This document shows, piece after piece, positions 1-64,000 of a stretch of 64,000 nucleotides of DNA. The notes below the pieces were generated by a model, which saw only the letters and a program-made list of their open reading frames with translations, did no database searches and was not told the origin of the DNA. Source of the stretch: Tomocerus qinae (taxonomy: Eukaryota; Arthropoda; Collembola; Entomobryomorpha; Tomoceridae); NCBI GenBank assembly GCA_020055645.1, contig CM034546.1:59644001-59708000 (forward strand), in the 5' to 3' direction. The position numbers and the translations under genes were made by a program. Each line of letters starts with the position of its first letter. Position 1 is the first letter of the stretch.

Positions 1-1571
1 ATTATTTTGTTCTGAAAGCTTTTGGGATACAATATACCTGCTCAATCCTTGGTAATATATTTCAGTGTTTGTACCACAAAGCATGATACATACATTGTAT
101 TATATTATGGTGAATCATTTTATCATTTTTATTAAGCTGTCTGTACAATGCCAATTAGAGAAGAAATATTGGTAAAATGCAATCAATAACCAACTTCGGT
201 TGTACCAGCTCTAAAAAAGCTTTACAACGTTAATCAACACGATGCGATAGTGGAGGAGTTGATCCTGGACTTTTTTGTTTGATGGGATTATTGTATGACT
301 AGACCTAGCTTTACAATTCCCTTTATTTTCCACAAAATTAATATGCAATCTTCCTTACATTACAAACCATAAGTATGGCATCACTATCTACAACACCAAT
401 AGGTCCAGGTAAAAATCAGAGTTCCCATCATTAGAAGAATATTTTGTAAGTAATACATTGGTAGATAAGCCTAACTAAAACTAGATTAAAATGACACATA
501 CTGAAGCTACTTAAACATTCTATTGTTTAGTTTACTTGGTAATAATGTGGAACTTGGGTATTATTTATTTGTACTATTTTAGGATGAATATAATTTATGG
601 AAATACCTATATATCTTCTTTGTGCATTCACTTTGCTGCACTTAAGTAGTCGAAAAGGTTGTATTCTTTTTTTCATTGGTAAGTCTTCATTTAGTTGGTT
701 TTAGTCCTTGCCAACTAGAAGGCAGATATCAGTCCTTCCCATTAAAGAGTCTAGAGGCTTATAGGATTAAAGCAAAAAGTATTTTTAAGAAGAATGGTCG
801 ACTTTAAAATAAGCACAATGCAGTTAGGATATGTAATTCCTTGCTTTGATTCTTTTAGGTTGGCAAGTTTTTAATAATGCATACCTTTCAACGTTTCAAC
901 ATATTTTGGTCTACATGTACTATTTGTAGAACTTACCATACTCAGAGTGCACTGTGTTGCAGCAAGCTGCCTCAAACGGTCGTCAGCAAAAGAGGGGGCG
1001 GGGCTTAACTTTGAATGTTCCTATACTACCAATGCTAAATATGCTATTTTAAAATCGCTATATCTAACGCTACGGGTGCAGCCGGGCCTTATTACTAATT
1101 ACATTTATTAATTAGAATGTGACGATTCGAATGATGTCTATGTCAATGCTCTCTGTCGTTAGTGTCTGTATTAAAAATGAAATGTAAAAATATGAGTAGG
1201 AGTTTCAATGTAAAATTGAAGAGAACTAACTCAGCTTTTAGCTTCCACTTCAATACATGTATTGAAAACACTGTGGAGTGGTGTACTCGGTACCTATTAA
1301 AGTACCTACTTTACTTTTTCAACAAGTATTTTCTTCATAATAGGAAACAATATTTTGCTTGTCTTTAACAATCATTTCGGAGGGCCTTACTGATAAACAA
1401 TGTGACCAAACAGGCACATAAGACTGTAAAGGAAATAGGAGTGGAGATTAAAGAAAGCTACAAATTGGGGTGACGGAACAGAAATAAAAAATAATTGAAC
1501 CTGAACAGTCATTACAATTTCGTGAGCAGAAACTACAGTTTTATTACATTTTGAAGTACAAAATAATAAAA
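1..1571. other. intergenic, nothing recognised
   Basis: AT-rich sequence with no coding region I can support on either strand. The 68-codon frame at 1162-1368 has no recognisable domain and looks like chance. The last few hundred bases must hold the promoter of the protease that follows, but I see no clear TATA box or other signal. Confidence 0.5.
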
Positions 1572-3011
1572 ATGTACAAACTTTTGTATAACCTATTTAC
1601 AACGGCGGTCATTTTTATTATCAGTTTTAAAACTGTTGAGTGTGAAATAAGTGACAGTCTCCAGAAAGAATGTTTGAATTCTCCAGAAAAGAGTTTCAAT
1701 ATAATCCTGGAACTTTTTCCAATCGACAAAAGCAAATTTTCATCAAATCCTGATATTTTTATTCAATCCTTAAAATCTCAGTCGTGGGAATCTCAGCGTT
1801 CTGTCATCAACGCAATTCAGGGTCACCACTTGCACGAAAACAGCGGAGGAGATATTCACAGCTTTTGGATCGCCAATCGATTAGCGTTAACTGCGTCTTG
1901 TTCATTTCTGGAATTTCTGTCAAATATTCCTGGTGTGAAGACAGTGAGGAAAGAAGTTGTGGCATCTCTTCATATGATTGGGGAGGCTGAAGTAGCAGAC
2001 TGGGAGATTTCGTCTAAAATCGATGAAGCAAATCCTCAATGGGGAGTGCAAAAAATTGGAGCGAATGAAGTCTGGAGCCATCCTGGTCAGCCAACCCAGG
2101 GTAATGGCATTGTAGTAGCCAATATTGACACAGGAGTCCGAGGAAGTCATGAAGCACTGAAGGGTAACTACCGAGGCGGGGACTACAGCTGGTTGGACGG
2201 AACTAGAAATAGCAGCGAAGGATCACCAAACGACGGCCATGGCCATGGTACTCACACAATGGGAAGTATTTGTGGAACGAAAGGCATTGGAGTGGCTCCC
2301 GGAGTCAAATGGATGGCCTGTAAAGGATGCGGGACATCTGGCTGTTCAGAAAAGTCACTATTGACCTGTGGACAATGGACTTGCTGTCCTTACTACAAAA
2401 GTGGCAATAGGGTGACTACGGATTGTAATAAACGTCCCAATGTCGTTAGTAATAGTTGGGGAGCAGCTAGTGAAGAAGATGCTAATAATTTTTACAAAGA
2501 GGTAGTTGATAACTGGGAGCGAGTTGGAATTGTGCCATTCTTTTCCATTGGAAATTCGGGCCCGTCTTGTAGAAGTACAGCATCTCCGGCTAGCCAAGGA
2601 GGGGTCATCAGTGTAGGCGCCACCAATTCAGCTGATGCCATCTCTAATTTTAGCAGCCGTGGCCCATCTCCTTTTCATCAAGGTACATCACCTGATATTT
2701 CTGCACCTGGAGAAAAAATATTTTCTGCTTGGCAGAAAAATGACACTAGTTATGCCACAATAAGCGGAACGAGCATGTCCTGTCCTCACGCTGCGGGAAT
2801 GGCCGCCTTACTCTTGGCTAAAAATCCTCGACTTAATTCACAACAAATATTAAAATCAATGATTGAACACGCATTCAAGCCTGCTGGAGACACTCAGTGT
2901 GATAATTGTGCTTCAAGTACAACTTGTTCATCCACTGGCTCAATGCCTTACCCAAACTTTATCTATGGATATGGACGAATCTCTGCTATTGACTCTTACA
3001 AAGCTATCTAA
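1572..3011 (+). CDS. secreted subtilisin-like serine protease (S8, bacillopeptidase F-like), intronless
   Basis: A 479-residue subtilase read from the ATG at 1572. The frame stays open to a TTG at 1551, but a eukaryotic gene would use the ATG, which also gives a clean signal peptide (about residues 1-24, ending in TVEC). A propeptide-like region follows (about 40-130). The peptidase S8 domain then shows the full triad: Asp186 (IDTG), His225 (GHGTH), Ser401 (GTSMS), with the oxyanion Asn328 (GNSG). Residues 230-290 hold a Cys-rich insertion (KGCGTSGC, WTCC) and the C-terminus has further Cys, fitting an extracellular disulfide-bonded enzyme. It should hydrolyse proteins outside the cell, perhaps in the gut; that role is inference. 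There is no intron. The domain resembles the bacillopeptidase F subgroup. A possible AATAAA lies at 3280. It stands alone at the left edge of the zinc-finger array and is unrelated to it. Confidence 0.9.
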   Translation: MYKLLYNLFTTAVIFIISFKTVECEISDSLQKECLNSPEKSFNIILELFPIDKSKFSSNPDIFIQSLKSQSWESQRSVINAIQGHHLHENSGGDIHSFWIANRLALTASCSFLEFLSNIPGVKTVRKEVVASLHMIGEAEVADWEISSKIDEANPQWGVQKIGANEVWSHPGQPTQGNGIVVANIDTGVRGSHEALKGNYRGGDYSWLDGTRNSSEGSPNDGHGHGTHTMGSICGTKGIGVAPGVKWMACKGCGTSGCSEKSLLTCGQWTCCPYYKSGNRVTTDCNKRPNVVSNSWGAASEEDANNFYKEVVDNWERVGIVPFFSIGNSGPSCRSTASPASQGGVISVGATNSADAISNFSSRGPSPFHQGTSPDISAPGEKIFSAWQKNDTSYATISGTSMSCPHAAGMAALLLAKNPRLNSQQILKSMIEHAFKPAGDTQCDNCASSTTCSSTGSMPYPNFIYGYGRISAIDSYKAI

Positions 3012-3591
3012 AAATTATTCCCATGTTTTTTAATATAGTACTAAAATTAATTTTTTCATTTTGATATGAGTAAAATTTTTTTAGGTAAATAAGTATTTTC
3101 ACATGATTTAATGATGTTTTATTGTTTTATTTATATAATGGCATATATTTCACGATTAATGACGTATTACATTACTACTTCTTACATGGCATTTTATTTA
3201 GATCTTATAACCGATAAACTTATTTGGACTTCGTAATCCAATTTTTATCCTGGAGGTAGGTCCATGTCTGTGGAAACCTAATAAACTTAATATCGTCTTT
3301 ACTGCGACATTATTATACGTAATTTATATTACATTATACATTTCCAATACGATTTTACATAACATGGGTATAAGCGAAAAACTTTGCATGTCAGGAAGAC
3401 TTTTGAAAGACTGATTTCATAATGGCATATTATAATACATTAAATTTTATATTTAGTCTTTGTCTCAAGTCTCATCCCAAATCTCATCGCTACCTGCAAC
3501 ATGGTTATTTATTTATGAGTCATGACCCATCTATTGCGTTGGATTCATCCTCATTTCAACCCAAAGTAATTTTTATCCTTTCTGAATTTAT
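3012..3591. other. intergenic between protease and zinc-finger array
   Basis: Holds the probable 3' end of the protease gene (AATAAA at 3280-3285) and otherwise featureless AT-rich DNA. The small frame at 3422-3673 overlaps the conserved upstream motif of the first zinc-finger gene and has no protein-like features. Confidence 0.4.
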
Positions 3592-3614
3592 AGCGGGAAC
3601 TAAGCATAAACAAC
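3592..3614 (+). promoter_or_regulatory. conserved upstream motif of zinc-finger gene A1
   Basis: AGCGGGAAC followed 5 bases later by ATAAACAAC. This is the first of about a dozen copies of a GCGGGARC...TAAACAA motif, one upstream of each zinc-finger gene here. GCGGGAA resembles an E2F half-site and TAAACAA a forkhead site; both readings are inference. Confidence 0.5.
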
Positions 3615-5435
3615 CTAAACCACCCAACATCTGTCATTATCGGTTGGCACTACTCTTCATCTATTATTGCTGATAGCTCACATTATTTGATATTATTATA
3701 ATAAATACCTATAATATAAATAAGTAACATAAAGTATTTCGTTTCCTCCTTCTTAACACTTAATTCATAATTAAAGTTCACAAACTGAAATTCAGATTTA
3801 GAAAATTAGTTATTTAATGGTAGTGTAAAGACTAAAAGTGTGTAATCTATTTCTATATAAATTACTGCTAGGTTTGAGTGTTTATGAGGTTTGAGAAGTT
3901 GATTCTATTGTTTTGCAACTACAGCCGGTATATTCTTTAACTTAATTTAAATTGATGTTAATTATTACGTAATAAATAACATAAATCCATTTCTTAGTTT
4001 ACTTCACCAATTAAGGGATCCCTAAAGCTCTATCTGACAATGTTAAAATTTAAACGATTTCTATTTATTTCTATTTCAAACATAACTTTACAAAAATTTT
4101 CAAAAGTTACTTTGATAAGCCATCAGTTTACGGAAGGAAACATACATGTGTCAGCTAAACTATTCTTTGGTTGGTAGACTTAAAATTTATAAATACATAC
4201 TGTTTTGGGCTGTAGCAAAGAATTGGAAAAAGGATTAGTGGTCTAATAATGATTAGATGCGATTCAAAATGTTGAATGAAATGATGTTGTAAAGTATGGC
4301 GAAATGAGCTGGAGTGAGATAAATGAAGCTATGAACTCAAATACTGACTACAAAATAGAATGCAATAGACTCTTAGTAATACGAGTAATGAGAATCAAAA
4401 CGACAAGTAAATGAAATAAATCAACAATTCGGAAACAAGAAATTTCTAGTCAGGACAATTTAATTTCAAGTAAAAGACGACAAGAGTTCCTGACTAGTCT
4501 GACCGAATGCTCACACAAGACTCTAAAGATCGCATTGAATTACATTAACATGGGTCCTATATATAGACAATTGGAATATATTGAAAAGGATAAAACAGAA
4601 AGTTACATGAATGCGTAATTAGGGACGCCATGAATACAAAATTAAGTTCTAGAAAGTTCGGTAAGAGATTAGTATACACGAGTCAATATATAACATCTTA
4701 ACTACTACAAGTAAGTCCATATAACACAAAGAGGTCAAATATATACAATAAAGACAAAGACATTGGGGATTAAGATAGTGATTTTCTTACATTAATTAGC
4801 ATAATGTCTGGACACGAAAGTACACGAATATGAAACACATCATAAAATACATTACATTACGTGGATAGAGTTCATTGTATCGTATTTTATGTATGAGATG
4901 GTCTCCTCATTTATATGATGGTCTCCCCATTTATATGATGGTCTCCCCATTTATATGATGGTCTCCCCATTTATATGATGGTCTCCCCATTTATATGATG
5001 GTCTCCCCATTTATATGATGGTCTCCCCATTTATATGATGGTCTCCCCATTTATATGATGGTCTCCCCATTTATATGATGGTCTCCCCATTTATGAGATA
5101 ATACAAGCTTTCCCATTAAACATTATACGGTCTGAACATAGAATAACACACATTAGTTACGCTTATACGTTACGTTAAATAATAGAATAGGTCATACGAT
5201 TTCGAATAATTTTGTCACATTACATGTTATTAACAGTCGCCTAAACAAATTAGCACATTTTACAAGTAAATTTAGTCAGTTTACATATAAGAGAATACAA
5301 CACACAACATTTAGACACAGGAATGGCGGTTTTCCTATCCACAACTTAAAACTACATTACAAATCAACATTTTCCCATATAACATTAAAAACCCGCCCGA
5401 ACACATACCGATACCTGTTTTTTTTATTTTCAGAG
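3615..5435. other. long 5' region of gene A1
   Basis: About 1.8 kb separates the A1 upstream motif from its leader exon, against roughly 0.5 kb in the paralogous A2 unit. Apart from the minisatellite at 4897-5094 I recognise nothing in it. The segment was probably enlarged by insertion in this copy. Confidence 0.4.
4897..5094. repeat. 20-bp minisatellite, about 10 copies
   Basis: Head-to-tail copies of the unit GATGGTCTCCCCATTTATAT. The first copy differs by one base (CTCCTC), the middle copies are identical and the last is cut short. There is no spacer between units, so this is a simple tandem repeat that expanded recently. Confidence 0.95.
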
Positions 5436-6930
5436 ATGAAGTTAGAAAATATTTCTGATACATTCGGTCTTCAGTCATTTGAAATTAAATTGGAGCGTTT
5501 GAATGAAGAGGATTTCAATGTATTTTATAAAAAATACGTGTTGAACGAAACTAAACAGATTCATAATGGAGAAAGTCCTTTTAAGTATCATTTATTTCAA
5601 AAATCATTCACCAACCGAAGAAATTTGAAAACTCACCTACGTAGTCACAGCGGAGAGAAAGATAAACCTATGTACCGAATGTGAAAAATCATTTACCAGT
5701 CAAAGTTATTTAAACTATCATCTACAAGTCCACGATGGAGAAAGTCTGAAGTGTCCTATATGCGAAAAATCATTTTGCACTCCAAGTTATCTAAACACGC
5801 ATATCCGGGGTCACAGTAAAGAAAAGCCAACTAAGTGTACCATATGCGGTGAGTCATTTTCCAATCAAAGGGATTTAAATAATGATAAAAGTGTTGACAG
5901 TGAAGCAAAACTTCATATGGCCTGCTCTCCGTGCAAGAAATCATTTTTCGGGGAAAATGCTATCAACAGTCTTCAGTCTTCTACTTATTCAAAATCGAGA
6001 GAAGCCTTATACTTGTAACGTATGTTGCAAATCATTTTCAAAACCGGACCCCTTGAGAGGTCATAAATTGATTCATAGTGGCGAAAAACCTTACAAGTGT
6101 ACTTTATGTGATAAATCATTCACTCAAGGAAGTCATTTAAAATCTCATTTAACTACTCACACCAAAGAAAGGCCTTTCCAATGTACAACGTGCAGCAAAT
6201 CATTTTCCAGCCGAAATCATCTAAATATTCATGCACGCATACATAGCGGAGTAAAGCCTTATAAGTGCACTCTATGTGACAAATCATTTTGTCAATCTTC
6301 TGCATTAAAGATTCATATACGTAATCATGTTGGAGAGAAACCTTACAAATGTACTTTATGTGACAAATCATTTGTCCAAAAAAGTCATTTGACCACTCAT
6401 CTAAATGTTCACAATGGAAAGAAGCCTTATAATTGTAATTTATGTGAAAAGTCATTTTTCACCCGAAGTGACTTAAGCAAACATATTCGTACCCACAGTT
6501 GGGAGAAGCCTTATAAATGTAAACTGTGTGGTAAATCTTTTTCCCAAATAAGTTATTTACACACCCATCAGCGTGTCCATAGTGGTGAAAGGCCTTTTAA
6601 ATGTGACACATGTAGGAAATCGTTTTCACAGTCTAGCCATTTAATAACCCATTCACGACCTCGCAAGAGAACCTACAAGTGCAAATTCTGTTAAAAATTA
6701 TTTTCCCAATTTAGTGATTTGAATATTCATCAGAGAATTCACAATGGGGACAAACCATACGCATTTGTACTTATACTTCGTGTGGAGAATCATTTTCCCA
6801 TCAAAGTGGATTACAAAATCATTTACGAAATCACAGAGGAGAAAAGCCTTACAAGTGCCATTTATGTGCGAAATCATTTTCGCAAAAATATAATTTAAAC
6901 AGACATCTACGCATTCACAGCCGTCATTAG
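5436..6930 (+). pseudogene. C2H2 zinc-finger gene A1, broken
   Basis: The leader opens at ATG 5436 directly after TTTTCAGAG and encodes the family N-terminal module (LERLNEEDFNVFYKKY). Unlike its relatives it runs straight into a degenerate finger with both Cys lost and stops at 5684. Finger coding then continues in other frames, with shifts near 5660 and between 5860 and 5990. A long open stretch (5882-6694) carries about eight C2H2 fingers with YKC-LC-KSF spacing and HSGEKP-type linkers. A stop at 6692-6694 interrupts the next finger (CKFC then stop), and a further shift near 6765 breaks the last ones before the ancestral stop at 6928-6930. At least four lesions make this a pseudogene, although the open part could still yield a truncated protein. 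Ancestral role: sequence-specific nuclear DNA binding. Confidence 0.8.
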
Positions 6931-7413
6931 ATTTGTGCAATTGTAAAATGAGTGACGAAAACTGTATTCTAAATGAAGCCCACATTAATTAAACATTGTA
7001 ATGGTATATTTATAGTTGATTTTTAGCTCTGGAGAAACTCTAAAAATCTAAAATCATAGAATAATATACACGTTTGAATAATATTATGTAACTTGGTAAA
7101 AATGTATTTTTTGAAAACATTTTTATGGAATTTGGAGAATGCTATTAAAAATAAAATCACGTAGTAATGTTTAACGTTGGTTAAATGTAAGAATAATCTT
7201 ATATACACAAAGCAAAACACTTATGCAATATATACAAAATACAAGTCTATCAAGAACACACAGACACCTTATCATGACGTGCATGCATTGCAACCTGTTT
7301 TATAAATGCGAACGGGGGACTAACTGTTGGCGTTGCCGTGAAGGTGAGGGCTACTTATTACGTATCTCACAACCCAACCATTCATCCAAACTTTCAATCA
7401 TGTCTTCATTTAA
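6931..7413. other. 3' flank of A1
   Basis: Non-coding spacer between A1 and B1, repeated with small differences after A3 (27145-27632). No other feature seen. Confidence 0.5.
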
Positions 7414-7435
7414 GGCGGGAACCAACATAAACAAC
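7414..7435 (+). promoter_or_regulatory. conserved upstream motif of gene B1
   Basis: GGCGGGAACCAACATAAACA, the family motif. Downstream, AACAACG|GTA at 7581-7590 is a conserved probable donor of a non-coding first exon, whose acceptor is the TTTTCAG just before the leader at 7733. Confidence 0.5.
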
Positions 7436-8521
7436 AACAAAACATTAAATTTTGTTGCAATCATTATTTTATATTACAACGGTTTTCCTCATTTTAACGT
7501 CTTAATATAATTTCAATTTTAGTTACATAAAATTTTAAACGGGGTGTTTTGTTTCAAATTAGTTCATTTTGCAGGCTATAAACAACGGTAACTTGTTTTT
7601 CAATACATTGTACATTCGCTGGTGGCTGGCAATTATTTATTTATTTATTTTTGCATAAAAAATAATAAATACGGTGTATGGTAATTAACACTTAGAAAAA
7701 TTGACTTTTGTACATTTATTTTGTGTTTTCAGAGATGACGTTAAATCATTACTTTGATGCGTTTGACCAAAAAGTATTGGTAATCAAATTGAAGCGTTTG
7801 GATGAAGAGGATTTCTGTTTATTTTACAGCAAGTATAAAAGGTAATATTTATGATGATTATAATTTTTGCTACCTAGGCTTTGTAGTGAAATGCGATGTG
7901 CTATGGTAAGTGGTAATAATATTGGGGAGGTAGACATTTTGCATGTCCCTTCAATTTACCCACATATCTAATTATTCCATTCATTTTGGCAATTGTGTTA
8001 ATTGGCAGCTGTAATATCTGTAGTACTATAATAATGGTCTCTTTAAATTATTTTCAGGGAAGATGAAAGTATAAAAGAGAAGATTACTTATTCGAATAGC
8101 ACTGAATGGAAAATTAGAGATGATGGTTACTCAGTGAGACGCCTATTGAATACTAAAACTTTGGGCCAGGAAAATAACTTCATCTATTGGAAAAGTCATA
8201 AAAGAATTAGAGAATCAAGATTAAAAGGTGGGCTGTGCAAAAAATCATTTTCACATCGTGGAAATGGTGTAAGACCATTTAATTGCAATCTGTGCGACAA
8301 GACGTTTACACAAGTTGGACATTTAAATTTGCATATGAAATCTCATAGTGGAATTAAAGATTCTCGCTGCAATCTATGTCGTAAAAGTTTTGTGTCGAAA
8401 CAGAGTTTAAAGTTACATATTGCGGGAGTACATAACATGAGCGACGAAAAACCGTTCCAGTGCGATTTATGTCACAAACGATTTCCATCAGAATTGTATT
8501 TGAAAAATCATAAGAAAAGTC

Positions 8522-8685
8522 GGCTAAATCCTAGTATACCGACGCTCAACCGAATAGACCGATATATAGCTCATTCGAAAGATCTCGTCGAGCTGATCAC
8601 GAATATGGCATTGATTTTTGGGGCAACTCCCCAAATAAGAAAGTTATGGTCGGTTAAAGTTGAAAATATGACTATTTAAAATGCT
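8522..8685 (+). repeat. left terminal inverted repeat of Merlin
   Basis: 164 bp, starting GGCTAAATCCTAGTATACCG and ending AAAATGCT. It pairs with 10422-10585 with about ten mismatches, several clustered in the outer ten bases. Confidence 0.93.
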
Positions 8686-8788
8686 ATATTTTCTGAAAAC
8701 ATACACCATTAACAACTGTATAATAATATAGTAATGATAGTATTATGGCAACGATATAAACACAGCAAACTGCCTTAGTATAATTTAT

Positions 8789-10223
8789 TTATGATTCAGT
8801 ATCACTCTCTGTATTGTTTTCATTGTATAAAAGACAATCCAATACATCTTCATGGCTAAGTGAAGCTATTACGTCTAGAAAGGTATTTAGGAAGTCTAGC
8901 TTCAGCTTTCGGCATCGCTTATAAAACAGGTAGTGAGCCAGGTATCCAGTAAACTGATTCTTCTTTCTAAAAATCATTGAAAAATAATGACAAAATTTTA
9001 AAATGTTCTTATATTTTTATTTAGGTTAGGTTTTTTGCATTCAAAATTAATTATTTCCCTTGATAATAATGACTACATTTTAAAATGTTCTTATATTTTT
9101 ATTTAGGTTAGGTTTTTTGCATTCAAAATTAATTATTTCCCTTGATAATAATGACTACATTTTAAAATGTTCTTATATTTTTATTTAGGTTAGGTTTTTT
9201 GCATTAAAAATTAATTATTTCCCCTAATAATAATGACTACATTTTAAAATGTTCTTATATTTTTATTTAGGTTAGGTTTTTTGCATTAAAAATTAATTAT
9301 TTCCCCTAATAATAATGACTACATTTTAAAATGTTCTTATATTTTTATTTAGGTTAGGTTTTTTGTATTAAAAAGGAATTAATTTTCCCTTTGTTTTTTT
9401 TAGGTTAGGTTAGAAAAAATAACTTGACTCAACTTTTTCCTTACCTGGAATATGTCGGCAAAAATACTTTGGCATGTCTCCATGTAGATTCTATTGTGTT
9501 AGTATGTGCTCCGGTGTCAGGATCTACGAATGTGAGTGAGTGGTTTACTGTCAAATGTTCAAATCCTTCTTTGTGAATATCTGCATACGGTTTCCAGCAA
9601 TCACTGACGATTGCAGTTCCAGGGAGTATCCATGATTTTATCAAATCTAAAAGAGTCGTCTTTGATCTGTTTTCAACAGGGATAAGAAATACCTGTCCAC
9701 TTTCCCTTTCAATTCCTCCGAAAACCCACTGTCCTTCTACATGATGTCCTTTTTCATATTTCCGTTTTCCGAATTTACTCTCGTCTATTTCAACAGTTTT
9801 CCCAATGCCACCAACCTTTTGAGATGAATTGACTGCCCATTTTACAAGTATTCGACGAATTATTTTCATCCACCGGGAAATAGTATTTTTGTTAACTCCA
9901 ATTTCATGCATTCCATCAAGTTGCTCGTAATTCTTCACACAGAAATAAAAAGTTAATAGCACCTCCTCAAACGACAGCTTTGATCCCTCGAAAATCGTTC
10001 CTTCACGTACTGATATTTTGCTGTTGCATTTTCGTTTTCCTTTTTTACTTGAAGTTGTCTTCCAGCATCTCCAATCTTCATTTTTGAGTTCCATGTTAGT
10101 TTCACATGTTGGACAACTTTTTGTAGTAGGTAACAATTTTTTATCCTGCAAAAATCTGACCACCGATTCTTTTTGACAAAATTCATGCAAACGAATTATT
10201 GTCCACTTCTCCATTTTGTACAA
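8789..10223 (-). CDS. Merlin transposase (ISXO2/IS1595-like DDE), two exons
   Basis: Exon 1 is complement(9445..10223) and exon 2 complement(8789..8966). The unspliced frame stops at 9441, but the preceding bases read CAG|GTAAGG, a consensus donor. A TTTTTAG acceptor at 8970-8967 restores frame (phase 2), giving 318 residues ending NNTESDTES. A Cys-rich N-terminal zinc ribbon is visible (CPTCETN, then WRC). The DDE triad is IDESKFGKR, VSDCWKPY and TNTIESTWRHAK. Exon 2 supplies the expected C-terminal helix (GYLAHYLFYKRC). It would cut and paste the element by acting on the terminal repeats. The 478-bp intron holds a tandem repeat. The intron argues against bacterial contamination. Confidence 0.88.
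8987..9375. repeat. 82-bp tandem repeat inside the transposase intron
   Basis: About 4.7 head-to-tail copies of an 82-bp unit containing TTTAGGTTAGGTTTTTTGCA. Copies differ by a few bases. Each includes two TTAGG units, the arthropod telomere motif, though two units per copy may be chance. Confidence 0.9.
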
Positions 10224-10421
10224 AAAGAATATAAATGTAAATTTTTAACCTTTCACATTTTCTCATCACATTACTCCTCATTTTCATCATAAAGATCCTC
10301 AAAATATGCCAAAAAGTAATAGGTTGCCATGGGAAGAGACAACAGAATTGTTTCATCATCGCAATATTTCAAACTTGGCATGTGCCTTACAAAATTGATT
10401 GGTTCTTTACCGAAAGAAAAA

Positions 10422-10585
10422 AGCATTTTAAATAGTCATATTTTCAACTTTAACCGACCATAACTTTCTTATTTGGGGGGTTGCCCCCAAAATCAATGAC
10501 ATATTCGTGATCAGCTCGACGAGATCTTTCGAATGAGCTATATATCGGTCGATTCCGTTGAGCGTCGGTATACTAGGAATGTTCC
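10422..10585 (-). repeat. right terminal inverted repeat of Merlin
   Basis: Reverse complement of the left repeat. On the minus strand it starts GGAACATTCCTAGTATACCG. It is followed directly by the target duplication GAAAAGTC and by zinc-finger sequence. Confidence 0.93.
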
Positions 10586-12380
10586 GAAAAGTCATCGCAC
10601 GGAAAGGAATTTCAATTGTGAAACTTGCCTTAAATCATTTAAAACGCGACAAAGTTTAACGCTTCACAAAATAGTACACAGTGGAGAAAAGCCATTTCGA
10701 TGTATTTTGTGTGAGAAATCATTTTCTTGGAATAGCGGCTTGAGGAGTCACATAAAAACCCATACAGGTGAAAAGCCATATAAATGCAGTACCTGTGTAA
10801 AATCATTTTCAACTAGTGATATGTTAAAGATTCACACTCGAATTCACAGCGGGGAAAAACCATACAAGTGTTCGATATGTGACAAATCATTCTCTCGGAC
10901 AGGTCATTTAAAAAACCATTTAAAAATCCATACTGGGGAGAAACCTTATCAATGTGATTTATGTCTAAAATCGTTTGTAGATCGATACCGTCTAAACACT
11001 CACAAACGAGTTCATACTGGGGAGAAACACTATAAGTGCACATTGTGTGACAAATTATTTTCTCAAATGGGTTATTTGACCGTTCATTTACGAATTCACA
11101 GTGGCGAAAAGCCATACAAGTGTCACTTGTGTGACAAATCGTTTTACAGACCGAGTATGTTAAAGACTCATATTCGCATTCATACTGGAGTGAAATCCAA
11201 AAGGCCTTTCTTGTGTAACTTCTGTGGCAAATCATTTCGCACTACAGATAATTTAAACAGTCATACACGTTCTCACACTGGCGAAAAGCCTTACAAGTGT
11301 GACGTATGTAACAAATCATTTTCAAGTGTAAGTTATTTTAACATACACGTACGCATTCACAATGGGCAGAGGCCCTATCAATGCAACTTATGTGACAAAT
11401 CATTCATAAGGCGAAGTGGTTTAGAAGCTCATGTACGTGTTCACAGTGGAGAAAAACCTTTTAATTGTACTGAGTGCAAGAAATCATTTTCCAGACGAAG
11501 TCATTTAATGACCCATTTACGTATTCACAGTGGAGAGAAACCTCATACATGTACATTGTGTGGTAAATCATTTTCTGAAAAGGGTGGTTTAAACTCTCAT
11601 TTAAAAATCCACAGTGGGGAAAAACCATTTCATTGTGACATTTGTCAGAAATCATTTTTAAGGCAAAATCAATTGAAACTACATAAAAGGATTCATAACG
11701 GGGAAAAACCGTATGGATGTACTATGTGCGAAAAACCATTTCCAAGTCAAACTAACTTAAACAGTCACATTCTTTTTATACACACTCGGGAAAAACCTTA
11801 CAGATGTACAATATGCAATAAGTCCTTTCCTGTACAATGCAGTTTAACCAGTCATCTACGCGTCCACAATGGAGAGAAACGTTATAAATGCAATTTATGT
11901 GGCAAATCATTTTCCGACAACAGTACATTAAGTACCCACGTATGTAGTGGTGAAAAGCCTTATAAATGTGACATGTGTGAGAAATCATTTTCAGGGCGAG
12001 GTCCCTTAAACGAACATATAAAAGTTCACAGTGGAGAGACACCCTATAAATGTAACTTGTGTGACAAATCATTCAAAAGGAAAATCGGTTTAGAATCTCA
12101 TGTACGTGTTCACAGTGGAGAAAGGCCTTATAAATGTACTGACTGCAAGAAATCATTTGCCAGACGAAATAGTTTAATGTACCATTTAAGTACGGTTCAC
12201 AATAGGGAGAAACTGCACAAGTGTAACATTTGCGAAAATTTATTTTTTAGCAAAACCAGTTTAAATGATCATTTACCTGTTCATAGTAAAGAAAGGCCTT
12301 ATAAGTGTAACATATGTCACAATTCATATTCCCGTCATAGATATTTCAAAGTACATCTCCGATTGCACGAGAAAGAATGA

Positions 12381-13717
12381 CTTTGATTCTCTGTCCAATA
12401 TTTGTAACCAAGTAATTTATAGTAATTCGAGAAACAGTGATTTCTACTTTAACCGTTATTCCTTATGTTATTATTCACAATACATTATTACAGTGGTTTA
12501 CAATACCAAATCGTTTTTAAGTTGTAAAACTATTTTCAACACTTCAAAGTAGTTTCTTATTATTAAAGAAAAAAGACTGTTTATAAGGAACAACTTTAGT
12601 CAAGCCCTGTCGAATAATTATTGAATTAATTAGTGTTGGATTGTATTATTATAAAAATTGTAAAAAACTATTGAAATGCCATATAATTTGTCACTTGGTA
12701 ACATGGTACATTTAATTTTATTTTAATTAATACTAATAAATACTACTTACTCTGAAATAAATGGTAAATAAAATATTCAGTTTAAAAATATAAAACCATA
12801 CTTGTACAGACAATTAGATACAAAATATATAACACTCATCAGCTAAAACTTGACACTTACAGTGTGCTAGGAAAATTTTGAAATATCATAGCTTTTTTGA
12901 AACATAAAGAAGTAGATGCATGAGCCGAATACCGAATTTAAATAACGGCTTCATATAGAGAGGATTAGGCTGACATTATAAAATAGAATTTTTAACATGT
13001 TAGCATGAAACGGAGTTATCAGACTTCCAAGAATTTGTAGAAGCAAATACTATTGAGGCATTTTTCTGATTTAAAACAACGTGATCATACAGAAGTAGAA
13101 AATGTTTATATTAGTCCGGAAAATGGAATTTGGAGCTTTTAATTCTTGTTTAATATGATCAGAAATTATGTTTTTTATTAGTTAATACTTTTTAACAGTT
13201 ATTTTAGTCGTTTTGCTTTCACTTAGACATAACAATTAATATCATACATAAAGAGAGGAATTGTTATGGTTACACAATAATTACAAGCTTATACACACTT
13301 TCAATTATCTTATTCGGTCAATTTGAGAAACAAATTTTTGTTATACTTTGTACAGCAAAATTTATTAGGCATTTTAAACGTTGGACAAAAGTTGAGCAAA
13401 AATAGTCATTCATGTGGTTTCAATAACACTAAATGCAACATTCCATAAAATATAAATGCAACATGCTAATAATATCATGTTGCCGCTAAAAATAATTTAG
13501 AAACAGAAATTTTTATTTTGCTCCTAAAAAGGAAAAAAATCGATATAATTCCCAAGATGGAGAATGATTTTAATCAGTGTGTAATCGCTATTTACACACG
13601 GTGTGTAAGTGTGTAGAGTGCTTGATAAAAATTGAATCATAATGATAGTGTTTAACAATGGTAAAATGCAAGAAACATTTCTATATGCATATACAGACTA
13701 CCATAAAAGTACAGTAA
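12381..13717. other. B1 3' flank, part of the duplicated unit
   Basis: Non-coding sequence that recurs after B2 (22437-23770) and after B3 (30915-32281, continuing at 37918-38346). It marks the downstream half of the tandemly duplicated unit. No gene seen. Confidence 0.7.
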
Positions 13718-13722
13718 ATATC

Positions 13723-14382
13723 TGAATAGGGCTTATAGGGCTGTGCTATGAGTCAGGTTTTGTTTCCTACTTTTCCATGCTCCTAGGAATGATGTGGTGA
13801 ACGTGCAAGCCGCAACTTGGTGTGAAAACACTTTTTATTTATGTACTATAAATAATTACACTTACACACACAGCTTCTAGGTTAAATTAAACTATTAACT
13901 AAAACCAGGTAAGTTAATAGGGTTCAGGTGAGTACACAGGTAACTTAATTACAGCAATAATTAAGTTGGAGAGCAGCACCGAAAATTACGTGTCTCCTGT
14001 CAAGATTCGAAGTGTACTGCTAGCTAGCATTCAAGTTTGGGTGCTAGGCAAGTGCAGTTGTGTCACATGACACATGCATATATACATAGGTAGGTATGGG
14101 CAATACAACTACAGGCTATGCTATTCTAGATACAAGTAGGTAGGTAGGTTAGACTACACACTATTGTACATTACATTTTCATTCATTACATTGCATAATA
14201 TTCATAATACTAGGAAACCCCGCACTAAGGGGTTTACACACTTAGCCTAGTACATTCATGATACTACTATAGCATAAGGTCTTCACTCAAGAGATTTCGA
14301 GCTAACGCTAAAGTGACCGTCCGTTCCGTCGCTTCCATGGGGCTCATGGAAGGAGGTGGCAGGAGGCCTTTGGGAGTAACTC

Positions 14383-14454
<72 letters not shown>

Positions 14455-14503
14455 ACTGTCCCTCTCTAGTCCTTATACTAGAGGAGAGCCTATGGCGTCT
14501 CCA
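13723..14503. mobile_element. solo LTR carrying a 28S rRNA fragment
   Basis: A 781-bp insertion relative to the B2 unit. It starts TG, ends CA and is flanked by the 5-bp duplication ATATC (13718-13722, 14504-14508), as expected of a lone long terminal repeat of an LTR retrotransposon. Superfamily unclear. It is younger than the A/B unit duplication because the other units have the empty site. Confidence 0.65.
14372..14463 (+). other. fragment of 28S rRNA gene inside the LTR
   Basis: About 92 bp matching the highly conserved 28S stretch that includes CTCTTAAGGTAGCCAAATGC, TAGTGACGCGCATGAATGGA and GAGATTCCCACTGTCCCT. This segment contains the R2 target site (AAGGTAGC|CAAATG) and stops close to the R1 site. 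The match is from memory of the conserved 28S sequence. It is a fragment and not a working rRNA gene. Confidence 0.88.
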
Positions 14504-15609
14504 ATATCTATGTACTTTATTTTTTTATTAAGCAATTATTAATGCAATTGCTTATTGCCTAGTAATACAGCCACTTGCCCTTCTTAATAAGCCATATAAA
14601 ATGGATGTAAAAAAGTAGCAGAGACAACAATGGGGTTTGCCATACTAAATGATGTTTTATAAAAATTTTCTAATGACCTTTTGATCTAGATGACTTGACA
14701 TTGGCCTTAACAGACTTAGACTTAACAAATAACCTTTTAAACGAACTATCCCATGAAGTTCTACAATGTCGATAATTAAATTACCCCATTTTTTATTTTT
14801 GGACCATGCCAACAGGCAGCAGGTGAGTCCTATTTGGTCCATTTTTGAACTTTACCTCCCTTTTCATCTCTACATAACGTTCAGAAAGTTTCATTTGATT
14901 ATCTCAAGCCGTTTTTGAGCCATCGTATTAAAAGACAGACGCACAGATAGGCAAATCAAGCATTCCTATAAACCGGTGTTGCACACCACTTAATAATATA
15001 AAGTATTGAGTTTGTATTTTAATAGAAATTAATTGACAACTTACCAATTATGTTGATTGGCAATAGATATCTCTAGGCCAAAGGTTACGTTTAGAGTCTC
15101 ATAGAACCCCAAAAAAGCTTTAAATAATTTTTTTAAGTACCAAAATATTATTTAAAGTTTCTTATTTCAATGTTCCACCCAAAATCCTCCCACGACTTCT
15201 TTAGCGTTAAAACCTGATCTTCTTCGCAAATTTTCATGGTATTCTGAGGTGGACGCCAGTGAGATAATATTTGTTTTCCATTTAGACACAATTGTGTCTT
15301 TAAGTCGAAAACTAAAATTACACCAAGTTTTAGTAGATTAACCACACCCGCAGGCAGGTGTATCCGATGTTACCTATATTCAAACTTGACCTCAGTTTCC
15401 CTATATTACTATCAGTAAGTTTGAACTGATTGTCTCAAACCGTTCTTGAGTTATCGTGGTAACAGACAGGCAGACAGATCAGGCATTCCTATTAAGCTCC
15501 GCTACTAAATAAATTAGAACGGACGGGTTCTGATGCGGTCGAGAAGATGAGGGTCACACATATCACTCCTTTACCTTTACATCAAACTGTCAATCATTTC
15601 TTCGTTTAA
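14504..15609. other. duplicated-unit spacer with two diverged short repeats
   Basis: Two related segments of about 130 bp (around 14860-14990 and 15380-15500) share CTCAA-CCGTT-TTGAG and an ACAGACAG run before GGCATTCCTAT. The same pair recurs at 24150-24270/24680-24800 and 38570-38700/39100-39210. They look like old non-autonomous repeats that were duplicated with the unit. No coding region. Confidence 0.55.
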
Positions 15610-15631
15610 AGCGGGAACAAACACAAACAAC
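15610..15631 (+). promoter_or_regulatory. conserved upstream motif of gene A2
   Basis: AGCGGGAACAAACACAAACA, the family motif. AATAACG|GTG at 15771-15780 is the matching probable donor of a non-coding first exon. Confidence 0.5.
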
Positions 15632-16138
15632 AGCATAACAATAAATTCTGCTGCAATTCTCTTAATAATAGCCCCGTGTTAAATATCCTCATACTACGTT
15701 TCAATTGTAGTTATTTACATTGTAATACCAAGGCTGATTTGTTTAAAACTATTTTATTTTGTAGGTTGCAAATAACGGTGAAAAATCGATTGTTTTTCAA
15801 CAAAAATATATATTCTATGTATAATATATTTAATATTCAATTAAAACAATAAAATACATAGAAAGGTTTTTAACAGTTACAAATATTGGCGTTTGTCCAC
15901 ATTAATATCATAACAAACCTACCTATGCTTTATCATTTACAGATGCAAATGGTCAAACTGACAAGTTTAAAGATCACTGAATTAAGAAATTCAATTCATA
16001 AATTTATTTTGATACTACAATTTGGCAGTTTTATAATTCATAAAGCATTTTTTAAGAATTTGTCCTCCAAGTATGTGTACCTATGAATTCATGATTTTAC
16101 TTGGTAGATTTATAAATGTATCGATGCTAGTTTCAGAG

Positions 16139-18095
16139 ATGACGTTGAAACATTACTTTGATATGTTATCAGAAGGGAAATCCGGGTTAAAATGAAAGAG
16201 ACCCGTTTCCTTGTATTCCTGAATCTGGTTCGGCTCAATGCACCTAAATCTGCTAGAATTTATGATCGGGATGAGTGAAATGACTGCACAAAGAGAGAAC
16301 AATAAGATTTGGACACAGACAAAAGTATAAGTTTATTGTGACTAAAATGTGACACGATCTGATTTACTCTAAGTTCCCTAAAACCCGACAATGACTGACT
16401 GACGACGACGAGGATTCCCGCCCAACAGTGACTGACCAGGGTTCACGACCAACTGTGACTGACCAGGGTTCACGACCAACTCGACTGACGAGAGACGAGG
16501 GTTCACGACCAACTGGCAAGAGAGTCTCCGTCTCTCCGAGTATATGGAGTCTCGAAGTGGGAGGTAGGAGTTCAATTAGAATATTAGAGACTTGATTTTA
16601 ATGAGGGTGGTAGTGGGTGGTGAGGAAGCTACTCACAATGTTCGCCTTCAAATCACTGGAAACTAAATTGGAGCGCTTGTAGGAAGATGACTTCAATTTA
16701 TTTTACAGCAAATATATACTACGTGATTAATGTTTGATTATTGACACCGATATCTATTAAATGGGTTCTTAAGCTATAATTTAAAATGTCCGTTTAAATC
16801 TGAATTTTTTTATTAATTTTGATTTGTCCCTTACAATAATTTAAATAGTCCTTAATTCATTTAAATGTAAACATTCATCTGTGCTTTCACAGGGGAAAGT
16901 AACCTTATCAATGTTCCAAATGAGGAAAAGTATGTACCAGTCAAATTTGTTTAAACCATCATTTACAAGTTCACGGTAGAGAAAATATGAAGTATACTTA
17001 TATGTGGAGAATTTTTTCTCTGTCGATGTAATTTAAACGACGATAAAAACATTAAAATTAGAGAAAAGACTTAATATAGCTAGCTCTCCGTGCAAAAAAA
17101 TCATTTTTTCGGGAAAAATCCTATAAAAAGTTACTTATTCAAAATGTAAAGAAGCTTAAAAATTGTGACATATGTTGCAAATCATTTTCAAAACCGAGCC
17201 ACTTGAGAATATCATAAACTTATTCATAGTGGAGAAAAGTTTACAAGTGCACTTTATGTAACAAATCATTCAATCAAAAAATTATTTGAAAACACATTTA
17301 AATACTTACAGTAAAGAAAGGCCTTTCCAATGTACATCGTACAGCAAATCATTTTCCAGCCGAAATCATCTAAATATTCATGCACACATACATAGTGGAG
17401 TAAAGCCTTCTAAGTGCACCCTACGAATGTGATAAATCATTTTGCCAATGTTCTGCATTAAAAAGTCATATACGTAATCATATTGGAGAGAAACCATATA
17501 AATGAACTTTATGTGACAAATCGTTTGCCCAAAACAGTCATTTGACCACTCATCTAAATGTTCACAATGGAAAGAAGCTTTATAATTGTACTTTATGTGA
17601 AAAGTCATTTTTCATCCGAAGTGACTTAAGTCAACATATTCGTACCCATAGTGAGGAGGAGCCTTATAAATGTAAACTGTGTGGCAAATCGTTTTCCCAA
17701 ATAAGTTATTTGCACACCCATCGACGTGTTCATAGTGGAGAAAGGCCTTTTAAATGTGGCACATGTGAGAAATCCGTTTTCACAGTCTAGCCATTTAATA
17801 ACCCATTCACGAACTCACAGTAGAAAGAAAATCTACGAAAGCAAATTCTGTGAAAAATTATTTTCCCAATTTAGTGATTTGAATATTCATCAGAGAAGTC
17901 ACAATGGGGACAAACCATACACGTGTACTTATACTTCGTGTGGAAATAAATGATTTTCCCAACAAGGTGGATTAATAAATCATTTACGAAATCACAGAGG
18001 AGAAAAGCCCTACATGCAAGCACCACTTATGTGCGAAATCATTTTCGCAAAAATCAAATTTAAACAGACATCTACGAATTCACAGCCGTCATTAG
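16139..18095 (+). pseudogene. C2H2 zinc-finger gene A2, heavily broken
   Basis: ATG 16139 follows TTTCAGAG, but the leader is interrupted after ten codons by a 470-bp insertion (16168-16637). It resumes as the N-terminal module with an in-frame stop (CGCTTG TAG). The finger region from about 16895 follows the TTTCACAG acceptor seen in A3 and is crowded with stops and shifts. Longer finger stretches survive at 17542-17790 and 17726-17953. The codon that is a stop in A1 and A3 at CKFC is still GAA here (CKFCEKLFSQ). The ancestral stop is TAG at 18093-18095. This is the most decayed of the three A copies and surely a pseudogene. Confidence 0.9.
16168..16637. mobile_element. unclassified 470-bp insertion in the A2 leader exon
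   Basis: Bounded by a 5-bp duplication ATGTT (16163-16167, 16638-16642); A3 has the empty site (GATATGTTCGCC). The interior has three copies of a GACCAGGGTTCACGACCAACT-like unit (about 16430-16515), giving a short tandem repeat. The ends are ATCAG and CTCACA, without clear inverted repeats or a TG...CA pair. A solo LTR or a non-autonomous element are both possible. Confidence 0.6.
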
Positions 18096-19048
18096 CTCTG
18101 TGAAATTGCAATTGTAAAGTGGGTGGCGAAAATTATATTCCAAATGAAGCTTACACCATGTACGGTAATGGTATTCATAGTTGTAATTATTTATAGTATT
18201 GTAATATTATTTATATGCATCAGCAGGCTGGTACCAGCCTCACCAGCCTGCTGATTCATATTTAGGGTGTCAGCTCTAAGCTGCTTATTGCGTATTTGAT
18301 ACCTTGAGGGACGAATAGCATAACAAATAACAGTAAATTCTGTGGCAATAAATTTTATGTTACAACGTACTGCTTTCCTCATTTAAACAACATGTTAACG
18401 TGATGTCATAATTATAGTCATATAAAAGTTATGAACGGGGTTGATTTGAAGTTATTATTAAGATAAGCCTTGAACCACATGCAAATAACATTAACACTCA
18501 TGGTTGAACTTGAGCTTTTGGAAAATATTATATTATCATACAAGGTTGCCCAATAATTATAAGCGCATACGAGGTTGTAGTTAAACGTTATAATATGGTA
18601 AGTTTGAGAAAAAAATTCTTCAAAAAGGGGCTGCAAAATTTATTTCCAAAAGTTACAAAAAAGGGTAAGTACAATTAACCATTCATACAGTTTCAATAAC
18701 ATTATCAAAACGAACTGTATACTAATTACTTAATACCACAAAAATGTTATAATACAATGCAGAATGCTGTTAAAATTGAAATTATAAGATAATGTTTTAC
18801 GATGAAGGTAAAATGTATATTAAAGCTTTCCATGCATTAACTGGCTATATCAATCACGAAATCACGAACATACATTTATTTCTATTCTATTGCAGAATTG
18901 ATGCTATGCGTTAGGCTAATACCAACTTACGTCTTGCATTGCACTTCTTAATAATAAAGACCGGACGGCCTTGAAGATAAGGGCCACTTCCGTATCTCAC
19001 TTACAACGCCAACCATTCATCCAAACTGTCAATCATGTCTTCATTTAA
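18096..19048. other. A2 3' flank
   Basis: Non-coding spacer partly alignable with the A1 and A3 3' flanks. A short inverted repeat (CAGCAGGCTGGT-ACCAGCCT, about 18219-18254) is visible. No gene seen. Confidence 0.45.
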
Positions 19049-19070
19049 AGCGGGAACAAACATAAACAAC
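19049..19070 (+). promoter_or_regulatory. conserved upstream motif of gene B2
   Basis: AGCGGGAACAAACATAAACA, the cleanest copy of the family motif, preceded by ATCATGTCTTCATTTAA as in the other A and B units. Confidence 0.5.
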
Positions 19071-19420
19071 ATCAAAACATTACATTCTGTTGCAATATAA
19101 TTTTTTAACGGATTTCCTCATTTTAACGTCTTAACTTAATTTCAATTTTAGTTATATAAAATTTTTAAGCAGAATTTATTTGTTTCAAATTAGTTCATTT
19201 AGAAGGCTGAAAACAATCGTAATTTGTTTGTTACACAACGGTAATTTGTTAGTTGGCAATAAATAATTATTACGGTATTTAACACTTATAAATCTTGACT
19301 TTTCTCTTTTCATTTGTAACTAGTCCAATACAGCATTCAATAAGAATAACCATGCAGTCCACCATCCATCTGTGAAGTCTTTACTTGAAAAATTTATAAA
19401 AGAATCGATTATTTTCAGAG

Positions 19421-22400
19421 ATGACGTTGAATCATTACTTTGATTCGTTTGACCACAAAGCATTGGAAGTTAAATTGAAGCGTTTGAATGAGGAGGATTT
19501 CCGTTTATTTTACAGCAAATATATAAGGTAATAATTATAATAATTATGAGTATTATAATTTTTGATACCTAGACCTTGTAGTGAAATACGCTGTGCGGCG
19601 GTAAAAGTGGTAATATTGGGAAAATATATATAGCCATTTGTATGTTATTTTGACACGTCCCATCGCTTTACCCACATATCTAACTAAGCCATTTATTCAT
19701 CATTGTATGGCCACGCCACAAAAGTTTTTATTTGGGCTTGGACTATATAATTTCGTTACTTGCTCGTTTTAGGTTTCCATATTTGTTACTTATCTAAATT
19801 ATCTCCATACATATTCAATGTTCAATACATATAAAGTCACACTATTTATTAAAAAATACTCCCCCATACAAAACTCATGTGTGTGACATACCTGTTATAT
19901 GACAGCCGCAATACTTATAGTACTATTAAACTATGGTTTCTTAAATATTATTTTCAGGGAAGGTGAAAATATAAAACAGGAGAATGCTTTTTCCAATGGC
20001 CCCGAACGGAAAACTAAAGATGATGGTCATTTAAAGAGACGCCTACTTAACACTAAAACATTTACTAAGGAAAATAACCTCATCTCTTCGAAAAGGCATA
20101 ACAGAATTAGTGAATCCGGTCGGCTTTGCAAAAAATCATTTTCACATCGTGGAAGTTTGAAAAAACATGCGCTACGGCACAATGGGGAAAAGGTGGAAAA
20201 GAATAGAAAATGTTCGTTTTGCAGCAGAACCTACCAGTATAATAGTGACTTGGAAAATCATATAAGAAAGCACACCAGGGAAACTCCTTTCAGATGTCAT
20301 TTGTGTGAAAAGTCATTTTCACGGGAAGAACATTTGAAAAGCCATATTATAAGACACAGTGGTGTAAGACCCTTTCTAAAAAAAAAAAAAAAACTTTCAC
20401 TGCAATATCTGCGACAAGAAGTTTTTAGTATCTTCTCATCTAAAAGCTCATATAAAATCTCATAATGGAATTAAGGACTCTCACTGCAATCTCTGTCATA
20501 AAAGTTTTGTGTCGAAACAGAGTTTAAAGTTACATATGGCGGGAGCACATAACAGGAGCGACGAAAAACTGTTCGAGTGCGATTTATGTCACAAACGATT
20601 TCCATTAGAATTGAATTTGAAAAGGCATAAGAAAAGTCACAGCACAGAAAGTAATTTCAATTGTGAAACTTGCCTTAAATCATTTAAAACGCGACATAAG
20701 TTAAACCTCCACAAAAAGATACACAGTGGAGGAAAGCCATTTCGATGTATTTTGTGTGAGAAATCATTTTCTAATAGCGGCGGCTTGAGGAGTCACATAA
20801 AAACGCATACAGGTGAAAAACCGTATAAATGCAGCAACTGTGCAAAATCATTTTCAGCTAATGTAAGCTTAAAAATTCACACTCGAATTCACAGCGGGGA
20901 AAAACCATATAATTGTACGATATGTGACAAATCATTCTCTCGGACAGGTCATTTAAAAGATCATTTAAAAATCCATACTGGGGAGAAACCCTATCAATGT
21001 GATTTATGCCAAAAATCGTTTATAGATCGATACCATCTAAAACGTCACAAACGAGTTCATACTGGGGAGAAACACTATAAGTGCACATTCTGTGACAAAT
21101 TATTTTCTCGAATGGGTTATTTGACTATTCATTTACGAATTCACAGTGGCGAAAAGCCATACAAGTGTCACTTGTGTGACAAATCGTTTTACAGATCGAG
21201 TATGTTAAAGACTCATATTGGCTATCATACGGGAGAAAAACCCAAAAGATTTTACAAGTGCAATATATGTGACAAATTATTATGCTCTCGAACTTGTTTA
21301 AACAATCATACACGTTCTCACAATGGAGAAAAGCTCTACAAGTGTGACGTTTGCGACAAATCATTTACCAGTCGAAGTTATTTCACTATCCACGAACGCA
21401 TTCACAGTGGAGAAAGACCTTATAAGTGCAATCTATGTGACAAATCATTCATAAGGCGAAGTGCTTTACAAGATCATGTGCGGGTCCACAGTGGAGAAAG
21501 ACCTTTTAATTGTACTGAGTGCAAGAAATCATTTTCCAGACGAAGTCATTTAATGACCCATTTGCGTATTCACAGTGGAGAGAAACCTCATACATGTACG
21601 TTGTGTGGTAAATCATTTTCTGAAAAGGGTAATTTAAACTCTCACTTAAAAATTCACAGTGGGGAAAAACCATACCATTGTGACATTTGTCAGAAATCAT
21701 TTTTAATGCAATATAAATTGAAAATACATAAAAGGATTCATGACGGGGGAAAGCCGTATAGGTGTACTATGTGCGACAAATCATTTTCAGGTCAAAGTAA
21801 TTTAAAAAGTCACATTCTTTTTATACACACTCGAGAAAAACCTTACAGATGTACAATATGCAATAAGTCCTTTCCTGTACAATGCAGTTTAACCAGTCAT
21901 CTACGCATCCACAGTGGAGAGAAACGTTATAAATGTAATTTATGTGGCAAAACATTTTCTGAAAACAGTATATTAAGTACTCACGGATGTAGGGGTAAAA
22001 AGCCTTATAAATGTGACTTGTGTGGGAAATCATTTTCAGGGCGAGGTCCCTTAAACGAACATATAAAAGTTCACAGTGGAGAGACACCCTATAAATGTAA
22101 CTTGTGTGACAAATCATTCAAAAGGAAAATCGGTTTAGAATCTCATGTACGTGTTCACAGTGGAGAAAGACCTTATAAATGTACTGACTGCAAGGAATCA
22201 TTTGCCAGACGTAATAGTTTAAAGTACAATTTAAGTAGGGATCACAGTGGAGAGGAGAGAAACCGTTCAAGTGTAACGTTTGCGAAAAAACATTTTTTAG
22301 CAGAGCCCATTTAAATGATCATTTACCTGTTCATAGTACAGAAAGGCCTTATAAATGTAATATATGCCACAATTCATATTCCCGTCAAAGATATTTCAAA

Positions 22401-22436
22401 GTACATCTACGATTGCACGAGAGTGGAAGACTTTAA
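19421..22436 (+). pseudogene. C2H2 zinc-finger gene B2, two frameshifts
   Basis: Leader exon 19421-19527 (module LKRLNEEDFRLFYSKY) joins by a phase-2 intron (19528-19957) to the finger exon. That intron is about 200 bp longer than in B1 or B3, by an insertion. The first frame reads two good fingers, then meets a 22-nt insertion with 16 A at about 20377-20398 that shifts the frame. From there about 20 fingers remain open to 22314. A 5-nt duplication (GAGGA) near 22250 shifts the frame again and removes the last two fingers, whose ancestral end is TAA at 22434-22436. The homopolymer shift could be a sequencing or assembly error; the 5-nt duplication is less likely to be one. Called a pseudogene with that caveat. 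Confidence 0.75.
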
Positions 22437-24907
22437 TTCTCAGTCCAATAATGTAATAATATAATAATGTAATAAAAAAATAAATATAATAAGTAATTTA
22501 CAATAATGCGAATAACAGTGCATCTATTTTAAACGTTATTCCTTACGTCATTATTCATTATTCACAGTAGATTACTACAGTGGTTTACAATTACCAAGTC
22601 GTTTTTAAGTTGTAAAACTATTTCCAATAATTCAAACGAGTTTCTTATTAATAAAGATAAAATAATATTTATTAGAAACAACTTTAGTCAAGCTCTGTCG
22701 ATTAAAATAAATATTGAATTAATTAGTGTTGGATTCCATTATTATAGAAAGTGTAAAAAACTATTTAAATGTCATATAATTTGTCACTTGGTAGCATGAT
22801 ACATTTAATTTTATTTTAATTGATACTAATCAATACTACTTACCATGAAATAAATGCTAAATAAAATATTCAGTTGCTTAAAAATATAAAACCGTACTTG
22901 TACAGACAATTAAATACAAAATATATAACACTCAGCTAAAACTTGACACTTACAGTGCTAGGAAATTTTTGAAATACCTTAGCTGTTTTGAAACATAAAG
23001 AAGTATATGCATGGGCCGAATACCGAATTTAAATAAGGGCTTCATATAGAGAGGATTAGGCTGACATTATAAAATAGAATTTTTTACTGTTAGCATGAAA
23101 CGGAGTTATTGCACTTCCAAGCATTTGCAGAAGCAAATACTATTGGAACATTTTTCTGATTTGAAAACAACGCGATCATACAGAAGTAAAAAATGTTTAT
23201 GCTAGTCCGAAAAATGGAATTTGAAACTTTTAATTCTTGTATAATATGATCAGAAATTCTATTTTTATTAGTTAATAATTTTTAACAGTTATTTTAGTCA
23301 TTTTGCTTTCACTTAGACATAACAATTAATATCATACATAAGGAGAGGATTTATTAGGGTTACACAATAATTACAAGCTTATACACACTCACTTATCTTT
23401 TTCGGTCAACACAATTTTTGTAACACTTTGTACAGCAAAATTTATTAGGCATTTTAAACGTTGGACAAAAGTTGAGCCAAAATAGTCACACTAAAGGCAA
23501 TATTTCATAAAATCTAAATGGAACATGCTAATAATATCAAGTTGCCGCTAAAAATAATTTAGAAACAGGAATTTTTATTTTGCTCCTAAAAAAGAAAAAA
23601 AATCGATATAATTCCCCAGATGGAGAAAGATTTTAATCAGTGGAATTATATCGCTATTTACACACGGTGTGTAAGTGTGTAGAGTGCTTGATAAAAATTG
23701 AATCATAATGGTAGAGTTTAACAATGGTAAAAAGAAACATTTCTATACATATACAGACTACCATAAAAGTCCAGTAGATATCTATGTACTTTATTTTTTT
23801 ATTAAGCAATTATTAATGCAATTACTTATTGCCTAGTAATACAGCTACTTGCCCTTCTTAATAAATAAACCATATCATATGAATGTAAAAAAGTAGCAGA
23901 GACAACAATGGGGTTTGCCATATTAAATGATGTTTTATAAAAATTTTCTAATGACCTTTGACCTTTTGATCTAGATGACTTGACATTGGCCTTAACAGAC
24001 TTAGACTTAACAAATAACCTTTTAAACGAACTGTCTCATGAAGTTCTACAATGTCAATAATTACATTACCCCAATTTTTTTATTTTTGGACCATGCCAAC
24101 AGGCAGCAGGTGTGTCCTATTTGGTCCATTTTTGAACCCTACCTCCCTTTTCATCTCTTCATCACGTTCAGAAAGTGTGCCGTTTTTGAGCTATCGTGTT
24201 AAAAGATAGACGGACAGATAGATAGATCAAGCATTCCGATAAAGCGGTGTTGCACACCGCTTAATAATATAAAGTATTGAGTTTGCATTTTAATGGTAAT
24301 TAATTGACAACTTACCAATTATGCCGGTTGGCAATAAATATCTATAGGACGAAGGTAACGTTTCGAGTCTCACAGTACCTAAAAAAAGCTGTAAATAATT
24401 TTTTCTTGTACTAAAATATTAATTAAATATTTTTATTTCAATGTTCCACCCAAAATCCTCCACAACTTCTTTAGTGTTAAAACCTGATCTTCTTCGCAAA
24501 TTTTCATGGAATTCTGAGGTGGACGCCAGTGAGATAATATTGGCTTTCCATTTGGTCACAATTGTGTCTTTAAGTCGAAAACTAAAGTTACACCACTTTT
24601 TAGTATTTTAACCACACCCACAGCCAGCACCTGTGGGCCAGAGGCAGGTGTATCCGATGTTACCTATATTCAAACTTGACATCAGTTTCCCTATATTACG
24701 ATCAGTAAGTTTGAACTGATTGTCTCAAACCGTTCTTGAGTTATCGTGGTAACAGACAGACGGACAGGCAGACAGATCAGGCATTCCTATTAAGCTCCGC
24801 TACTTAATAAATTAGAACGGACGGGCGCTGCTGCTGTCGAGATGATTAGGTTCACATATATCCCTCCTTTACCTTAACATTAAACTGTCAATCATTTCTT
24901 CATTTAA
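22437..24907. other. B2 3' flank and spacer of the duplicated unit
   Basis: Aligns with 12381-15609 (without the solo LTR) and with 30915-32281 plus 37918-39335. It therefore holds the empty site for the LTR near 23775 and for the CACTA-like MITE near 23236. No gene seen. Confidence 0.65.
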
Positions 24908-24929
24908 AGCGGGAACAAGCATAAACAAC
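24908..24929 (+). promoter_or_regulatory. conserved upstream motif of gene A3
   Basis: AGCGGGAACAAGCATAAACA, the family motif, with the matching first-exon donor TTAACG|GTG at about 25069-25077. Confidence 0.5.
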
Positions 24930-25136
24930 AGCATAACAATAAATTCTGCTGCAATTCTCTTAGTAATAGCCCCGTGTTAATATCCTAATACTACGTTTCA
25001 ATTGTAGTTATTTACATTTAAATACTAAGGTTGATTTGTTTAAAACTATTTCATTTTGTAGGTTACAATTAACGGTGAAAAATTGATGGTTTTTCAACAA
25101 AAATATATATTCTTTGTATAAAATATTTAATATTCC

Positions 25137-25377
25137 TGTGATATGTGTGTCTATATCATGGTTGTCATGTGTGTGGTATTTTGGAGGAGTGAAAGCGGCA
25201 TAACTAAAAGAGAGTTGAACGAGGCAGTCAACGAGTAAGGATTGTACATAATAAGTGACAATAAATGACGACACTTGTATAGAGAATCCTTCGTGTCAAT
25301 TAAGACATTATTGAGTAGTCCATAACATTCTTGTCTTTGCTAGATAGATTGTACGTAGAATAGGGACAATCATCACA
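25137..25377. mobile_element. solo LTR, 241 bp
   Basis: Inserted in the A3 5' region relative to A2 and unit 4. It starts TGTGAT, ends ATCACA and has a 5-bp duplication ATTCC (25132-25136, 25378-25382). Size, ends and duplication fit a lone LTR of an LTR retrotransposon; the superfamily cannot be told. It is younger than the unit duplication. Confidence 0.75.
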
Positions 25378-25696
25378 ATTCCATTAAAACAAAATAAAAT
25401 ACATAGAAAGGTTTTTAACAGTTACAAATGTTGGCGTTTGTTCATGTTGATATCATAACACACCTACCTATGCTTTATCATTTACAGATGCTAATGGTCA
25501 AACTGGCAAAGTTTAATGATCACTGAATTAAGAAATTCAATTCATAAATTTATTTTGATACAATCATAATTTGGCAATTTTATCATTCATAAAGCATTAT
25601 ATAAGAATAATGATATTCTGTCCACCAAGTATGTGTACCTATGAATTCATGATTTTACTAGTTAGATTTATAAATGTATCGATGTTAGTTTCAGAG

Positions 25697-27144
25697 ATGA
25701 CGTTGAAACATTACTTTGATATGTTCGCCTTAAAATCAATGGAAACTAAATTGGAGCGCTTGGAGGAAGATGATTTCAATTTATTTTACAGCAGATATAC
25801 AAACCCAGATTGATGTTTGATTATGGACACCGATATCTATTAAACGGGTTCTTAAGCTAACTTAAAATGTCCGTTAAAATCTGAATTAGTATTAATTTTG
25901 ATTTGTTCCTAATATATTTGAATTTAAACATTCATCTGTGCTTTCACAGGGGAAAGTAACCTTATCAATGTATCAAATGTGGAAAAGTATTTACCAGTCA
26001 AATTTGTTCAAGCCATCATCTATAAGTTCACAGTACATAAAATATGAAGTGTACTATATGTGGAGAATTTTTTCTCTGTCAATGTAATTTAAACGACGAT
26101 AAAAATATTAAAATTAGAGAAAAGACTTATGTAGTCTGCTCTATGTGCAAAAAAATCATTTTTCGGGAAAAATTCCTATAAAGTCTTCTACTTATTCAAA
26201 ATCGAGAGAAGCCTTATACTTGTAACGTATGTTGCAAATCATTTTCAAAACCGGACCACTTGAGAGGTCATAAATTGATTCATAGTGGCGAAAAACCTTT
26301 CAAGTGCACTTTATGTGATAAATCATTCACTCAAGGAAGTCATTTAAAATCTAATTTGACTACTCACACCAAAGAAAGGCCTTTCCAATGTACATCGTGC
26401 AGCAAATCATTCTCCAGCCGAAATCATCTAAATATTCATGAACCGATACATAGTGGAGAAAAGCCTTATAAGTGCCCTCTATGTGAAAAATTATTTTGCT
26501 AATCTTCTGCATTAAAGATTCATATACGTAATCATGTTGGAGAGAAACCTTATAAATGTACTTTATGTGACAAATCGTTTGCCCAAAAAAGTCATTTGAC
26601 CACTCATTTAAATGTTCACAATGGAAAGAAGCCTTGTAATTGTAATTTATGTGAAAAGTCATTTTTCACCCGAAGTGACTTAAGTAAACATATTCGTACG
26701 CATAGTGGGGAGAAACCTTATAAATGTAAACTGTGTGGTAAATCGTTTTCCCAAATAAGTTATTTACACACCCATCGGCGTGTCCATAGTGGTGAAAGGC
26801 CATTTAAATATGACACATGTGGGAAATCGTTTTCACAGTCTAGCCATTTAATAACCCATTCACGAACTCACAGTAGAAAGACAACCTACAAGTGCAAATT
26901 CTGTTAAACAATATTTTCCCAATTTAGTGATTTGAATAATATTCATCAGAGAATTCACAATGTGGAGAAACCATACACGTGTACTTATACTTCTTGTGGA
27001 AAATCATTTTCCCAACAAGGTGGATTAAAAAATCATTTACGAAATCACAGAGGAGAAAAGCCTTACAAGTGCCAATTATGTGCGAAATCATTTTCGCAAA
27101 AATCTACTTTAAACACTCATCTACGCATTCACAGCTGTGATTAG
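25697..27144 (+). pseudogene. C2H2 zinc-finger gene A3, broken
   Basis: ATG 25697 follows TTTCAGAG and encodes the family module (LERLEEDDFNLFYSRY), but the usual AG|GTAATA donor is lost and the frame stops shortly after. Finger coding resumes after a TTTCACAG acceptor near 25950 in a decayed state. Better-preserved fingers occupy 26190-27144 in three open pieces, cut by a stop in the fourth finger (TTTTGC TAA near 26500) and by the CKFC stop at 26905. That second stop is shared with A1 and absent from A2. The final fingers (26932-27144) are intact and end HLRIHSCD. Clearly a pseudogene as a full-length gene; a short protein from 26596-26907 cannot be excluded. Confidence 0.85.
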
Positions 27145-27632
27145 AATTGTGCAATTGTAAAATGAGTGACGAAAATTGTATTCTAAATGAAGCTTACATT
27201 AAACATTGTAATGGTATATTTACAGTTGATTTTTAGCTCTGGAGAAGCACTAAAAATCTAAAATCATAGAATAATATACACGTTTGAATAATATTATGTA
27301 ACTTGATAAAAATGTATTTTTTTGAAAACATTTGATGGAACATTTTTATGGAATTTGGAGAATGCTATTAAAAATAAAATCACGTAGTAATGTTTAACGT
27401 TGGTTAAATGTAAGAAATTGAATAATTATATATATAAGGCAAAACACTTATGCATACATAAACAAGTCTATCAAGAACACACAGACACCTTATCACGACG
27501 TGCATGCATTGCAAACCTTTTTTATAAATGCGAACGGGGGACTAACTGTTGGCGTTGCCGCGAAGATGAGGGCTACTTACGTATCTCACAACCCAACCAT
27601 TCATCCAAACTTTCAATCATGTCTTCATTTAA
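27145..27632. other. A3 3' flank
   Basis: Spacer closely matching 6931-7413. The small frame at 27400-27729 overlaps it and the upstream motif and is not protein-like. Confidence 0.5.
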
Positions 27633-27654
27633 GGCGGGAACAAACATAAACAAC
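27633..27654 (+). promoter_or_regulatory. conserved upstream motif of gene B3
   Basis: GGCGGGAACAAACATAAACA. A probable non-coding first exon ends at AACAACG|GTA (27801-27810) and splices to the AG at 27933-27934 just before the leader. Confidence 0.55.
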
Positions 27655-27936
27655 AGCAAAACATTAAATTCTTGTGCAATAATTATTTTTTATTACAACG
27701 GTTTTCCTCATTTTAACGTCTTAATATAATTTCAATTTTAGTTACATAAAATTTTCGAACGGGGTTTTTTGTTTCAAATTAGTGCATTTTGTAGGCTACA
27801 AACAACGGTATCTTCTTTTTCAATACATCCGCTGGCAATAATTTATTTATTTTTGCATAAAAAATAATTAATACGGTGTACGGTAAATAACACTTATGAA
27901 GGTTGACTTTTGTCTGTTTATTTTGTGTTTTCAGAG

Positions 27937-30914
27937 ATGACGTTAAATCATTACTTTGATGTGTTTGACCAAAAAATATTGGAAATCAAATTGAAGCGTT
28001 TGGATGAAGAGGATTTCTGTTTATTTTACAGCAAGTATGAAAGGTAATATTTATGATGATTATAATTTTTGCTACCTAGGCTTTGTAGTAAAATACGCTG
28101 TGCTATGGTAAGTGGTAATATTGGGGAAGTAGTCATTTTGCCTGTCCCTTCAATTTACCCACAAATCTAATTAATCCTTTCATTCTGGAAATTATATTAA
28201 TTGGCAGCTGTAATATCTGTAGTACTATAATAATGGTCTCTTAAATTATTTTCAGGGAAGATGAAAATATAAAAGAGAAGATTACTTATTCGAATAGCAC
28301 TGAATGGAAAATTAGAGATGATGGTCACTCAGTGAGACGCCTATTGAATACTAAAACTTTGGGCCAGGAAAATAACTTCATCTATTCGAAAAGTCATAAA
28401 AGAATTAGAGAATCAAGATTAAAAGGTGGGCTGTGCAAAAAATTCTTTTCACATCGTGGAAGTTTGAAAAAACCTTTACAACGACACAATGGGAAAGAGG
28501 TGGAAAAGAATAGAAAATGTTCGTTTTGTAGCAGAACCTACCAGTATAGCAGTGAGTTGGAAAATCATATAAGAAAGCACACCGGAGAAACTCCTTTCAG
28601 ATGTCATTTGTGTGAAAAGTCATTTTCTCGGGAAGAACATTTAAAAAGACATATTATAGGACACAGTGATGTAAGTCCCTTTCACTGCAATATCTGCGAC
28701 AAGACGTTTGCACAAGTTGGACATTTAAATGTGCATAATATGAAATCTCATGGTGAAATTAAAAATTATAACTGCAATCTCTGCCGTAAAAGTTTTGCCT
28801 GGAAACAAAATTTAAAGGCACATATTGCGACGGTACATAACAGGAGCGACGAAAAACCGTTCGAGTGTGATTTATGTCACAAACGATTTCCATTAGAATT
28901 ATATTTAAAAAACCATAAGAAAAGTCATCGCACGGAAAAGAACTTCAATTGTGATACTTGCCTTAAATCATTTAAAACGCGACAAAGTTTAAACCGCCAC
29001 AAAATGTTACACAGTGGAGAAAAGCCATTTCGATGTATTTTGTGTGAGAAATCATTTTCTGATAGCGGTGGCTTGAGGAGTCACATAAAAACTCATACAG
29101 GTGAAAAACCATATAAATGCAGTACCTGTGCAAAATCATTTTCAACTAGTTCAAAGTTAAAAATTCACACTCGAATTCACAGCGGAGAAAAACCATACAA
29201 TTGTACGATATGTGACAAATCTTTTTCTCGAAAAGGTCATTTAAATACACATTTAAAAATCCACAGCGGGGAAAAACCCTATCAATGCGATTTATGTCAA
29301 AAATCATTTGTAGATCGATCCCACCTAAAAAGTCACAAACGAGTTCATACAGGTGAAAAGGCCTATAAGTGCACTTTGTGTGACAAGCTTTTTTCTGAAA
29401 GTGGTTATTTGACAATTCATTTACGAATTCACAGTGGTGAAAAACCTTACAAATGTGACACGTGTGGCAAATCGTTTTCCAGACGGAGTACATTGAAAAT
29501 TCATACTGACATTCATATGGGAGTGAAATCCAAAAGGCCTTTCTTGTGTAACTTCTGTGGCAAATCATTTTGCACTGCAAATAATTTAAACACTCATACA
29601 CGTTCTCACACTGGTGAAAGGCCTTACAAGTGTGACGTATGTAAAAAATCATTTTCAAGTGTAAGTTATTTTAACATTCACGTACGCATTCACAATGGGC
29701 AGAGGCCCTATCAATGCAACTTATGTGACAAATCATTCATAAGGCGAAGTGCTTTACAAGATCACGTACGTGTTCACAGTGGAGAAAGACCTTTTAATTG
29801 TACTGAGTGCAAGAAATCATTTTCCAAACGAAGTCATTTAATGACCCATTTGCGTATTCACAGTGGAGAGAAACCTCATACATGTACATTGTGTGGTAAA
29901 TCATTTTCTGAAAAGGGTGGTTTAAACTCTCATTTAAAAATCCACAGTGGGGAAAAACCATTTCATTGTGACATTTGTCAGAAATCATTTTCAAGACAAA
30001 ATCAATTGAAACTACATAAAAGGATTCACAACGGGAAAAAACCGTATGGGTGTACTATGTGCGAAAAATCATTTCCAAGTCAAACTAACTTAAACAGTCA
30101 CATTCTTTTTATACACACTCGGGAAAAACCTTACAGATGTACAATATGCAATAAGTCCTTTCCTGTACAATGCAGTTTAACCAGTCATCTACGCGTCCAC
30201 AATGGAGAGAAACGTTATAAATGCAATTTATGTGGCAAATCATTTTCCGACAACAGTACATTAAGTACCCACGTATGTAGTGGTGAAAAGCCTTATAAAT
30301 GTGACATGTGTGAGAAATCATTTACAGGGCGAGGTCCCTTAAACAGACATATAATAGTTCACAGTGGAGAGAGACCCTATAAATGTAACTTTTGTGACAA
30401 ATCATTCAAAAGGAAAATCGGTTTAGAATCTCATGTACGTGTTCACAGTGGAGAAAAGCCTTATAAATGTACTGAATGCAAGGAATCTTTTGCCAGACGA
30501 AATAGTTTAATGTACCATTTAAGTAGGGATCACAATGGAGAGAAACCGTACAAGTGTAACGTTTGCGAAAAATCATTTTTTAGCAGAGCCCATTTAAATG
30601 ATCATTTACCTGTTCACAGTGCAGAAAGGCCTTATAAATGTACTGACTGCAAGAAATCATTTGCCAAACGATATGGTTTAATGTACCATGTAAGTAGGGA
30701 TCACAATGGAGAGAAGCCGCACAAGTGTAACGTTTGCGAAAAATCATTTTTTAGCAGAGCCCATTTAAATGATCATTTACCTGTTCACAGTGCAGAAAGG
30801 CCTTATAAATGTAACATATGCCACAATTCATATTCCCGTCAAAGATGTTTAAAAAAACATCTACGATTGCACGAGAGAGGAAACTTTAATTCTCAGTCCA
30901 ATATTTGGGACTAA
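27937..30914 (+). CDS. C2H2 zinc-finger protein B3, about 27 fingers, intact
   Basis: CDS join(27937..28043, 28256..30914), 921 residues, with a GT-AG phase-2 intron of 212 bp; the lengths sum to a whole number of codons. Residues 1-36 are the family N-terminal module (LKRLDEEDFCLFYSKY), Cys-free and predicted amphipathic. A basic linker leads to one half finger (LCKKFFSHRG), then about 27 canonical C2H2 fingers with TGEKP/SGEKP linkers. One degenerate finger lacks its last His pair (STLSTHVCSGEK). A longer linker (MGVKSKRP) splits the array in two. Fingers 25-26 and 27-28 are a recent 171-bp tandem duplication absent from B1 and B2. The protein ends RLHERGNFNSQSNIWD. Expected to bind a long DNA site in the nucleus; its target and effect on transcription are unknown. 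It is the only whole gene among the three long B copies. Confidence 0.92.
30462..30803 (+). repeat. two-finger tandem duplication in B3
   Basis: Units 30462-30632 and 30633-30803, 171 bp each. Each encodes an ARR/AKR-type finger (MYHxSRDHNGEKP) followed by a FFSRAHLNDHLPVH finger. They differ at few bases, mainly in the first finger's helix (RRNSL versus KRYGL). B1 and B2 have a single copy, so the event is specific to B3. Confidence 0.92.
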
Positions 30915-31661
30915 GTAATCTTAATGCGAGTAACAGTGCATTCTACTTTAAACGTTATTTCTTACGTCATTTTATTCATTATTCATTATTCACAGTACAT
31001 TATTACAGTGATTTACAATTACCAAGTCGTTTTTAAGTTGTAAAACTATTTCCAATAATTCAAAGTAGTTTCTTATTATTAAAGAAAAAAGATTATTTAT
31101 TAGAAATAACTTTAGTCAAGCCCTGCCGAATAATTGTTGAATTAATTAGTGTTGGATTCCATTATTATAAATAGTGTAAAAACGCTTTTGAAATCTAATA
31201 TAATTTGTCACTTGGTAGCTTGGTACATGTAATTTTAATTAATACTACTAAATGCTACTTATCTTGAAATAAATGGTAAATAAAATATTCAGTTGCTAAA
31301 AATATAAAACCGTACTTGTCCAGACAATTAAATACAAAATATTATATAACACTCATCTAAAACTTGACACTTACAGTGTGCTAGAAAAATGTTGAAATAT
31401 TATAGCTCTTTTGAAACATAAAGAAGTAGAGGCATGAGCCGAATACCGAATTTTAATAACGGCTTTATATATAGAGGATTAGCTTGACATAATAAAATAG
31501 AATTTTTAACTCGTAGTATGAAACGGCGTTATTGTACTTCATAGCATTTGTACAAGCAAATACTATTGGGGAATTTTTCTGATTTCAAAACAACGCGAAT
31601 TTACAGAAGTAAAAAGTGTTTATGTTAGTCCGAAAAATGAAATTTGGAGCTTTTAAATCTT
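30915..31661. other. B3 3' flank
   Basis: Copy of the unit 3' flank (compare 12381 onward and 22437 onward). No separate feature. Confidence 0.6.
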
Positions 31662-32205
31662 CACTCTTAAAAATGACAACAGTCATTCCTGTCATTTTTA
31701 ACATTATTCCCAGTTATTTATCCTGTTTTTTTGGACTTACATTTCTTCCTGTTAAAATGACATGATTCAAGACTGTCAATTTTCTAACTTTACTTAATGT
31801 CAGCTTTTAACGGTAGATCACGTATCCATAACATGAACTCATGTGAAAAAATAACGTGACAAAATGTCATCAAAGCAAAAAATTGTACCGTGACAGAGGT
31901 TTGAACCACATACGTACACTTGTGTATCCAACCATTTTAATACCGTCTAATGCCACTCTGCTACCAATGCTCTATGCATTGAAGGTAGACTTTTGACGAT
32001 ATATATTCTGTTCGCAGCTTCCAAAATATCTACATTAATATTTCTTGTTATTTTAACAGTCAATTTTGTCAATATTTTGACATCGATAAAGTTGTCATTT
32101 TAAAATCGTTTAACATTATTTTAATGTCATTTTTACATTCATTAATGTTACAAATGACATTGTGGAGACCACGTTAGCACAATTTGACGTTTATTTTTAA
32201 GAGTG
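31662..32205. mobile_element. MITE with CACTCTTAAAAAT ends (CACTA-like)
   Basis: A 544-bp insertion relative to the B1 and B2 flanks. Both ends carry the inverted CACTCTTAAAAAT sequence and only TT is duplicated (CTT|CACTC...GAGTG|TTG). CACT ends with a 2-bp duplication fit the CACTA/EnSpm group. No coding capacity. The assignment rests on ends alone. Confidence 0.65.
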
Positions 32206-33030
32206 TTGTATGATAGTATCAGAAATATTTTATTATTCAATACTTTTAAACACAGTTATTTTAGTCGTTTTGCTTTCACTTTATAACTTTGACTTTAAGG
32301 TAATTACAGAAAATTAATATTATTCATAACAAGTTAAAGCATAGATACAATTTTGCGTCTATTTCGATTTATATAGAAAGAGTATTAAGCTAGAGCCTCT
32401 GAATTACTTTAAACATCTTTCCGTTTGAGAATCTATCTGTAGATAATAATACATGCATCGAATAAATAATTATAACACAGCATTGGTTGTACGCTGCATA
32501 CCTGTACATACACTAAGTATAATATAGGTTTCTAGTACACGTAATTAACCTCAGAAAAGATATATTCCTATGCAATTAGTTAAAAGTCTTAATATCGTAT
32601 TGTTTTTCAGTCCACATTATTTAAACAGTTGTCTCCAGTTTGTCGGCTAGAACTCATGGCCTTATTCCACGAGTGGTTAAACCAAGGTTGGTTTGTAGAC
32701 ACTTAGATGTATGTCTATTATAATACAGGAAATGAAAAATTGAATAATCTATGACAGCCCGAATGTTTAAGTTAATGTAAACAAGTTAAAGCATGCACGC
32801 GAAAGGGTTATATATCGACATAATATATTGAAATAGCAAAAGGTGGAACCTCTAAATTACCTTGAATATCTTTGCATTTGTGAGAACCTGTTAGTAGATT
32901 ACAAGTGTTTCAATTACAAATATAACACAACATTACTTGGAGCATGCCACATCGGACAAACTTAGTGCTGTAAAATCCAAATTAATTGACCAGGGTGAAC
33001 CATTGTTTCAACGATGTCATTCGTGCGAAA

Positions 33031-33067
33031 AATAAATAGGTGACCCCTGAGGGGTCACCTATTTATT
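33031..33067. repeat. perfect palindrome, 18-bp arms
   Basis: AATAAATAGGTGACCCCT, one base, then its exact reverse complement. It could form a tight hairpin or mark a palindromic junction. Confidence 0.95.
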
Positions 33068-33226
33068 GAATCTGATTTCCTCTGTTGCCGCTAAACCAAT
33101 TACCTAATATAAACTAGTGCACTGTTGCTCTGAGCTCAATTCTCTAATACAAGAGCAACACATGCAGAGGAAACCAGATTAATGTATCTCTGTTGCCGCT
33201 GGTCAGTGTTGCCGCTATTGGTTGCA

Positions 33227-33340
33227 GCGTGTCGCCGCTGTTTCCGCAAGTGGATGTAGCGTGTCGCCACTGTTGCCGCTTAGCGTGTCGCCACTGTTGC
33301 CGCTTAGCGTGTCGCCATTGTTGCCGCTGTTGCCACTGTC
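33227..33340. repeat. 24-bp minisatellite
   Basis: Units of GCGTGTCGCCACTGTTGCCG plus CTTA at 33259 and 33283, with diverged units on either side (33227, 33307). The open frame through it (33193-33438) only reflects the repeat (CRHCCRLA) and is not a gene. Confidence 0.9.
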
Positions 33341-33874
33341 TCCGCTATTATGATGTTGCTCACCCCTCATACCTACCAGCGGCAACACAGTACCGCTGGA
33401 TCAATTTAACCCCCGCGAGAAATTTGGTAACGAATTAGCTAGTAATTTGTTTATATTTTCAACTTTTTTGGGAGAACTGCTGGTGTAAGCGAATGCGTAG
33501 GAATAAGTTGATGAAAACCGGTGTTTCAATGTAGCTTTGCACGGGCTTTCGATTGGTATCAACGGTTTTGTCGTGCTACTTACGGTTCTTTAGATACATA
33601 GGGCCTGAATCCCAATTTGACACCCTGTAGTTCTAATTAATAACAAAAATTAACTAATAAAAATAGTTATTTTCTACTGAGTTGAAACAGAAATTTGGGA
33701 CACGCTCCTTAGTCGTCTAATTATCACATACACTTATAGTAACTGACAAATAAGGTCGCTAATTCATATTTGGATCTCAACGTTAAGAAGTGACCAAGCC
33801 AATGATATTTACTTAAAATACTTTCACAATACTACCTTTTTTCCAATTCAACAGACATCATTTACTACCCTGAA

Positions 33875-36267
33875 ATGTTGACACATTTGGCGTTAATAAT
33901 TTTGCTGACTATAAAATGGGTTTGGGTTGGAAATTGAAGGACGTTGTGAAAATTGAAAAGGATTGCCACGTCAGTGTTCTATTCCAAGATAATATCTTCA
34001 CTCAAGCATTGGAGGAATCATTGCAAGAAGTAGATATCCCTTTTGCATTTACAAGACTGAAATTTATTACAGAACTCTCTCATTGTTCAATATCTGAAGC
34101 TATTGGCATTCCTTATTTTATACCACATTGCATTGCTACAATAAACAAAATGAACCTAAATATCTCTTCCCCTCGACCCATGAGCCGTTTTGTTTGTGTG
34201 GCGCACATTTTGGTCAATGTCACTTCTATTAAAATCAGTGAAATATTTGTAACCAATTACATTAGTGAAACATTTTCCAAATTCTCAGAATATGAACGCA
34301 AAACTGGAGTGAATTGGCTAAACTGGTACAATTATGAAGAATATACTTCTATTTATATGATCGTCGAGAGCCAATTGCTAGAGACGGCCAAGTCAAATCA
34401 AAATATCTTTATTGATGACAAAAAATGTCTCTTGAGGATTCGAAATTCGGTGGGGCAAACTTAATGTATCGTCTATTCTATCGTAAATCATGGTTTATAT
34501 TGTCTTTGGAAGATGAAGAAAATCCCATCGTGTATTCTATTTGTCCACAAGGGGCAGGATATATTTTGAGAGAATTTACAATTACAGTGATTCCTATTTG
34601 ATCTGTAAATGTTTGCTTAGGTCAACCGTTACGTCAATTGGCGACCAGAAACTTCATCACTAAAAGTAATATTCCAAATTCAATAAATTTAAAGATTCAT
34701 GACGGTGATATTTGGGAAGGAATCGGTAGCAAACAATACGATGGACCACTGCTTCAGCAATCCTCTTTTACAAAACCGTTTTTAAATGAAAAGTTGGGAC
34801 CTGCGATTCCAATTTCTTCAATCATTTTCCGAAATCTCCCAAATTTGACAATAGGTTTTCCGATAAGGAGTGAAGACGTTTTTAATTTAGATTTAGACTT
34901 CCAACAAGAATCTGATTGGGGGTACTATGGACCTCACTACATAGTAATTCCAACAATGGAAGATTCTATCAATTTTATTTCCTGTGTTGTCTTGGAAGAT
35001 GAGAGCCTCTCTTTCTATGGATACATTAAACCATTTCAACTTGATACATGGATGGGGTTCCTGATTTCCATTATCATTGTAACTGTTTTCGTCCATGGAG
35101 TAATATTTTATAAAGCGTATAATAATCTTCCGTTTGCGTTAATTTTCTGGGCGTATGTGTTGGAAGTCAGTTATCCGTTATCAACGCAGGCCAATAAAAC
35201 TATTTGGATCAAATCTATAATATGTCCTTTATCACTCATGCTCATTGTACTGACAAACATCTACAAGGGAATTGTAACTACAGATTTAGTTGAACCACGT
35301 CCAGTTAAAAGAATTGAATCAATGGAACACTTGGCTAACGTAACAAATATTACATCTCTCGGTGAATTGACAATTAGCTCGGTCAATCCTTTTAATTATA
35401 ACCTAAACGAAAGTGACATTAAAGAGATTCAAGTGGGAACATATATCCACTGAGTATTGTCAAACTGCTGACCTTAGTGTGCGTCCTCCTGACATTCAAA
35501 TTGGGTGTGCTGATTTGATCAATTCAAATGCCAATTTATCGGTAAAAAATTTTAACGGTGACGATGAAGATACAATTATTGAATTCTATAACACTTTTGA
35601 AACGGTTAAAAATAAAATTTTCAAGTTAGTACATTTTTTGAATTCTTACCTTTCAAAGCACAAAAATACTCTAAATGTGAAAACATTGAATTCCGTCAGC
35701 GCAATTATCAAAATGTTTCGTATTACACCTGAAATCTATTCAAAAAGTCCCTCAGAAAGGATTTCCCAGTGCAACAATTCTGTATTTATTATCAGAAGTT
35801 CTCGAATCCATCGAACTCTGGACGCTTCTCTCTGGGATCCAGAGAGTGGAGGAGTTCAACCACTCAAGCAATTATATCAAGGAAATGAAGAAAATCCGTT
35901 TATGCCTATGTCTGTACATACTTCCTTTAGAAATCCGTATATTCCCATGTTCACCACATTTCTTAGAGAAAAATTACGCTCGGTGACTCATTCGGGGCTT
36001 TACCAAAGATGGATAGACCATTACAAGCAACGCAGTTATACGAGATGCAGAACTTGTTGGGACCGAATTCCACGACCTCTAAACTTTTATAATTCTAATA
36101 TCGGCACAATATTTCCTATTTTTTCTTTCTTTTTAGTCATATTTGCAGTAGTATTTACATGGGAGAACAGGGCAAGAAATAAACAATTAATCTTCTTTGC
36201 ATCACGTATGGTTTCTAATTATGTAAAAATAAATGTCGTGTTGTTTGGCATTTATTTCAACATCTGA
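33875..36267 (+). pseudogene. ionotropic-receptor-like ligand-gated channel gene, broken
   Basis: Begins at ATG 33875 with a signal-peptide-like MLTHLALIILLTIKWVW, then shifts frame within about 15 codons into the 33916-34464 frame. Further breaks lie near 34440 (shift), 34600 (stop) and 35445 (shift). The middle frame (34638-35453) shows TM1 (DTWMGFLISIIIVTVFVHGV), a pore-loop region (LIFWAYVLEVSYPLS) and TM2 (SIICPLSLMLIVLTNIYKG). The last frame has the second ligand-binding lobe and TM3 (IFPIFSFFLVIFAVVFTWEN) near the C-terminus. This order is that of insect-type chemosensory ionotropic receptors of the glutamate-receptor fold. A short intron ending at TTTGCTTAG (about 34620) cannot be excluded, but at least three breaks remain. 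Ancestral role: ligand-gated cation channel in the plasma membrane of sensory cells. Confidence 0.8.
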
Positions 36268-37917
36268 TAGTAAGAAAACCAACTCGAGTCGAAATTTTTG
36301 AATATCGCTCCGGAAATACAATACGAAATGATGATTAGCTCATAAAACAAACGTAAAAATAATAATGAAATTCCAAAACAACGTAATCGGGTTCAGTTGC
36401 AAGGCGAGCTACAACTACTGTTTCGTCAGCAAGAAGTCACATATAATTTTCCTGCTCCCACAGATAAGGCGTCATTTACTTTTACTTAGAAGACTTAAAT
36501 TACAGAACAGTATAACTTATCTAATGAATTGTAGCTGTTTCATTGGTATCATTACACTTATTATATTTATCTCAGCTTCGCCGTGTACCTTATTATGCTC
36601 ATGGTCTTGGCTCTAAGCCTTTTGGAATAGGCCAATCAACACATTTGGGTCAATTTAGAGCTAGCTAACCTTTTTTAAAGATATTTTTGTCGAGCCTTAT
36701 CAAAGTGACCCCTTAGTGTGCGCAGCCCTTATTAAAAAAGCTATCGAGCGAATCGAGCTACATCGAACTTCGGATATATGACTGCACAATGAGGCAAACG
36801 CAATGTAGTTGCTACATGTTTACCCAGAACCAGGGTAAACAGGTAGCTAAAACTACAGCTACTTTGGAATGAAGTAGTATATAGCCTGTGCACTTATGGT
36901 AAGAAAATATGAACTAAGAGTTTTTCCACACAGATTCTCCAAATTGGTGTTGCTATTTATAATTTGTATAGTTATAGAAGTATAATATTATTTGACTCTG
37001 CTATAATTAAGTATAGTCAATAATTAATATATTTATCTGTGCCTGTCAGCAATATCTTCACTGATTTCAAAATCAATACACGTCCATATCCGATTTTTAC
37101 TTCCATATTCCAATTCTTCATTGATGCATTCAAAATGCCAAACTGTTATTTCGTATTCTGTTGTCATTGGCGGCTTAAATATTACCTTAAATATTTGGTT
37201 ACATTTTGTGTATAATTTTACATATTTTTTACTGTCAGAGCATACAGTTATTCACATTCACATACGGCAACAAACATAAATTGTAGTAAGCAGGTAAATA
37301 GTAGGTGTTATTGTGTAATAAGCATCTCCCCAAATAATTATTTAAATTAAGCAGTGAAAATTGAAAATAATAATATCTGTCATGTATATAATGTACTAAA
37401 TAGGGAATAGTAGCAGTGAATATTAGTAAACAATCCTAACAATAATAATATTATTATCAGCTTAGCAGTAGTGTAAGTGTAGCAGCTTAGTATTAAACAA
37501 ACGTGCATGTGATGTGGCAGCGCTGCAGGAGAACAAATGTCGTAGGAGAACAGAGGAGAACGGATGTCGTAGAGAAGGGTAGTCGCAGGAGAAGAGTTGA
37601 CGTTGTAGCGTTTACCCTCTGTTTACTTTATACCCTTGTACACGTTAAAGTCTTTAGCTGCCAGTTAGATCCGTGCTGTAAGGCTGTAACAGAAGCATTG
37701 ACATCCACATACTTTTGAAAGATATTGGAAAGATATAATTTGTATTTTAAGCATTTTATAAATCTGCAAACATTTCAAATAAGCTTCACTATGGTGCGTA
37801 GAGATTATAAACCTATTCGATATACGCGATTTGGGAATTTGTAGTTTGTGTATACTTGAATATCTGAGAATTTGAGAAATAAATTCAGTTTTTGTAAAAT
37901 TGACGCTAACAATACAT
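36268..37917. other. spacer right of the receptor relic
   Basis: No gene, transposon or RNA recognised. Small frames at 36365 and 37503 have no domain features. Confidence 0.4.
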
Positions 37918-40136
37918 AGACATAACAATTAATATCATACATAAAGAGAGGAATTGTTATGGTTACACAATAATTACAAGCTTATACACACTTTCAATTA
38001 TCTTATTCTGTCAATTTGAGAAACAAAATTTTTGTAATACTTTGTACAGCAAAATTTATTTGGCATTTTAAACGTTGGACAAAAATTGAGCCAAAATAGT
38101 CATTCATGCAGTTTCAATAACACTAAAGACAACATTCCATAAAATCAAAAATCTATATGCAACATGCTAATAATATCCTGTTGCTGCTAAAAATAATTTA
38201 GAAACAGGAATTTTTATTTTGCTTCTAAAAAGGAAAAAATTGATATAATTGCCCAGATGGAGAGTTATTTTGACCAGTGGAAACATATCGCTACATACAC
38301 ACGTTGTGTAAAACATTTCTATATGCATATACAGACTACCATAAAAGTCCAGTATATATCTATGTACTTTATTTTTTTATTAAGCAATTATTAATGCAAT
38401 AGCTTATTGCCTAGTCACACAGCCTCTTGCCTTTCTTAATAAACCATGTCAAATGGATGTAAAAAAGTAGCAGAGGTGACCATGGGGTTTGCCGTATTAA
38501 ATGGCGTTTTATTAAATTTTTCTTATGACCTTTGACCTTTTGATCTAGATGACTTGACATTGACCTGTCCCTTTTCATCTCTACATCGCGTTCAGAAAGT
38601 TTGATTTGATTATCTCAAACCGTTTTTGAGTTATCGTGTTAATAGGCAAACGGAAGATAGACAGATCAGGCATTCCTATAAAGCGATTTTGCACACTACT
38701 TAATAATGTAAAGTATCGAATTTGTATTTTAATGGAAATTAGTTGACAACTTACCAGTTATGTTAGTTGGCAATAGATATCTCTAGGCAAAGGTCGTTTC
38801 GAGTCTCATAGTACCCCAAAAAGCTGTAAATAATTTTTTCTTCTACTAAAATATTAATTAAATTTTTTTTATTTCAATGTTCCACCCAAAATTCTCCCAC
38901 AATTTCTTTAGCGTTAAAACCTGATCTTCTCCAGAAATTGTCATGGAATTCTGAGGTGGACGCCAATGAGATAATATTTGTTTTCCATTTAGACATAATT
39001 GCGACTTAATGTCGAAAACTAAAGTTACACCAATATTTACTATTTTAACCACGCCCACAGGCAGGTGTATCCAATGTTACCTATATTCAAACTTGACCTC
39101 AGTTTCCCTACATTACGATCAGTAAGTTTGAACTGATTGTCTCAAACTGTTGTTGAGTTATCTTGGTAACAGACAGACGGACAGGCAGACAGATCAGGCA
39201 TTCTTATTAAGCAGCTCCGCTACTTAACAAATTAAAACGGACGGGCGCTGCTTCCGTCGGGAAGATAAGGGCCACATATATCCCTCCTTTACCCTGACAT
39301 TCATCCACCAAACTGTCAATCATTTCTTAATTTAAAGCGGAAACAACAACATAACAATAAATTTTGCTGCAATTCTCTTAATAATGGCCCCGTGTTAATA
39401 CCCTAATACTACGTTACGTTTCAATTGTATATAGTTATTTACATTTTAATACCAAGGTGGATTTGTTTAAAATTATTTTATTTTGTAGGTTGCAAATAAC
39501 GGTGAGTAATTGTTTGTTTTCAATTAAAATATATTCGTTGGATATAATATATTAAATATTCCATTAAGATATAAAATACTTAGTGAGGTTTTCAACACTT
39601 ACAAACGTTGGCGTTTGTCCATGTTAATATCATAACAAGCTTACCAATATGTTCTATCATTATATGTATATCATCTATTATATATTTCAATTAGGATCCG
39701 ATATACATACTTACATACTGGCATTATCTTGTGCAAATTATTAGTAATTCTTTTTGTTTAAAAAATGTTAGCGTAGCAATTAGCAAATCTTTTCTTTAAA
39801 CATTGATTTACTAATATGCATTTACATCTGTATATGCTAATTTGTCTAAAATAAAGATTTTGAAACACATTTAATTTTAAAATGGTATTTATAGCTGTTG
39901 AGAAACACTAAATATCCATAATATCCTAAAGAGAAGTGCCGAAAACAATGAGTAGAGACTGCAAACTACAATAAATAAACGACCATCACGAACAGGCAAC
40001 TTACTTATCAAGCCGTTGATGGCAGTTGCTTAGTTCTTCATAATAAATTATAACGGACGGACGTGGGCTGTGCCGAAAAGATAAGGACCATTTTCTTCTC
40101 CCATTTACCCATTCATGTATTCATTTCATAATTTAA
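37918..40136. other. remnant of unit 4 with its A gene deleted
   Basis: 37918-39250 continues the unit flank interrupted at 32281. It leads into an A-type 5' region: a worn upstream motif at 39336, the first-exon donor AATAACG|GTGAG at 39491-39504, and GTTGGCGTTTGTCCATGTTA near 39606. Where the A leader and fingers should be, it passes (about 39660-39880) into sequence like the A 3' flank and then to the B4 motif. The whole A4 coding part is missing. Confidence 0.6.
39336..39355 (+). promoter_or_regulatory. worn copy of the upstream motif, no gene attached
   Basis: AGCGGAAACAACAACATAAC, with one G and part of the TAAACAA half lost. The gene it belonged to (A4) is deleted, so decay is expected. 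Confidence 0.45.
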
Positions 40137-40158
40137 AGCGGGAACAAACATAAACAAA
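40137..40158 (+). promoter_or_regulatory. conserved upstream motif of gene B4
   Basis: AGCGGGAACAAACATAAACA, preceded by ATTTCATAATTTAA. A matching first-exon donor (TAACC|GTGA) lies at about 40293-40301. Confidence 0.5.
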
Positions 40159-40577
40159 AAGAGTAATAATATAACAAAAATTCTATTTCTAATACATTGC
40201 CATTTTCTTGTTACATACATCATAGTAATAATAGAGTAATTAAAAATTGTTATAAAAAGGTGATTTGTTTAATTTATTTAGTGAGGTAGTAGTAACCGTG
40301 AAAAATCGTTTGCTTTGCGACTAAAATATTTATGTGGACTTAAGATTTCGATTAAAATATTCAATACTGCACAATAAATAAGGTAACTCTAAATAATCAT
40401 TATTATGTATTAGTAATAAAGGCCTACAATATATTATATTACATCATTAACAAATGATAAGAAAGTCAATATTTAATACCAATAAACACCAACACAGTAA
40501 AAGATGACCATTATGTTTACCATCCATTTGTTATGTAATAATTTACATTTATAAACATTCCGAAATTATTTTCAGAA

Positions 40578-41880
40578 ATGACGTTAAACAATCACGATAC
40601 CTTTGGTCTAAAATCATTTGAGATTAAATTAGAGCGTTTGAATGAAAAGGATTTCAATAGAGTTTACAGAAATTATATAAGGTAACAATTATTTCAGAAT
40701 TTATAAACTTATAAACTTAGTAAAATATGAGGTTCAATGCAGTAATATTTGTAGTTATTATGTTTCCTTAAATATTATTTACAGGGGAAATGAAAATGTA
40801 ACAAGGGAGAGTACTTGTAATAAAACCACTGAAATGAAAGTTAAAAATAATTGTCACTTGGAGAGACGTCTACTGAAGAGAGAAACTGTTGTCCAAGAAA
40901 AAAACTGTAGGTTTGAGAAAAAATCATTTTCACATCGTGGAAGTTTCGTGGAAATTCCCAGTGCTGAAAGGGATTTGAAATGCGATATTTGTTTCAAGTC
41001 ATTTAAAACGCAACAAAATTTAAGTCTACACAAAAGACTACACAATAGTGTGGAAAAGGCATTTCCTTATGATAGCTATTTGAGGAGTCACATAAAAACT
41101 CATACAGGTGAAAAGCCATATAAATGCAGTATCTGTGCAAAATCATTTTCAACTAATTCGAGGCTGAAATTTCACACTCGAATTCACAGCGGGGAAAAAC
41201 CTTACAATTGCACGATATGTGATAAAGCATTTTCGTGGACAGGTCATTTAAATCTCCATTTAAGAACCCATACTGGGGAGAAACCCTTTAAGTGCACATT
41301 GTGTGACAAATCATTTTCTCACATGAGTTATTTAACAATTCATTTACGATTTCACAGTGGTGAAAAGCCATATAAGTGTCAATTGTGTGACAAATCCTTT
41401 CCACGATTAAGCGCTTTGAAGTCTCATATTGGCTATCATACGGGGGAAAAACCTAAAAGACATTTTATGTGTAACTTCTGTGGAAAATCAGTTAGCAGTC
41501 TAGCTAATTTAAACAGTCACACACGTACCCACACTGGTGAAAAGCCTTACAAGTGTAACATTTGCAAAAAATCATTTACCAGTCGAAGTTATTTCACTAT
41601 CCACGAACGCATTCACAATGGAGATAGACCTTATAAGTGTAACTTATGTGACAAATCATTCATAAGAGGAAGTGGCTTAGAGACTCATGTACGTGTTCAC
41701 AGTGGAGAAAAGCCTTATAAGTGTACTGAGTGCAAGAAATCATTTGCAAGAAGAAGTTCTTTAGTTTACCATTTAAGTAGGATTCACAGTGGAGAGAAAC
41801 CTCATGCGTGTAACTTATGTCAAAAATCATTTTCAGTAAAGCGGGATTTAAATTCCCATTTAAGAACCCATCTCCTCTAA
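40578..41880 (+). CDS. C2H2 zinc-finger protein B4, 10 fingers
   Basis: CDS join(40578..40681, 40785..41880), 399 residues, with a phase-2 intron of 103 bp. The ATG follows TTTTCAGAA. Residues 1-35 are the N-terminal module (LERLNEKDFNRVYRNY), one residue shorter than in other B genes. A basic linker precedes one finger (KCDICFKSFK). A Cys-less remnant finger (AFPYDSYLRSHIKTH) follows, a fusion or deletion scar. Nine regular fingers come next and the protein ends HLRTHLL. The extended linker TGEKPKRH occupies the same place as KSKRP in B1 and B3. Fingers 2-9 match B2 and B3, so this is the shortened fourth B copy. AATAAA at 41961 is a plausible poly(A) signal. Presumed nuclear DNA-binding protein; targets unknown. 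Confidence 0.9.
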
Positions 41881-42148
41881 AATACGTGTACATAACTGAT
41901 CATATTAAAATACTAATTAAACTAATTAAAAAACTGATACTGTAATTTTTAATACATTAAAATAAATATTAGAGATGTAATAATTAAATATATTAGTTAA
42001 TGTAAAATCCGAAGGTAAAATAAGGGCGAACACCCAAGTCATACTTCAACCATTATTATGCTCTCATTCAGTCTCACTTTTGTCACGCAGAATAAAACAT
42101 TCATGCATAAGGTGCTAATTGAGAATTTGAGAATCCTTTCTTAATAAA

Positions 42149-42177
42149 ACGCGGGAGCTGGACATTGGTAAACAATA
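42149..42177 (+). promoter_or_regulatory. conserved upstream motif of gene C1
   Basis: ACGCGGGAGCTGG then GGTAAACAATA. In the C subfamily the motif is GCGGGAGCTGGACAT...AAACAATA, preceded by GAGAATCCTTTCTTAAT. Confidence 0.5.
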
Positions 42178-42312
42178 ACATAACACATCTGTTGCTGATT
42201 GATTGCGTTATCAGTTAAAATGTCATCAAAAGAAAATTATTTCAAATACGTTATTTATACCATTTCTTCCCCAGTCAAGATTCATTAAATTAGTATACCT
42301 ACTTGCAGAGAC

Positions 42313-43978
42313 ATGGAGCCAAAGTACGACTTCAACATTTTTATCGCCAAATCATTTGAAATTCAATTGAACCGTTTAAATGAAGACGCTTTTAAAACCT
42401 TTTACAGTAAATATTTAAGGTAATAAGATCATGTAATATTAAATTGATTTAATAAAATAATGGAATTTGAACTTTATTTTCAGGGGAAATGAAAGTAGAA
42501 CAATCCAGTTTACATCGCCGATTACTAAAGAATGCCCAATAAAAGGCGATGGAAAGGAAAAGTGTCGTAAAACTGAAAATTGTTTAAAAGAAAAATTAAA
42601 TGGAACCAATCGGAAAATCTGCTTTTTTTGCAAGAAAAATTTTGCAAGCTATTCTGCCCTTCAAGACCATATAAGGGTACACACAAGAGAACATCCATAT
42701 CCATGTAGCTTTTGCAAAAAATCATTTTCACAACATTGTGATTTAAAAAGACATTTACAAAGGCACAACGGGCAAAATTTGGAAAAGAGTAAAAAATGTC
42801 CATTTTGTCACAAAGCATTTAGATCTAACTACGATTTGGAAAACCATATCAGAAAACACACAGGAGAAACTCCTTTTGGTTGTCATTTGTGTGGGAAATC
42901 GTTTTATGTGGAAATGTATTTGAAAAGACATATTCTAAGGCACAGTGGCGCAAGACATTTTAAGTGTAACTTTTGTCAAAAAACATTTACCCAATTTGGC
43001 CATTTAAGTACTCATATAAATATTCACACAAGAGAAAAAGCCTTCAAATGCAGCGTATGTAATAAAACTTTTACTGTAAAAGGTCATTTAAACTTGCACA
43101 TGCAAACTCATAGTGGACTAAAACCTTTTCAGTGTAATGTGTGCCAGAAATGGTTTGCAATAAAAAAACATTTAGAGGTACATGTTCGTAGGATGCATTC
43201 AATTAAAGAAAAGCCTTTTGAATGTGAGTTATGTCAAAAAAAATTTTCAGAGAAAGCATCGTTGAAAGACCATAAAAGAATTCACAGTGACGAAAAGACT
43301 TTCAAGTGTGAAATTTGTCCCAAATCGTTCAAACACCGATCAGGTTTATATATCCACAAAGTAATGCACAGTGGGGTAAAGCGATTTAAATGTAGTTTTT
43401 GTGACAAATCCTTTTCACACAGCAGGAGTTTAAAGAATCACATCCTAATCCACACAGGCGAGAAGCCCTATAAATGCAGCACCTGTACGAAATCATTTTC
43501 AAATAATTCAAGCTTATACAGTCACTTGCGAATCCACAATGGCCAGAAGCCTAAAACCTATCGATGTTATCTTTGTTTTACATACTTTGGAACAAGTACA
43601 GAACTGAATAACCACATTAGAAGACATATTGGTGAAAAACCATACAAATGTGATCGGTGCGAACAATCATTTGTTACCAAAGGAAACTTAAATATGCATA
43701 TGAGAATTCACTCTGGAGAAAAACCTCATCATTGTAGCTTTTGTGAAAAATCATTTCCCAGGATGTACAATTTGGAAAGACATTTGAGAACTCACTCTGG
43801 AGAAAAACCTCATCATTGTAGCTTTTGTGAAAAATCATTTCCCAGGATGCAACATTTGGAAAGACATTTGAGAACTCACAGTGGAGAAAAGCCTTATATG
43901 TGTGATTTATGTCCAAAGTCATTCATAGATAAAAGTGGTTTAAATAACCATTTTAAAATCCACTCTGCAAAAAAATAA
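42313..43978 (+). CDS. C2H2 zinc-finger protein C1, 16 fingers
   Basis: CDS join(42313..42419, 42484..43978), 533 residues, with a 64-bp phase-2 intron (AAG|GTAATA to TTTTCAG). Residues 1-36 are the C-type module (KSFEIQLNRLNEDAFKTFY). A linker rich in charged residues leads to 16 C2H2 fingers, starting ICFFCKKNF and ending YMCDLCPKSFIDKSGLNNHF. Linkers vary more than in the B genes (HTREHP, HSDEKT, HSGVKR). Fingers 14 and 15 are an 84-bp tandem duplication differing at two helix codons only. AATAAA at 44003 is close after the stop. The gene looks whole. Expected role: nuclear DNA-binding regulator, target unknown. Confidence 0.93.
43711..43878 (+). repeat. single-finger tandem duplication in C1
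   Basis: Units 43711-43794 and 43795-43878, 84 bp each. They are identical except for three bases in two adjacent codons (TAC AAT versus CAA CAT), changing helix positions 2 and 3 from Tyr-Asn to Gln-His. Confidence 0.95.
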
Positions 43979-44726
43979 CATTATATTATTATGTATAGAT
44001 TAAATAAACCATATTATATTGTAGTAACACCACTTTTGGATGAATAAGTTTATTCTCGATTGAATATTCGATTCTATGTATCTTATTCGTTGTGAGATGC
44101 ACAATCTAAAAAACAAATGAATATTACTTGCTTGATTACAATTACTCAATTAATCTAATTATATGATATAACTAATTAATACTGACACTGACATTTCGAA
44201 TTAATAACATTTAACTGCATATTGGAAACAACAAAAAACTATATCATACAATATTCAGTTTTGCCATACTTATTCATAAATTCCATACAAAGCTAGACAA
44301 ACTAATTTTCAAAACCTCATACAAAATTAAGGTGTGTGCCATACGAATTCCTATTTTCCCATCCAACACCAGTGGGGTAAATAATAATTTTATACTCGGT
44401 TGAATATTCAATTCTGTGAATCCTATTCGTTCTAAAATGCACAATCTGAGAAATAAATTAATTGTTTTTGGAATTATTGTACAATAAATAGTTATTTGTC
44501 TAAAAATTTTAAATTTCTTTCCGGCAGAAGAATCAAAACTATGATTTATTCAGCTCATTTAAACATAGGTAGCAACATGTTAATACATAAAGCAAACAAT
44601 GTAAAAATGTGAAATAGAATCTTTTAAATTATTATTATTATGCTCTCATGCAGTCTCACTTCTTACTCAGATTAGAGAAAACATTCAATATATCCAAAGT
44701 GTTCATTGAGAATCCTTTCTTAATAA

Positions 44727-44755
44727 AGCGGGAGCTGGACATTACAAACAATAAC
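44727..44755 (+). promoter_or_regulatory. conserved upstream motif of gene C2
   Basis: AGCGGGAGCTGGACATT then ACAAACAATAAC, preceded by GAGAATCCTTTCTTAATAA exactly as upstream of C1. Confidence 0.5.
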
Positions 44756-44948
44756 ATAATAAACACTATGAAATACCTGTTGCTGACTGCTCGCGTTGTC
44801 AGGAAACAAAACACCGAAAAGCCCATTTCATACCCTAGCTTTGCTAAAAGCAACATTATCATTTATCACTTATAGTAAATTATTAATTACATTTTGCACA
44901 TTTAAATCGCAACTTAGGATTCTAAAGTTTCGGACACTGTCACCACCA

Positions 44949-45062
44949 GGTACGGACATATTCGCGCGAAGCGCGAAAATTTATTGCGATTTTTGGTGTT
45001 ATTTGGGAAAATTCTTCTCTTTTTCTCAGGTTTGAGGGGGGCCCCCAACTGGATACGGCTTG
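44949..45062. mobile_element. 114-bp insertion flanked by 10-bp direct repeats
   Basis: GTCACCACCA occurs exactly at both sides (44939-44948, 45063-45072). The insert starts GGTACGGACATATTCGCGCG, has an internal CGCGCGAAGCGCG hairpin and ends GGATACGGCTTG. No inverted ends or poly(A) tail, so the class is unknown. Confidence 0.55.
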
Positions 45063-45492
45063 GTCACCACCATAATTACCTAGCTTTACCTCTTTTTGTA
45101 GTTAAAGTATTTATACTCATTCGAACTTTGCATTGCGCTTTGCATTGTAAATCAGTACTACGTAAGAGTTAAAGGACGGTGCTCCAAATTTTGTCTTCGG
45201 GAGACAAATTCTGTCTCCAACTTTGAACTTGTTCTCTACTTTCTCGGTGGCGTTAAATACTAAAAGAAAATCCCTCTTATCGCTAACTACATCTTACGTT
45301 TTATCTTCAAAAATAGGTCATCTTGATTTATGGGGTTTAAATATCGGTTGGTGGGTTCCTTAACTACTCTTTCTGCAGTATTTTTATCATCAAAGGACAT
45401 TATTCCAAACATTATTTAATACATTATTTATACCATTTCATACCTTGTCACGATTCATTAAATTAGTTGAACTATAAACTACCTGCCGAGTC

Positions 45493-46765
45493 ATGGAGTC
45501 AAAGAACGACTTCAACACTTTTTTGGACAAGTCATTCAAAATTCAATTGAGCCGTTTAAGTGAAGACGATTTTAAAATATTTCATAACAAATATCTGAGG
45601 TAATAAATCATGTAACTATTTATTTAATTTAATGAAATCAAGGCAATTGTAATTATAAATTTGCAGGGAGAATGAAGGCAGAACAAGCCAGTGTACAGAG
45701 AATGAACAGGACATTATCAGAGAATGCCAAATAAAAGGCGATGGAAATTTGCAAAATTATCGTCAAACAGAAAATCATTTAAAAAAGAAATCAAATGGAC
45801 CCAATCAGAAAATTTGCTTTTTTTGCAAGAAAAATTTCCCATGTTATTCTGCCCTTCAAATTCACATAAGAGTACACACAAGAGAACTGCCGTATCCATG
45901 TAATTCCTGTAAAAAGTCATTTTCACAACGAAGTTATTTAAAAATACATTTACAAAGGCACACTGGACAAAAGGTGGAAAACAATAAAATATGTATATTT
46001 TGTCAGAAAGTATATAGAAATAACCGCGATTTTGAAAACCATATAAGAAAGCACATCGGAGAAACTCCTTTCAGTTGTCATTTCTGTGAAAAGTCATTTT
46101 CTGCGGAAAACAATTTGAAAAGTCATATTCTGCTGCACAGTGGTGAAAGAAATTTTAAGTGTAATTTTTGTGAAAAAACATACACCCAAGTTAAATATTT
46201 GAACAGTCATTTAAAAATACACACTGTTGGAAAAGTCTTCCAGTGCAGCGTATGTAATAAAAAGTTTGCTCAAAATTGTAATTTAAACAGTCACAAGCAA
46301 ACTCATACTCATAGTGGACTCAAACCTTTTCAGTGCAATGTGTGTCTGAAATGGTTCACAGAGAAAAAATATTTAAATTCGCATGTTGCGAGAATGCATT
46401 TAATTACAGAAAAGCCTTTTGAATGTGAGTTATGTCACAAAAGATTTTATGAAAATAGATATTTGAAAAGCCATAAAAGAATTCACAGTGACGAAAAGAC
46501 ATTTAAGTGTGACATTTGTCCCAAATCGTTCAAACAGCGCTCAGGTTTATATGCCCACAAAGTAATGCACAGTGGGGAAAAGCGATTTAAATGTAGTTTT
46601 TGTGACAAAACCTTTTTACGAATCAGCAATTTGAAGAGTCACATCCTAATTCACACAGGCGAGAAACCATATAAATGTAATTTTTGTGCCAAATCATTTG
46701 CAAAACAATGTCATCTGGACACCCATATACGTGTCGTACATGGTAAAGGAAAGCCTTACAAGTAA
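45493..46765 (+). CDS. C2H2 zinc-finger protein C2, 11 fingers, C-terminally shortened
   Basis: CDS join(45493..45599, 45667..46765), 401 residues, with a 67-bp phase-2 intron. The acceptor before the leader reads GCCGAG where the relatives have GCAGAG, so first-exon splicing may be weaker. The module is KSFKIQLSRLSEDDFKIFH. Eleven fingers follow, similar finger by finger to C6 and C1. The frame stops at GKGKPYK, where C6 continues YKCKLCDKSF; the C-terminal two or more fingers are lost. AATAAA lies at about 46850. An intact but truncated paralogue, probably able to make protein. Confidence 0.87.
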
Positions 46766-47161
46766 CGCATGTTGGAGGTTTAAGTTTTACTGAAACCTAT
46801 TAATGTGAGATGTGCTACCAACCTGACCGATGTATAAATGTTGGACAATAATAAATGCAGAATATGATCCATTGTTTTCATATCAATAGCATTGTATGTC
46901 ACTTATTATTTTGAAAGGTTTGCGACGGAAGTTGAATTAATTAATAGAAAATCCTACAGCATCATTTTCATATACTACTTAATTTGGAAAACTATACTGA
47001 CCTGAAATAAATAAGCTATGTTAAATAAATAAGCAAGCAAACTCACCTAAACCATTATGTTCTTATGCCAGTCTCAGTCTCACTTGTTGCTCCTATTAGA
47101 AAATTATCATACACATACCCAAGATGCTTACTGAGAATCTAAGAACCTTCTCTTAATTAAA
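46766..47161. other. C2 3' flank
   Basis: Short spacer with AATAAA near 46850 and no other feature seen. Confidence 0.45.
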
Positions 47162-47195
47162 AGCAGGAGCTGGAAATGCATTAAGCAATAATAAC
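47162..47195 (+). promoter_or_regulatory. upstream motif of relic C3, mutated
   Basis: AGCAGGAGCTGGAAATGC then AAGCAATAATAAC. The central GCGGGA has become GCAGGA, in step with the decay of the gene. Confidence 0.45.
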
Positions 47196-47372
47196 ATAAC
47201 ACAAAAATCCAAACCAAAAAGCCAAGTCTGAAGTCCACTCCATACCCTAGCTCTAGCCTTGCTAAAAGCAAAGTATTTATATCATCAACGGACATTGTTC
47301 TAATTATGTAATACGACCATTGCTTTTCCTGTCAAGATTCATTAAATTAACATAACTACTACTTGCAGAGAT

Positions 47373-47645
47373 ATGTATACAAAGCAGGACTTTAACATTT
47401 TTATTGCCAAATCATGTAAAATTAAATTGAAGTGCTTAAATCAAGACGATTTAAAAGTATTTTGTAGTAAACATCTTAAGTATTAAATCACGTACGAGTC
47501 AATCTGCTTTGTTTGCAAGAAAAATTTCAGAAGTTATGCTGCCACAATGGAGAAAATCCGTATTATGTGTGATTTTTGCCCAAAGTCATTGACTGATAAA
47601 CGTGGCTTAGATAATCAATTTAAAATCCACCATGCAGAAAGATAA
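47373..47645 (+). pseudogene. zinc-finger gene C3, collapsed to its two ends
   Basis: ATG 47373 after TTGCAGAGAT opens a worn N-terminal module (KSCKIKLKCLNQDDLKVFC) that ends in a stop where the donor should be. The finger exon is reduced to the start of the first finger (ICFVCKKNFRSY) joined to the last one (CDFCPKSLTDKRGLDN), as found at the two ends of C1. An internal deletion of about 14 fingers, probably by recombination between finger repeats, explains it. Not functional. Confidence 0.85.
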
Positions 47646-49505
47646 CCTTGTATTATAAACCATGTATATTGTAATAACCCCACCAAGATAAATAAGTTTA
47701 TTATACGCGTTTGAATATTCAATTCGCTCTAAAATGCACAATCAGAGAAATAAATGAATTAAAAAAATAATTGTGTGAAAATAGTTATTTGTCTCAAAGT
47801 TATATTCTTTCCTCCGGGAGAATTAAAATAATGATATATTCAGCTCCTATAAAAATCATAGACGAAAAATGTAAAATAGAGCGTATTGCGTAAATAAATT
47901 TTAAATACAGAATCGCCTATTATTTCATATTTATGGGTACAATATAAACCATTCCGCACACCAAATATCCTTGAATACGCATTATTATTTATAAGCATTT
48001 GGACAGTTCGTCTTAAAATAAAACGAAAGGGGTCTACAGTACATGTCCTGAAGATAAGGAAGGATCACACGTGCCTAATTTATGGATGAATGGTTGGTTG
48101 ATTCGTCTAGCTATTTCAAGGGTTGGTCAGGAAAAGGTTATTTGTCAATTGTTTCTTTATGTACCCGCTTTCTTTCTGTAGGCGATGGAAATATGGAATT
48201 ATACATATTTGTACATAAATCACAGATCGGAAAGGCAACAGTAGTAATAGTAATGTTTTTATTACATACTAGTGAACCAAGCTAAGAGGCGAACTTTGCA
48301 CTTAACAGAATTTCTGGAGGCACCCATCACGGTAATAAAAACAATTCCAAAAATATCATCGGTATTTCCCTTAAGGTGTTATGTTAAATCAGTACTGTTA
48401 TTTAATTCTGCAAAAAAGGTGTGCAAACTGGTACACAAAATCAAAGGACAGTCAATGTAAGAACAGCGCCCATAAAAAAATGCTATAAATAAGTTTTTCG
48501 ATATAGCATAACCAATTTGTATTTGGTTTTGAAATGCTAATTAATACGCACATTAACTATCATTACAAAATGTTTCCTTTCGCTAATGATTTCCATTCAA
48601 TCACCAATAATCATCTTATATAAATTTATATTATTGCTTTGACGTTATAATAGTATGCAACAATTCATTTCGATGGTTTCGACAGTTTAGAGTAAGTGAG
48701 CATGCACATTTTGCTTTTAGGGAACATGCATTTATTACGTGTGGAGTTGTTGGGGGGAGGAGGTACCACGGAATTATATAAGTAATACTAAGGCTGGAAG
48801 AATAATAATATAGGAGGTAAAGTGACGGAATGGAGCTACAGCAGCGACATTTCCCAATACAGTTAAGCCCTGGCTACCTGGTGGGAAAACAATTGACGCC
48901 TCCTACACTATAATATATATCTCATTGACTCACATTACCAATACCGAATTATTTTTTAAAATTGTAACCGGGAGACCCTCACATAATAATCATTACTCTT
49001 AGTACAATATTACAAAAGAGTAAAGGTACGCACTTGGGTTACACATTCGGGAGGGGGTTTTGTGTTACGTGATTTATGTAGGTTTCTTAGGCTCTCCTAC
49101 CAGACATACATACATAGATATATTGGTAAAATTGTTTTATCTCTTCTGTGTTTATAATATAATAATAGATATTTAATAAGCAAACATGGCTTAATGTTGT
49201 TTCACCTTATGTGCGTCAAAAGTTATATATTTCGTGCCTTAGAGGAAGAGAAGCTGTTTCTGTTTATTACGATGATTTACATACATTTGTAAAAATATCA
49301 TAAACAATACAATATTAACCCGAAGGAGGTGGAAATATTGAATCACACAAACATAAATAACAGAGCGGAAAAGCATAATGTAATGAAATTGCTGTTTCTT
49401 AATAAGTGAACTAAACAGTATCATTCACCCCCCGCCACCGCTCCGGCCTTGAGCCAAAAATACCAAGACACAAATTGAGAATTTGAGAATCCTTTCTCAA
49501 TACAA
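47646..49505. other. spacer between C3 and C4
   Basis: 48070-48180 resembles 52120-52200 upstream of C6, and 49405-49505 resembles 52203-52299. Between them, about 1.2 kb is present only here (roughly 48185-49400), without recognisable ends or coding capacity. Confidence 0.45.
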
Positions 49506-49530
49506 ATCGGGAGCTGAACATATGTACACA
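49506..49530 (+). promoter_or_regulatory. upstream motif of gene C4
   Basis: ATCGGGAGCTGAACATATG then ACACAATC. A diverged copy, preceded by GAGAATCCTTTCTCAATAC as at C6. Confidence 0.45.
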
Positions 49531-49754
49531 ATCATGAATAGCACAGCTGTGTTGTTGATCGCTTTGTAAACATAGTAAACATAAAAGTCCATACAAAAAT
49601 CCATAACCAGGTTTATTTTATATACTGGTGTGGTTAGTGTCAACAAAGTGTCCCTGGTATAAAACAATTGCTACAGCATATTGGGAAATTGTAATCAATG
49701 ATTTAATTTGCTACAATTCATTTGACTTTTATAATTATTTGAAAATTTTCAGAG

Positions 49755-51147
49755 ATGGATCCAAAATACGACCTCAACATTTTTGTGGCAAAGTCGTTCA
49801 AAATTCAATTGAAGCGTTTAAGTGAAGACGATTTTAAAATATTTTACAACAAATATCTGAGGTAATAAATAAATAATATAGTATTTATTACTGATTAAGT
49901 AAAAGGCACTTGAACTTTATTTTCAGGGGGAATGAAAATAAAACTTACCAATTTACACCTCCCACCATTGCAAGGAAATGTAAAATAAAAGGCGATGAAC
50001 GTTTGGGAAAATGTCGTCAAACTGAAAATCGTGTCAAAGAAAAATCAAATGGAGTCAATCGGAAAACATGCTTTTTTTGCAAGAAAATTTTCGGATGTTA
50101 TTCTGAACTTGAATGCCATATAAGGGTACACACAAGAGAAAGGCCATATCCATGCAGTTTTTGCAAAAAATCATTTTCACAACGCAGTTATTTGAAAAAA
50201 CATTTACGAAGGGACAATGTTCATAAGGTGGAAAAGAATTGTCTATTTTGCCATAGATCATATAAAAGTAACCAGGAGTTTGAAAATCATATAAGGAAGC
50301 ACATCGGAGAAACTCCTTTCCGTTGTCATTTGTGTGAAAAGTCGTTTTCTGCGGAAAAGAATTTGAAAAATCATATTTTAAGGCACAGTGGTGGAAGAAA
50401 TTTTAAATGTAATTTTTGTGAAAAATCGTACACCCAAGTTAGATGTTTAAACAGTCATTTAAAAATTCACACTGGTGGCATATTCTTCAATTGCAGCTTA
50501 TGTAATAAGATATTTACGCAATTAGGATATTTAAACACTCATCATATCAAAATTCACACAGGAGAAAAGCCCTTCAAGTGCAGCGTATGTAATAAAACGT
50601 TTACTCTAAATGGTCATTTAAACATTCACATGAAAACTCATAGTGGACTCAAACCTTTTAAGTGCAATGTGTGTGAAAAAGTTTTCTCATTGAAAGAATA
50701 TTTAAATGCACATGTTGTGATGTGAGAATGCATTCAACTAAAGAAAAATCCTTTGAATGTGAGTTATGTCACAAAAGATTTAATGAAAATAAATGGTTGA
50801 AAAGCCATTTAAGAATTCACAGTAATGAAAAGACCTTTAAGTGTGAAATTTGTCCCAAATCGTTTAAATACCCAGCAGGTTTATACGTCCATAAAATGAT
50901 GCACAGTGGGGTAAAGCGATTTAAGTGTATTTTTTGTGACAAATCCTTTCCACACAGCTGTAGTTTGAAAAAACATATTATAATTCATACAGGCGAGAAA
51001 CCATATAAATGCAGAACCTGTACAAAATCATTTTCATATTCATCCAATTTAAATAAGCACATCCATAAAATCCATAAATCCAAATCACTCGAAATTTTGA
51101 ACCCTAAAACTTTATCTAAGCCTGGATATCAACGGGTTAACAAATAA
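49755..51147 (+). pseudogene. C2H2 zinc-finger gene C4, one frameshift
   Basis: Leader exon 49755-49861 (module KSFKIQLKRLSEDDFKIFY) and a 65-bp phase-2 intron (49862-49926) are normal. The finger exon reads eight fingers, the second with His replaced by Asp (RRDNV), and stops at 50725. In place of CATGTTGCGAGAATG it has CATGTTGTGATGTGAGAATG, a 5-nt gain that shifts the frame. The other frame is open from 50722 to 51147 with four more fingers and a tail ending SKPGYQRVNK. A single lesion separates the halves, so this is either a young pseudogene making an eight-finger protein or an assembly error. Confidence 0.75.
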
Positions 51148-51614
51148 TGTAAAGAACAAAAACATGAAATACAGAATTTAAAATTTTCATTAGTAAAGCA
51201 ATTGCAGTAGATCAAGTGATTGAATTATGAATTATATTATGTTGCATTATAAATTTCATGCTGAAGTTCCGAAATTATTTTTTTAATTATAATTCCTCCA
51301 CACATTATTAAATTATTAAAATGAAAGCCAATAAATCCATATGTGATTGCCAAAATAGCTTCTGTTAATTATTTATTTATTAATTTCGAAATTATTTGCA
51401 TAAACACATTATTAATACATACAAATCATTACCATTACATAGTAACTTACTAGGTATCTTGGTTTGAAATCAAAGATGTGCATTATAACAATAACACTGG
51501 ATGTAGGATTGGAGTGCGGGGCAATTATTGGATGCCAATTAAAATGCACAAACGTATAATGGGGTTAAGCTATTTTTCAATTCTCCAATTTGTATAGTAG
51601 ATATTGCTATTGTG
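51148..51614. other. C4 3' flank
   Basis: AT-rich spacer with a possible AATAAA near 51330. Nothing else seen. Confidence 0.45.
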
Positions 51615-52075
51615 TCACCCCAATCTACAATTTTGTTCTTCTCTAAAACTATTCTTTAACTCTTCTAGAGATATTCTATCAGTAATGCTAACAGACGCCG
51701 CAAATTTAAACAACGCCAAAAGTTCTACTGCAGAAAAATAAAAACGTAATTTGTCTGACTTGGGACTTAAGCAAATAGTTTCTGTTCTGCTGTCTTCTAC
51801 TAATTTGTCTACCCAAACAAGTTTATTTTCAAACATTTGGCAATCAAAACACTTGGGTGATTTAACACAATGACCACTGAGTCTTCTAATATGACTTTGC
51901 AAATTCAGTTTCTGAGAAAAAGATTTTTCACACAAATGACAACTGAAAGGAGTTTCGCCGATGTGTTTCCTCATATTTTATTGTTTTCCAATTCGTAGTT
52001 ACGTCTAAATGCTCTGTGACAAATAAGATATTTTTTATTCTTTTTCACCTTTTATCCATTGTGGGTTTGTAAACG
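51615..52075 (-). pseudogene. inverted zinc-finger relic C5 fused to an unknown open frame
   Basis: Reading the minus strand from about 52075, worn C-type fingers appear (LFVTEHLDVTTNWK-like decay of KCxFCHKAF...NYELEN). They become open at 51974 with HIGETPFSCHLCEKSFSQ and end HIRRLSG. From there the frame continues for about 80 residues of non-finger sequence (KCFDCQMFENKLVWVDKL, then LRFYFSAVELLALFKFA) to a stop at 51615. I do not recognise that part. It is the only array member on the minus strand. It may be an inversion breakpoint joined to the coding exon of another gene. Confidence 0.6.
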
Positions 52076-52298
52076 TTTTTAAGGATTATTAAGGAAGGAC
52101 GATGCATACTTATGTAGTTTAGAGTTGAATGGATGATTCATGTAATTATTCCAAGAATTGGCCTGGAAAAGATTATTTGTCACTTAGCTTTCTGCACCCT
52201 GAACTAAACAGTATCATTCACACCCGGCCACCGCTCCGGCCTTGAGCCAAAAATACCAAAACACAAATTGAGAATTTGGGAATCCTTTCTCAATACAA

Positions 52299-52325
52299 GT
52301 CGGGAGCTGAACATAAGTAAACAAT
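52299..52325 (+). promoter_or_regulatory. conserved upstream motif of gene C6
   Basis: GTCGGGAGCTGAACATAAG then TAAACAAT, preceded by GGGAATCCTTTCTCAATAC. Confidence 0.5.
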
Positions 52326-52548
52326 AATACAGAGCACTGCTGTTGTTGATCGCTTTGTAAACATAGTAAAAATAAAAATCCATACAAATATCCAAAACCA
52401 AGTTTATTTTATGTACTGGTGTAGTTGGTGTCAACAAAGTGCCCCTGGTATAAAACAAATACTACAGCATAATATTGGGAAATTGTAATCAATGATTTAA
52501 TTTTCTACAATTCGTTTGATTTTTATAATTATTTGCAAATTTTCAGAG

Positions 52549-53970
52549 ATGGATCCAAAATACAACCTCAACATTTTTGTGGCCAAGTCATTCGAAATTC
52601 AATTGAAGCGTTTAAATGAAGACGACTTTAAAACATTTTACTGCAAATATCTAAAGTAATAAATACATAACGTAAGATTTGTAATTAGTTAAGTGAAATA
52701 ATGGCACTTTAACTTTATTTTTAGGGAGAATGAAAATAAAACAATCCAGTTTACACTGCCCATTTCAAGAGAATCAAAAATAAAAGGCGATGAAAGTTTT
52801 GAAAAATGTCGCAAAAGTGAAAATCGTGTCAAAGAAAAATCAAATGGAGTCAATCGGAAAATCTGTCTTTTTTGCAAGAAAATTTGTGGAAGTTATTCTG
52901 AACTTGAAGGCCATATAAGGGTACACACAAAAGAAATGCCATATCCTTGCAGTTTGTGCAAAAATTCATTTTCACAACGCAGTGGGTTAAAAAAACATTT
53001 ACAAAGGCACACTGGACAAAAGGTGGAAACGAATAAAACATGCCAGTTTTGCCACAGAGCGTTTACATTTAACTACCATTTGGAAAACCATATAAGGAAG
53101 CACATAGGAGAAACTCCTTTCAGTTGTCATTTGTGTGAAAAGTCGTTTTCGGCGAAAAATACCTTGAAACGGCATATTCTAAGCCATAGTGGTGCAAGGA
53201 ATTTTAGGTGTAATTTATGCCAAAAAACATTTACCCGACTTGAAGATTTAAACACTCATAAAAGAATTCACACAGGAGAAAAGCCCTTCAAGTGCAGCGT
53301 ATGTAATAAAACGTTTACTCAAAGTAGTAATTTAACCTGTCACATTCAAATTCATAGTAGTGTCAAACCTTTTCAGTGCAATGTGTGTCAAGAATGGTTC
53401 GCACTGAAAAAATATTTAAATGCACATGTTGCGAGAAAGCATTTAATTAGAGAAAAATCTTTTGAATGTGATTTGTGTCATAAAAGATTTTATGAAAAAG
53501 AATTGTTAAAAAGCCATAAAAAAATTCACAGTGTCGAAAAGACCTTCAAGTGTGACATTTGTCCCAAATCGTTCAAACAGCGATCAGGTTTATACACCCA
53601 CAAAGTAATTCACAGTGGGGAAAAGCTATTTCAATGTGGTTTTTGTGACAAAGCATTTTCAAAAAACAGTAATTTGAAGAGTCACATCATAATTCACACA
53701 GGCGAGAAACCATATAAATGTAATTTTTGTGCCAAATCATTTGCACACCAAAGTAATCTGAACAGCCATATACGTGTCGTACATGGTAGGGAAAAGCCTT
53801 ACAAATGTAAGCTGTGTGACAAATCTTTCTCCACAAGAAGTTATTTAATAGTTCATGTACGTATTCACATTGGAGAGAAGCCTTACAAATGTAACTTTTG
53901 TGGCAAATCATTTTCCCATCCAAATTCTTTTAAAACTCATGTACGATTGCACACAGGAAAAAAACTTTAG
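52549..53970 (+). CDS. C2H2 zinc-finger protein C6, 13 fingers
   Basis: CDS join(52549..52655, 52725..53970), 450 residues, with a 69-bp phase-2 intron. The donor is CTAAA|GTAATA in place of the family's AG|GTAATA, still a GT donor but weaker; the acceptor is TTTTTAG. The ATG follows TTTTCAGAG. The module is KSFEIQLKRLNEDDFKTFY. Thirteen fingers follow. The first has lost its central Phe (CLFCKKICGSY), the rest are canonical, and the end is HVRLHTGKKL. It keeps the two C-terminal fingers lost from C2. If the weak donor fails, translation could start at the ATG at 52936 inside the finger exon. Probably functional DNA-binding protein. Confidence 0.9.
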
Positions 53971-54519
53971 AAATCCAATTAGAGGGGCAAATCATTTTCC
54001 CAAGCCGGCGGTTTAACAGGTCATATTTACGTGCTCACCATGGAGAAAAATATTGTACGCATTTGTGTTGTGCTTGAAGCCATTTTCAGATACATACACA
54101 GTTTGAATTGACGTTATTATTTATAACTTAAACCCCCCAGATATTAATGGAAAAGTAATCGTGTATTTCATATAATACATAATATTATGATAATAGTTGT
54201 GGAAATGACCTGATTCATCCTGTGAGTGACGCTTGACAATTATTAGTAAAATATGCATCAATTTCGGACACCATTATTAGTAAACTAACCCGACTACCCC
54301 GGGTTCCTATCTTACATAGCCATGGCTTACGGCCACGGACGGCTGTAATTTTGTACCATTAGGAAGATTATATAACCACGGAAAAGTACACAGTGGAGAA
54401 ACCGATAAAATGTGGTCAGTGAAAACATTCATTTGCTAACAAAGGAAACTTAAATCTGCATTTGAGAATTTACTCCGGAGAAAAGAGGGACATTTGAGAA
54501 ATCGCAATAGAGAAAAGCG
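53971..54519 (+). pseudogene. zinc-finger debris downstream of C6
   Basis: Worn finger sequence directly after C6 (GGGGCAAATCATTTTCCCAA, about 53975-54090) and again at 54379-54515 (AAACTTAAATCTGCATTTGA, like C1 finger 13). No open frame. These are the last traces of one or two deleted family members. Confidence 0.65.
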
Positions 54520-54550
54520 ATATATATATATATATTATATATATATTATA
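54520..54550. repeat. AT microsatellite
   Basis: A run of TA dinucleotides with two single-base interruptions. Confidence 0.9.
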
Positions 54551-55114
54551 GTATTATTAGTATGTCTAAAGTTATTTGCATACGTTACTTAGATATTCAT
54601 TTGAAAATCCACACATTACATAATATATAATATAAGCCATAATATAATTGTGTAAGAAACATTAGGAGGACTGAATAAGTTTACACTTTCAGTTAAATAT
54701 GTTATGCATTTTATTAGTTTTGAAATGCATAGCAAGGAATCTGAGAAATAAAAAATGTATGTAAAATTTTGTATCTGGAAATAGTTATTTTCCTAAAATT
54801 TATTTCTTTATAAACATAGGCCGCATTACATGAAAACATAACGTAAACAATGTAAAATAGAATAGTATTGCATAAATAAAATTCAAAAATAGAATCCCTA
54901 AGAATTTGGCTTTTCCATGAATGGCGACTTCTGACATTATGTAAGATGATGGTTTTTATTATATAAAACAAAAACTATTTCAAGTGATAATTCCATTCAA
55001 TGTACACAAAACTAAAAAGAATTGTGTTTTATAGATCTAACAATGTATCTCAAGCTATTTTGTGACAACAAGTCCAGTACTAAATGGAAACATTAATACA
55101 ACTTAAGCTGCCAA
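54551..55114. other. intergenic, end of array to reductase gene
   Basis: AT-rich, with no coding region recognised. It includes the presumed 3' end of the minus-strand reductase gene. Confidence 0.45.
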
Positions 55115-56413
55115 CTAAATAATAAAAGGTATGATGGCTTTCCTATTAAGTGGATATTTTCCCGAAAATGTTTTGACATAAAATTCATGATGCTGCAATG
55201 CCCTAATTCCCAAAAACGATGCTGACCACATGGCAAATGCAAACTGAAACAAAATACCCATTTTATATAAAATTACTGAGAATTTAAATATTAGATGAAT
55301 TTTTATAAGAATTGATTTAATAGGCTTACTTGGAGTGGTCCCCGTGAAATTAATGCGAATCCAATCCACTCAACAATTTCTCCAAAATAATTCGCACATG
55401 AAATATATTCGAAAAGTCCTCCATGTGGTATTTTGTAACCACTGCTCTCCTTACTTTCGTTTTTGCTCTTGGAATTGGCAGTAGGTTTCCGAAGATTTAA
55501 TAATATATTGTCATGGTATATGTTTATAGACAATCCAGTTATTACAAAAAGTATACCTAGAAGAACAACATTGACAAACTTATTTATTAGCTCCTTTTTA
55601 AGGTATGTAGGCAAATATTGTGTGATAATAATATTCAAAATAAATTCAAAATAATATCGTTAATATTAATAATGCATTCCTTCTATTATAACATCTTACC
55701 AATGTAAGCAAGCGACGACGGAGTGCTTTCATGAACATTTGCTAGATCATGACATTGTACAAAAGCATTAATTGCTGCTCCACTAAATACTAGAACGATC
55801 AGAAGACCAACTGGTTTGGCATTTTCGGATATTTTTAGAGTGTATAAAAATCTGTAGAAATTTTGAAAAAAATCAACATTTTGGGTAACCACTTTGTCCA
55901 TTGGTTTATAAAATTAAATATTTTAATGTATTTATTTTATTAATTATTAATTTAATTTAATTTTTTAATTATTAACTACCTGTTTATGTAATGAATGGTA
56001 AATGAGATTAATGCCAGTAAATTGTACGGATTTCCTAATTTTTTGCTTGGAGTGGTTAGAACTATCAGAAGTGCAATGATTGGAATAGGTGCAAAACAAA
56101 GCTGTATGTCAACCAAAAAATTGTTTCTATTTTAGAAAAAATGAGAACTTTATAATATTAAATTGGTTCAATTTTATAATACTTATAACTTTATTACCAC
56201 CCAAACCGTCCGCGATTTAAGTGTAGGGATCCAAGTGGATTTCAGTTTCGTATCATGTCGTCCATAAGCCAATGGAGTGCGAATACTTTTCAAAGTCAAT
56301 AGTATTGTTACGACGAAAAACAGGATTGTAAAATTATTCACCATTTCCGAATCGTTGTTCAAATATGGAATTGAGTATATACAACTAAATATTGAATTAC
56401 TGAGAGTTGACAT
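55115..56413 (-). CDS. steroid 5-alpha-reductase (3-oxo-5-alpha-steroid 4-dehydrogenase) family, five exons
   Basis: Exons on the minus strand: 56413-56198, 56101-55980, 55851-55700, about 55593-55330, and 55243-55115. The family signature is GGLFEYISCANYFGEIVEW in exon 4, preceded by LRKP and GYKIP. Exon 1 has TPLAYGRH, exon 2 NLLALISFTIHYIN and exon 5 LQHHEFYVKTF...RKAIIPFII. Several hydrophobic helices fit an ER membrane enzyme that reduces a steroid C4-C5 double bond with NADPH. About 294 residues; human SRD5A1/2 have about 255. Junctions 2-3 (AG|A) and 4-5 (CAA|TTT) are in phase. Junction 3-4 is not: exon 3 ends in phase 1 at TTG|GTAAG, while the only AG before exon 4 (AAAAAG|GAG) gives phase 0. 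The Gln-Glu expected after Trp at the exon 1-2 junction is also not seen. The gene is therefore either mis-modelled there or damaged. Confidence 0.82.
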
Positions 56414-58235
56414 TTTATTCGCGTCACTGTTGAAAATTTCTAAACAGTGTTAAATAGTATTTTGATTTCAGATTAGAAACTTGTTAAGAAGTAAAACTAT
56501 TTACGTTCACACACTATGTCTTATAGAACGGCTTACCGAACTAACACTAGAACAGAGTACTTCAGCTACTCTCACTTGCACAATATATCTCAGTTCACAT
56601 TATAATAATAAAATAAAGTGTAAAATTTATTTGCACATAGATACTGGATATTTACAGATAATACTTTACATTATTATAGTACCTTCAGTATTGTGTCGTA
56701 TATTCAACTACGTAACGTAGTATTTATTTTTGGTGTCTAAACTTTTATCCTAAGCTGATATACTGCAAAAAGTTGCTTGATGGAAGAGGTTCAAGGTCTT
56801 CAATCAGAATGAGACACAGCCGACCTCGAAATGTGGCTAGTCCGCTCAATGATACTGGGCTAACCACTTAAATGCCGTTCCTTATATCAATACTTGTTTA
56901 TATTATGCACTTCTTAATTGGAACAGATAACACATCTCCTATAATATTGCATTTGTAGACTACTTATAATAATTTTCTACACCTTATACCCCATATGAAA
57001 ACGAAAACATATGACGTTAACCGTGTGCAGGCGTAATAGATTTCTATATTATAACCGTAGACTTGATAAAGTAATAAACTTACCTACCTCCTACTACCTA
57101 TATATCTATTCACGTATGTATGTATCTACATATAAATTTCCTGGTAGGGCATGTCTGCGAATATCGGAATGGTGATTGAGCTTGAGCTCTAATTCGGAAA
57201 GGTGCTACCATATGAGCCTGTTTCTGAATTGTGCTAAACCAATTCGAGCACGGTTCGTAAATGTGTTAAACCATCTTTTTGCTTTTAGATTTTACCCCCA
57301 TAAAAATTTATTACATCTACTTTATAAATATTATAATTTTACGACAAAGGCATTATTATTTTATAGCACGTTTTATAGTGTCATGGTTTATGTTGCGCAG
57401 TTGGAGAGAATAGGATATAACTATTTGCATATTTTATTTGTTCTCCATTTAGAAATTATTGAATGAGATAGAAAATTTGATTCAAATCTCAATGGAACTA
57501 GCAAGTACCAGTGATCATCTTTCTACGTTTATTCTTAACAATTAAAGGTCGATTATACTAATATAATCAGCACTGCAAAGATGTGTATGTGTTAGCGCTA
57601 ATGCCTAGGCATTAACACGAATGCCTGAATTTTGCTTGGGATTAGGATTAATTCCTGGTCTGATTGCCTGATTTGGATGGAAATGAAAGTAAACAACAAA
57701 AACTTAAGTCTAATACACACAGTCGCTGCGTATTCATGTAAAGTATAAATGTATAATAAATATGTGCATCTTGGTAGGTAATACAAATGTGCACATGTAG
57801 AACATGAAGATGGTTGGAGTTTTTACTTCTTTGTGCTTATTTTTGAAAGTATTAACATGTATTTTATATGTATATATTATTTAATGTTTTGTTTGCAATA
57901 CTTAATAGCTATGATTTTAATCCAGATTGTTTGACACTTGGACATCAAAACAAATTCATTCATTGCGGTGGAAATCCCGATTCACTATTTATTATATTGA
58001 AGGTGGCTGATGATCAAAATGGCTCAATTATAATACTATATGCTTTCAAAAAATGATAAATTTAGTCCTTACTATATGCTTTTTTCAATATAAGGTAAAT
58101 ATTATAAAGCGTGTAGGCCAAAGACAACGCTACATGGCGCTTTATTTGGGCAATTAACGCTTCATTTCTCTCTTTCTTTAAAATTGGGGTAATAAAAAAC
58201 ATCGTCTGACATTCATGTGACTTCTTTCTTCTAAA
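56414..58235. other. intergenic, nothing recognised
   Basis: Upstream region of the reductase gene followed by AT-rich sequence. Small frames (56481, 57176, 57868) show no domains. Confidence 0.45.
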
Positions 58236-58265
58236 TTTAAAGCGGAGATTAAAATAAACAAAAAC
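58236..58265 (+). promoter_or_regulatory. possible orphan copy of the zinc-finger upstream motif
   Basis: TTTAAAGCGGAGATTAAAAT then AAACAAAAAC, close to TTTAAAGCGGGAACAAACAT AAACAA. No zinc-finger gene follows. It could be the trace of a deleted unit, or chance. Confidence 0.3.
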
Positions 58266-58383
58266 ATGCACACGTGGTCCTGAATGCTAAACTAACATTT
58301 TCAGTCTAATCTTAGTTGCAAGTTTACAAAAAGGTATAAAAGTTTTTAAAAATGAATATTTATTTTATTGTTCTATACTAATT

Positions 58384-58951
58384 GACCCTTTCAGAGAAAC
58401 TCCTTTGGGCGGAAAATAGTAGGAATTTACATTGAAAGAGTAGGGATTTTTTAGAAAACTGTCTGTAACGTCGGATCTAAAAGAGCGGCCAGACTAAAAA
58501 GCCCCTCCCTAGGGTGGGGCGCCCCACCCTCCTAACCTAACCTAATTTCTCATAATCTAACCTAATCTAAGGATGGGGCGCTCCACCCTAAGATGGGGCC
58601 TTTTAGTCTTGCCGCTAAAAGAGTTGGCAAATTTTATCAGTTTTGCATATCTGTACAGCACGACTTTCTACGATATCTATTAACTCAAATAATTGTCAAA
58701 TTGGATATATTCTCCCCCCTAATTCTAATATAAAGGTGTTTTGGTAAAATGACAATAATTTGAGTTATAGACATCATAGAAAGTCGTGCTGTACAGATAT
58801 GCAAAACTGATAAAATTTGCCAACTTCTACTTGCTGATATGCCACTTTACTTTTTTAGATCCGAAGTTACAGAAAGTTTTCTAAAAAATCCCTACTCCTT
58901 CAATGTAAATTCCTACTATTTTCCGCCCAAACGAGTTTTTCTGAAAGGGTC
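58384..58951. mobile_element. fold-back MITE with long inverted repeats
   Basis: Ends are GACCCTTTCAGA and its reverse complement. About 105 bp of outer arm (GGGCGGAAAATAGTAGGAAT) and a further 75 bp of inner arm (ACTTTCTACGATATCTATT) pair across the element. Nearly the whole element is therefore palindromic apart from a nested insertion. AATT flanks both ends. No coding capacity; superfamily unknown. Confidence 0.8.
58486..58614. mobile_element. 129-bp MITE nested in the fold-back element
   Basis: Bounded by the 9-bp duplication CTAAAAGAG (58477-58485, 58615-58623). Inverted ends of about 44 bp start CGGCCAGACTAAAAAGCCCC and CGGCAAGACTAAAAGGCCCC. The interior has CCTAACCTAACCTAA, three telomere-like units. 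Duplication length suggests hAT, Merlin or Mutator kin; undecided. Confidence 0.8.
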
Positions 58952-59390
58952 AATTGTTTTATTTATTGTTTGAGGGAAGAATGCGTTTTAGTGGTTTGCT
59001 ACGTATGACTTATCCCTATAAGCATTTCTTGGACTAAATAAGGATTTTAGATTCAACATTGGACCATATATACCTATGAAAACTACACTATAAATAACCT
59101 ATATGAAGCACTGTCTATACCGTCAGTGTTGAAAAATTTTCGTTCTTGTGAATGGAGAGAGTCATGAGCGTGGTCCTAATCCGCACTCTATTAAACTGAA
59201 TTGAATATATTTAAATACAGTGACAAAAACCAATGGCTAAAACCCCATCTTTATAATATGGAAGCATTTAAATTTTTTGCGGTTAGGCCCAGCCATTTCA
59301 ATTGATTTTATTATAGTTTTCTCAATGTCTCATATAGATTATTTATATAGTTTATATATACACTTAACATATTATGTTATAGGCGTTAAA
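58952..59390. other. spacer, nothing recognised
   Basis: AT-rich sequence between two transposon relics. Confidence 0.4.
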
Positions 59391-59514
59391 GGTCGATTTG
59401 GCAAAATAAATTTTGGCAAAAGTTGTTTTGCCACGATTTTGACCCCTCAGGATAATTTGGCAAATCGCCTTTTTGTCACGTCGGAGAGTTTGGCAAAATG
59501 TACAAACGCACAAT

Positions 59515-59909
59515 CAGAGTATAAAGTCGGCATGCCGTAAACTATTTTTCAATGCCGCATGCCGTAAACGCCGTAAATGCCGTAAACTACATTAAACAAA
59601 GTAAAATAACATATTTATAAATTGTTCATTTTTAAAATTGAATCTATGTATTTTATTTATTTTTATAAAATCAAAATCGTTTTGCTAACTAAAGTCACAA
59701 TTAATAGAAAACTGAGTTAATTTATATTATTTTTGTCTTTATTATTGCGTGAAATGACAAATACTGCATTGAGTAAGCAGTACTTTTGAATTTAACTGCT
59801 TTGCTTCTTGTGGCTAAAAAATAGTTTTCGGCATTTACGGCATGCCGTAAACTAAATGCCAAATGCCGCAAATTCAATTTACGGCATTTACGGCACACTC
59901 GATACTCTG
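59515..59909. mobile_element. hAT-like MITE, 395 bp
   Basis: 8-bp duplication CGCACAAT (59507-59514, 59910-59917) and ends CAGAGTAT at both sides match hAT rules. The interior is rich in ATGCCGTAAA repeats near both ends. Confidence 0.75.
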
Positions 59910-60062
59910 CGCACAATCTGGCAAAAACTATAACCGTTGTATGGAGATGGAGTGGAAATTGACGGTACTTAAAGGGACGCTGACCGACCTTACATTCTCT
60001 TTTTACATGCATGCTCTTACATTCTTTTGAGCGGAGCTGACAGTTGCTTCTTAGGAATGGCT

Positions 60063-60221
60063 GAGTCAACATTAAAATTCGTGTCCCAAACACTTAATAA
60101 AATAACCCATAAGTTAGCCCGCAACGGATGCTCTTATAGCTTAAGAAGTACAAGGAAGGGGAAGAAGTACAGGTATTGCACTCAATGTGATTTGTCGATT
60201 TCATTTAAAAATGGGTTGTGA
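60063..60221 (+). pseudogene. possible FLYWCH zinc-finger remnant
   Basis: The frame reads TLKFVSQTLNKITHKLARNG then GKKYRYCTQCDLSISFKNG, with the FLYWCH order (LKF..., K-x-G-x-x-Y, Y-x-C-x-x-C). The expected HxH end is not found. Alternative: chance similarity. Confidence 0.3.
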
Positions 60222-60882
60222 AAGACCACCGTTATGGAGGTTTATTTTAGTAATAGTAACAGAACTACAGAGAATGGAAAACACTCTTTTGCGTATTTTA
60301 AATGACACTTTTCCAATACGGAGAAGGTTAATGTACACAAAGATAAACCTTAGATTACGCAAAGTCACTAGAAAATATCGGAAAAAAAGTTTCCCCTTCC
60401 AAAAATTCATAAAAATGGTAGCAATGAATTCGAAATAACTTTTGTTACGACCGTTAATTACATAATGAATGTACTTGACTGCGTGCATAATGCATCTTTT
60501 TAACTCTAACTAACTTAATAAATTAAGAATTGACTGTGTAATAAATAATGAACCTGATTGCTTAAGTAAAACATGATAAAAAAGTACGACAATGATGAAT
60601 TAAAAATTCAACCCGCACATTATTAACACGTTTTGCCAAACTATCCTCATCGATTTGCTATTCTATCCTCAGCCCTTTTGCCAAGTCATCCCCAAAGAAA
60701 AAAACACTGTTTTGCCAAAATGTCTTCTGCCAAATCGACCTACAATCTTCTTTCCATATTACTGCATTATAATGCAACGGCTCTGAACTTGATGAATAAT
60801 TTAATTTCTTTTGGTAGAAACAGTGTTTCGGATGTAGTTTATCCGAGACGCTAGTAGAAGGCTTCTACTGTGTCCTTCTACT

Positions 60883-60938
60883 CTTCCCCAGTCCCCTCAC
60901 TACAAACTGCAAAGTTTGTAGTGGGGGGACTGGGGAAG
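60883..60938. repeat. 26-bp hairpin with GCAA loop
   Basis: CTTCCCCAGTCCCCTCACTA begins the left arm. The right arm is its reverse complement with one mismatch, and the loop is four bases. Confidence 0.9.
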
Positions 60939-61011
60939 TTGATATGATACGCCGGATATAGGTATACACTACTACTCAGAACAAATTATATTATTAAATA
61001 AAACTCCCATT

Positions 61012-61373
61012 TTACTCATCGGAAACCACACTAATTACTCCCTGTCCGCCATAGTCTTTCTTTGGGTCCTTTACCTCAGATTTCGAAGTTTCCCATTTTA
61101 GATTAGCTTTCAACCTTGGGTTATTAATGTCGTCTTCAAGAGCGTATATTATATCAGTACTGTTCGTGAGTGGCATTGCCATTCTGATGTCATCCATGTC
61201 TGAGCTAATTTCTTTGACTTGATTGCGAACAGTGTATCCTAATCGCGGACACCCCTTCTGATCCGTATGAGTCAGGATACGGGTGAAAATTCCCAAACTT
61301 CTTAATTTGTTGTAAACTATACTCCGAATGAAATCTGTCGGACGAGGTCGTCTTGACAAGAACCAAACACCTT
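61012..61373 (-). CDS. lipocalin (apolipoprotein D-like), last exon only
   Basis: The exon starts after TTACAG on the minus strand (61375-61374) with two bases completing a codon, then reads GVWFLSRRPRPTDFIRS. That is the third lipocalin signature (hydrophobic-x-W-x-LSR), near the usual C-terminal DQxxC, here HTDQKGCPRLGY. A further 75-residue tail (VRNQVKEISSDMDD ... VISVVSDE) is longer than in typical apolipoprotein D proteins. Earlier exons with the GxW and TDY signatures should lie at higher coordinates; I found none in the window, so they are beyond it or behind a long intron. Lipocalins are secreted carriers of small hydrophobic ligands. The product is partial. Confidence 0.7.
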
Positions 61374-62110
61374 CTGTAATAACATAATATTACTATAAGT
61401 TAGTGTCAAAGCTAGTAGAAGTAAAATAGGTTTGGAATTTCATATATTATAGCCATATATTATGAACCACCACAAAAATACTTCAAGTATGCAAAGCTTG
61501 AATCATATAAGGCTTATTGTTAATTGAGTAGACATTTTTTTGGTAATCAATAAGTGCGAAATAGAAGGCTTATAGTTATAACTACCAGCAATCAGAAATG
61601 GAGCTGTTGGTTTCGACCTTTTAGTAATAAAGCTCGCAATAATATTGTTTTTCTTGGAATACCACGTGCGTAAGTGGTAATAATTATATTTAGACGATCG
61701 AATAAGTAAGTAGGTTGAGTGTATGGTTCATATGAGATCCTTCCCGTATTCATCCCTACCACTTAAACTAGGTTCAAGCCATACCTTACCCATCCCCATG
61801 GAAAAACGATCTACTTTTTAGGATAATAGAAGCGCTAGGTTGTAAAGATTAGGTGAAGTCGTATAGATTCATCAGCTGAGCGCAACGTCAGAACTTGATT
61901 GGCTTAGAGAATTTGTTAGCCACTCAAATTGTGACGTTGCGCGCGGGAGCGGAGGAATACACCTTCACCATAAGATACCACTTGCCTCTTCTACTAGGTG
62001 GAAGAAGATTGTTTTTCCATGACCCATCCCTACCACATCAATCTCAGCTTAAGTCATACCATACTCGACCCTACTTACTTGACACTTAACAATTTCTAAA
62101 TTCCATCCCA

Positions 62111-62140
62111 CTACTATGTGCAGTGCACTGCACATAGTAG
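62111..62140. repeat. perfect 30-bp palindrome
   Basis: CTACTATGTGCAGTG followed directly by its exact reverse complement, with no loop. Confidence 0.95.
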
Positions 62141-62374
62141 TATTGAATAGGGGCTGTGAGGACAGTTAAATCTGAGAGGCTTAAGCTTAACCATGCAATA
62201 CCCTACAGATATTTCCAATCGGTTTTTGACGGTGCCTGGCTCAAACTGGAGATATGATAATATTATGTAAGTTACAAGAAGCGACTCCCAGAGATTGCAT
62301 TGGAAATTCGAAGTATGGAAAAAAAGACATTTACACTACACAGCAGAGTACAAAACCTTTCCATTCCAGCTCGA

Positions 62375-62612
62375 GCTTAACAACGCAATTTCCTACTTAA
62401 ATTTTTCCATTTGGTTTTTGATGTATATCAATATGGTGCAGAGCAATGATATATACATAGTTAGAATCGTCTCGTCGAAATTGACAACATATGTAAGTTA
62501 AAAGAGGAGACGAACAGAGATGCTCCTGTTATAGCTAATTGAAATTCGCATATTTAACATAGATATGGTAGGCACATTGGAAGCTATGCTCCGCCCTCTC
62601 TTACTAGCGTGA
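62375..62612. repeat. dispersed repeat, copy 1
   Basis: Shares GCAGAGCAATGATATATACA, GAGGAGACGA and AGCTATGCTCCGCCCTCTC in the same order with 63755-64000. Ends not defined; family unknown. Confidence 0.75.
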
Positions 62613-63754
62613 CTTAAACTATTATAAAGCTGTGTTGGCCAGTGTGGAACCTTATAGCCATTTGAAATTCGAAATTTAACATTAGTAGAGTACCTACTTT
62701 CAGAGCTCAACTCCTGCCTCCTTTTAAGCTCTTTCTACCTCGTCCAAAACGTTACACGAGAGCTGCAGAGTGTGCACTGCATACTTCGGAATATAATGTA
62801 AAACTAACCATACCGTACCCATCCCGTACTTTGTTTGAAAGTAACTATCCTTCCCATCCCATCCCTTAAATCACAGAAAAATTGGTGATGGGTATGGATA
62901 TGGGTCATATTTGGATGGCTGAAGTAGGAAAAAAGTGACATTTACACTACACAGCAGAGTACAGAACGTTTCCATTCCCGCTCCAGCTTAAGGCTGGCTC
63001 TACGGGTTTTCACCTTTTACTAAATACTGCCCACTCTCGCGCCGTGGAGCAACATAAAACATGAACTCCCCATAATTTCATGTTATAGTAGGTAGTGTAT
63101 TGTATTATACACCATAATACCTACTCTTTGTTCCGTGTCACAAAATGAATCAATTTTTTATACCACAGAATATTGAAAATTTAAAACCACCCTGTTACAA
63201 AAACATTATGATCATTATTTTATTACGAACACATTATGCTAAGCATATTGTAACATTATGGGTAATATTAAATGGCAAACGCAATCACAAATCAGCCGCA
63301 AAACTTTTCATTTCTGGTTTTCCTATTTGCTGTTGGTAATAGAGTGACATCCTACTCAATGATATCAATCCTCTCATCTAATAACTGAAAATCGTGATTT
63401 GACCTTTTGGGGTCACTTTTGGGGATTTTGTAAAGATACCAAAAAGAAAGAGAAGAAAAATATCTAGTGAACCTAGAGCTTACTTTTCTCAATTACACCA
63501 TTAGTAACGCCTACCGATGTAATGTATCTGTCTCACAGGCTCTTTTGCATGTATTAACTTTTGCAGAAAATGATTTAACTTTTTATTTTCAAAAATCAAA
63601 AAATACTATTTTATTTCCGTTTAAAAAAATTCCAAGGACTAGGTTCACTAGATATACAGTCGAAGAATCTTCAATTTCAAATTTGGGTTCGTACGCCTTG
63701 TGGTAATGGAGGTAGGAGGATTTTGCGAAACGTAATGAAGATCCGTAGAACCAA

Positions 63755-64000
63755 CCTTAACTTGCAACACAATTCCCTACTTAAATATTTCCAATTGGTT
63801 TTTGATGTATGTCAATTCGGCGCAGAGCAATGATATATACATATTTAGAATCGTCTCATCAAAATTGACAACATAATATGTAAGTTAGAAGAGGAGACGA
63901 CCAGAGATGCTCCCGTTATAGCTTATTGAAATTCGCATATTTAACATAGGTATGGTAGGTACTTTGAAAGCTATGCTCCGCCCTCTCCTTCTAGCGCGAG
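63755..64000. repeat. dispersed repeat, copy 2, cut by window end
   Basis: Second copy of the 62375 repeat in the same orientation, running off the window. Confidence 0.75.

What the first reader, a model, noticed from the sequence alone, without database searches (positions are those of the whole stretch)
5436..52655. A short, Cys-free N-terminal module shared by every gene of the zinc-finger array
Eleven leader exons (5436, 7735, 16139, 19421, 25697, 27937, 40578, 42313, 45493, 49755, 52549) plus the relic at 47373 encode about 36 residues with the core LxRLxExDFxxFYxKY. In the spliced genes it is a separate exon of 104-107 nt ending in phase 2. It is not the Cys pattern of ZAD, and I do not recognise KRAB, SCAN or BTB. 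It is kept in A, B and C genes whose finger arrays have diverged, while finger content turns over. That suggests a protein-interaction surface, as KRAB is in vertebrates, for a lineage-specific family.
Basis: partly seen in the sequence, partly recalled or inferred. Interest (0 to 1): 0.85.

Follow-up and report, generated by a model that had tools for sequence, protein, structure and literature searches.

The report
Shared N-terminal module, clustered zinc-finger genes
Some fifty neighbouring zinc-finger genes in this animal genome begin with the same unnamed 36-residue module on its own small exon, which looks like an independently evolved counterpart of the KRAB-type modules of vertebrate zinc-finger genes.

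Summary
The module is real. A profile finds 11 of the 12 listed places at E 9.1e-20 or better; 16139 is one end of a copy split by about 470 bp. Eight copies splice in frame, phase 2, into C2H2 finger exons; five of these open 10-27 fingers. Four listed places are relics. Six leader searches of the 334-Mb genome place every match better than E 0.8 on one chromosome, 57.1-60.7 Mb. In the loci fetched, 56 copies score E<1e-6; 53 have a phase-2 donor, 52 have fingers downstream. Of 121 finger arrays sampled, 29 of 31 inside that stretch and 0 of 90 outside have the module. Pfam gives nothing better than E 0.029. Leader dN/dS is 0.39-0.58 by method; finger contact residues show 1.06, scaffold 0.36. 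AlphaFold gives a modest two-helix hairpin. Best reading: a protein-interaction module that works like KRAB, ZAD or fish FiNZ, homologous to no family I could test. Partner, function and splicing are inferred; the species is unidentified, so lineage restriction is untested.

The parts
5436..5540 (+). leader module, relic gene: no donor, reads on into a degenerate finger; fingers in broken frames
7735..7841 (+). leader exon, 107 nt, phase 2, donor GTAATA
8058..8679 (+). finger exon joined to 7735 after a 216-nt intron; 2 fingers, then stop
16139..16167 (+). 5' end of a split leader copy
16168..16637 (.). about 470 bp that interrupts this leader copy; no second copy in the sequence held
16638..16719 (+).
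19421..19527 (+). leader exon, 107 nt, phase 2
19958..20465 (+). finger exon of 19421 (intron 430 nt); 2 fingers, then stop; a 20-finger frame follows at 20380 in another frame
25697..25801 (+). leader module, relic: no donor, fingers in broken frames
27937..28043 (+). leader exon, 107 nt, phase 2
28256..30914 (+). finger exon of 27937 (intron 212 nt); spliced protein 921 aa, 27 fingers
40578..40681 (+). leader exon, 104 nt, phase 2, donor GTAACA
40785..41880 (+). finger exon of 40578 (intron 103 nt); 399 aa, 10 fingers
42313..42419 (+). leader exon, 107 nt, phase 2
42484..43978 (+). finger exon of 42313 (intron 64 nt); 533 aa, 16 fingers
45493..45599 (+). leader exon, 107 nt, phase 2
45667..46765 (+). 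finger exon of 45493 (intron 67 nt); 401 aa, 11 fingers
47373..47479 (+). leader relic: core residues changed, weak GTATTA donor, no open finger exon of its own
49755..49861 (+). leader exon, 107 nt, phase 2
49927..50725 (+). finger exon of 49755 (intron 65 nt); 6 fingers, then stop; 4 more in another frame at 50677
52549..52655 (+). leader exon, 107 nt, phase 2
52725..53970 (+). finger exon of 52549 (intron 69 nt); 450 aa, 13 fingers

Best explanation
The module is a short, independently exonic N-terminal domain that defines one expanded clade of poly-C2H2 zinc-finger genes in this genome. Shown from sequence: about 36 residues, its own 104-107-nt exon ending in phase 2, the same phase in 53 of 56 copies, in frame with finger exons, conserved core, constraint on amino acids, finger contact residues evolving about three times faster (dN/dS) than finger scaffold. 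Inferred: the leader is an amphipathic helical hairpin that presents one constant surface (F10, L19, R21, L22, F27, Y31, Y34 in the first sequence of A1) to one partner, probably a chromatin co-repressor or a copy of itself, while each gene's fingers choose a different DNA target. In this it works like KRAB in tetrapods or FiNZ in cyprinid fish: constant effector, variable reader. Invading repeats are the likeliest targets, by analogy only; nothing here tests that.
For: Module and splice anatomy. One chromosomal family with fingers downstream. No known domain: Pfam; NCBIfam; PDB sequences; BESS. Constraint: N:S 1.58 against 3.03 expected, ratio 0.52, 49 copies, 23 codons; dN/dS 0.39 in 10 gene pairs, against 1.06 at contact positions -1, 2, 3, 6 and 0.36 in the rest of the finger; leader more identical than the intron next to it in 9 of 11 pairs. 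No RNA-structure reason for the conservation in the one exon folded: z -0.54. Hairpin: helices 4-21 and 24-35, mean pLDDT 74.7. Precedent: FiNZ, 28 residues, one exon upstream of a finger exon, no known relatives, clustered (PMC10547256, section 4 read).
Against: No expression, splicing, partner or target data. Leader and linker have nearly the same dN/dS (0.39 and 0.44). In 2 of 10 pairs leader pN exceeds pS. Contact dN/dS near 1 also fits relaxed constraint or misaligned fingers. pTM is 0.31 and five models range from pLDDT 63.5 to 74.7. 3 of the 56 copies have no start codon at the usual place (L013, L016, L017).
Confidence: 0.6

Rival explanations
1. The module is a self-association surface (as ZAD is known to be, recalled) and mainly joins two finger proteins; no co-repressor is bound through it.
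For: Short helical hairpin with conserved aromatic and aliphatic positions; many co-encoded paralogues.
Against: Nothing tests it; monomer prediction only. No sequence kinship to ZAD.
Confidence: 0.22
2. It is a very diverged member of a known small helical family (BESS, KRAB, PYRIN-like) that the profile searches miss.
For: 36 residues are little information. PYRIN appears for 2 of 53 members at best E 0.089. By eye the core resembles the BESS motif order (recalled, weak).
Against: No Pfam family better than E 0.029 in any of the 53 or 10 members scanned. The BESS model finds 28 matches in the genome at E<=10 and none is a leader. Foldseek against PDB: 3 matches, best E 5.3.
Confidence: 0.1
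3. The leader is a passenger: similar only because the genes are recent duplicates or exchange sequence by conversion, with no domain function.
For: Tandem paralogues; leader dN/dS like the linker's; low synonymous divergence between some distant copies.
Against: Fewer amino-acid changes than expected. Introns beside it differ more in 9 of 11 pairs, with many gaps, while 10 of 11 leader pairs have none. The core persists between the 57, 59.7 and 60.6 Mb groups. Relic genes have damaged leaders.
Confidence: 0.08

Closest known systems
FiNZ-ZNF genes of cyprinid fish (PMC10547256; passages and section 4 seen)
   Same: Very short N-terminal sequence with no known relatives, on one exon upstream of a finger exon, large clustered family, finger diversification
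   Different: Animal group, length (28 against about 36), no sequence of FiNZ was held to compare; FiNZ has a knockdown phenotype on transposons, this has no functional data; 684 genes in zebrafish against about 56 copies here
KRAB-ZNF genes of tetrapods
   Same: Small N-terminal module exon, finger exon, tandem clusters, variable contact residues
   Different: No KRAB match in Pfam scans; no TRIM28/KAP-1 ortholog in insects (statement of PMC6444547, passages)
ZAD-ZNF genes of insects
   Same: N-terminal module of a lineage-expanded C2H2 family in arthropods
   Different: ZAD is a Cys-based zinc-binding domain (recalled); this has no conserved Cys. Only 2 ZAD matches in the whole genome, both just over the cut-off
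ZF271-like / APEZ families of pea aphid and Oncopeltus (PMC6444547, passages)
   Same: Clustered, fast-changing poly-C2H2 genes with pseudogenes
   Different: Described there as having no domain besides the fingers; this clade has a shared leader. Whether these are the same lineage is unknown
BESS motif (PF02944)
   Same: Short helical, arthropod-typical interaction motif
   Different: Model matches 28 other places and no leader

Membership tests
poly-C2H2 zinc-finger genes | tandem C2H2 fingers downstream of the module | tested here: met
   52 of 56 copies have at least 2 finger motifs downstream on the same strand; for 47373 these belong to the next gene; window finger exons match PF00096 and PF13465
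KRAB-ZNF | KRAB box by profile | tested here: not met
   no KRAB match at E<=10 among 53 leaders; HMMER filters limit weak matches
KRAB-ZNF | binding of TRIM28/KAP-1 | not testable with these tools
   needs protein assays
ZAD-ZNF | ZAD (PF07776), conserved Cys | tested here: not met
   no ZAD match among leaders, no conserved Cys, 2 genome matches elsewhere
FiNZ-ZNF | short N-terminal sequence on one exon before a finger exon, clustered | tested here: met
   description of FiNZ
FiNZ-ZNF | FiNZ sequence similarity | not tested
   no FiNZ sequence was held
FiNZ-ZNF | repression of transposons | not testable with these tools
   needs experiments
BESS | match to PF02944 | tested here: not met
   28 matches at E<=10, none at a leader

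The most novel reading that the evidence does not exclude
An effector module of the KRAB kind arose independently in an animal lineage with almost no ZAD genes, spread with one tandem clade of about 50 finger genes on one chromosome, and recruits a so far unknown silencing partner to sequences that the diversifying fingers track, most likely transposons.
Probability: 0.35. Interest if true: 0.82.

Novelty: new variant of a known kind. Interest (0 to 1): 0.6.

Why it matters
Large zinc-finger gene expansions in arthropods outside the ZAD group have been described as having no domain but the fingers (PMC6444547, passages), which leaves open how they act. A short constant module that could be tagged or tethered would make that question directly testable, and would add a case of the same gene design (small module exon plus variable finger exon) evolving separately in tetrapods, cyprinid fish and this lineage.

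Tried and rejected
RNA structure as the cause of conservation: one exon folded, z -0.54. BESS kinship: rejected. Known domain: Pfam, NCBIfam and PDB sequences gave only weak single matches: TRAM domain E 0.029-0.034, PYRIN 0.089 in 2 of 53, PLC-beta EF-hand 0.093, TTRAP 0.095, PBP2 0.2, and in PDB a CD-NTase chain E 0.03 over 14 residues. Fold search of the hairpin: nothing below E 5.3. Same module at other finger clusters: 12 loci scanned (10 fetched plus L004, L007), best E 0.39; L104 does not reach the start of its array, so 11 of 12 are informative. The 18.86 Mb genes seem to have another upstream coding part.

Species: not settled. Carotenoid CarR model absent, biotin synthase only below cut-off, ZAD 2 matches, insect odorant receptor 1 match, BESS 28 matches of which 11 reach the cut-off. 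Passages of PMC12510726 and PMC12611250 gave no assembly of this size; a literature search on the assembly size gave none that fits. 'Arthropod' is likely, not proved.

Literature: searches found no description of this module; the library holds only openly licensed PMC papers. Most papers there were seen as listings only.
Full report
What is there. The window is bases 59,644,001-59,708,000 of contig C1 (140.45 Mb) of an unnamed 334.4-Mb genome in 115 contigs. A profile of the leader peptides finds 11 of the 12 listed places at E 9.1e-20 or better and 16139 at 0.023. Reading the sequence shows that 16139 and a stretch at about 16638-16719 are the two ends of one copy, interrupted by about 470 bp; the second part carries an in-frame TAG. 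The neighbourhood of this copy is 86.6% identical over 1271 aligned bases to that of 25697.

Gene models. Eight of the 12 places give a consistent model: a 104- or 107-nt exon, phase-2 donor GTAATA or GTAACA, intron of 64-430 nt, an acceptor such as ATTTTCAG, and an in-frame finger exon. Intact proteins have 27, 10, 16, 11 and 13 fingers (27937, 40578, 42313, 45493, 52549). 7735, 19421 and 49755 stop after 2, 2 and 6. 5436, 25697, the split copy and 47373 are relics. In 21 of the 56 copies a CAG lies within 9 nt before the start codon, so there the leader is probably the second exon, behind a non-coding one; this is inference. No RNA data were available.

Extent of the family. Six searches of the whole genome with single leaders report matches up to E 10. 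All but two lie on C1 between 57.11 and 60.68 Mb; the two others, also on C1, have E 1.67 (122.5 Mb) and 0.84 (62.06 Mb) and look like chance; the first was read and is unlike the leader. In the sequence fetched for these places an iterated profile gives 56 copies at E<1e-6, 11 of them in the window, plus degraded pieces (E-values are for this small set, not for the genome). A donor in phase 2 was found for 53 of 56; the script took too early a GT in three of them (7735, 27937, L037), where the expected donor at +107 is also present. Downstream fingers on the same strand: 52 of 56; exceptions are L034 (broken), L085 (156 bases held), L063 and L026 (none within 1.5 kb), and for the relic 47373 the fingers counted belong to the next gene.

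Is it specific? The 150 best-scored C2H2 fingers (of 6414 first-look candidates, so a sample) collapse into 121 arrays. Of 31 arrays in the 57.1-60.7 Mb stretch 29 have a leader within 6 kb upstream; of 90 elsewhere none has. The starts of other clusters were also scanned directly: 12 loci, 11 of them informative, best E 0.39. So the module marks one clade and is not a general feature of finger genes here.

Known families. Scans of 53 leaders against Pfam gave four families, each in 1 or 2 members at E 0.034-0.095; the 10 window leaders gave one at 0.029. NCBIfam and PDB sequence searches gave nothing convincing. The BESS model finds 28 places in the genome and no leader. ZAD has two matches in the whole genome, 29.2 and 28.6 bits against a cut-off of 28.

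Selection. Three estimates for the leader: pairwise, 663 pairs of 51 copies with dS 0.1-1, median dN/dS 0.47, pooled 0.58, 5.6% of pairs above 1; changes on a tree of 49 copies, N 183.6 and S 116.4, against an expected N:S of 3.03, ratio 0.52; ten pairs among 17 gene models, 0.39. In those ten pairs the linker has 0.44, the finger scaffold 0.36 and the four DNA-contact positions 1.06. Contact pN exceeds pS in 7 of 10 pairs, with one tie. In 2 of 10 pairs leader pN exceeds pS. The leader is more identical than its intron in 9 of 11 pairs and than the first 120 bases of the linker in 9 of 11; 10 of 11 leader pairs need no gap, and the gaps of the other come from my choice of start codon. Constraint on the module is therefore real but moderate. 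Contact values near 1 fit diversification, relaxed constraint or partly misaligned fingers. Among 369 distinct finger cores the contact positions -1, 2, 3, 6 have entropies of 3.3-3.6 bits.

Mechanism. AlphaFold on the ten window leaders gives helices 4-21 and 24-35, mean pLDDT 74.7, pTM 0.31. Conserved positions fall into a hydrophobic and aromatic pattern. I infer a helical hairpin that binds one constant partner, while fingers supply variable DNA targets. Which partner, and whether the outcome is repression, is not shown. The design is that of KRAB-ZNF and FiNZ-ZNF genes; for FiNZ the exon layout, the lack of known relatives and the clustering are described in PMC10547256 (section 4 read).

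Novelty. The searches listed under Tried and rejected found no description of the module. PMC6444547 states that the expanded aphid and Oncopeltus ZF271-like proteins have no domain besides fingers (passages). The species could not be named, so I cannot say whether this clade belongs to those. I rate it a new variant of a known kind.

Noticed in passing
window 1488-3011 (+): 507-aa open frame with a subtilisin-type S8 peptidase domain (Pfam E 6.5e-48); best PDB matches are prokaryotic-type subtilisins, with PCSK9 further down. Origin not examined.
   Followed up: partly
window 16168-16637: About 470 bp inserted into a leader exon; no other copy in the sequence held, nature unknown.
   Followed up: partly
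window 10500-12380 and 20380-22314 (+): Two long 20-finger frames that are not in frame with the leader exons before them (7735, 19421); either broken genes or models that need another exon.
   Followed up: no
window 33874-36267 (+): Three consecutive open frames of 196, 283 and 286 aa without a convincing Pfam match.
   Followed up: no
G000 C1:18.854-18.864 Mb (L102, L103): Another finger cluster whose genes share a different, alignable stretch before the finger exon, with a TTTCAG acceptor; possibly a second, unrelated N-terminal part.
   Followed up: partly
G000 C1, C2, C18, C28: Eight places on four contigs with the same finger score (35.1 bits, E 9.0e-6) in frames of 59-68 aa, as expected of a dispersed repeat carrying one finger.
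   Followed up: no
L013, L016, L017: Three leader copies with an otherwise good module but no start codon at the usual place.
   Followed up: no
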